64,000 nucleotides of DNA, taken from contig NC_087082.1 in the NCBI RefSeq assembly GCF_026151205.1, forward strand, positions 14,293,365 through 14,357,364, given 5' to 3'. Under the pieces are notes generated by a model, which worked only from the letters and a program-made list of their open reading frames with translations, was not told the origin of the DNA and did not search any database. This document shows positions 1 through 64,000 of this stretch, one piece after another (the first letter of the stretch is position 1; each line of letters begins with the position of its first letter). Position numbers and translations under genes: made by a program. This DNA comes from Bolinopsis microptera. Lineage: Eukaryota > Ctenophora > Tentaculata > Lobata > Bolinopsidae.

Positions 1-1143
1 CTGAACTACAGGACTACTGACTGAAACTACAGATACTGGACTGAACTACAGGACTACTGACTGAACTACAGACTATGACTGAACTACATTGCTACTGACT
101 AACTACAGACTGACTGGACTGAAGTTACAGACTACTGACTGAAAACTACAGACTACTGACTGAAGTACAGACTATGACTGAAGTACAGACTACTGACTGA
201 AGTACGATACTGATGAAGTAAGACTACTGACTGAAGTACAGACTACTGACCTGAAAACTCCAGACTACTGCACCTGAAACTACAACGTACTGAATGAACT
301 ACAGACTACTGATGAACTACAGACTCCTGGACAGAAACTACATGCTACTGGACTACAACTACAGGACTACTGACTGAAGTACGACTACTGACTGAACTAC
401 AGGACTACTGGACTGAAGTACAGGACTACTGAATGAAAGTACAGACTACTGACCTGAAGTACAGACTACTGACTGAACTCAGACTACTGACTGAAGTACA
501 GACTACTGACTGAAGTACAGACTACAGACGGAAGTTACAGACTACTGAATGAAGTACGACTCTACTGACTGAACTACAGACTACGGACTAAACTACGACT
601 CACTGACTGAACTACAGCCTACTGACTGAACTACAGACTACTGACTGGCTGAAGTACAGGATACTGACTGACAGTACAGGACTACTGACTGAACACAGGA
701 CTACTGACTGAACTACAGACTATGACTGACGTACAGACTACTGACTGGAGTACAGACTATGACTGAACTACAGACATCTGACTGAACTACAGGACTATGA
801 CTGAAGTACAGACTACTGCTGAAAGTACAGACTACTGACTGAAGTACAGCTTACTGACTGAACTACTGACTACCGACTGAAACTACAGGACTACGTCTGA
901 AGTAACAGACTCTGACTGAAGAATACAGACTACTGACCTGAATACAACTATGACCTGAACTACCGACTACCGACCTGACGTACAGACTACTGACCTGAAG
1001 AACAGTCTACTTGGACTAACTACAGACTACTGACTGAACTACAGCTATGACTGAACTACAGATATGACTGAACTACAGACTACTGATGAACTACATGCTA
1101 CTGGACTCTAAACTACAGACTACTGATCTGAAGACGATCTATG
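1..1143. repeat. 19-bp minisatellite block, unit 1 (cut by window start)
   Basis: Tandem repeat of CTGACTGAAGTACAGACTA with the common variant in which GAAGTACA is GAACTACA. It ends where the last RRP5-like exon of the unit begins. On the minus strand, the gene strand, each repeat reads GTCAGTAGTCTGTACTTCA, so every copy begins with a splice-donor-like GTCAGT. Confidence 0.95.
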
Positions 1144-1145
1144 AC

Positions 1146-3569
1146 CGTCATTCAGTGAGACATACACCCCACGTCTAGTAACCCTGACCACTCCACATCT
1201 CCACCACATCACCCTTCTTTAGTGGTAGCAGGGTGTGTCTCCATGGTTTACTTGGCAGTTCAATGTACTCACCGCCACTGTCTGTGAGTTGTAACAATGT
1301 TACATTATCACTGTTACATTTGCAATGATTCTACACTGTTACATTTACACTGTTACATTTACAATGATTGACACTGTTACATTATGTTTACAAACTTCTA
1401 ACAATATTCTAGTGAGGTAGCTCAGTAGAGAAATGTGTCCTTATCACACAGGAAATCCTTTAATTTATCTACTAAAATGAACCTATAGCATCATCAAGAC
1501 CAGGGTACAACTCACTTGTTTTCAGGGTTAATGAGGAGGACTCTGGCGGCTAACTGGCGTTTAGCAGGGTACACCTACAGTTACATTTACTGTTGTAATG
1601 TCCTTCGGATGTATTAGGTGTACGGAGCCCTGTTAGGGAATATTCAGGGTCATATCGGGGATTATTTAGTTGTGAAGAAAGGAAACATCGCGATAAAATA
1701 ACACATAGTAAGTTTTTTAAGTAAACAAGGTAAATATATTTAATAGCCAGAAGAAGATATATCTCCATGGAACTAGTAGAAATAGAAATAAAGCTCCTCT
1801 AGCATAGGGGAACTGACCGGATTATCGGATGAATCCGGTTCAAGCCGGATATTCGCTTTAATCTCGGTTCCGGCTTCCGGTTTCGGTCGGTTTCCAAAAA
1901 ATTTGGCCGGATATTCAAACAGGACATTTCTTTTTTTAAGTGTTCCTAAAATGTCAAAACATTTCTGCAAAATTCTTACTACGGGGCATCCAGTCATTGC
2001 TCCAGTGACGGTTAATTTCCACGCCTCCACGGTCGCCTGTTATCTGTCAGCGAATGTTCAAGGACCCGTATGATGTGAGATTTTGAGTGGTTAGAGTCAA
2101 ACAGCTACCATTTATGCTTTACTTATGAGCATGTTCAAGCAGAGCCCAGAAGGGTCCCCTGCTTTATTGTGGTAAACAAACCGTTTGCTAAAATCCCCAT
2201 ACTGTCAAGGATTTAAAACAAAGGCCATCAATGACATTAAAACTTTGGACATTATCCTCGGTTATATTGAGCCACGAACTTTAAGAGCTGCTGGCTGCTG
2301 GATCTTGGGCTTCTCGTACTACTGAAGCAATTTGTACATTTGTGCTAGGCAAGGCGCAGTGAATTCTTGCAATGTTTTGATTTTATTCCAACTCGTTTCT
2401 AGCTCTGCCATACAGCCAGATCAATCAGTGACCCTCTGCATGCTGCAAACATATCAACAAGTGAATGCTGCTCCAGCGCAGAAGTTTGGTTGAAATTTGA
2501 AAATAGGCTGTGAACACAGTTAGTCGGACTGTAAGCACTTTCTCATTGTGTCCACATGGCTTTTATATTATAATTGATAAAACCACAATCAAGATTAATC
2601 TCAATTTTCCCGGCAGCCTTAAATATCTTCTTCGTATTTACCCGGTTTCGGCCCGGTAAAAATCGGACAAACCGGAATATCCGGTCTTTCTGGTCGGCAG
2701 CCAAAACTTAGACCGAGTCGGTTCCTCTACCCCCCCCTTCCCCCCAGAAACGGGCCAGGGAATGCAACGTCAAATTAATGTCAATTAATGTCATTAATGG
2801 CAATTAATGTTCATTTAATGTCAATTAAATGTACGTTTTGCAAAATTTTGGATACTGACATTAATTGACAAGATATTTTTCGACAGAGTTATGTAGTTCT
2901 ACCATATTTTAGCACTCTTAGAAGTTTATATCATCAATTTTATTCACTACTATCACATATGGAAAATTGTGAAATGTGAAAAAATTCAGATATTAAACAA
3001 TAAACTAAAATACTGATGAGTAGGTTTCCGTAATTTAATTTTTCTTTAAATGGGCTTGGGCCATTCCAAGGCGTGGTTCTCAAAAATCATCAGACTTAAA
3101 ACTCATACATTAAACGAAATGCCTTCATGACATTTATTTTTGAATAACGGAATTTTTAAACAGCTAACATTAATCCTTCATACTAAAAAAAGCTGAATTC
3201 TAGATATTTTTACCTGGTATAAGAAACCATTAAAATATGGGCGTGGCGGTGGGACGAAGTTGGAGAGTTAGTTTGGAAGCTGAAATTTTATGGTGGTCTT
3301 GGAACCAAGGATCAACAGATAAGACATACTCAAAAATTATTTACGGGACATTTTTGTTTTTTTTGACCGACTCTAAACTTAATAGACGTGAATATCTTGA
3401 ATATTTATCGAATAATGTCAATAATGTCAATTAATGTCAATTAAAGTCAATTTATTGTCAATTAATGTCAATTATGTCAATTTAATGTCAATGCGGTTTG
3501 GGTTTTTATGGAATACTGACATTAATTGACGTTGCAGCACCCCCAGCAAACAGTACCTAAGTGGAGAGT

Positions 3570-3604
<35 letters not shown>

Positions 3605-6108
3605 ATACAGGATACCCCCAAGAAGGTACCTCTCAGTCGTTAGCAGCCTGTTTCTTAACGGTATATTAACAAGGTGACCTTGCGTCAGAGACGAGAACGT
3701 GGTTACTGTTTTCTCGAAAACCCCCCGTGCTTTCATCCATACCGCGTACAGTTCCTGTGTTAATTTGGACTGTGTTTAATTAGACAAGTTATTAAGAGAT
3801 GAGTAATAATTTATCTCCTGCATAAAATAAAATAATTTTAATTATAAATGTATGACCCTGACTACCTGCCAGAGTACCCAATTATACAGAGTGCCAGAAG
3901 TAACTGCCCATACGCGACCCTTTAATAACTCACGTAATTCTTCTTAGAATTGCACAGAATTCAGAGATTATAGATTGAGTCAACTTTTTATTGTATTAAT
4001 CAATCTCAAACTCTGGGAGAGGAAATAAAAACAATTTAATAATCCCCGGGGCTGCACAATTTATAACACACCTCACCTAAAATAGGTTGCCATCGTTAAC
4101 CGTATTGACACACCGGACAATATCACACTTCTTCAGGAGCACTGTACTCTTGTTGAGGAAGGCAGTTACTCCTTGACTCCAACGTTCACCATGTACCCGT
4201 AATCTTTCAACACTCTGGGGATGACTCCTTGTCGCACTGTTTTTAATGTTACAACTTCAGACTATAGATAATACTAAAACTGTATTTTTGTTTAAAATAG
4301 TGGCACAATCATTTAAGTATTTTAAGATGAAAACCTACCGGAAATAAGGTTCCGGCTATAAGCAACATTTGAAACATCTTCATACTAAAAAAGATATTAT
4401 TATGATGAAGGTAAGGTGGTCACTAGTCCTTTAATCGAATGAAATCACCTACCATATTTTGTTGATTCCTGTTGCTTGACGAAACGTTCACTATCTCCGG
4501 TTTGGTGGATGAGGTTGAGTTGCGTGTTTGTCAACAGTAACTACATCAAACAACCGATGAGGATAAGAACTGTCCCACTGTTACAACGTCACAGAGGTCT
4601 AGTACCTGAAATTAGTGGACCTTACAGGAGCTTAAAGAATAGAGATCTATGTTATAGGTGGCTTACATTATAAATGGATGTCAAAAAGATGGCTGTTAGG
4701 AATTTGGTATGATTAATTTAGTATCCGAATCTCTGAGTTGAGTATAGACAGTGTGGTGACACTCTCACGCCCACCGTTCTGTAAGTACATTTCTTATTAT
4801 TCAATCTACAACAGAGGTAAACTAACCTCTTCACCTTCTGCTTCCTCGTCACCCTCAGCTTTGTTCTCGTAACACTGTTAAATTCCTCGTGATATCAGTT
4901 ACCTAGCATATTTGATAATAATTAGATATGCCTCAAAACAAGGAATTCAATATTGATATAAATATTCTACATTAGTTTCTTCATTTCAATTTCATTCGGT
5001 ATGCATTTAACATTGCACTTAATTTGTTAATGCTATCAAAAATTTTTTATCTTCGATAGATCTAATTCAAAGCTTATTTGGTGCCACACATACAATTTAA
5101 CATAGAATTGCACTATTCACATTCCTCTGATTTAAAGCAGATCAATCCATTGGGCCAGGTTCACTACCCACAATCAACCTCCCAAACTTCAGACACAACA
5201 CGCGCATCAGCATACCAAGGGGGACGTTTCTAAAACAGAATATCCACATTAATATGTTGTTAGAGAGTGATGTTTTGATTGTGCTATGAGACGATACAAA
5301 GGTCAGGTCCAGCAAGTGTATTATCAACTTCATAAAACACCAGAATGTGTGTGTGTCTGTGTGTGTGTCTGTGTGTGTGTCTGTGTGTAATTCCGAACGG
5401 TTTATTCAAAAAAAACGGTAATAGTTACGGGACTGGTTTTTTCGGTATAGTGCGACAAAACTCTGACGACGCCATAAGCAAATTTTATAAAAAATTCGGC
5501 CGGTGGTAAGTGGTTTAATTGATGTTTTGTACCACAAAATATGATAACATAAAATGGCTGAGAAAACGGCAAGAGTTACGGGCTAGGCTCCTCTCTCTGA
5601 CCATATGTAGCGTATTTATTACATGGCGTATATCATTACATGGTCTTATAATACTATAAAACTTAGTAGGGGCGGGAGTGCTCAAAAACGGGTCTGTTTG
5701 GACTGTAGAGAGAGTTCATACTTTATACGACAATGTAATGCATGATTCACCAATATGATAGGCTGGTGTGGTCATGGTGTTAAGGGTTATTTTCTATTGA
5801 TTATTCATTAAGAATTCACTATCTTTCTAAGCATACTATGGATAAGTGAGGCACTCGAATAGAATTGCTCGCCTAATCCGGGTTATGGACTCAGCGGGTA
5901 ATTACTCCTACCCTTATTACTGCAGGCAGTGTGAAATCCGGCCGTTTAGGCGGGTTACACTAGTAATATTATATAATTAACAATAAATGTGTCTTATCGT
6001 ATTACTGGTTAGTAAGATCTTCCAATGGTTTTCCCAGATCAGAAATAGAATCATCTTTAGGGACTTTTTGCTATGGATTTTTCCGAGAATATATGTCTAC
6101 TTTTCTTT
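1146..6108 (-). CDS. RRP5/PDCD11-like exon block, unit 1 (partial, frame broken as read)
   Basis: Minus-strand exons, in gene order: about 6010-6108, 5125-5229, 4827-4902, 4449-4598, 4077-4236, 3608-3754, 1515-1629 and 1146-1281. All have AG/GT borders in the consensus of the six units. The consensus peptide matches the N-terminal part of RRP5, a nucleolar protein of S1 RNA-binding repeats needed for 18S and 5.8S pre-rRNA processing. It reads a Lys-rich linker, then GMLMLGVV and VNLPNGLTGFI (S1 repeat 1), TDIS plus an acidic run, WGQFLSCSVVDV, EEYGYMVNVG..GVTAFL (the EDHGY-like hallmark of S1 repeat 2), SLTPGHLVNITV, ARVLLINPENK, and KKGDVVEDVEVV. Phases agree from exon to exon except at exon 5 to 6, which is one base out in the consensus. 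The first exon with the start codon and all later S1 and TPR exons are missing from the unit. As read, indels break the frames. Whether these are live exons or duplicated fragments cannot be told here. Confidence 0.8.
1805..2729. mobile_element. hAT-like element, unit 1
   Basis: The left end reads TAGGGGAACTGACCGG and the right end CCGAGTCGGTTCCT, noisy copies of the inverted repeat TAGGAACCGACCGG / CCGGTCGGTTCCTA. The left 8-bp target duplication CTCTAGCA is at 1797-1804. The right copy is scrambled in this unit by a C-rich read error. There is no transposase frame, so it is a non-autonomous or decayed element inside the RRP5-like intron. Confidence 0.75.
2752..3544. mobile_element. GTCAATTAAT-repeat transposon, unit 1
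   Basis: Non-autonomous inverted-repeat element. Its outer ends are GGGGGGAATGCAACGTC and the complement. Each end holds several tandem copies of GTCAATTAAT, then GTCAATGTCAGTTT, then GGAATACTGACATTAATTGAC, so each end can fold on itself. No protein is encoded. See the clean copy at 52883-53673. Confidence 0.8.
3571..3604. repeat. 34-base C homopolymer, unit 1 only
   Basis: A pure C run replaces the short TACCTACC seen at this place in other units, at the donor side of RRP5-like exon 6. It is probably a consensus artefact. Confidence 0.9.
5346..5389. repeat. GT microsatellite with CT interruptions, unit 1
   Basis: Blocks of GTGTGTGT separated by CT, in the intron between RRP5-like exons 1 and 2. 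Equivalent tracts lie at about 12456, 19598, 26788, 34003 and 41153. Confidence 0.9.
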
Positions 6109-6900
6109 CTGAAATACAATTTTTAAGGGAATTCTGTATTTAATAAATCCACACTCAGAAACACGGCGGTTTCAGGTAAATTTGGCTGCGGACAAATTGG
6201 TTCTACTCATGTGTAATAGATAGAAAAACTACACCGATGCGAATGGCAACACAGCCAGATATCGACGGAGCCAAAATTACAAAGAGTCTATCTGAGGCCT
6301 ATCAGGAGTTGATTTCGGTTGTTTACTATCGTGCCTTAAACTAATTACAAATCTGTCTAGCTTTCACGTGACATATTGGTAATCAGAATACCCAACACTC
6401 ACAGTCGCTACGTTGGCCCAGGTTTAGAAGTGGTGCTAAAAGGTGTGATAAAGTTGCGGGAAGTACGGCAACGAAACACAAAACTTTTATCCGCAGAACG
6501 GAAATATGACTATCTTCGAGGTATTTTACAAATGCTACACGCATCCAACAATTTCACTTGCCATTTTCTGATAAGATATCTGTGACATTCTTTCAGGACT
6601 CTGTATTTCTGTTACTAAATTAATTGTTACGAGATATAAGAACTTTTCATTCCCTAATAGTGTTATTATATTTATGTATGTGTTGTATATCTTTAATTGA
6701 TTGTAATTAACATTTTAAGGCGTTAATGCAAGAGTACTGCCTCGGGTAGTGCAATCATCACTACTAAAACTTTCGATTCAATATCATTTATACGATATAC
6801 ATCATATTCATTTTTGGTCATTATCCATTTCATATTGACCATTGAGAGGATGTGTCGGTCTCGAGGTTCATACACAGCAGTATTAATACAGTGATAGAAA
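6109..6900. other. AT-rich spacer between first RRP5-like exon and minisatellite (unit 1)
   Basis: Unique to the unit and conserved between units (about 13220-14007, 20363-21159, 27557-28350, 34756-35551 and 41931-42730). I see no exon of RRP5 here; a start-codon exon was looked for and not found. Short open stretches on the plus strand do not hold up between units. Confidence 0.5.
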
Positions 6901-8311
6901 GATGACTAGACTGAAGTACAGATACTGAATGAACTACAGGACTACTGACTAAACTACAGACTACTGACTGAATACAGACTACTGACTGAACTACAGACTA
7001 CTGACTGAAGTACAGAATACTGATTGAAGTACAGACTACTGACTGAACTACAGGCTACTGCCTGAAGTACAGACTACTGACTGAAGTACTGACTACTGAC
7101 TGACTACAGACTAATGATAACTACAGACTACTGACTGAAGTACAGACTATGACTGAAGTACAGACTACAGACTGAAGTACCGACTACTGATGATACTACA
7201 GGACTATGACTGAACTACCAGACTACTGGACTGAACTACAGACTACTGACTGAACTACAGACTACTGACTGAAACATGCTACTGACTAAACTACAGACTA
7301 CTGGACGGAAGTACAGGGACTACTGACTGACTACAGACTACTGACTGAAGTACAGGACTACTGATGAAGTACAGGCTCTGACAGAAAGTACAGACACTGA
7401 CTGAAAGTACAGGACTACTGACTGAGTACAGACTACTGACTGAACTACAGACTACTGACCTGAAACTACAGACTACTGACTCTGAACTACAGACTACTGA
7501 CTGAATACAGACTACTGACTGAAACACATGCTCACTGACTTAAACTACAGGACTACTGACTGATGTACAGCTACTGACTGAACTACAGAACTACTGACTG
7601 AAGTACAGGACTACTGACTGAAGTACAGACTCATACTGAAGTACAGACTACTGACTGAACTACTGACTACTGACTTGAAGTACAGGCTACTGACTGAGTA
7701 CAGACTACCTGACTGAAGACAGGACTACTGTGAAAGTACAGACTACTGACGTACTACAGACTATGACTAAACTACAGACTACTGACTGAACTACAGAGAC
7801 TGACTGAACTACAGACTACTGACGAAGTACAGACTATGACTGAAAGTCAGACTACTGGACTGAACTACAGACTACTGACTGAACTACAGACTACTGACTG
7901 ACGTACAGACTACTGGGACTGGGTACAGCTATGACTGAACTACAGACTCTGACTGATCCAGACTTCTGACTGAATAGTAAGACTACTGAATGAAGTACAG
8001 ATACTGACTGGGACATGACTACTGACTGAAACTACAGACTACTGACTGAACTACAGACTACTGACTGAAGTACAGACGACTGACTGAAGTACAGGACTAC
8101 TGACTGGAACTACCGGACTACTGATGTGAACTACAGATACTGAATGAGTACAGACTTCTGAATGAAGTACCGACTACTGACTGAAACTACAGACTACTGA
8201 CTGAACTACAGACTACTGACTGAACTACAGACTACTGACTGAACTACAGACTACTGACTGAACTACATGCTACTGACTAAACTACAGATACTGACTGAAG
8301 TACAGACTACT
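6901..8311. repeat. 19-bp minisatellite block, unit 2
   Basis: Same 19-bp repeat as in unit 1, about 1.4 kb. Variant repeats reading CATGCTACTGACTAAAC mark fixed places in the block, near 7272, 7527 and 8267. Confidence 0.95.
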
Positions 8312-8315
8312 GAAC

Positions 8316-11300
8316 CGTCATAGTGAGACAAACCCACGTTTAGTACCCTGAACCACCTCAATCCTCCACCAACACACCACTGCTTAGTTGGGCAGGGTGT
8401 CTCCATGGGTTACATGCAGTTCATTGTACTCAACAGGGCCACTGTCAGAGAGTTGTAACACTGTTACATTAACACTGTACATTTGCAATGATTTACACTG
8501 TTAACATTTCCACTGTTTCCATTTACATTGCATTTACACGGATTACATTGTGTTTAAAACTTCAACCTAATAATTTAAGTGAGTAGCTTACAGTGGGAGA
8601 ATTGTGTACCTTATCACACAGTAAATCCTTAATTTATTACTAAAATTGAAACCTATAGCATATCAAGACAGGGTACAATCACCTTGTTTTCAGGGTTAAA
8701 TGAGGACGGGGACTCTGGCGGCCCTAACTTGCGTTTTAGCAGGGTACACCTCCAGTACTCTCCTTATGTTGTACATGTCCTTCAGATGTCTTAGGTGTAG
8801 GGAGCCTGTTAGGGATATTCAGGGTCCAAACGGGGATATTATTTAGTGTGAATAAAAGAAACATCGCGGATAAAATAACACATAGTAGTTTTTAGTAACA
8901 AGTAAATATATTTATAGCCAGAAGAAGAATATCTCCATGGTCATAGTTGAAATAAAGCTCCTCTAGATAGGAAACTGACCGGTTTCCGGCTGAATCCGGT
9001 TCCAGCGGATATTCGGCTTTAATCTCGGTTCGGTTCCGGTTTCGCTAGGTTTCGGTTTCAAAAATTTGGCCGGATATTCAACAGGACCTTTCTTTTTTAA
9101 GTGTTCCTAAAATGTATTATATTTCTGTCAAATTCTTACTAAGGGGGCATCAGTCATGCTCTCAGTGACCGGAAAATTCCCGCTCCCATCGGTCGCCTGT
9201 AATATCTGTCGGCGAATGTTCAAGCCCGTTGATGTGAGGATTTTTGAGTGGGTAGAGTCAAAACAGCTACCATTTCTGCTTTACTTATGAGCATTTCAAG
9301 CAGTGCCCTGAGGGTCCTTGCTATATTGTGGTAAACACACCCGTTGCTAACTCCCCTTACATGTCAAGGATTAAAACAAAGGCCATCATGATTAAAAATT
9401 TGGACATTATCCTCACGTTATATTGACACACGACCTTATAAGAGCTGCATGGCTGCTGGATCTTGGGCATTACTACTGAAGCAATTTGTAACTTTTGTGT
9501 GCTAGGCAAGGCGCAGTGAATTCTTGCAAGGTTTTGATTTTTATTCCAACTCGTTTCTAGCTCTGCTCATACAGCAGATCAACAGTGACCTCTGCACTTG
9601 CTCCAAACATATCAACAAGTGACTGTGCTCACAGCGCAGAAGTTTGGTTTGAAATTTGAAAATAGGGCGTGAACACAGTTAGTCGACTGTAAGCACTTTT
9701 CTCATTGTGTCCCATGGCTTTTAAATATTATAATTGATAAACCCACAATCAAGGATTATCTTCAATTTTCCGGAGCCTTAAATACTCTTCTTCTTATTAC
9801 CCCGGTTCCGGCCCGGAAAATGCGACACAAACGAATATCGGTCTTTTCAGGTCGGCAGCCCAAACCTTAGACCGGTCGGTTCTACTCTAGCAAAACGGGG
9901 GGAAAGCAACGTCAATTAATGTCAATTAATGTCATTGAATGTCAATTAATGTCAATTTAATGTCAATTAATGTCAGTTTGCAAAATTCTTGGAATACCTG
10001 ACATTAATTGACATGATATTTTTTCGACCAGAGCATTAGTAGTTCTACCATATTTTTAGCACTTTTTAGGAACGTTTATATCATTCAATTTATTAATACT
10101 TATCAATATGGAAATGTGAAAATGTGATAAAATTCAGATCATTAAAACAATAAAACTAACATAATACGGTTTCCGAAATTTTATTTTCTTAAATGGGCTT
10201 GGCCATCAGGGCGTGGTTCTCAACTTCATCAGAACTTAAAACCCACATTAAACGAAATGCCTTCACTGACATTTATTTTTGATAACGACTTTTAACAGCT
10301 AACATTACTCCTTCATACTAAAAAAGCCGATTCTAGATTGTTTACCTGCTTATAAGAAAACCAATACAATATGGGCGTGGCCGGTGGGGACCGAAGATGG
10401 AAGGAGTTGGAAGGATGAAATTTTTTTTGGTGTCTGTGACCTAAGGATCAACAGATTAAGAACATACTCATAATAATTTAAGGACATTTGTTTTTTTGAA
10501 CCGATTAACTTTATCATAGCGTGATATCTGAATATTATCGAATAATGTCCAATTAATGTCAATTACTGTCAATTAAGTCAATTAATGACAATTAATGTCA
10601 ATTAATGTCAATTTAATGTTCAATGTCAGTTTGGGGGTTTTTAGGAATACTGACCATTAATTGACGTTGCATAACCCCCAGCAAACAGTCCCTAAGTGGA
10701 AGAGTACCTACCAGATACCCCCAAGGGAAGGTACCTCTCAGTCGTTAGCAGCCTGTTTCTTAACGGTGATATTACAATTGTGACCTGGCGGCAGAGAAGA
10801 GACGTGGTTACTTGTTTTCTCGAAAGTGCTTTTATCCCTACCGCGTAACAGTCCTGTGTTAATTAGACTGTGTTAATTAGGACAGTTAACAAGCGATGAT
10901 TAACTAATTTATCTCCCTGCTAAAATTAAAATTTTCTAATTATAAAGGTAGACCCTGATACACTGCCAGAGCTACCCCAATTATACAGAGTGGCCCAGAA
11001 GTACTGCCCATACGCGACCCTTTATTAACTCAGTAATTCTTCTTAGAATTGCACAGAAATTTCAGAGATTATAGATATGAGTCAAACTTATTATTGTATT
11101 ATTCAATCTCAACTCTGGAGAGAGAAATAAAAACCAATTTAATAATCCCCCAGGGGCTGCCACCAATTTATAACAACCTCACCTAAAATAAGGTTGCATC
11201 GTTTAAACCGTATTGACCACACCCGGACAATATCACATTTTTCAGGCAGCACTGCACTCTTGTTGAGGAACGGTGTTACTCATTGGACTCCCACGTTTCA

Positions 11301-13219
11301 CCATGTACCCGAACTCTTCAACACTCTGGATTGACTCCTTGTAGCACCTGTTTTTTTATGTTACAACTTCAACTATCAGATAATCCTAAAACTGTATTTT
11401 GTTTTTTAAAATAGTGGCACATCATTTAAAGTATTTTTAAGATGGAAAACCTACCGGAAATAAGGTTCCCGGCTAATAAAGCAACATTGAACATTTCATA
11501 CTAAACAAGATATTCTTATGAAGAAGGTAAGGTGGTCCACTGTCCTTTAAATCGAATGAAATCACTACCAGATTCTGTGCTATTCCTGTTGCTGACACGA
11601 AACGTTCACTATTCCGGTTAGGTGGTGAGGTTGAGTTTGCGTGTCTTGTCAACAGTAACTACATCAAACAACGAGCAGGATAAGACCATGTCCCCACTGA
11701 TACAACGTCACAGAGGGCTAGTTCCTGTAATTAAGTGGAACTAACAGTGCTTAAAGAATAGAGATACTAAGTTATAGGTGCTTACATTATAAATGATGTT
11801 CAAAAGAAGGCTGTTTAGGAAATTGTTATGATTAATTTAGTATCCGCAATTCTGAGTTTGAGTATGACAGTGTGGTGAACTCTCACGCCCCCGATTCTGT
11901 AAGTACATTTCTCTTCTTCAAATCTACACAGAGGAAACTAACCTATTCACTTCATGCTTCCTCTTCACCTTCAGCGTTGTTCTCGAGAACACTGTTAAAT
12001 TCCTCGCTGATATCAGTACCTAGCATATTATGATAATAATTAGATATGGCTAACACAAGAATCAATATTGCTATAAATTCTTCTTACAATCTAGTGTCTT
12101 CATTTCATTTTCTTAGGTATGCATTTAAACTGCAATTAATTTGTTATCAAAATATTTTATCTTAGCTAGATCTAATTCAAGCTTATTAGGTGGCACACAT
12201 ACAATTTACATAGAATAATGCATAATTCACATTACCTCTGATAAAGCCAGTCAATCCATTGGGCAGTTCACTACCACATCAACCTCACCAACTTCAGAAA
12301 CAACACCGAGCATCAGCATAACCAGGGGGACATTTCTAAAAACAGAATATCCACATTAATATGTTGTAGAGAGTGATGATTTTGGATTTGTGCAATGAGG
12401 CGATACAAAGGTCAGGTATAAGCACGTGTATTATCAAACTTAAATAACACCAGATGTGTGTGTGTCGTGTGTGTGTATTTGTGTGTGTCTGTGTGTATTT
12501 CCGAACGGTTATACAAAAAAAACGGTAAGAGTATCGGCTGATTTTTCGGTATAGTGCCGACAACACTCTGAACGAAGCCAAATAAGCATATTTTTATAAA
12601 AACTCGGGGGGGGCCTGGTGGTAAGTGGTTTAATTGGATGTTCTTGTCCACAAATAGTTACATTAAATGGCTTGAGAAAGAACGGCAAGAGTTCGGGGGC
12701 TAGCTCTCTCTCTGCATATGTAGCGTATTATTACCTGGGTATATCTTACATGGTCCATATAATACTATAAACTTATTAGGGGAGGGAGTGCTCAACGGTT
12801 CTGTTTGGACTGTCCGAGAGAGTTCATACTCTTTCATACGACATGTAATGCATGTTCAAAATATGATAGGCTGGTGTGGTGCAGGTGTTAAGGGTGAATT
12901 CTATTGATTATTCATTTAAGAATTACTATCTTTTTTAAGCATTTACTATTGGATACGTGAGGGCCTCCGATAGAATGCTCGCCAATCGCCCGGGTTTGAC
13001 TCAGCGGAGTAATTACTCCTACCCTTTTTAACTGCGGCAGTGAAATCCGGCCGGTAGGCGGGTGCTTCATAGTAATATTATATAATTAACAATAAATGTG
13101 TTTATCGATTACCTTTGTATGTAAGATATTCCAATGGTTTTTCCCAGATCAGAATTAGAATCATCTTTAGACTTTTTGGCTATGGATTTTTTCCGAGAAT
13201 ATATGCTCTACTTTTTCTT
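8316..13219 (-). CDS. RRP5/PDCD11-like exon block, unit 2 (partial, frame broken as read)
   Basis: Second copy of the eight minus-strand exons: about 13113-13219, 12236-12335, 11943-12019, 11575-11717, 11183-11347, 10712-10853, 8683-8805 and 8316-8445. Exons 2 (100 bp) and 3 (77 bp) have exactly the length expected from the conserved RRP5 peptide. Others carry private indels. A GT microsatellite lies at 12456-12501 in the intron between exons 1 and 2. Confidence 0.8.
8968..9884. mobile_element. hAT-like element, unit 2
   Basis: Same element, about 0.92 kb, GC-rich CCGG-type ends. CTCTAGCA-type duplications flank it (left copy one base short, right copy at 9885-9892). Confidence 0.8.
9897..10679. 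mobile_element. GTCAATTAAT-repeat transposon, unit 2
   Basis: Same family. The left duplication AGCAAAAC is at 9889-9896 and overlaps the hAT duplication CTCTAGCA by four bases. The right copy starts at 10680 and is one A short. Confidence 0.85.
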
Positions 13220-14007
13220 CTGAAAATACAATTTTTAAAGAATTCTGTATTTAATCAATATCCACACTCAGAAAACCACGGCCAGTTCAGGTACATTTTG
13301 CGCGCGGACATATTGTTCTACTCCATGTGTAAATTTGAAGAAAATACACCGATGGTGAATGAAATCAACAGCCAGATATCGACGAGCAAAATTAAAAGAA
13401 GTCTTATCTGAGGCATATCAGGAGTTGATTTCGGGTGTTTAATATTCGTGCTTAAACTAATTCAACTGTTTAGATGTTCACGTGACATATTTGGTAATCA
13501 GAATACCCACATCCACAGTCGCTACGTTGCCCAGGTTTAGGTAAGAGTGTGATAAAGGTGTGATTAAAGTTGCGGGAAGTACAGCAACGAAAACACAAAA
13601 CTTTTATCGCAGAACGACATATGACTATCTTCGACGTATGTTACAATGCTACACGCTCCAACAATTTTCAACTGCCATTTTCCTGTACGATATCTGTGAC
13701 ATTCTTTCAGGACTCTGTATTACTGTTCTAATTAATGTAGAGATAAGAACTATTTTCATTCCTAATAGTCGTTATTATATTTTGTATGTGTGTAATCTTT
13801 AAATTGATGGTAATTAAACATTTAAGGCGTTAATGCAGAGTACTGCTCGCAGGTTAGTGCAATCATCAATAACTAAAAACGTTCGTATTCACTATCAATT
13901 TATACGGTTATAATACACTATTCATTTTATGTTCATTATCATTCATAATTTACCATAGCAGGAGGTCTCGAGGGTTCATACACGGCAGTATATACAAGTG
14001 ATATCAA

Positions 14008-15413
14008 GGACTGACTAGGACTGAAGTACAGACTACTGATGAACTACAGGACTACTTGATAAACTACAGACTACTGACTGAAACTTCAGACTATTGACTG
14101 AACTACGACTGCTGAGAAGTCAGACTACTGACTGAAGTCAGATACTGACTGATCTACTGACTCTGACTGAAGTAAGACTACTGACTGAAGTACAGGACTA
14201 CTGACTGAACTAAGACTACTGACTGAAACAATACCTGACTGAAGTACAGACTACTGACTGCAGTACAGACTACTGACTGAAGTACAGGACTACTTGACTG
14301 AACTACAGACTACTGCTGAAACTACTGACTCTGGGACTGAACTACAGAACTACTGATGAACTACGACTACTGACTGACTACTGTATGACTACCTACAGAC
14401 TACTGACTGAAGACGGCTACCTGACTGAACTACAGAATACTGACTGAAGTACAGATCTGACCTGAAGTACAGATACTGACTGAAGTACAGACTACGACTG
14501 AAGTACAGACTACTGACTGAAGTACTGACTAACTGACTGAACACAGACTTACTGACTGAATACAAGACTACTGATGAATACAGGCTACTGGACTGAACTA
14601 CAGACTACTGATGAACTACATGCTACTGACTATCTACAGGACTACTGACTGAAGCTACAGACTACTGACTGAACTACAGATACTGATGAAGTCAGACTAC
14701 TGACCGAAGTCAGACTACTGATGAAGTACAGCTACTGCTGAACTAAAGACTACTGACTGAAGACAGGACTACTGACAGAAGTACAGATACTGACTGAAGT
14801 TACAGATACTGACTGAAAGTACAGACTATCTGACTGACCTACAGAACAGACTAATGACTAAACTACAGGACTACTGACTTGAACTAAAGACTACTGACTG
14901 AACTACAGACTTCTGACTGAAGTCACAGACTACTGACTGAAGTAGACTCTGGACTGAACTACAGACTACTGACTGATCTACAGCCTACTGACGAAGTACA
15001 GACTACTGACTGGAGTACAGACTCTGACTGAAACTACAGACTACTGACTGAACTACAGGAGCTACTGCTGAAGTACTGACTATGACTGAAGTAACAGGAT
15101 ACTGACTGAAGTACAGACTACGGACTGAACTACAGATACTGACTGAACTACAGGACTACTGACGAAGTACAGACTACTGACTGAAAGTACAGACTACTGA
15201 ACTGAACTACAGACTACTGACTGAACTACAAGACTACTGAACATGAAGTACAGACTACTGAGTGAAGTACAGACTAACTGACTGAACTACAGACTACTGA
15301 TGAACTACAGACTACTGATGAACACAGGATACTGACTGGGAACTACAGACTACTGACTGAACTCAGCTATGACTAAACTACAGGACTAGACTGACTGAAG
15401 TACAGACTACTGA
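14008..15413. repeat. 19-bp minisatellite block, unit 3
   Basis: Same 19-bp repeat, about 1.4 kb, between the spacer of unit 2 and the last RRP5-like exon of unit 3. Confidence 0.95.
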
Positions 15414-18400
15414 CGTCATCAAGTGAGACATTACAACCACGTTTTAGTAACCCTGACACCTCCACATATCCACCACATCACCCTTCTTAGTTGTAGCAGG
15501 GTGTCTCCCATGGTTAATGGCAGTTCAACGACTCACTGACACTGTCTGAGAGTTGTACCACTGTTACATTAACACTGTTACATTTGCAATGATTTACACT
15601 GTTACAGTTACACTGTTACATTACAATGATTTACACTGTTACATAATGGTGCTTACCAACTTCTAACCTAATATTCTAGTGAGTAGTACTGTAGAGAAAT
15701 TGTGTTACCTTATCACACAGTAAATCCTTAATTTATTCTACTAAAATGAACCATAGCTATATCAAGACAGGGTACAACTCACCTTTGTTTGCAGGGTTAT
15801 GAGGAGACTCTGGCGGCTAACTTGCGTTTAGCAGGGTACACCTCCAGTACACTTTTTACTGTTTGTACATGTCCTTCAGATATGTATTAGGTGTACGGGA
15901 TAGCCTGTTAGGGATATTCAGGGTCAAACGGGGATTAATTAGTTGTGCATAACGAATCATCGCGATACAAATAACACATAGTAAGTTTGTAAGTAAACAA
16001 GGTAAATATATTTAATCAGACCAGAAGAAGAAATATCTCCATTGGACATAGTTGAAAATAAAGCTCCTTAGCATAGGGAACTGGACCGGATTCCGGATGA
16101 ATCCGGTCTCCAGCCGGATATTCGGCTTTAATCTCCGGTTCCGGTTTCGGTTTCGGTCCGGTTTCCAAAAATTTGGGCCCGGATATTGCAACAGGACATT
16201 TCTTTTTTAAGGGTTTCCTAAAAGTATATATTTTGTCAAAATTCTTACTAAGGCGGCCATCCAGTCCATTTGCTCTCAGTGACCGGTATAAATTCCACGC
16301 CTCCACGGTCGCCTGTTATTCTAGTCAGCGAATGTCTCCAAGACCCGTTGATTGTGAGATTTTTGAGTGGGTTAGAGTCAAAACAGCGACCATTTAGGCT
16401 TGACTTATGGAGATTACAGCAGGAGCCCAGAGGGTCCCTGCTTTATTGTGGTAACAACACCCGATGCTAACTCCCCTTACTATGTCAAGGATTAAACACC
16501 AAGGCCATCATGCCATAAAAACTTTGGACATTTTCTCGGTTGAATATTGACGGCACGAACTTATAAGAGCTGCACTGGGCTGCTGGATCTTGGGCTTTAC
16601 TACTGAAGCAATTTGTACATTTGTGCTAGGCAAGGCGCTGTGAATTCTGGCAATGTTTTGATTTTATTCCAAACTAGTTCTAGCTCTGCTACTACAGCAG
16701 ATCAATCAGTGACCTCTGGCACTTCTCGCACAACTATATCAAACAAGTGACTGCTGCTCACAGCCGCAGAGTTTGGTTGAAATTTGAAATAGGGCGTGTG
16801 ATGAACACAGTTAGTCGGACTGTAAGCACTTTCTCATTGTGTCCACATGGCTTTTTAATATTATAAGTGATAAAACCACAATCAGGAAATTATTAATTTT
16901 CCGGCAGCCTTAAATATTTCTTCTTTTTACCGGTTCCGGCCCGGACGGAAAATGCGACAAACCGGATATCCGGTCTTTTCTGGTCGGCAGCCAAAACCTT
17001 AGACCGGTCGGTTCCCTACTCTAGCCAAAAACGGGGGAATGCAACGGTCAATAATGTCCAATTAATGTCAATTATGGCAATTAAGTCAATTACTGTAATT
17101 ATTGTCAGTTTTGCAAAAATTTTGGAATACTGACATTAATTGACATGATATTTTTGACCAGAGATTATGTAGTCTCTACCATTTTTTAGCACTTTAGAAC
17201 GTTTATATCATCAATTTATTCACTACTATCACATATGAAATGTGAAATGTGGAAAAAATTCCGATCATTAAACAATAAAACTAATAATCATACGGTTTCC
17301 CGAAATTTAAATTTTCTTAAATGGGCTTGGCCATCAAGGCGTGGTACTCAAACATCATCGACTTAAAAACCCACATTAAACGAATATGCCTCATGACATT
17401 TATTTCTTGAATAACGATTTTAAACAGCTTACATTAATCCTTCTACTAAAAAAGCCGATTCTAGATATTTTACCTGTATATGAAACCAATAAAATATGGG
17501 CGTGGGCCGGTGGGACCGACGATGGAGAGTTGGGAAAGCTGAAATTTTTTTGGTGGTCTTTGATACCTAAGGATCATCCAGATTAAGAACATACTCATAA
17601 TTATTTAAGACTTTCGTTTTTTGTGAACCGATCTACTTACATAGACGTGCACTATCTTGAATATTTATCGAATACCTGTCAATTAAAGTCAATTATTCAA
17701 TATTGTCAATTAATGTCATTTATGTCAATTAATGTACATTAATGTCAATGTCCAGTTGGGGTTTTTATGGAATACTGATTAATGACGTTGCATCACCCCC
17801 AGCAAAAGTCCCTAAGTGGAAGAGTTAACCTACCAGGATACCCCCAGGCAGGTACATCTCAGTTCCGGTTAGCAGCTGAATCATTAACGGTGATATTAAC
17901 AAGGTGACCTTGGGCGTCAGAGAAGTTCAGAACGTGGTTATGTTTTCTCCGAAGTGCTTTCATCCCTACCGCGTACAGTCCTTTGTTAATTAGACTGTGT
18001 TAATAGACAGTTACTAAGGATGATTAATTAATTTATCTCCTGCTAAATTAAAATTTTTTAAGTCATAAATGTATGACCCTGACTACACTACCAGAGCTAC
18101 CAATTTACAGAGTGGCAAGAAGTAACTGCCCATACGCGACCCTTTAATAACTCACGGAATTGCTTCTTAGAATGCCACAGAATTTCAGACGATATAGTAT
18201 GAGTAAACTTATTATTGTATATTCAATCTCAAAACTCTGGAGAGAGAAATAAAAACAAATCTTAATAATCCCCCGGGCCTGCACATTTATACACACCTCA
18301 CCTAAAAAATGAAAGGTTGCCATCGGTAACCGTATTGAACACCACCCGGACAATATCACACTTCTTCAGGGAGCACTGCACTCTGTGTTGAGGAAGGCTG

Positions 18401-20362
18401 TTACTCCCCTTGACTCCCCGTTCACCATGTACCCTACTTTCAACACTCTGGATGAACTCCATGTAGCACTGTTTTTAATGTTACAACTTCAACTATCAGA
18501 TAATCCTCAAAACAGTATTTTGTTTAAAATAGTGGCCACCATCATTTAAAGTATTTTTAAGATGATAACCTACGGAAATAAGGTTTTTTTTTTTCCTTCG
18601 GCTATAAAGCAACATTGAAAAATTTCATACTAAAAAGATATTCTTATGAAGAAGGTAAGTGGTCACTAGTCCTTTAAATCGAATGAAATCACCTACCATA
18701 TTCTTGTTGATATCCTTGTTGCTTGACAGAACGCTTCACTATCTCCCGGTTTTTGGTGGTCGAGGCTTGAGTTGCGTGTCTTGCAACAGTAACTACATCA
18801 ACAAACGGTGCAGGATAAGACTGTCCCCTGTACATCCGTCACCGAGGTTCTAGCTTCCTGAATTAAGTGAACTTACAGGAGCTTTAAGAATAGAGATACT
18901 ATGTTATAGGTGGCTTACATTATTAAATTGATGTTCAATCAGAAGGCTGTTTAGGAAATTGTTATGATTAATTTTGTATCGAATCTCTGAGTTTGAGTAT
19001 AGAACAGTGTGGTGAACTCTCACGCCCACGTTCTGTTAGTACATTCTCTTCTTAAATCTACAACAGAGGAAAACTAACCTCTTCACCTTCTGCTTCCTCG
19101 TCACCTTCAGCGTTGTTTCTCGATACACTGTTAAATTCCTCGCTGATATCAGTACTAGCATTTATGATAATAATTAGTATGGATCAACACAAGAAATTCA
19201 ATATTGATATAAATTACTTGACATCTAGTTTCTTCATTTCAATTTTTCATTCGTGTATGCATTTAACTTGCACTTAATTTGTTATCAAAATATTTTTGCT
19301 TAGCTAGATCTATTCAAAGGCTTAATTTGGTGCCACACATACAATTTAACATAGAAATGCATATTTCACATTACTCTGATAAAAGCCCGTCAATCCATTG
19401 GGCAGGTTCACTACCACATCCAACTCACCAAACTTCGAACAACACGAGCATCGCATACCAGGGGAACAGTTTCTATAAAAAACAAGGAATATCCACATTA
19501 ATATGTTGTTAGAGAGTGATATTTTGGATTTGTGCCAATGAGACGATACAAAGGTCAGGTCATAGCAAGTGTAATTATCAACTTAATCACACCAGAATGT
19601 GTGTGTGTCTGTGTGTGTGTCTGTGGGTGTGTCTGTGTGTAGTTTCGAACGGTTTATACAAAAAAACGGTAATAGTTACGGGACTAGGTTTTTTCGGTTT
19701 CAGTGCCGACAAAACTCTGACGAAGCCAATAAGCAAATTTTATAAAAATCGGCGCGTGGTAAGTGGGTTTAATTGTTGGTTTTGTACCACCCAAACTTTA
19801 TGTTACATACATTGGCTTGAGAAGAACGGCCAAGAGTACGGGGCTGCTCCTCTCTGCATCTGTAGCGTATATATTACATGGGTATATATTACATGGTCAT
19901 ATAATTATATAAACTTATTAGGGAGGGAGTGCTCAAAACGGTCTGTTTGGACTGTAAGAGAGAGTTCATATTACATTACGACAATGTAATTGCATGTTCA
20001 CAAATATGATAGGCTGGTGTGGTGCCTGGTGTTAAGGGTTAATTTCTATTGATTTATTCATAAGATTTACTATCCTTTTAGCATACTATTGCATACGTGA
20101 GGGCACTCCGAATAGAATTGCTCGCCCCTATCCGGGTTTTGATCAGCGGGGTAAGTACTCCTACCCTTTTTAACTGCGGCAGTGAAATCCCGGACCGTAG
20201 GCGGGATACACTTAGTAATATTATATAAGTAAACAATAAATGTGTTTTCGTTTACCGTGTATGTAAGATCTTCCAATGGGTTTCAGATCAGATATAGAAA
20301 TCATCTTTAGGAAACCGTTTTGGCTATGGATTTTTCCGAGAATATTGCTCTACTTTTTCTTT
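15414..20362 (-). CDS. RRP5/PDCD11-like exon block, unit 3 (partial, frame broken as read)
   Basis: Third copy: about 20255-20362, 19375-19472, 19079-19155, 18693-18849, 18302-18468, 17834-17980, 15783-15904 and 15414-15545. A private run of T at about 18586-18597 interrupts the intron between exons 4 and 5. A GT microsatellite is at 19598-19641. Confidence 0.8.
16074..17018. mobile_element. hAT-like element, unit 3
   Basis: Same element, about 0.94 kb, with the same inverted ends (TAGGGAACTGGACCGG ... CCGGTCGGTTCCCTA) and noisy CTCTAGCA flanks. Confidence 0.8.
17033..17800. mobile_element. GTCAATTAAT-repeat transposon, unit 3
   Basis: Same family. The right flank AGCAAAA starts at 17801; the left flank is AGCCAAAAAC as read. 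Confidence 0.85.
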
Positions 20363-21159
20363 CTGAAAATACCCAATTTTTAAAGAATTCTGTATTTAAT
20401 CAATATCCACACTCAGAAACTCGGCCAGTTTCAGCGTAAATTTTGGCTGCGGACACAACATTGGTTCTACTCATGTGTAAATTTGAAGGAAAAATTGCAC
20501 CGATGCTGAATGAAAATCAAAGAAGATCTCGACGAGCCAAAAATTACACAGAGTTATCTGAGGCATACTCAGGAGTTGATTTCGGTGTTTTATATCGTGC
20601 TTAACTATTACAAACTGTTTAGATGTTCACGTGACATATTTGGTAATCAGAATACCCACAACTCCCAGTCGCTACGTTGCCCAGGTTTAGGAGTGTGATA
20701 AAAGGTGTGATTTTAAAGTTGCGGGAAGTACAGCAACGAACACAAAACTTTATTCGCAGAACGAAAATATGACTATCTTCGATGTATTTTACAATGCTAC
20801 ACGCCATCCAACCAATTTCACTGCCATTTCCTGATAAGATATCTGTGACATTCTTTTCAGACTCTGTATTACTGTTCTAAATTATGTAAGAGATAAGAAC
20901 TTTTTTTCATTCCCTAATAGTGTTTATTATATTTATGTATGTGTGTATATCTTTAAAGTGATTGTAATTATACATTTTAAGGCGTTAATGCAGAGTACTC
21001 GCCTCGGGTAGTGCAATCCATCAAAACTAAAAACTTTCGTATTCCTATGCATTTATACGATCTTAAATCATATTCATTTTTGTTCTTATCATTATATTGA
21101 CCATAGCATGAGGTCTCGAGGGTTTCATACACTGGCAGTATTAATACAGTGATATAAAA

Positions 21160-22612
21160 GACTGGACTAGGACTGAAGTACAGACTACTGACTGAACTAA
21201 AGACTACTGACTAAACTACCAGACTACTGACTGAACTACAGACTATGACTGAACTACAGACTACTGCACTGAAGTACATACTACTGACCTGAAGTACAGA
21301 CTACTGACTGAACTACAGACAATGACTGAAGTCTAAGGCAGGACTAATTAGTACTGAAGTACAGACTACTGACTGAACTACAGACTACGGACTGAACTAC
21401 AGACTGCTGACTGAAATACAGAATACTGATGATGTACAGATATCTGACTAGACGTACAGACTTACTGACTGAACTACAGGACTACTGACTGAACTACAGA
21501 CTACTGACTGAACCGACAGACTACTGACTGAATGTCAGACTACTGACTGAAACTACATGCTACTGATAAACTACAGACTACTGGACTGATGTCACAGGAC
21601 TACTGATGAACTACAGACTACTGACTGAAGTACAGACTACTGACTGAAGTACAGACTACTGACTGAAGTACCGATACTGACTGAAGTACAGACTTACGAC
21701 TGAAGTACAGACTACTGACTGAACTACACGCTACTGACAGAACTACAGATCTACTGACCTGAACTACAGACTACGGACTGAACTTACGCTATGACTGAAT
21801 CACATGGGCTTTTTTACTGACTAAACTACAGACTACAGATGAAGTACAGGGATACTGACTGAACTACAGACTACTGATGAAGTACAGACTACTGACTGAA
21901 GTACAGCTACTGACTGAAGTACGACTACTGACCTGAACTACAGACTACTGACTAAGTACAGCTACTGACTGAAGATACTGACTACAGACTGAAGTACTGA
22001 CTACTGATGAAGTACAGACTACTGACGAACTACAGATACAGACTAATCTACAGACTACTGGACTGAATATCCGGACTACCTGACTGAACTACAGACTACT
22101 GACTGACGTACGGGACTACTGACTGAAGTCAGGATACTGACTGAAATAAGACTAATGACTGAACTACCGACTACTGACTGAAGTACAGACTACTGACTGG
22201 AGTACAGACTACTGGACTTGAACTACAGACTACTGACTGAAACTACAGACTACTGACTGAAGTACAAGGACTACTGACTGAAGTTACAAGATACTGATGA
22301 AGTACAGACTACTGACTGAACTTACCTGATACTGACTGATAAAACTCACAGACTATGGACTGAAGTACATGACTATGACCTGAAGTACAGGACTACTGAT
22401 GAACTCAGACTACTGACTGAACTACAGTCTACTGACTGAAGTACAGAACTACTGACTGAATGTACAGGGACTACTGACTGAACTACAGACTACTGGACGA
22501 AACTTACAGACTTACTGACTGAACTCCAGGACTACTGACTGAACTACAGATACTGATACTGACTACATGCTACTGACTAAACTACGACTACTGACTGAAG
22601 TACAGACTAATG
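21160..22612. repeat. 19-bp minisatellite block, unit 4
   Basis: Same 19-bp repeat, about 1.45 kb. The marker variant is seen near 21553, 21803 (with a stray T run) and 22566. Confidence 0.95.
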
Positions 22613-22614
22613 AC

Positions 22615-25600
22615 CGTCATCAAGTGAGACATACACCCCCACGTTTAGTAACCCTGACCACCTCCACATCCTCCACCACATTCACCCTTCTTTAGTTGGT
22701 AGCAGGGTGTCTCCATGGTTCATGCAGTTCAATGTACTCCAACAGCACTGTCTGGAGTTGTAACACTGTTACATTAACACTGTTACATTGCAATGATTTA
22801 CACTGTTACATATACACTGTTACAATTCTACAATGATTACACTGTTACATTAGTTAACAACTTCTAACAATTATTCAGTGAGTAGCTACAGTAGAGAATT
22901 GTGTACCTTACTCACACAGTAAATCCTTAATTTATCTACTAAAATGAACCTATATGCCATCATCAGACAGGGTACAAAACTAACAAAAAAAAAAAAAATA
23001 CACACCTTGTTTTCCAGGTTGATGAGGAGGACTATGGCGGCTAACTGCGTTTGCAGAGGGAACACCTCAGTACGATCGCTTACTGTTGTACATGGTCTTC
23101 AATGTATTAGGTGTACGGAGGCCCTGTTAGGGTATTCAGGGTCAAACGGGGATTATTTAGTTGTGAATAAAAGAACCACGCGATAAAATAACACAAAGGA
23201 AGTTTTTAAGTAAACAAGTAAAATATTTAATAGCCAGAAGAAGACAATATCTCCATGGCACCATAGTAGAAATAAAGCTCCTCCTAGCATAGGAACTGAC
23301 CGGATATCCGCTGAATCCGGTTCCAGCCGGATATTCGCTTTCATCTCGGTTCCGGTTCCGGTTTCGGTCGGTTTCCAAAAATTTGGCCCGGATATTCAAC
23401 AGAGACATTTCTTTTTTAGTGTTCCTAAAATGTATAATATTTCTCCCGTCAAAATTCTTACTAAGGGGCATCCAGTCATTGCTCTCAGTGACCGGTAAAT
23501 TCCACGCTCAGCGGTCGGCCTGTTATCTGTCAGCGAAATGTCAAGGACCCGTTGAAAGTGAGATTTGTTGAGTGGGTTAGAGTAAAACAGCTACCATTTA
23601 TGCTTTTCTTTAAGAGCATTTCAAGCAGAGCCAGAGGGTCCCTGTTTATTGTGGTAAAAACAAACCCGTTGCTAACTCCCCTTTACATGTCAAGGATTAA
23701 AACACAGGCCATCAAGCCATTATAAAAAAACTTTGGACATTATCCTCGGTTATATTGACGCCACGAACTTATAAGAGCTGGCACTGGTGCTGGATCTTGG
23801 GCTTTAATACTGAAAGCAATTGTACATTTGTGCTAGGCAAGGCGGAGTGAATTCTTGCGCAAGGTTGTGATTTTATTCCGACTCGTTTCTAGCTCTGTCA
23901 TACAGCAGATCAATCATGTGACCTCTGACTGCTCGCACAACATTCACAAGTGGACTGCTGACTCACAGCGCAGAAGTTTGGTTGAAATTTGAAATAGGGC
24001 GTGACACAGTTAGTCGGACTGTAAGCACTTTTCTCATTGTCGTCCACATGGCTTTTAAATTATATTGATAAAACCCCACAATCAAAGGATTAAATTCTCA
24101 TTTTTCCGGCAGCCTTAAATATCTTCTTGCTTATTACCCCGAGTTCCGGCCCGGAAAATGCGACAAACCGGAATATCCGGTTTTCGTTTTCTGGTCCGGC
24201 ATGCCCAAAACCTTAGACGGTCGGTTCCTACTCTGCAAAACGGGGGGGAATGAACGTCAATTAATGTCAATTTGTCAATAATGTCAATTATGTCAATTAA
24301 ATGTCAATTAATGTCAGTTTTGCAAAAATTTTGGAAATGCTGACATTAATTGACATGATATTTTTCGACCAAGATTATGTAGTTCTACCATCATTTTTAG
24401 CACTTTAGAAACGTTTATATCATCAATCGTATTCATACTATCACATATGGAACTGTGAACTGTGAAAAAATTCAGATCATTAAAAATAACACTAAATAAT
24501 ACGGGTTTCCGAATTTAAGTTTCTTAATGGGCTTGGCCATCCAAGGGCGTGGTTCTCACATCATCAGAAACTTAAAACCCACATTAAACGAAATGCCCCT
24601 TCATGAATTTATTTTGAAATAACGAATTTTAAACAGCACATTACTCCTCATACTAAAAAAAGCCGATTCTAGTATTTTACCTGTATAAGAAACCAATAAA
24701 TATGGGCTGGCCGGTGGGGACCGAAGATGGAAGAGTTGGAACGCTGAAATTTTTTGGTGTCTTTGAACTAAGGATCAAAGATAAGAACATATCATAATTA
24801 TTTAGGACATTTTTGTTTATTTTGAAACCGATCTTACTTACATAGACGTGACTATCTTGAACTATTTATCGAATAATGTCAAATTTAATGTCATTTATGT
24901 CCATTAATGTCAATAATGTCAATTAATGTCAATTAATGTCAATTAAATGTCAATGTCAGTTTGGGGTTTTTATGGACATACTGACATTAATTGACGTTGC
25001 CTCACCCCAGCTAAACAGTCCCTAAGTCGGAGAGTACCTACCAGGAGTACCCCAAGGAGGTACCATCTCGTCCTGTTAGCCAGCCTGTTTCTTAACGGGT
25101 ATTAACAAGGTGGCTGGCCGTCAGAGAAGAGAAGGTTACTGTTTTCTCCGAAAGTGCTTTCATCCTACCGCGTACAGTCCTGTGTTAGATTAGACTGTGT
25201 TAATTAGACAGTAATTAAAACAGAGATGATTAAATAATTTTATCTCCTGCTAAATTTAAAATTTTTTAATTATAAATGTATGACCTGGACTACACTGCCA
25301 GAGCTACCCAATTATACAGAGTGGCCCAAGAAGCTAAAACTGCCCATACGCGGACCCTTTAATAACTCACGTAATTCTCTTAGAATTGCACCAGAAATGT
25401 TCAGAGGATTATAGATATGAGTCAACTTATTATTGTATTATCAATCTCAACTTGGAGAGAGGAAATTAAAAACAATTTAATATCCCCTCGGGGCGGCACA
25501 ATTATAACCACCTCACTAAAATAAGGTTGCCATCGTTAACGTATTGGACACCCACCCGGACAATATCCACACTTTCTTCAGGAGCACTGCACTCTTTGAG

Positions 25601-27556
25601 AAGGGCTGTTACTCCTTGGCTCCCAGTTCACCAGTACCCGTACTCTGCAACAATCTGGAGACTCCTTGTAGCACCTGTTTTTAATGTTACAACTTCAACT
25701 CTCAGATAATCCAAAAACTGTATTTTTGTTTAAAATAGTGGCACATCATTTAAAAGTATTTTTAAGATGAAAACTACCGGAAATAGGTTCGGCTAATAAC
25801 GCACATTGAATACATTCCTACTAAAAGAGATTCTTATGAAGAAGGTACAGGTGGTCACTAGTACTTAATCGAATGAAATCCACCCTACCATATTCTTGAT
25901 GAAATCCTGTTTGCTTGACAGAAACGTTCACTATCTCCGGTTTGGTTGGTGAGGTTGAGTTTGCGTGGTCTTGGTCAACAGTACTACATCAACAACCGAG
26001 CAGGATAAGAACTGTCCCCATGATTACACCGTCACAGGAGGTTAGTCTGAAATGAAGTGGAACTTACTGGAGCCTTTAAAGATAGATAGATACTATGTTA
26101 TAGGTGGTTACATTATAATGATGTTCAAAAGAAGGCTGTTTAGAAATTGTTTGATTAATTTAGTATGAATCTCTGAGTTGAGTATAGACAGTGTGGTGAA
26201 CTTCACGCCCACCGTTCTGTAAGTAAATTTCTCTTCTTAAAATCTACAAAAGAGGAAACTAACCTCTTCACCTTCTGCTTCCTCGTCACTTCCGCGTTGT
26301 TCTCGATAACACTGTTAAATCCTCGCTGCTATCAGTACCTTAGCAGATTTATGATATACTAATTAGATATCTCAACACAAAGAATTCAATATTGTATAAA
26401 ATACTTCTACAGTCTCTAGTTTCTTCATTTCATTTTTCATTTCGGAATGCATTTAACATTGCGCTTGATTTGTTATCAAAATATTTTATCTGAGCTACGA
26501 TCTAATTCAAAGCTGATCTGGTGCCACAATACATTAACATAGAAATGCAAATTCACATCAAACTACTCTGATAAAGCCAGTATCAATTGGGCAGTCACTA
26601 CACATCAACCCTCACAACTTCAGAACAACACCCGAGCATCAGCATACCAGGGGACTAGTTTCTAACAACACCAGAATATCCACATTTTTATGTTGTTACG
26701 AGAGTGACTATTTTGGATTGTGCCAATGAGACGATACCAAAGGTCAGGGTCATAGCAAGGTGTATTATCAACTTAATAACACCAGAATGTGTGGGTGTCT
26801 TCGTGTGTGTCTTGTGTGTGTGTCTGTGTGTAATTTCCGACCAGGTTATCAAAAACAAACGGTAATAGTTACGGGGATGGTTTTTTCGGTATAGTGCGAC
26901 AAAACTCGACGAAGGCCAATAAGCAAAATTTTATAAAACTTCGGCCGGTGGTAAGTGGTTTAATTGATGGTTTTGTACCACAAAATATGTTACATAAAAT
27001 GGCTTGAGAGAACGGCAGGAGGTCGGGTGCCTAGCTCTCTCTCTGTCATATGTAGCGTATATATTACATGGCGTATATATTACAGGGTCATTATAATACT
27101 ATAAACTTATTAGGGGAGGGAGTGCTTCAAACGGTCTGTTCTGGACTGTAGAGAGAGTTCATACTTTCATACGACAATGTATGCATGTTCACAAATATGA
27201 TAGGGCTGTGGTGTGGTGCATGGTTGCTTGTTAGGGTTAATTTTATTGATTATTCTTAAGAATTACCTATCTTTAAGCATACTATTGGATACGTGAGTGC
27301 ACCTCCGAATAGAATTGCTGCCTAATCCGGTTTTGGACTCAGCGGGTAATTACTCCTACCTTCATTAACTGCGGCAGTGAAATCCCGGCCGTAGGCCGGG
27401 TTTACACTAGTAATATTATATAATTACCAATACACTGTGTTTATCGTTTACCTTGTATGTAAGATCTTCCAATGGTTTTCCCAGATCAGAATGGCATCAT
27501 CTTTAGACTTTTTGGATATGGATTTTTCCGAGAATATATGCTCTACTTTTTTCTTT
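22615..27556 (-). CDS. RRP5/PDCD11-like exon block, unit 4 (partial, frame broken as read)
   Basis: Fourth copy: about 27452-27556, 26565-26661, 26264-26338, 25884-26043, 25517-25674, 25042-25179, 23005-23123 and 22615-22751. In exon 6 this copy, like unit 6, has an extra AGG-like codon that removes an apparent stop seen in other units, so that stop is probably a read error. A private A run (about 22984-22998) lies beside the donor of exon 7. Confidence 0.8.
23290..24230. mobile_element. hAT-like element, unit 4
   Basis: Same element, about 0.94 kb, with ends TAGGAACTGACCGG and GACGGTCGGTTCCTA. Confidence 0.8.
24242..25008. mobile_element. GTCAATTAAT-repeat transposon, unit 4
   Basis: Same family. 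The left flank is GCAAAAC; the right flank AGCTAAAC is at 25009-25016. Confidence 0.85.
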
Positions 27557-28350
27557 TGAAAATACAATTTTTTAAAGAATTCTGTATTTAATCAATATCC
27601 ACATCAGAACACGGCCAGTTTCAGGTAAATTTTTGGTGCCCGGACAAATGGTTCTATCTTGTGTAAATTGATGAAAAATCACCGTGCTGATGAAAATCAA
27701 CAGCCAGATATCGACGAGCAAAAAATTACAAAAGAGTCTATTGAGGCATACTCAGGAGTTGATTTCGGTGTTTAATATCGTGCTTTAAACTATTTTACAC
27801 TGTTTAGATGTTCACGTGGAATATTTGGTAACTCAGAATACCCACACTCCACAGTCGCTCGTTGCCCATGTTAGAAGTGTGATAAAAGGTGTGATAAAGT
27901 TGCGGGAAGTACAGCAAACGAAAAACACAAAACTTTTTATCGCAGAAACGAAATATGACTATCTACGAGGTATTTTACAATGCTACACGCCATCCAAACA
28001 AATTTCACTGCCATTTCTCTGATAAGATATCGTGAATTCTTTCGACTTTGTATTACTGTTCTAAATTAATGTAAGAGATAAAGAACTATTTTCATTCCCT
28101 AATAGTGTTATTATATTTATCGTATGTGTGTATATCTTTAAATTGAGTGTAAGTAACATTTTTAAGCGTTATATGCAAGAGTACCTGCCTCCGGGGATAG
28201 TGCCAATCCATCAATTAACTAAAACTTCGTATTCACTATCATTTATCACCGATATAATCATATTCTTTTGTTCATTTTCATTCATATTGACCATAGCATG
28301 AGGCTCTCGAGGTTCATACACGGCAGTATAGTATTAATACAAGTGATATA

Positions 28351-29781
28351 AGATTGACGACTGAAGTCGTACAGATATGTCTGAACTACCAGAACTACTG
28401 ACTAAACTACAGACTTCTGACTGAACTACAGACTACTGACTGAATACAGACTACTGACTGAAGTCAGACTACTGATGAAGTACGACTACTGACTGAATTA
28501 AGACTACTGACTGAAGTACAGACTACTGATGAAGTACAGACTACTGGACTGACTACAGACTACTGACTGAACTACAGATACCTGACTGGAAGTTAGCAGA
28601 CTACGACTGAAGTTACAGACTCTGACTGAAGATACAAGACTACTGACTGAACTACAGACTACTGTCTGAACTACAGCACTACATGAAAGAACTACAAGGA
28701 CTACTGACTGAACTCACAGACTACTGACTGAACACATGCTACTGACTAAACTACAGACTACTGCTGAAGTACAGGACTACTGACTGAACTACAGCCTACT
28801 GGACCCTGAATACAGACTACTGATGAAGTACAGACTACTGACTGAAGTACAGACTACTGACTAAGTACAGGTACTACTGCTGAAGTACGACTACTGACTG
28901 AACTACAGACTACTGATGAATAAGACTACTGACTGAACTACCAGACTACTGACTGAAACTACGACTACGACTGAAAATACATGCTCCTGACTAAACTACA
29001 GACACTACTGACTGAAGTACAGATACTGACCTGAACTACAGATACGGACTGGAAGTAAGACTACAGACTGAAGTACAGATTATGACTGAATCCAGACTAC
29101 TGAACTGAACTACAGACTTTTTTTTAAAAATGAAAAAACGAAGTACAGACTACTGACTGACGTACAGCTACTGACTGAAGTACAGACTACTGACTGATGT
29201 ACAGACTACTGACCTGACTACAGACTACTGACTAAATAAGACTACTGACTGAACTACAGACTATGACTTGAGCTACGACTACTGACTGAAGTACAGACTA
29301 CTGACTGAAGTACAGACTACTGACTGAAACTACAGATACTGACTGACTACGGACTACTGACTGAGTACAGGACTATGGACTGGAGTACAGACTACTGATG
29401 AACTATCTGACTACTGACTGACACTACAGCTACTGACCTGAAGTACAGGACTACTGACTGAAGTACAGGACTACTGACTGAAGTTACAGACATACTGACT
29501 GAACTACAGACTACTGACGAATACAGATACTGACTGAAGTACAGGGACTACTGACTGAAGTACGACTACTGACTGAAACTACAGACTACTGACTGAACTA
29601 CAGACTACTGACTGAAGTACAGACTCTGACTGAAGTACAGACTACTGACTGAACTACGGACTATGGACTGAATACAGGACTATCTGACTGAACTACAGAC
29701 TACTGACTGAACTACAGACTACTGACTGAATACATGCTACTGACTAAACTACAGACTGACTGGACTGATGTACAGATATGG
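28351..29781. repeat. 19-bp minisatellite block, unit 5
   Basis: Same 19-bp repeat, about 1.43 kb. Marker variants lie near 28736, 28980 and 29733. A private T/A homopolymer insertion sits at about 29118-29138. Confidence 0.95.
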
Positions 29782-29783
29782 AC

Positions 29784-32700
29784 CGTCATCAAGTGAGGAC
29801 ATACACCCACGTTTAGAACCTGACCGCTCCACCTCCTCCACCACATTCACCCTTCTTTAGTTGGTAGCAGGGAGTCTCCATGGTTACATGGGCAGTTCAA
29901 GGTACTCAACAGCACTGTGGAGAGGTTGTAACACTGTTACATTAACACTGTTACATTTGCAAGATTTACCACGTTACTTTACTCACTGTTACATTTACAA
30001 TGATTTACACTGGTTACATTATGTTTTCTACTTCTAACCAAATATTCTAGTGGTAGCTACAGTAGAGAATTGTGTACCTTATCACACAGTAAATCTTATT
30101 TATCTACTAAAATGATCCTATAGCATCATCAAGACAGGGTACAAATCACCCCTTGTTTTCAGGTGTTAATGAGGAGGACTATGGCGGTCCTAACTTGCGT
30201 TTAGCAGGGTACACCTCAGTACACTCTTACTGTTGAACATCGTCTTCAGATGTATTCGGTGTACGGGCCTGTTAGGGGTTATTCAGGTCAAACGGGGATT
30301 ATTTAGTTGTGATCAAAAGAAATCCTCCGCGATAAAATTAACACATAGTAAGTTTTAAGTCAACAAGTAAAATTTTAATAGCCAGAAGAAGAAATACTCC
30401 ATGGACCATAGTAGAAATAAAGCTCTTCTAGCATAGGAAACTGAACCTGGATATCCGGCTGAATCCGGTTCAGCCGGATATTCGGCTCTTTAATCTCCGG
30501 TTTCGGTTTCGGTTTCGGTCGGTTTCCAATAATTTTTCTGGCCGGATATTAACAGGCATTCTTTTTTAAGTGTTCTAAAATGTATAATATTTCTGTCAAA
30601 ATTCTTATAAGGGGCATCCGTCCTAATTGCTCTCAGTGACCTGGTATTAAATTCAACGCCTCCACGGTCGCCTGTATCATGTCAGCGAATGTTCAAGACC
30701 GTTGATGTGAGATTTTTGAGTGGCGTTAGAGTCCAAAACAGCTACCATTTATGCTTTACTTATGAGCATTTCAAGCAGAGCAGAGGGTCCCAGCCTTTAT
30801 TGTGGTAAACAAAACCGTTGCTAACTCCCCTTACATCGTCAAGGATTAACAAAAGGCCATCATGCCATTAAAACTGCTTGGCATTATCCTCGGTTATATT
30901 GACGCCACGAACTTATAAGAGCTTGCACTGGCTGCTGGATCTTGGGCTTGACTTTACTGAAGCAATTGGTACATTTGTGCTAGCAAGGCGTCCGTGAATT
31001 TTGCAATGTTTTGATTTTATTCCAACTCGTTTCTAGCTCTGCTCATTACAGCAGAATCACAGTGACCTCTGCACTGCTCGCACAAATCTCAATACAAAGT
31101 GACTGCTGCTCACAGCGCAGAAGTTTGGTTGAAATTTGAAATAGGGCAGTGAACACAGTTAGTCGGACCTGTAAGCACTTTTCTCATTGGTCACATGGCT
31201 TGTAATATTATAATTGATTAAAACCACAATCAAGGATTCTCTCAATTTTCGGCAGCCTTAAATATCTTCATTCTTATTACCCGGTTCCGGCCCGGAAAAA
31301 TGCGACAAACCGGGAATATCCGGTCTTTTTCTGTCCGGCAGCCAGACAACCTCTAGACGGTCGGTTCCTAATCTAGCAAAACGGGGGGAATGCAACGTCA
31401 ATACTGTCAATTAAGTCAATTACATGTAATCTCAATTAATGTCATATTAATGTCAATTAATGTCAGTTTTTGCAAAATTTTGGAATATGACATTAATTGA
31501 CAATGATATTTTTCGACCAGAGATTATGTAGTTCCTACCATATTTTTAGCACTTTAGAAACGTGTATATCATCAATTTATTCACTACTATCACATATGAA
31601 ATGTGAATGTGAAAAATTCAGGATCATTAAAAACAATAAAACTAAATAATACGGTTTCCCCCGGGGGGGAAAAACAAAACAAAAAAAAAAAAAAATTTTT
31701 TTAATTTTCTTAATTGGGCTTGGCCATCCAAGGCGTGGTTCTCAACATCATCAGAACTTAAAACCCAACATTAACGAAATGCCTTCATGACATTTTATTT
31801 TTGAATAACGGATTTCTTACAGCTAACATTACTCCTTCATACTAAAAAGAGCCGATTCTAGATATTTTACCTGTATAAGAAACCAATAAAATATGGGCGT
31901 GGCCGGTGGGGACCGAGATGGGAAGGAGTTGGAAGCTGAAATTTTTTGGTGGTCTTTGAACCTAAGGATCAACAGATAAGAAACATACTTCATAATTATT
32001 AGGACATTTTGTTTTTTTGAACCGATTCACTTACATAGACGTGAAATATTCTTGAATATTTATCGAATTAATGTCAATTATATGTCAATTCATGTCAATT
32101 AATGTCAATTAATGTCACTTAATGTAATTATGTCAATTAATGTCAATGTCAGTTGGGGTTTTATGGGAACACTGACATTAATTGACGTTTCATCACCCCA
32201 GCAAAACAGTCCCTAAGTGGAAGAGTACCCTACCAGATACCCCAAGGAAGGTACATATCAGTACGTTAGCAGCCTGGTTCTTAACGGTGATATTAACAAG
32301 GTTGACCTGGCGGTCAGAGAGAGGGAAACGTGGTTACTGTTTTTCTCGAAAGTGCTTTCATCCCCCATACGGCGTTACAGTCCGGTGTTTAATTAGACTG
32401 TGTTAATTAGACAGTTAATAAGAGATGATTAATAATTTCTCCCTGCTAAAATTAAAATATTTAATCTATCAATGATATGACCCTGACTACACTCGCCACG
32501 AGCTACCCAATTACTACAGGAGTGGCCCAGAAGTAACTGCCCATAAGCGACCCTTTAATAACTACGTAATTCTTCTTAGTATTGCACAGAAATTTCAGAG
32601 GAGTTGATAGATATGAGTCAAACTTATTTTTGTTTTTATTCGCAATCGCAAACTCTGCGAGAGAGAAATAAAAACAATTTAATAATCCCCCGGGGCTGCA

Positions 32701-34755
32701 CAATTCTATAACACACCTCACCTAATAAGGTTCCATCGTTAACCGTATTGACCACCCGGACAATATCACACTTCATCAGGAGCACGCACTTTGGTTGAGG
32801 AAGGCTGTTACTCCTTGACTCCCCCGTTACCATGTACTCCCGTCTCTTCACACTCTGGATGACTCTTGTAGCCCTGTTTTTAATGTTACAATTATCTATC
32901 AGATAATCTAAAACCCCTGTATTTTTGTTTAAACATAGTGGGCACTATCATTTAAAGTACTTTTTAAGATGAAAACCTACCGGAAATAAGGTTCCCGGCA
33001 TAATTAAGCAACATTGAAACATTTCATACTAAAAAAGATATTCTTATGAGAAGGTAAGGTGGTCACTGTCCTTTATAATCGAATGAAATCACCAACCTAT
33101 CTTGTTTGATATCCCTGTTGCGTGATCAGAAAAAACGTTCACTATCTCCGGTTTGGTGGTGAGGTTGAGTTTGCGTGTTTGTTGAAAGTAACTACATCAA
33201 CACCGAGCAGGATAGAAACTGTCCCACTGATACAAACGTCACAAGAGGCTCTAGTTCCTGAAATTAAGTGGGAACTTACAGGAGCTTAAGAATAGAGATA
33301 CTATGTTATAGGTGGCTTACATTATAAATTTGATGTTCAAAAGAGGTGTTTAGGAAATTGTTATGATCTTTAGTATCGAATCTACTGAGTTTGAGTATAG
33401 AACAGTGTGGTGAAACTCGCACGCCCACCGTTCTGGTAATTACATCTCTCTTCAAATCTACAACAGAGGAAACAAACCTCTTCACCTTCTTGCTTCTCGT
33501 CACCTTCAGCGTTGTTCTCGATAAACACTGTTTAAATTACCTCGCTGATATCGTACCTAGCCTATTATGATAATAATTTGATAGGACTCAACACAAGATG
33601 AATTCAATATTGATATAAATTACTTCTACATCTATTTTCTTCATTTTCATTTTTCATTCTGTATGCACTTTGACATTGCACTTTAATTGGTTATCATAAT
33701 ATTTTATCTTTGCTAGATCTAATTCAAAGCTTATTTGGGCCCACATACAATTTAAATAGAATGCATATTCCATTACCTCTGATAAAGCCAGTCAATCATT
33801 GGGGCAGGTTCATACCCCATCAACCTCCCCAAACTTCGAAAAACACACGAGCATCTGGCATACCAGGGGACAGTTTCTAAAACCGAATATCCACATTAAT
33901 ATGTTGTTACCGAGAGTGATATTTGGATTTGTGCCAATGAGGACGATAACAAAGGTCAGGTCTTAAGCAAGTGTATTATCAAACTTAATAACACCAGAAT
34001 GTAGTGTGTGGTCTGTTGTGTGTGTCTGTGTGTGTGTTCTGTGTGTAATTTCCGAACGGTTATACAAAAAAAACGGTAATAGTTACGGACTGGTTTTTTC
34101 GGTATAGTGCCGACAAACTCTGACGAAGCAATAAGCAATTTATAAAAATCGGGCGGTGTAAGTGGTTGAAATTGATGGTTTTGTACCACAAAATATGTTA
34201 CATAAATGGCTTGAGAGGACGGCAAGAGTTACGGGGCTAGCTCTCTTCTGCATATGTAGCGTTATATTACATGGCGTATTTATTACATGGTCATATAATA
34301 GACTATAAACTTATTAGGGGAGGGAGTGCTCAAACGGTCTGTTTGGATGTAGAGAGAGTTCATACTTTCATACGCAATGTATGCATGTTCACCAAGTATG
34401 AATAGGTGGGTGGTGCATGGTGTGTTAAGGGTTAATTTCTATTGATTATTCCTTAAGAATTACTATCTTTTCAAGCATACTATTGGATACGTGTGGGCAT
34501 CCGAATGAATTGCTCGCCTAATCCGGGTTTTGGGACTCAGCGGGTAATTACTCTACCCTTTTAACTGCGGCGTGAAATTCCCCGGCGTAGGCGGGTTAAC
34601 TAGTAATATTATATAATTAACAATAAATGGTTGTTTTATCGTTTACTTTGTATGTAAGAACTTCCACTGAAGGTTTTCCCAGATCAGAATAGAATTCATC
34701 TTTAGACTTTTTGGCTATGGATTATTTTTCCGAGAATATTGCTCTACTTTTTCTT
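29784..34755 (-). CDS. RRP5/PDCD11-like exon block, unit 5 (partial, frame broken as read)
   Basis: Fifth copy: about 34647-34755, 33777-33876, 33478-33556, 33093-33250, 32722-32873, 32234-32383, 30149-30268 and 29784-29918. Exon 2 is exactly 100 bp. The GT microsatellite is at 34003-34047. Confidence 0.8.
30434..31370. mobile_element. hAT-like element, unit 5
   Basis: Same element, 937 bp as read. TCTAGCA flanks both sides. Confidence 0.8.
31383..32199. mobile_element. GTCAATTAAT-repeat transposon, unit 5
   Basis: Same family, 817 bp as read. Perfect 8-bp duplications AGCAAAAC lie at 31375-31382 and 32200-32207. Confidence 0.9.
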
Positions 34756-35551
34756 CTGAAATACCAATTTTTAAAGGAATTCTGTATTTAATCAATATTC
34801 CACATCAGAAACACGGCCAGTTTCAGCGTAAATTTTGGCCGCGGACACGAATTGGTTCTACTATGTGTAATATTTGAAGAAAAATACACGATGCTGAATG
34901 AAAATCAACCGCCAGATATCGACGAGCAAAAATTACAAAGAGTCTATCTGAGGCATACTCAGGATGTTGATTTCGCGTGTTTACTATCGTGCGTAAACTA
35001 ATTACAAATGTTTGTGTTCACGTTACATAATTTGGTAATCAGAATACCACACTCCCACAGTCGCTACGTTGCCCAGTTTAGGATGTGTGATAAAAAGGTG
35101 TGATTAACGTTGCGGGAAAGTACAGCAACGAAACACAAACTTTTATCGCAGAGAACGAAATATGACTATCTTCGAGGGTATTTTTCAATGCTACACGCCA
35201 TCAACAATTTCACTTGCCATTTTCCTGATAAGATATCTGTGACATTCTTTCAGACTCTGTATTACTGTTCTAAATAATGTAGAGATAAGAACTATTTTCT
35301 TTTATTCCCTAACTAGTGTTCATTATATTTATGTAGTGTGGTTATCTTAAATTGTTTGTAATTAAACATCTTTTAAGGCGTTAATGCAGAGTACTGCCTC
35401 GGGGTAGTGCAAATCATCAATAACTAACAACTTTCGTTATTCACTATCATTTATACGCTATAATCATATTCATTTTTGTTCATTTCATTCATATTGACCA
35501 TAGCATGAGGTTCTCGAGGTCATACCGGCAGTGTTAATACAAGTGATATAA

Positions 35552-36988
35552 AGACTGGACTAGCCTGAAGTACAGACTACTGACTGAACTACAGATACTG
35601 ACTAAACTACAGACTCCTGAAGAACTAAGACTACTGACTGAACTACAGACTACTGACTGAAGTACAGATACTTAGGACTGAAGTACAGACTACTGGACGA
35701 ACTACTGATCCTGATAAGTACGACTACTGACTGACGTACAGGACTACTGGACTGAATCCAGACTATGACTGACACTACAGACTACTGACTGAAGTACAGA
35801 CTACTGAACTGAAGTCACAGGACTACTGACTGAAGTACAGACTACCTGTCTGAACTACAGACTACTGCTGAACTACCAGACTACTGGACTGAACTACAGA
35901 CTACTGACTGAACTACAGACTACTGACTGAAACTACATGCTACTGACTAAACTACAGACTACTGACTGATGAAGTACAGACTATGACTGAAACTACAGAC
36001 TACTGACTGAAGTACAGACTACTGACTGAAGTAGACTATGACTGAAGTACAGACTACTGACTGAAGGACAGACTACTGGACTGAAGTACAGACTACTGAT
36101 GAACTACAGACTACTGACTGAACTACAGACTACTGACTGAACTACAGTCTACTGAATGAACTCAGACTACTGACTGGAACTACATGCTACTGACTAAACT
36201 ACAGACTACTGACTGAAGTAACAGATACTGATCTGAAACTACAGAAACTGACTGAAGTAAGACCTATGACTGAAGTAAAGACTATGGACTGAAGTACAGA
36301 CTACTGACCTGAACTAACAAGACTACTGACTGAAGGACAGACTACTGATGAAGTACAGACCTACTTGACTGAAGTACAGACTACTGACTGAAGTACAGAC
36401 TACTGACTGAATACCAGACTACTGACTAAACTACCGGACTACTGGACTGAACTACAGCTACTGACTGAACTACAGATACTGGACTGAAGTACAGGACTAC
36501 TGACTGAAGTGCAGATACTGACTGAATACAGACTACTGACTGAAATACAGACTACTGACTGAAGTACAGACTCTGACTGGCGTACAGAACAACTGACTGA
36601 ACTACAGACTACTGACTGAACTACAGACTACTGACTGAAGTACAGATACTGACTGAAGTACAGGACTACTGGACTGAAGTACCGACTACTGAACTGAACT
36701 ACAGGCTACTGACTGACCTACAGATACTGACTGAAGTTACCAGAACTTACTGACTGAAGTATGACTACAGGACTGAACTACAGACTACTGACTGAAAAAC
36801 CTACAGACTACTGACTGAGTACAGACTTTACTGACTGAAGTACAGACTACTGACTGAACTCAGACTAATGACTGAACTTACAGACTACTGACTGAACTAC
36901 AGACTACTGAACTGAACTACAGACTAGGACTGAACTACATGCTACTGTACTAAACTACAGACTTACTGACTGAAGTAACAGATACTGA
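35552..36988. repeat. 19-bp minisatellite block, unit 6
   Basis: Same 19-bp repeat, about 1.44 kb. Marker variants lie near 35936, 36183 and 36937, with the same spacing as in the other units. Confidence 0.95.
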
Positions 36989-36989
36989 C

Positions 36990-39900
36990 CGTCATCAAGT
37001 GAGACATACACCCCACGCTTTCAGTAACCCTGACCACCTCCCATCCTCCACCACATCACCTTCTTTAGTTGGGTAGCAGGGTTGTCTCCATGGTTACAAT
37101 GGCAGTTCAAAGTACTCAGCAGCACTGTCTGAGAGTTGTAACACTGTTACATTAACACTGTTACATTTGCAATGATTTACCACTGTTACATTTACACTGT
37201 TACATTTACCATGATTTACCACTGTATTACATTATGTTAACAAACTTCTAACCAATATTCTTAGTGCGTAGCTACAGTAGAGAATTGTGTACCTTATCAC
37301 ACAGGTAAATCCTTAATTTATCCTACTAAAATGAACCTATAGCATCATCAAGACAGGGTTACAATCACCTTGTTTTCCGGGTATAATGAGGACGGGACTC
37401 TGCGGCTAACCTTGCGTTTAGCTGGGTTCACCTCCAGTACACTTCTTACTGTTGTAACATGTCCTTCAGATGTATTAGGTGTACGGAGCCCTCGTTAGGA
37501 ATTCAGGGTTCAATCAGGGGACTATTAGTGTGATATACAAGAAACATCGCGATAAAATAAACACATAGTAAGTATTTAAGTAAACAAGTATATATATTTA
37601 ATAGCCAGTAAGAAGAAATTCTCCATGGCACCATAGTAGAATAAAGCTCCTCTGATTAGGAATGCCGGATACCGGCTGACATCCGGTTCCAGCCGGATAT
37701 TCGGCTTTAATCTCCGGTTCGGTTCCGGGTTCGGCCGGTTTCCAAAAATTTGGCCGGATATTCAACAGGGACATTTTCTTTTTTTAAGTGTTCTTAAAAT
37801 GTATTAATATTTCTGTCAAAATTCTTTTAAGGGGCATCCATCTTGCTCTCAGTGACCGGTAAAATTCCACGCCTCCACGGTCGCCTGTTATCTGTCAGCG
37901 AGTGTTCAAGCCCCGTTGATTGTGAGATTTTTGAGGGGGTTGAGTCAAAACAGCTACCTTTTATGCTTTATTTTGAGCATTTCAAGCAGTGCCAGAGGGT
38001 CCCTGCTTATTGTGGTAAACAAAACCCGTGACAAAATCCCCTTTACATGTCAAGGGATAAAAACAAAGGCATCATGCCATTAAAAAAAACTTTGGACTTA
38101 TCCTCGGTTATATTGACGCCACGAAACTTATAAGAGCTGCACTGGCTGCTGGATCTTTGGGCTTACTACTGAAGCAATTTGTACATTTGTGCCTAGGCAA
38201 GCGCAGTGAATTTTGCAATGTTTTGATTTTATTCCAACTCGTTTCTAGCTCTGGCACATACGCGATCAATCAGTGACTCTGCACTGCTCGCACAACATAT
38301 CACAAGTGACTGCTTTTTTTTTTTTACTGCTCACAGCGCAGAAAAGAAGTTGGTTTGAAATTTGAAATAGGCGTGAACACAGTTAGCGGAACTGTAAGCA
38401 CTTTCTCATTGTGTCCACATGCGCTTTTAATATTTATTGAATAAAACCACACAATCAAGGATTAATCTCATTTCCGGCAGCCTTAAATATTTCTTCTTAT
38501 TACCCGGTTCCGCCGGAAAAAGCGACCAACCGCGGAATTTCCGGTCTTTTTCTGTCCGGAGCCAAAAACCTTAGACCGGTCGGTTCCTACTCTAGCACTA
38601 ACCGGGGGAATGAACGTCAATTAATGTCAATTATGTTCAATTAATGTCAATTAATGTCAATTAATGTCAATTAATGTCAGTTTTGGCCAAAACTTTCTGG
38701 AATTAGGACAATAATTTGAAATGATATTTTCGACAGAGCGAGATTATGTAGTTCTACCCTATTTTAGCACTTCTAGAACGTTTCTATCATCATTTATTCA
38801 CTACTATCACATATGGAAATGTGAATTGTGAAAAAATTCAGAATCATTAAACATAAAACTAAAATAATACCGTTTCCCGAACTTTAATTTTCTTAAATGG
38901 GCTTGGCCATCAAGGGCGTGGTTCTCAATTCACAGATTAAAACCCACATTAAACGAAATGCTTCATGACATTTATTTTTGAATAAACGAATTTACAACAG
39001 CTAACATTATCCTTCATACTAAAAAAGCCGATTCTAGATATTTTTACCGATAAGAAAACCATAAAAATATGGGCGTGGCCGTGGGGACCGAAGATGGAAG
39101 AGTTGGAAGCTGAAATTTTTTTGGTTGGTCTTTGAACCTAAGGTATCAACAGATAAGAACATATCATAATTATTTAGGACATTTTGTTTTTTTGAACCGA
39201 TCTAACTTAATAGGACGTGAATATCTTGATATTTATCGAATAATGTCAATTCAATGTCAACTAATTGTCAATTAATGTCAATTAAAGTCATATTAATGTC
39301 ATAATGTCAATTATGATCCAATGTCAGTTTTGGGGTTTTTATGGATACTGACATAAATTGACGTTGCATCCCCCCCTGCAAAACCATTCCCTAAGTGGAA
39401 GAGTACCTACCAGGTTACCCCCAAGGAAGTACATCTCAGTGTCCTGTTAGCAGCCTCTGTTTCTTACGGTGATATTAACAAGGTGACCTGGCGTCAGAGA
39501 AGAGAACGTGGTTACTGTTTCTCGAAGTGCTTTCATCCCTACCGCGTACAGTCTGTGTTAATTAGAACCTGTGTTAATTAGACAGTTAATATAAGAGATG
39601 ATTAATAATGTATCTACCTGCTAAAATTAAATAATATTTTAATTATAAATGTATGACCCTGACTACACTGCCAGAGTACCCAATTATACAGAGGGCCAGA
39701 AGTAACTGCCCATACGGACCCTTTAATAACTCACGTAATTCTTCTTAGAATTGCACAGAACTTTCAGAGATTATAGATATGAGTCAAACTTTTATTGTAT
39801 TATTCAATCTCAAACTCATGGAGGAGAGAAATAAAAACAATTTAATAATCCACCGGGGCTGCACAATTTATTAACACCTACCTAAAATAAGGTTTGCCAT

Positions 39901-41930
39901 CGTTAACCGTATTTGACCACCACCCGGACAATATCACACTTCTTCGGAGCACTCGCAATCTTGTTGAGGAAGGCTGTTACTCCCTTGACTCCTCGTTCAC
40001 CATGTACCGTACCTTCAACATCTCGGATGACTCCTTGTGACCTGTTTTTATTGGTACAACTTCAACTATCAGATTATCCTAAAACTGTATTTTTGTTAAA
40101 ATAGTTGGCACAATCATTAAAGTATTTTTAAGATTGAAAACCTACCGGAAATAAGGTTCCGGCTAATAAAGCAACATTGAAACATTTCATACTAAAAAAG
40201 AACTATTCTTATGAAGAAGGTTATGGTGGCTCACTAGTCCTTTAATCGAAATGAATATCTACCATATTCTTGTGATATCCTGTTGCTTGACAGAAAACGT
40301 TCACTATCTTCCGGTTTGTGGTGAGGTTGAGTTTGCGTGTCTTGTCAACAGTAACTACATCAACAACCGCGCAGGATAAGAACTGTCACTGATACACACG
40401 TCTCGAGGTCTAGTTCTGAATTAAGTGGAACTTACAGGATGGGTTAAAGAATAGAGATACTTATGTTATAGGTGGCTAACATTATAAATGTTGTTCAAAA
40501 GAGGTGTTTAGGAAATTGTTTATGATTAATTTCGTATCGAATCTCTGAGTTTGAGTATAGAACAGTGTGGTGAACTCTCACGCCCACCGTTCTGTAAGTA
40601 CATTTCTCTTCTTCAACTTTAAACAGAGGAAACTAAACTCTTCACCTTCTGCTTCCTCGTCACCTTCAGCGTCTGTTCTCGATAACACTGTTAATCCTCG
40701 CTGATATCAGTACCTAGCATATTATGATATAATTAGATATGGCTCAATACAAGAAGTCAATATTGATTAAAAATTACTTCTAACATCTAGTTTCTTCATT
40801 TCATTTTTCATTCGGTATGCATTTAAACATTGCACTTAATTTGTTATCAAAATATTTATCTTGAGCAGATCTAATTCAAGCTATATTTGGTGCCACACAT
40901 ACAATTAACATAGAAATCATATTCTACTTACCTCTGATAAGCCAGTCAATCCATTGGGCAGGTTTCATACACATCAACACTCACCACTTTCAGAAAACAA
41001 CACCGCAGCATCAGCATACCAGGGGACAGTTTCTAAAACAGATATCCACATTAAACATGTAGTTAGAGAGTGGATATTTGGATTTGTGCCAGATGAGGGG
41101 ACGATACAAAGGTCAGTCATAGCAAGTGTATTATCAACTTAATAACACGGAATGTGTGTGTGTTTCTGTGTGTGTGTCTGTGTGTGTGTCTGTGTGTAAT
41201 TCGACGTTATACAAAAAACAACGGTTATAGTTACGGGATGGTTTTTTCGGTATAGTGCCGACAAAACTTGGACGAAGCCCAATAAGCAAATTTTATAATA
41301 ATCGGGCCGCGTGGTAAGGTGGTTTAATTGATGGTTTTGTACCACAAAATATGTTACATAAAATGGCTTGAGAAGAAACGGCAAGAGTTACGGGGCTAGC
41401 TCTCTCTCTGATATGTATCGTATTTATTACATGCGTATATATTACATGGCTCATATAATACTATAAACTCTTTATTAGGGGAGGGAGTGCTCAAAACGGT
41501 CTGTTTGGGACTGTTAGAGAGAGTTCATACTTTATACGCCCAATGTAATGCATGTTCACAATATGCAATAGGCTGGTGTGGTGCATGGTGTTAAGGGTTA
41601 ATTTTATTGATTAATCATTAAGAATACTATCTTTTAAGCATACTATTGGATACCGTGAGGGCACTTCGAATAGTAAATTGCTCGCCTAATCCGGGTTTTG
41701 ACTCAGCGGGTAATTACTCCTACCCTTTTTAACCGGCCGGCAGTGAAATCCCGGCCGTAGGGGCGGCGGGGTTACACTAGTAATATTATATAATTAACAA
41801 TAAATGTGTTTATCGTCTTACTCTCGGTATGTAAGATCTTCCAATGGTTTTCCCAGATCAGAAATAGAATCATCTTTAGACTTTTTGGGGCTATGGATTT
41901 TTCGAGAATATATGCTTCTACTTTTTCTTT
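36990..41930 (-). CDS. RRP5/PDCD11-like exon block, unit 6 (partial, frame broken as read)
   Basis: Sixth copy and first on the transcribed strand: about 41822-41930, 40932-41032, 40638-40713, 40259-40409, 39882-40041, 39411-39552, 37369-37490 and 36990-37128. In exon 5 this copy has the CCC (gene-strand GGG) needed to read GVKGVTAFL in frame, where units 1 and 5 have lost a base. It is the copy nearest the Tudor gene, and its first exon starts in phase 0. Confidence 0.8.
37657..38589. mobile_element. hAT-like element, unit 6
   Basis: Same element, about 0.93 kb. The right duplication CTCTAGCA is clear at 38590-38597. A private T run at about 38313-38323 interrupts it. Confidence 0.8.
38604..39376. 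mobile_element. GTCAATTAAT-repeat transposon, unit 6
   Basis: Same family. The flanks AGCACTAAC and TGCAAAAC are noisy versions of AGCAAAAC. Confidence 0.85.
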
Positions 41931-42730
41931 CTGAAAAATTACAATTTTTTAATGAATTCTGTATTTAATCAATATCCACACTCAGAAACACGGCTGTTTT
42001 CAGCGTAAAATTTGGCGCGGACAAATAGTTCTACTCATGTGTAATTGAGGAAAAATACACGATGCTGAATGTAACTCAACAGCCAGATATCGGACGAGCC
42101 AAAAATTACTAAGAGTCTATCTGAGGCATTACTCAGGTAGTGATTCTCGGTGTTTAAATATAGTGCTTAAAACTATTACAAATGTTAGATGTTCACCGTG
42201 ACATATTTGGTAATCAGAATACCCACACTCCACAGTCGCTTACGTTTCCCAGGTTTAGAAGTGTGATAAAAGGTGTGTTAAAGTTGCGGGAAGTACAGCA
42301 ACGAAACACAAAACTTTTATCGCCAGCACGAAATATGACTATTTCGAGGTATTTTTACAATGGCTACACGCCATCCAACAATTTCACCTGCCTTTTCCTG
42401 ATACGATATCTGTGACATTCTTTCAGACTCTGTATACTGTTCTAAATTAATTGTAAGAGATAAGACAACTATTTTCTTCCCTTATAGTGTTATTATATTT
42501 ATGCTATGTGCTGTATATCTTAAACTTGATTGTAATTAAACATTTTAAGGCGTTAATGCAGAGTTACTGCCTCGGGGTAGTTGCAAATCCCATCAATAAC
42601 CTAAAACTTTCGTATTCACTATCATTTTATACGATATAATCATATTCATTTTTGTTCATTATCATTCATATGGACCATAGCATGAGGTCCTCGAAGGTTC
42701 CTACACCGGCAGTATTAATACAAGTGATAT

Positions 42731-43803
42731 AAAGATGACTAGACTGACAGTACAGACTATGACTGAACTACAAGGACTACGACTAACTAAGATACTGACG
42801 AACTACAGACTACTGACTGAACTACAGACTACTGATGAAGTACAGGACTACTGACTGAAGTACAGACTACTGACTGAAACTACAGGACTACTGACTGAAG
42901 TTACAGGACTACTGGACTGAAGTACAGGACTACTGACTGAACTACAGGACTATGACTGAACTACAGACTACTGACTGAAAGTACAGACTACTGACTGATG
43001 TACAGACTATGACTGAAAGACAGACTACTGACTGACCTACAGTACTACTGACTGAATACAGACTACTGACTGAACTACAAGACTACCTGACTGATACTAC
43101 AGACTACTGACTGAACTACATGCTAATGACTAACTACAGCTACTGACTGAAGTACAGACTACTGACTGAACTACAGAACTACTGACTGAAGTACAGAGCT
43201 ATGACTGAAGTACAGACTAAGACTGGAAGTACAGACTACTGGATGAAGTACAGGACTAGACTGAAGTACAGACTACTGACTGAACTACAGACTAATGACT
43301 GAACTACAGACTACTGATGAATACAGATACTGACTGAAACTACAGACTACTGATGAACTACATGCTACTGACTACACTAAGACTCCTGACTGAGTACGAC
43401 TACTGACTGAAACTACCCGATACTGGGACTGAAGTACAGGACTACTGACTGAAGTACAGACTACTGACTGAAAGTTAAGATACTGACTGAACTCCAGGAC
43501 TACTGACTGGAGTACTGACTACTGACTGAAGTACAGGACTACTGACTGAAGTACAGGACTACTGACTGAAGTACAGACTACTGACCTGAACTACAGACTA
43601 CTGACTAAACTACAGACTACTGATGAACTACAGAATACTGACTGAACTACAGACTACTGATGAAGTACAGATACTGACAGAAGTACAGACTATGACTGTA
43701 TACAGACTACTGACTGAACTACAGACTACGACTGAAGTACAGCACTGACTGGAGTACAGACTACTGGACTGAACTACAGACTACTGACTGAACTACAGAT
43801 ACT
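42731..43803. repeat. 19-bp minisatellite block, array end
   Basis: Last block, about 1.07 kb and so shorter than the others. It ends abruptly in the middle of the repeat and joins clean unique sequence that holds Tudor-gene exons. The RRP5-like exons that follow every other block are absent here. Confidence 0.95.
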
Positions 43804-43870
43804 AAAATTCAATCTTTTGGGATCTTTCAGAATGGGAACCCCCCGGCCCCTTCTAAAAGAAATAACTCAC
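43804..43870 (-). other. Junction of Tudor-gene intron with the array
   Basis: 67 bases of intron sequence after the last visible Tudor-gene donor, then the 19-bp minisatellite. The next exon of the Tudor gene would have to lie beyond the array. Confidence 0.7.
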
Positions 43871-56508
<12,638 letters not shown>

Positions 56509-56645
56509 CTAAGAAGAGACATTGTATAATTAATTTGTTAGATATATGGCACCGTTAGATGTTCAACTCCGAATATCATATCATTTAAATAAAATGTTAA
56601 AATGTAGAACTTTATTGTTCTCTCTAAAGAGACGATTAGAATCGG
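56509..56645. other. Upstream intron of the Tudor gene
   Basis: AT-rich. The exon before 56508 is not found here; it would have to end with one base of a codon. Confidence 0.4.
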
Positions 56646-56800
56646 AATAGAGATAGGGATAGGGATTAGGGGATTAGGGGATTGGGAGATTGAGATTGTG
56701 ATTGTGATTGTGATTGGGATTGGGATATTGTGATTGGGATATGGATTAGGGGATAGGGATAGAGATAGGGATAGGGATTGGGGGATTGGGATTGGGATAG

Positions 56801-57143
56801 GGGCAGCTGGTCAGCCGGCGCAATTCCCACGAATATCGTCACTTTTGGCAATAATGTCGTTTACATTTTGATAAGAGATTACAATGTCGTTTATCTCGTA
56901 ATATTGTCATTAACAGAATATAATGTCGTTTATCTTCTAATATTGTCATTAACAGAATATAATGTCGTTTATCTTGCAATATTGTCATTAACAGAATATA
57001 ATGTCGTTTATCTTGTAATATTTTCATTAACAGAATATAATGTCGTTTATCTTGTAATATTGTCACTAAGAGATTATAATGTCGTTTATTACCTAACAAT
57101 GTCGTTTAAGAGGAGTGACATTGTGCCGGCTGACCAGCTGCCC
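56801..57143. mobile_element. 343-bp inverted-repeat element with 39-bp internal repeats
   Basis: Ends GGGCAGCTGGTCAGCCGGC / GCCGGCTGACCAGCTGCCC, flanked by GATAG on both sides (56796-56800, 57144-57148). The duplication length is uncertain because the target is the hexanucleotide tract. Inside are about six copies of a 39-bp repeat holding AATGTCGTTTATC. Because 39 is a multiple of three, the repeats give a spurious open frame. Confidence 0.85.
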
Positions 57144-57222
57144 GATAGGGATTGGAATATTGGGATTGTGATTATGATTTTGATAGGGATAGAGATAGGG
57201 ATAGGGATAGGGATAGGGGGAT

Positions 57223-57399
57223 AGGGGGATTGGGAGATTGGAATATTGGGATATTGGGATATTGGATTGTGACAATGTGATATTGGGATTGTGATTGTGA
57301 CAAAGACTAGATAAGTCTTTGTCACAATCACAATCCCAATATCACATTGTCACAATCCAATATCCCAATATCCCAATATTCCAATCTCCCAATCCCCCT
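57223..57399. repeat. Hairpin with two 86-bp arms and a 5-base loop
   Basis: 57223-57308 and 57314-57399 are reverse complements by eye along their full length, around the loop AGATA. It lies within the hexanucleotide tract. Confidence 0.9.
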
Positions 57400-57480
57400 A
57401 CAATGTGATATTGGGATTGGGATTGGGATTATGATTGTGATTGTGATTGTGATTGGGATTGGGATTTGAATATTGGGATT

Positions 57481-58150
57481 TTCGGATTATTGGGAGATTA
57501 GCCTTAGATCACAAAACTCTGGTCCAGAAAACTTTTCTCAATGATCGCTAGAACATATTCTAAAAGCTTCAGGGTGGTTGCTCATAAAATGTGAGAGGAG
57601 ATAGATGTTTAGACTCAATTTTCAGGGCGTGTGATTAAAAATCGATCATGCAACAAGTACTGACCTTTGACTGGTGATAAATTTAAAATTCGGCTAGGAA
57701 CATTATTTTTCCTAGATATCACTACCCTCCATCAGAAACTATAAAAGACTACACCCTCATACAAATAAGAGATAGAGGTGTAAATCTTGAAAAATATGCT
57801 TTGGAGTCCTTTTTTCCGGATCCAGAGCCAGCAACTCCTTACTGGAACTTAATGGAACTAGCTCCCTTCTGAGGTCAAAAATTCAGAAAGCATTCTGAGT
57901 TTTAATACTTAGCTGGAAAAGTATAAGAGTAGGAGTATTTATAATTCTTTGAGCATGAACGATAATTATTTTTTGGGAGGTACAATATTCTACAGATGTG
58001 ACAACATTATAATCATCTTATCTACTTTAAAATAATAAAATTGTTCAAACTATATACACATAATTGTCAAAATGACCCTATATAAAAACAAGCCTTCAAA
58101 AAATCAATATATATTCCCTATATATATATCCCTTTATACAATAAAAGGAT
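57481..58150. other. AT-rich sequence, no gene seen
   Basis: Near 58045-58090 a short inverted match to the LINE 3' tail at 58480-58530 can be seen. Nothing else is recognised. Confidence 0.4.
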
Positions 58151-58157
58151 TGTAGAA

Positions 58158-58424
58158 GTGGAACATGGGACGTTTACACCGATAGTCCTATCAACCACTG
58201 GGAGTATGGGAAGGGAAGCTTATAAGTTCTTCAAGAAATTAGCGGATAAACTTTCTAGGAAATCAGGCCAACGATATAGTGAGGCAATGACATTTATTAG
58301 GAAGAGAGTAAGATTTGACCTTTTGAGAACAACAGTCATAGCTCTTAGAGGAGAGAGAGGGTTAAAAAGTCGTAGTGCAGTAAAAATAGCAGAATTAGAT
58401 ATAAATTTGGAGCCAGTTCTTTAA
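58158..58424 (+). pseudogene. C-terminal end of a transposon ORF, LINE family A
   Basis: 88 codons with EHGTFTPIVLSTTGSMGREA near the start and a basic C-terminus ending LDINLEPVL. The EHG-FTP...GGMG pattern is one I know from the ends of repeated transposon polyproteins in many invertebrates, but I cannot name the family with certainty. Its 3' tail runs to about 58526. Two more copies of the same tail lie inverted nearby, one with a LINE-type target duplication, which is why I call it a LINE. Confidence 0.6.
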
Positions 58425-58592
58425 ACTGGCTTACTTATACTACTTAAAGGGTGTTTATTTAGTTTTCTATTGAATTTATATTGAATTTTTATTTAGGGTA
58501 ATTGTTATATTATGTGTATATTGTTTGAATAATCTTACTATTAAAAAATATATATATTCCCTATCTCAAATATTGGGAGAAACATTTGAATA

Positions 58593-58992
58593 TTAACCTT
58601 GACCTTGTGGCTCCAAATTCAAATCCAAACTATTTATATCAACAAAATTCTTTCTCGCACCTCTGTCCCCCGTAGAGCAGTGGCGTAACGAAGGGCCCCG
58701 CTGACCCCGCTGTGCACGGGGGCGCCGTCTTAGGGGGGCGCCAAATCGTCGTTTGAATGTGGGACAATTTCGAAAACTTAACCTAAGTACTAGCAAAACT
58801 GTGCGTTTTGCTCTAGATAAACACTTTTTTAGAGATTTTACAGGAGTATCCTCTAAAATCACCTAATTTGTTCAATTTTAGGGAGGGGCACCAAAAGGGG
58901 AGGAGGCGCCAACAGGGGGGCGCTTTTTCGGCGGGGGGGGTGCCAACAGGCAACGTTACGCCACTGCCGTAGAGAAATCACTGTTGTGAAAT
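58593..58992 (-). pseudogene. Inverted copy of the family A tail, split by a hAT MITE
   Basis: On the minus strand ACAACAGTGATTTCTCTACG and the bases that follow align with the plus copy at about 58328. The end LDLNLEP matches LDINLEP after a frame shift. The MITE at 58678-58966 lies inside. Confidence 0.6.
58678..58966. mobile_element. 289-bp hAT MITE
   Basis: Ends CAGTGGCGTAACG / CGTTACGCCACTG, a common hAT terminus, with perfect 8-bp duplications CCGTAGAG at 58670-58677 and 58967-58974. The interior is GC-rich with G runs. Confidence 0.95.
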
Positions 58993-59169
58993 CACTTGAC
59001 TGAACCTAGAGTACATACACAGTATCATGGAGAGAGATCGTTTCAGAAAGTTGGCCCTAAATTATGGAATGAGCAGCCTCTTGAAATTAAGAACTGCATG
59101 GCCTTGGACTCTTTTAAAGTGTATCTAAAAACGTTTCTTTTCGAGCATGCTTGTGATACTCCCAAATAG
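58990..59169 (+). pseudogene. LINE (CR1/L2-like) C-terminal fragment 1
   Basis: Open to a TAG. It reads GPKLWNEQPLEIKN and then FKVYLKTFLFEHA, the usual end of CR1/L2-type reverse transcriptase ORFs (GP-LWN-LP-IR ... FK-LKT-LF). Confidence 0.8.
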
Positions 59170-59218
59170 TTTTTTATAGCAAAGTTTTAAAAATGTACGT
59201 CTTGACAATGATTATTTT

Positions 59219-59645
59219 TACCTTAGTTTTCCGCCCTCTCCTAACTATGTAAACACAGAGAAAGCTTTTAGTCACTGTGCAGTTAAAGTATTTAATTCCT
59301 TGCCATACGACATAAGATCAGCTGAGTCAGTTACATCTTTCAAGACCAAACTTAAAACATACTTCTTTTCTCTAGCATTTGATTGATTTTGCATTTACAT
59401 AGGTAAAATGAACTTGTCATGTCTAATTTTCAATTAAACTAAGCTCAGTTAATGTAAGAGCCGCTTTAGAAAGCACTGGAGTTTATCTCCAGGATTAAAT
59501 TATATCGAGTTATATGATTTAGCTATAAGGCTTTCTCTTAAATTTGATCCTTCGAACAGCTGTTGAGCAATGAAACGCAAACATAATCTTAGCTATAAGG
59601 CGGTTTATAATTAATGTTGTATTTATTATTATTATTATTATTATC
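59219..59645 (+). pseudogene. LINE (CR1/L2-like) C-terminal fragment 2 with 3' tail
   Basis: The coding end is 59219-59386 (VKVFNSLPYDIRSAES, then FKTKLKTYFFSLAFD, stop). It is followed by a tail that ends in (ATT)n at about 59623-59645, the microsatellite end expected of CR1/L2 elements. It differs from fragment 1, so two elements lie side by side in the same direction. Confidence 0.8.
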
Positions 59646-59728
59646 TACTGACTCTTTCAATCTTTAATTTGTAAATGTTTCTACTGAAAAGTGCATGTAA
59701 CTCCTTAATCTTTAAAATGTGTTTAGAA

Positions 59729-59939
59729 CAGGAGGTGACCAGGACATGATTTTAGGCCTGACCGGGACCAGGACCGGGACCGGGATACAAAATGTGCCTT
59801 GACCGGGACCGCGACCGCGACCGGGATGAAAAATGTGACTTGACCCGGTTTACCGGGACTGGGACCGGGACCGGGATAGCTCAAAATTGCCAATCCCGGT
59901 ACCGGGATTCCCGGTACCGGGAATCCCGGTCACCTCCTG
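59729..59939. mobile_element. 211-bp hAT MITE with CCGGGA repeats
   Basis: Ends CAGGAGGTGACC / GGTCACCTCCTG, perfect 8-bp duplications GTTTAGAA at 59721-59728 and 59940-59947. The interior is (GACCGG)-type repeats followed by their complement, so it can fold strongly. Confidence 0.95.
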
Positions 59940-59960
59940 GTTTAGAATCTAATTATGGAT

Positions 59961-60126
59961 AGAGAGAAGGAATTATTCAAACAATATACACATAATATAA
60001 CAATTACCCTATATAAAATTCAATATAAATTCAATAGAAAACCCTTGAACACCCTTTAAGTAGTATAAGTAAGCCAGTTTAAAGAACTGGCTCCAAATTT
60101 ATATCTAATTCTGCTATTTTTACTGC
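59961..60126 (-). mobile_element. Short 5'-truncated copy of LINE family A
   Basis: Reverse complement of the tail at about 58375-58530 (including the LEPVL codons and stop). It is flanked by 14-bp duplications ATCTAATTATGGAT at 59947-59960 and 60127-60140, as made by target-primed reverse transcription. Confidence 0.88.
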
Positions 60127-60213
60127 ATCTAATTATGGATTGCTTTTTAGGTTCTCTTGTGTCCTGAAGTGATTTTGTGACACACCTGTGCATTTCAAGT
60201 TGTTGTGCCACAA

Positions 60214-60535
60214 TAAATCATCGTGCAATCTTTTATCATCAGTTCCCTTGACTACTGTAATGCACTTTACTTTGGAGCTAATCATTCTGTTTGAAACAGC
60301 TACAATCTCTGCAAAACAGAGCATGCCGTTAAGTTAAAGGTCTAAAGAAGAGAGAAGAAGTTGATCCCTACATAAAAGAACTTCATTGCCTCAAGGTACA
60401 AGAACGTATAGAATTTAAAATACTCCTGTTAACTTTAAAACTGCTCCATGGGCTAGCACCTTCATATGGTCCTGTCAAACCTTGCAGTAAAGTACAATTC
60501 CAGTGGTGGAAGAGATGTGTCTCAAAAAAACTACG
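60214..60535 (+). pseudogene. LINE (CR1/L2-like) reverse transcriptase C-terminal pseudogene
   Basis: It reads SSLDYCNALYFG, a stop, LQSLQNRACR, a stop, then ELHCLKVQERIEFKILLL and LHGLAPSY. These match the conserved LDYCN ... LQ-QN-A-R ... LHWLPV--RI-FKI---KALHGLAP order of CR1/L2 elements. Two in-frame stops show it is dead. Confidence 0.85.
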
Positions 60536-60540
60536 TAAAA

Positions 60541-60890
60541 TAACAATTATTAAGAACTTTTCAATTTTTTAGTAATTTAAGTTTCTCATGAATCTAAAAC
60601 AATAATATTTTGCAGCCAACCTTATTACCTGGGGACCTCAGGCTATCATGTTCATTAACATGAATAGAGATTAGGCAGAATGACAGGTTGAGCGTGTGAA
60701 CTTGATATTCTCCTATTATATTTTATATGTTTGTATCTATATTTGAATGTGAGTTAACTCCCTATATTTCAGGAGTATGTTATATATATGATGTCTCTGT
60801 TAGCCGTGGGGTCTTTGTATATCTATTGACTTCTTTCCTGACTTATCAACGTGTGTCATTGCTTCTCTGATTTAACATTGGTAGCAGGCA
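60541..60890 (+). mobile_element. Probable 5' LTR end and primer-binding site
   Basis: TTTAACA ends at 60877 and TGGTAGCAG follows at 60879-60887, which fits the 3' end of an initiator-Met-type tRNA, the usual primer of Ty1/copia elements. The LTR start cannot be fixed without the second LTR. A TATA-rich stretch at about 60780-60790 may be the promoter. Confidence 0.55.
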
Positions 60891-60901
60891 GCGGTTCAAA
60901 A

Positions 60902-63900
60902 ATGACAGGTGAAGATAAGGTGGTAGAAAGGAAAGCTGTTGGACCACAAAAGGCCCCACCGGCATACAAGGAAGGTCAGAATTATGAAGACTGGCGGTTG
61001 GATATTGACCTATGGAATACTTTCACATCCTACGAAAAGAAGCGTCGGGCAACTGCATTCCTTTTGGAATTGTCTGAGGGACCGGTGAAGAACCATGTGA
61101 GATCGTTAGGAATAGACGTCTTAACTGCTGATGACGGGTTGGACAAAGTTATAAAACGCCTGGACAGTATATACCAGGAGGAATCATCTCACATGGCATA
61201 TCGAGCATATTGTCGATTTGAAAAGTTTGAACGTCAAGAGGGTATGAATCTTCAGGCATTTATTTCTGAATTCGCTAAGTTGTATGAAGACCTGAGGAAA
61301 CACAAGATGGAACTGCCAGATGCAATACTAGCATATAGAGTTCTAAACAGTGCAAATCTGTCAAGTGAAAAAGTGGATCTTGCACTGGCAACGGTTAAAG
61401 CGTTTACATATGCAGAAATGATCTCAACGATATCAAAGATTTTTTCTGTACATGTGAACAGATCAGGACTTGACCAAGTGACAGGGTCTTGTATCAAGAC
61501 TGAACCAGAAGAGTCATGTAATTTTACCTCCCATGGTTACAGACGGAGTAGAGGACAAGATAGAGGAGGTCCCATGAGGAGTAGGGGAACTCTTAGAAAT
61601 CAGGGGAATCCGTATGTGAGAGGTAAGAGGCCCAGATCTCAGATCAATTGCTTCAACTGTGGGAAGAATGGTCACTACTCAAGAGAGTGTACTAATCAAG
61701 CAGCACCAAACCCAAATTGGAGATCTGAACAAGGGACATCGAGAAATTTCTTGGTTCAAGGTCAACCTGCTGAGATGGAAGTAGATGACTCATTGTCACG
61801 TACATACATAACATTGCTTACTACAGTGGCTGATCCAGAGTCTGTGCTTTACCAGCAAAACAGTGAAGTGAATTCACTAGTTTTTGAGACTCTTTCTTGT
61901 GCAGTTATCGATTCAGGTTGTACAAAATCTGTCGTTGGCGAGAATTGGGTCAGCCAGTACATAGAAACACTTGATGATGCTGAGAGAGAGATCATGATGT
62001 CTTCAACTAGCTGCCAGACACCTTTCACGTTTGGAGATGGTAAGTCAGTTGTGTCAAATAAGCTCATTAAAATTCCTGGAAGAATCGGAAGCAAAAGAAT
62101 CTTGATTGAGGCAAATGTTGTCAAATGTGATATTCCTCTTCTGCTGAGCAAGCCTGCATTAAAAAAGGTTGGTGCAATCCTTAACTTTCTTGAAGATACT
62201 CTCGAATTCAATGGAGAGAAAATACCCCTTTTGGAGTGCAAATCTGGACACTATTGTGTGCCTATCTGTAACAAAAAGAGGAGTCTTGTGGACTCCAGTG
62301 TGAAAGTATTTCTCACAGTTACAGATGAAACTTTTGGTGGGAACAACAAAAAGCTTATGGCGAAAAAGGCACTTAAACTCCACAGACAGTTTGCCCATGC
62401 ACCGATGTACAAACTAAAGACCCTCCTAAAGAATGCAGGTTTTGACTCTAAACTATTTCTTGAGGTACTAGAGGATGTATGCCAAAAGTGTGAAGTGTGT
62501 CAAAGATACTCTAAGCCAAAGCCCAGACCAGTAGTTGGTCTCCCACGAGGAACAGTGTTTAATGATTGTGTAGCTATGGACTTGAAAACGGTCCAGGGAG
62601 AGGTAACATTTCTGCACATGATTGACTGTGCTACACGATATTCAGTTGCATTGTTGGTTCCAAATAAACGAAAAGAGACAATTGTAGAGGCAATCTGTTC
62701 TGGGTGGATAGCACAGTTCTGGCCTCCCCGCCGTTTTATGGCCGATAATGGAGGGGAGTTTTCTAATGCAGAATATGTAGAAATGTGTGAGAGATTCAAT
62801 ATCGAATCACAACAATCGGCAGCTGAAAGTCCTTTTAGCAATGGTATGGTTGAACGCCATCATCAAGTTCTAGCTGAAAGTATGATAAAGACAAAGCAAG
62901 ATTCGAATTGTTCGTGGAAAACAGCTTTGAGCTGGGCACTTAGTGCTAAAAACTCTTTACAAATGACGGGTGGGTATTCACCCATGCAGTTGGTTATGGG
63001 TAGAAATCCATCTTTCCCCAATGTGATAGACAGTAAGCTTCCTGCAATGGAATCGAGTAGTAGTGTCTGTAGTGAAACTGTAGAGAATCATCTAAGAGCA
63101 ATGAGGATTGCCAGAGAGGGGTTTATAAGAGCAGAGAATAGTTCCAAGATCATGAGAGCTTTGAAAAGCCAGGTCAGAACATGTAATGATGTTCATCTCG
63201 ATCCAGGGGAAAAGATTTTCTATAAAAGAAACAACAGTGACTCCTGGCATGGACCAGGTGTTGTCATAGGTCGGGATGGTCAGACGTTTGTTGTAAAGCA
63301 TGGATTTCAAATCATCAAGGTACATCCTTGTCACATTAAGCCAACATATGTCCCTGAATTAGAAGAAACTGGTAATTTGAAGGACAAAAGTGATCCCGTC
63401 AGTGTCAAAGCTCCTTCAGAATCGAACGATGATGAATTATCTGACTTTGAGAAAAATATGACAAGAACAGAAGAAAGAAATCAGGATGAAAATGACAGTT
63501 TGCCATTGGCTCAGGCGCAAATAACTGATGAAATAGATACTCCTTCTAGTGCTCCTGTAAGCACAGCCAGTGTTAATGGTAATGGAAATAAAAACCTGCC
63601 TAAGACGAAAACTTCTGTGATGTACAAACCCAAGTACCCTGAAGAGGGAGAAGAGGATGTCTGGGAGAAGGCTTACATCCTTAGTAGAGCAGGTAAGGCT
63701 GGAGGAAAATACAAAAACTGCCTGAACATTCAGCTTGATGGGGAGGAAGAAACTCATTGTGTCGACTGGTTTGAGTTAACAGAGGAATGGCACGAAGATA
63801 CAGAAGAGGAGCAGGAACATGAAGTTATGTTTACAAGCGTTACAGATTCATGTGAACAAGCAATTGTTGATGCTAAGGAGGCAGAGCTTGAAAAGTTTTG

Positions 63901-64000
63901 TACCAATAAAGTCTATGAGGAAGTTCCTGATGAAGGTCAGAAAACGATTGGTGTGCGGTGGGTAATCACAAAGAAGATAAAGAATACCACGAATGTGTAC
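60902..64000 (+). CDS. Ty1/copia retrotransposon Gag-Pol, open to window end
   Basis: One frame of 1,033 codons from ATG at 60902 without a stop, leaving the window. Domains in order are: Gag (about residues 1-240); a CCHC zinc knuckle from C250 (CFNCGKNGHYSREC); an aspartic protease with D337-S-G; the integrase zinc domain (H494, H499, then C527, C530 and C533, of which two complete HHCC); the integrase core with D560, D615 and E651 (35 residues between the last two); the integrase C-terminus; an acidic linker; and the beginning of reverse transcriptase (about residue 990 on, with GVRWVITKK). Integrase before reverse transcriptase marks Ty1/copia. All catalytic residues visible are present and there is no frameshift, so this copy may be young. 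The RT and RNase H parts and the 3' LTR lie outside. Confidence 0.92.
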   Translation, partial: MTGEDKVVERKAVGPQKAPPAYKEGQNYEDWRLDIDLWNTFTSYEKKRRATAFLLELSEGPVKNHVRSLGIDVLTADDGLDKVIKRLDSIYQEESSHMAYRAYCRFEKFERQEGMNLQAFISEFAKLYEDLRKHKMELPDAILAYRVLNSANLSSEKVDLALATVKAFTYAEMISTISKIFSVHVNRSGLDQVTGSCIKTEPEESCNFTSHGYRRSRGQDRGGPMRSRGTLRNQGNPYVRGKRPRSQINCFNCGKNGHYSRECTNQAAPNPNWRSEQGTSRNFLVQGQPAEMEVDDSLSRTYITLLTTVADPESVLYQQNSEVNSLVFETLSCAVIDSGCTKSVVGENWVSQYIETLDDAEREIMMSSTSCQTPFTFGDGKSVVSNKLIKIPGRIGSKRILIEANVVKCDIPLLLSKPALKKVGAILNFLEDTLEFNGEKIPLLECKSGHYCVPICNKKRSLVDSSVKVFLTVTDETFGGNNKKLMAKKALKLHRQFAHAPMYKLKTLLKNAGFDSKLFLEVLEDVCQKCEVCQRYSKPKPRPVVGLPRGTVFNDCVAMDLKTVQGEVTFLHMIDCATRYSVALLVPNKRKETIVEAICSGWIAQFWPPRRFMADNGGEFSNAEYVEMCERFNIESQQSAAESPFSNGMVERHHQVLAESMIKTKQDSNCSWKTALSWALSAKNSLQMTGGYSPMQLVMGRNPSFPNVIDSKLPAMESSSSVCSETVENHLRAMRIAREGFIRAENSSKIMRALKSQVRTCNDVHLDPGEKIFYKRNNSDSWHGPGVVIGRDGQTFVVKHGFQIIKVHPCHIKPTYVPELEETGNLKDKSDPVSVKAPSESNDDELSDFEKNMTRTEERNQDENDSLPLAQAQITDEIDTPSSAPVSTASVNGNGNKNLPKTKTSVMYKPKYPEEGEEDVWEKAYILSRAGKAGGKYKNCLNIQLDGEEETHCVDWFELTEEWHEDTEEEQEHEVMFTSVTDSCEQAIVDAKEAELEKFCTNKVYEEVPDEGQKTIGVRWVITKKIKNTTNVY

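Follow-up and report, generated by a model that had tools for sequence, protein, structure and literature searches.

The window, 64,000 nucleotides of Bolinopsis microptera contig NC_087082.1 (positions 14,293,365 to 14,357,364; hereafter C11), is occupied over much of its length by a tandem array of six complete inter-satellite units and seven blocks of a 19-bp satellite, the array itself beginning to the left of the window at C11:14292376. The repeat unit of about 7.2 kb carries, on the minus strand, eight 5' exons of RRP5 (e0-e7), whose coordinates were obtained by an alignment guided by a clean copy of the gene (Table 1). A sequence-only reading had placed eight minus-strand segments in every unit, and all eight were mapped in six of the six, with e0 of the sixth unit ending at 41930, exactly where that reading had closed its feature. 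The sequence beside the array is clean, and a 490-aa RT frame is open there at 53659-55131.

Table 1. Layout of the array in the window; unit and exon limits come from the alignment guided by the clean gene.
Feature	Position	Strand	Exons	Remark
Whole array	1-43803			raw-read letters, ~9% noise vs clean gene
19-bp satellite	1-1132			e7-e8 intron of gene; cut by window edge
Unit U1, between satellites	1133-6908	-	e0 6005-6108, e1 5125-5229, e2 4827-4902, e3 4453-4605, e4 4077-4237, e5 3608-3754, e6 1515-1629, e7 1135-1216	
19-bp satellite	6909-8313			~74 copies
Unit U2	8314-14018	-	e0 13113-13220, e1 12236-12335, e2 11943-12019, e3 11569-11724, e4 11183-11347, e5 10712-10853, e6 8683-8806, e7 8316-8382	
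19-bp satellite	14019-15414			~74 copies
Unit U3	15415-21170	-	e0 20256-20362, e1 19374-19472, e2 19079-19155, e3 18697-18857, e4 18302-18469, e5 17834-17980, e6 15783-15905, e7 15414-15485	
19-bp satellite	21171-22614			~74 copies
Unit U4	22615-28369	-	e0 27452-27556, e1 26566-26661, e2 26264-26338, e3 25889-26047, e4 25516-25674, e5 25042-25179, e6 23006-23123, e7 22615-22689	
19-bp satellite	28370-29776			~74 copies
Unit U5	29777-35564	-	e0 34647-34756, e1 33777-33876, e2 33478-33556, e3 33097-33257, e4 32722-32873, e5 32234-32382, e6 30150-30269, e7 29784-29854	
19-bp satellite	35565-36989			~74 copies
Unit U6	36990-42741	-	e0 41823-41930, e1 40932-41032, e2 40638-40713, e3 40263-40416, e4 39882-40041, e5 39411-39553, e6 37369-37490, e7 36990-37062	
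19-bp satellite	42742-43803			shortened at right edge of pasted stretch

The identity of the units is best read from the clean copy, which lies in the same genome at C11:3063169-3070280, within an RRP5 gene whose S1 exons continue downstream of it. This copy is 7112 bp long, starting 326 bp before e0 and ending 7 bp before e8. Its exons e0-e6 have AG/GT borders and join into one open frame, and for e7 the donor is GT, with an open frame preserved from any of seven candidate AG acceptors. When spliced, e0-e7 encode a 311-aa peptide for which all three PDB matches at E <= 0.01 are named RRP5 (3.8e-21, 5.2e-18 and 3.5e-4), the first being Rrp5 chain 6rxy_Cz, with its best stretch at residues 118-321, a collinear N-terminal region. 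Against Pfam the same peptide matches S1_RRP5 (5.6e-12), and a peptide extended from e1 to e9 matches both S1_RRP5 (8.2e-14) and OB_RRP5_4th (2.8e-13), so that the unit exons form an S1 chain with an RRP5-type first domain. The peptides quoted in the sequence-only reading occur in the clean gene in their proposed order: GMLMLGVV and VNLPNGLTGFI in e1, TDIS in e2, EEYGYMVNVG in e4, GHLVNITV in e5 and ARVLLINPENK in e6. The eight-exon RRP5 content of the units, in order and strand, is thereby confirmed, and the description of the array as an amplified piece of RRP5/PDCD11 is supported; far from vanishing with accurate sequence, the frames appear in the clean gene.

RRP5/PDCD11, an essential gene of ribosome biogenesis, has when complete a start exon, in which an FPRG-like motif is expected, 12 S1 domains and C-terminal HAT repeats. 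The unit exons resemble it in spanning the N-terminal S1 region in order, but the unit lacks e8 and everything beyond, and is therefore a fragment and not a gene. Nor is a start exon recognised: no FPRG-type motif was found in the 26.5 kb before e0 (plus strand, three frames) or in the stretch L035.

The letters of the window by themselves convey much less. The AG/GT borders proposed for every unit hold in the clean gene for e0-e6; in the window units 35 of 48 acceptors show AG and 37 of 48 donors show GT. Just three of the 48 exon copies have a frame-keeping length and no stop, so single-unit frames are indeed broken and few exons are readable, although the cause is raw-read error and not mutation of the copies. 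The six-way comparison, from which the frames were said to be readable, did not prove the gene in the parts tested: no Pfam family was matched by the raw consensus pieces (1130 aa taken from one of the three frames and two short stretches, 36 and 41 aa long), and proof came from the clean locus.

It is clear from comparison with that locus that the unit-to-unit differences are sequencing error. All 16 units compared depart from the clean gene to a similar degree (substitutions 1.6-2.5%, deletions 3.0-3.7%, insertions 3.2-4.5%), with a ts:tv of 195:1455 (0.13), and full-length noisy units have a BLAST identity of 90.6-92.0% to the clean unit. Exons show no better conservation than the remainder of the unit (substitutions 1.99% vs 1.97%, deletions 3.9% vs 3.2%, insertions 3.9% vs 4.0%). 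The majority of the 16 units equals the clean gene except at 13 of 5232 positions, to which an intron insertion at P2389 is additional. Differences between majority and gene include single-base changes at P2037, P2107, P2122 and P2733, an in-frame 3-nt deletion in e4 and a 6-bp intron deletion at P3561; the gaps at P1 and P2258 resemble alignment or homopolymer effects. At 108 further sites a deletion is found in 4 to 8 of the 16 units, where about 9 such sites would be expected at an even rate, and 86% of these lie within same-base runs, compared with 49% of all positions; most look like run-length error, and some shared small indels may be present among them.

The noise is also reused. C4:14824568-14856725 and C11:14292376-14324533 are 100% identical over 32,158 bp, and another noisy source is common to C5, C1 and C3 (L004=L005; L006=L007=L008), whose stretches share no match above 400 bp at 97% identity or higher with the C4 and C11 stretches compared. 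Four array edges were read, at P208 and in the satellite on C11, at P3857 on C4 and in the satellite on C5, and none is a natural border. Taken at face value, the assembly holds an old, truly diverged pseudogene satellite with decayed exons, whose units differ by 15-25% and occur on five chromosomes. That reading deserves almost no credence and can be regarded as ruled out by the low ts:tv, the mostly private differences with their excess of indels, the equal noise of exons and introns, and the identical noise on different chromosomes.

Indel-rich noise, low ts:tv, reused letters and arbitrary edges are together the marks of gap filling with raw reads, and the B. microptera assembly was built from PacBio CLR reads with wtdbg2, TGS-GapCloser and pilon. 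Since identical noise stands on C11 and C4, a second noisy source exists and CLR gap closing was used, the place of the array in the window is most likely a gap-filling artefact; the sequence-only reading was right about the RRP5 piece, but the true location of the amplification may be another, the same noisy letters having been pasted on C4 and other noisy letters on C5, C1 and C3. We infer that gap closing pasted raw, uncorrected long-read sequence here, and that the same or other noisy reads would have been pasted likewise into C4, C5, C1 and C3. According to its description, TGS-GapCloser inserts long-read segments between scaffold pieces, as here; the description names repeat-caused misalignment as a risk and includes error correction as a step, which the present explanation requires to have been omitted or unsuccessful. 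The recurrence of the same noisy letters on more than one chromosome sets the present case apart. With considerable confidence, then, the array can be taken as pasted raw reads whose source molecules were head-to-tail copies of the 7112-bp RRP5 segment. An abundant array should have let polishing shift the gene to array alleles, and six differences remain within 697 bp, which was counted against this combined account. Tens of kilobases of raw-read noise can thus enter a chromosome-scale assembly, and do so repeatedly; annotation would list them on five chromosomes as divergent satellites or pseudogenes, and they can be recognised by ts:tv and by identical noise.

With the noise set aside, what is left is a fragment of RRP5 amplified in tandem, with very little variation between units. 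On C4 about 15 consecutive units are read, and C4:14824568-14932000 holds 14 full and two partial Pa stretches in the same direction, the kilobase-scale head-to-tail order of a macrosatellite. The end of each unit joins the start of the next with a 3-bp overlap, CTA, and the satellite keeps its length, a gap of at least 19 bp occurring once among 14 units. The junction is the same in both noisy sources, which makes a self-ligated library fragment unlikely, and missed-adapter palindromes are ruled out, the units examined all facing one way. One segment, introns and e0-e7 included, would have been copied head-to-tail, its end joined to its start, by unequal exchange, rolling-circle copying or re-replication, and because the units are near-identical down to minisatellite length this amplification was probably very recent.

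Units of the kringle IV type 2 repeat of LPA splice in frame into one protein. Here e0 starts in phase 0 and e7 ends in phase 1, so that splicing e7 to the e0 of the following unit changes the frame and meets a stop after 17 codons; repetition of the unit cannot lengthen the RRP5 protein, and in-frame enlargement by extra S1 exons is ruled out. As the copies also lack e8 onward and a recognised start exon, no function can be read from them. The LPA repeat, a human intragenic VNTR of 5.6 kb per unit and 1-40 units, is otherwise similar in its long tandem protein-gene units, the little inter-unit variation reported and its being unresolved in ordinary sequencing data; as to location, one unit here sits at the parent gene and the edges read show no natural border. 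The macrosatellites and multicopy gene tandem repeats of PMC4063668 are likewise large tandem repeats with gene sequence, but the present array repeats only part of a single essential gene, in which no start exon is recognised. Among the papers listed by term searches of open-licence PMC, none concerns an RRP5/PDCD11 array.

Three explanations differ in the origin that they give to the sequenced molecules, and all of them accept the artefact. A 7.1-kb extrachromosomal circle, or a multimer of it, sequenced in repeated passes along a single strand, would account for the common direction and practical identity of all C4 and C11 units, the kept satellite length, the 3-bp-overlap junction, a single read of about 125 kb if the C4 and C11 stretches come from the same one (the C5 stretch is 82 kb if unbroken), and the failure of polishing to pull the clean gene to array alleles. 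Seven differences from this haplotype would not be expected in a circle derived from it, however, and an adapter-free circle is hard to load on a sequencing instrument; we consider this origin improbable. The junction alone fits circle and tandem equally. Unlikely, too, is an array at another genomic site, grown from a dispersed copy and with its true flanks unassembled: it agrees with the arbitrary edges and with array alleles that differ from the gene, but among the full-length matches listed for window:2000-4000 (best 40 of 1320 candidates) the only clean one, leaving aside the window and the identical copy of it, is at C11:3.065 Mb.

The true site would most naturally be the RRP5 locus itself, where the assembler would have collapsed the array to one unit; the chances of this are about even. 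A genuine intragenic macrosatellite of this kind, with a carrier haplotype that makes truncated RRP5, has in its full form a little less than an even chance. The clean locus has just one unit, which breaks at the same points as the array units, and a second RRP5 copy (C11:3286885-3305691, minus strand) has e8 onward, lacks e1-e7 among the matches listed (query without e0), and loses homology 128 bp inside the unit border, as if assembly had stopped at an array. On the other hand, no noisy version of the 3-kb sequences flanking the gene was found attached to an array (best 40 candidates scored per flank), the matches listed belonging to the second copy of RRP5 or to dispersed elements; the clean gene retains non-array alleles at several sites; and the frameshift from e7 to e0 would make a near-null allele of an essential gene. 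Tentatively, this comb jelly may carry a very recent, near-variation-free amplification of the 5' part of RRP5, either as an array of more than 100 kb in one allele, a copy-number-variable null, or as extrachromosomal circles or multimers cut from RRP5. So young an amplification of part of an essential gene would allow a gene-derived macrosatellite or circle to be observed shortly after it arose.

The window corresponds to C11:14293365-14357364, and its first 43,803 nt (window 1-43803) form a head-to-tail array with a unit of about 7.2 kb, each unit consisting of a block of some 74 copies of a 19-bp satellite and 5.7-5.8 kb of other sequence. When the segments between satellite blocks are aligned across six units, pairwise identity is 74-78% with gaps counted, differences are mostly private to one unit, and neither a clear grouping of units nor a strongly conserved stretch along the unit was found. 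Genome searches scored best candidates only; among the best 40 of 1320 for window:2000-4000, 100% identity is reached by the window and by a single exact copy on contig C4, C11:3065606-3067550 (on the contig that holds the window) stands out at 88%, and the remaining full-length matches are at 81-84%, others being shorter pieces. This clean locus is about 91% identical to each noisy unit and 96.2-97.9% identical, in pieces, to the six-way consensus, as expected if each unit carries private errors. It comprises exactly one unit, C11:3063169-3070280 (7112 bp; P1 is its first base), and the array junction is the right end of this segment joined onto its left end, the CTA common to both ends reading as if it had been kept once. 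A 34-C run at window 3571-3604, reported by the repeat finder in the first window unit only, is perhaps a raw-read fault.

The sequence-only reading had proposed that every array unit holds eight exons of RRP5/PDCD11 whose peptides follow RRP5 order, and the clean unit bears this out. It contains eight exons (e0-e7) on the plus strand of C11, and the proposed peptides are found, in the proposed order, in e1, e2, e4, e5 and e6. This gene also guided the mapping of exons in the window units. Exons e0-e6 have AG/GT borders and a single open frame; e7 ends at a GT donor, and any of seven candidate AG acceptors leaves the reading frame open into e8 and e9. The peptide encoded by e0-e7 has matches to Rrp5 of 6rxy (3.8e-21) and of 5wlc (5.2e-18), to 1wi5, 'RRP5 protein homolog' (3.5e-4), and to Pfam S1_RRP5; extended by e8 and e9, it also matches OB_RRP5_4th. 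The unit begins 326 bp ahead of e0 and breaks off 7 bp short of e8; e8, e9 and an open exon of 325 aa lie downstream, outside it. The e7-e8 intron includes the 19-bp minisatellite (C11:3068401-3069808, P5233-6640), which measures 1408 bp in the gene and a similar 1429 bp on average across 15 C4 units of the array.

Sixteen units (14 from C4 and two from C11, none double-counted) differ from the clean 5232-bp part by 1.6-2.5% substitutions, 3.0-3.7% deletions and 3.2-4.5% insertions, with transitions to transversions at 195:1455 and with exons (937 bases) and the remainder (4295) equally noisy. We know of no evolutionary process that yields such a profile; long-read error yields it. The majority of the 16 units equals the gene except at 13 of 5232 positions, representing six events and two alignment or homopolymer effects; the P2733 change affects the third base of a codon and leaves Thr unchanged, and a seventh event is an insertion (Table). 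In the Pb part (13 units) no majority base change was found, and an insertion near P6798 may be common to units. Three stretches of a second noisy source agree with the array majority in their alleles wherever readable, P2107 being ambiguous in two of the three and the 3-nt deletion in one. Substitutions common to at least four of the 16 units occur at three sites, one of which adjoins P2037 and is probably its shadow. Deletions in 4-8 units occur at 108 sites, against about nine expected at an even rate, which speaks against full homogeneity; most are probably run-length error, because same-base runs hold 86% of them compared with 49% of all positions. Within the satellite, 14 units display no shared copy gain or loss, and one has a 35-bp gap. 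The array units are thus nearly identical copies.

The same noisy letters recur at several places. Including the noise, C4:14824568-14856725 matches C11:14292376-14324533 at 100% identity over 32,158 bp. Among the array stretches of the second source, L004 (C5) is the reverse complement of L005 (C1), L006, L007 and L008 (C5, C3, C1) share their letters, and none of the five matches the compared C4/C11 stretches at 97% or above over 400 bp. Exon matches extend to C4:14937663 and C5:11639349, with rows of equal score recurring across C1, C3 and C5. The C4 array is unbroken over about 107 kb (15 units); a single read behind C4 and C11, if there was one, would from the shared letters comprise about 125 kb of pure array, and the C5 stretch, read in parts, would span 82 kb. 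Of four array edges, one lies at P208, one at P3857 and two within the satellite, none at a unit border; the sequence next to the array is clean and contains an open frame of 490 aa. These observations point to the placement of the array in the window as an artefact.

The genome totals 264.65 Mb, of which C1-C13 (15.2-26.2 Mb each) make up 258.07 Mb (97.5%); C14, C15 and C16 have 198, 168 and 124 kb. The assembly is described as 13 chromosome-scale scaffolds with 97.23% of bases, built from one adult whose libraries included PacBio CLR (PacBio coverage >70x), with wtdbg2, TGS-GapCloser, Purge Haplotigs and pilon as tools (PMC10232365). TGS-GapCloser is described as inserting long-read segments and including a correction step; its authors warn that repeats can lead to misplaced reads and also refer to uncorrected runs (PMC7476103). 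We infer that several gaps were filled with long array reads, and that these fills would have escaped correction, since accurate short reads align to the clean gene.

A second, inverted RRP5 copy lies at C11:3286885-3305691, some 210-240 kb from the first, with its large exon open and 98% identical in protein. It differs from the first by about 2% substitutions over G33852-G34714 (G1 = C11:3037001), is noisy with many deletions from G33152 to about G33850 (some 700 bp adjoining the unit border), and its upstream homology ends 128 bp inside that border. No clean e1-e7 was found outside C11:3.064-3.068 Mb among the matches listed (best 113 of 154 candidates; e0 absent from the query). The second copy is probably the other allele or haplotype, misplaced, and its contig can be read as having broken where it met the array or a collapsed region.

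On the best reading, one recent duplication of a 7.1-kb stretch, with a 3-bp overlap, was followed by fast amplification. Six of the seven array-versus-gene events cluster in 697 bp, for which uniform placement gives a chance of about 0.0013. This clustering suggests either that the clean locus mixes array-type with other-allele sequence as a mosaic or that it is an edge unit. In the array e7 (ending in phase 1) faces e0 (starting in phase 0), their spliced join leads to a stop after 17 codons, and the units are without e8 and, as far as discernible, without a start exon; nothing beyond truncated or frameshifted RNA would be expected. Should RRP5 itself contain the array, the allele concerned is probably impaired, with the animal relying on the other one; array molecules in the form of circles would be by-products.

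Coordinates of window features, of majority-versus-gene differences and of the second RRP5 copy
Feature	Location	Strand or orientation	Remark
Tudor-domain frame	window 44418-44870	-	Pfam 3.3e-10
Large palindrome of 177-bp tandem repeats	window 48949-51740		arms ~95% alike
Reverse transcriptase frame, 490 aa	window 53659-55131, with 52245-52925	+	Pfam RVT_1 4.6e-17
0.8-kb dispersed element	window 52869-53673; P2862-3623 in array units		
Single-base changes	P2037, P2107, P2122, P2733		majority vs gene
3-nt in-frame deletion	e4		majority vs gene
6-bp deletion	P3561		majority vs gene
2-4 nt insertion	P2389		majority vs gene, seventh event; 13/16 units
Second RRP5 copy, pieces	C11:3302646-3307023 (L035); C11:3286885-3287796	inverted	

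Beyond the array, a 6-bp repeat in the Tudor-domain frame encodes a long run of PV dipeptides. The dispersed element, which carries TAATGTCAAT repeats and is present at many places in the genome as well as inside array units, has, in the window, one half of a reverse transcriptase-type gene on either side and apparently splits the frame of that gene.
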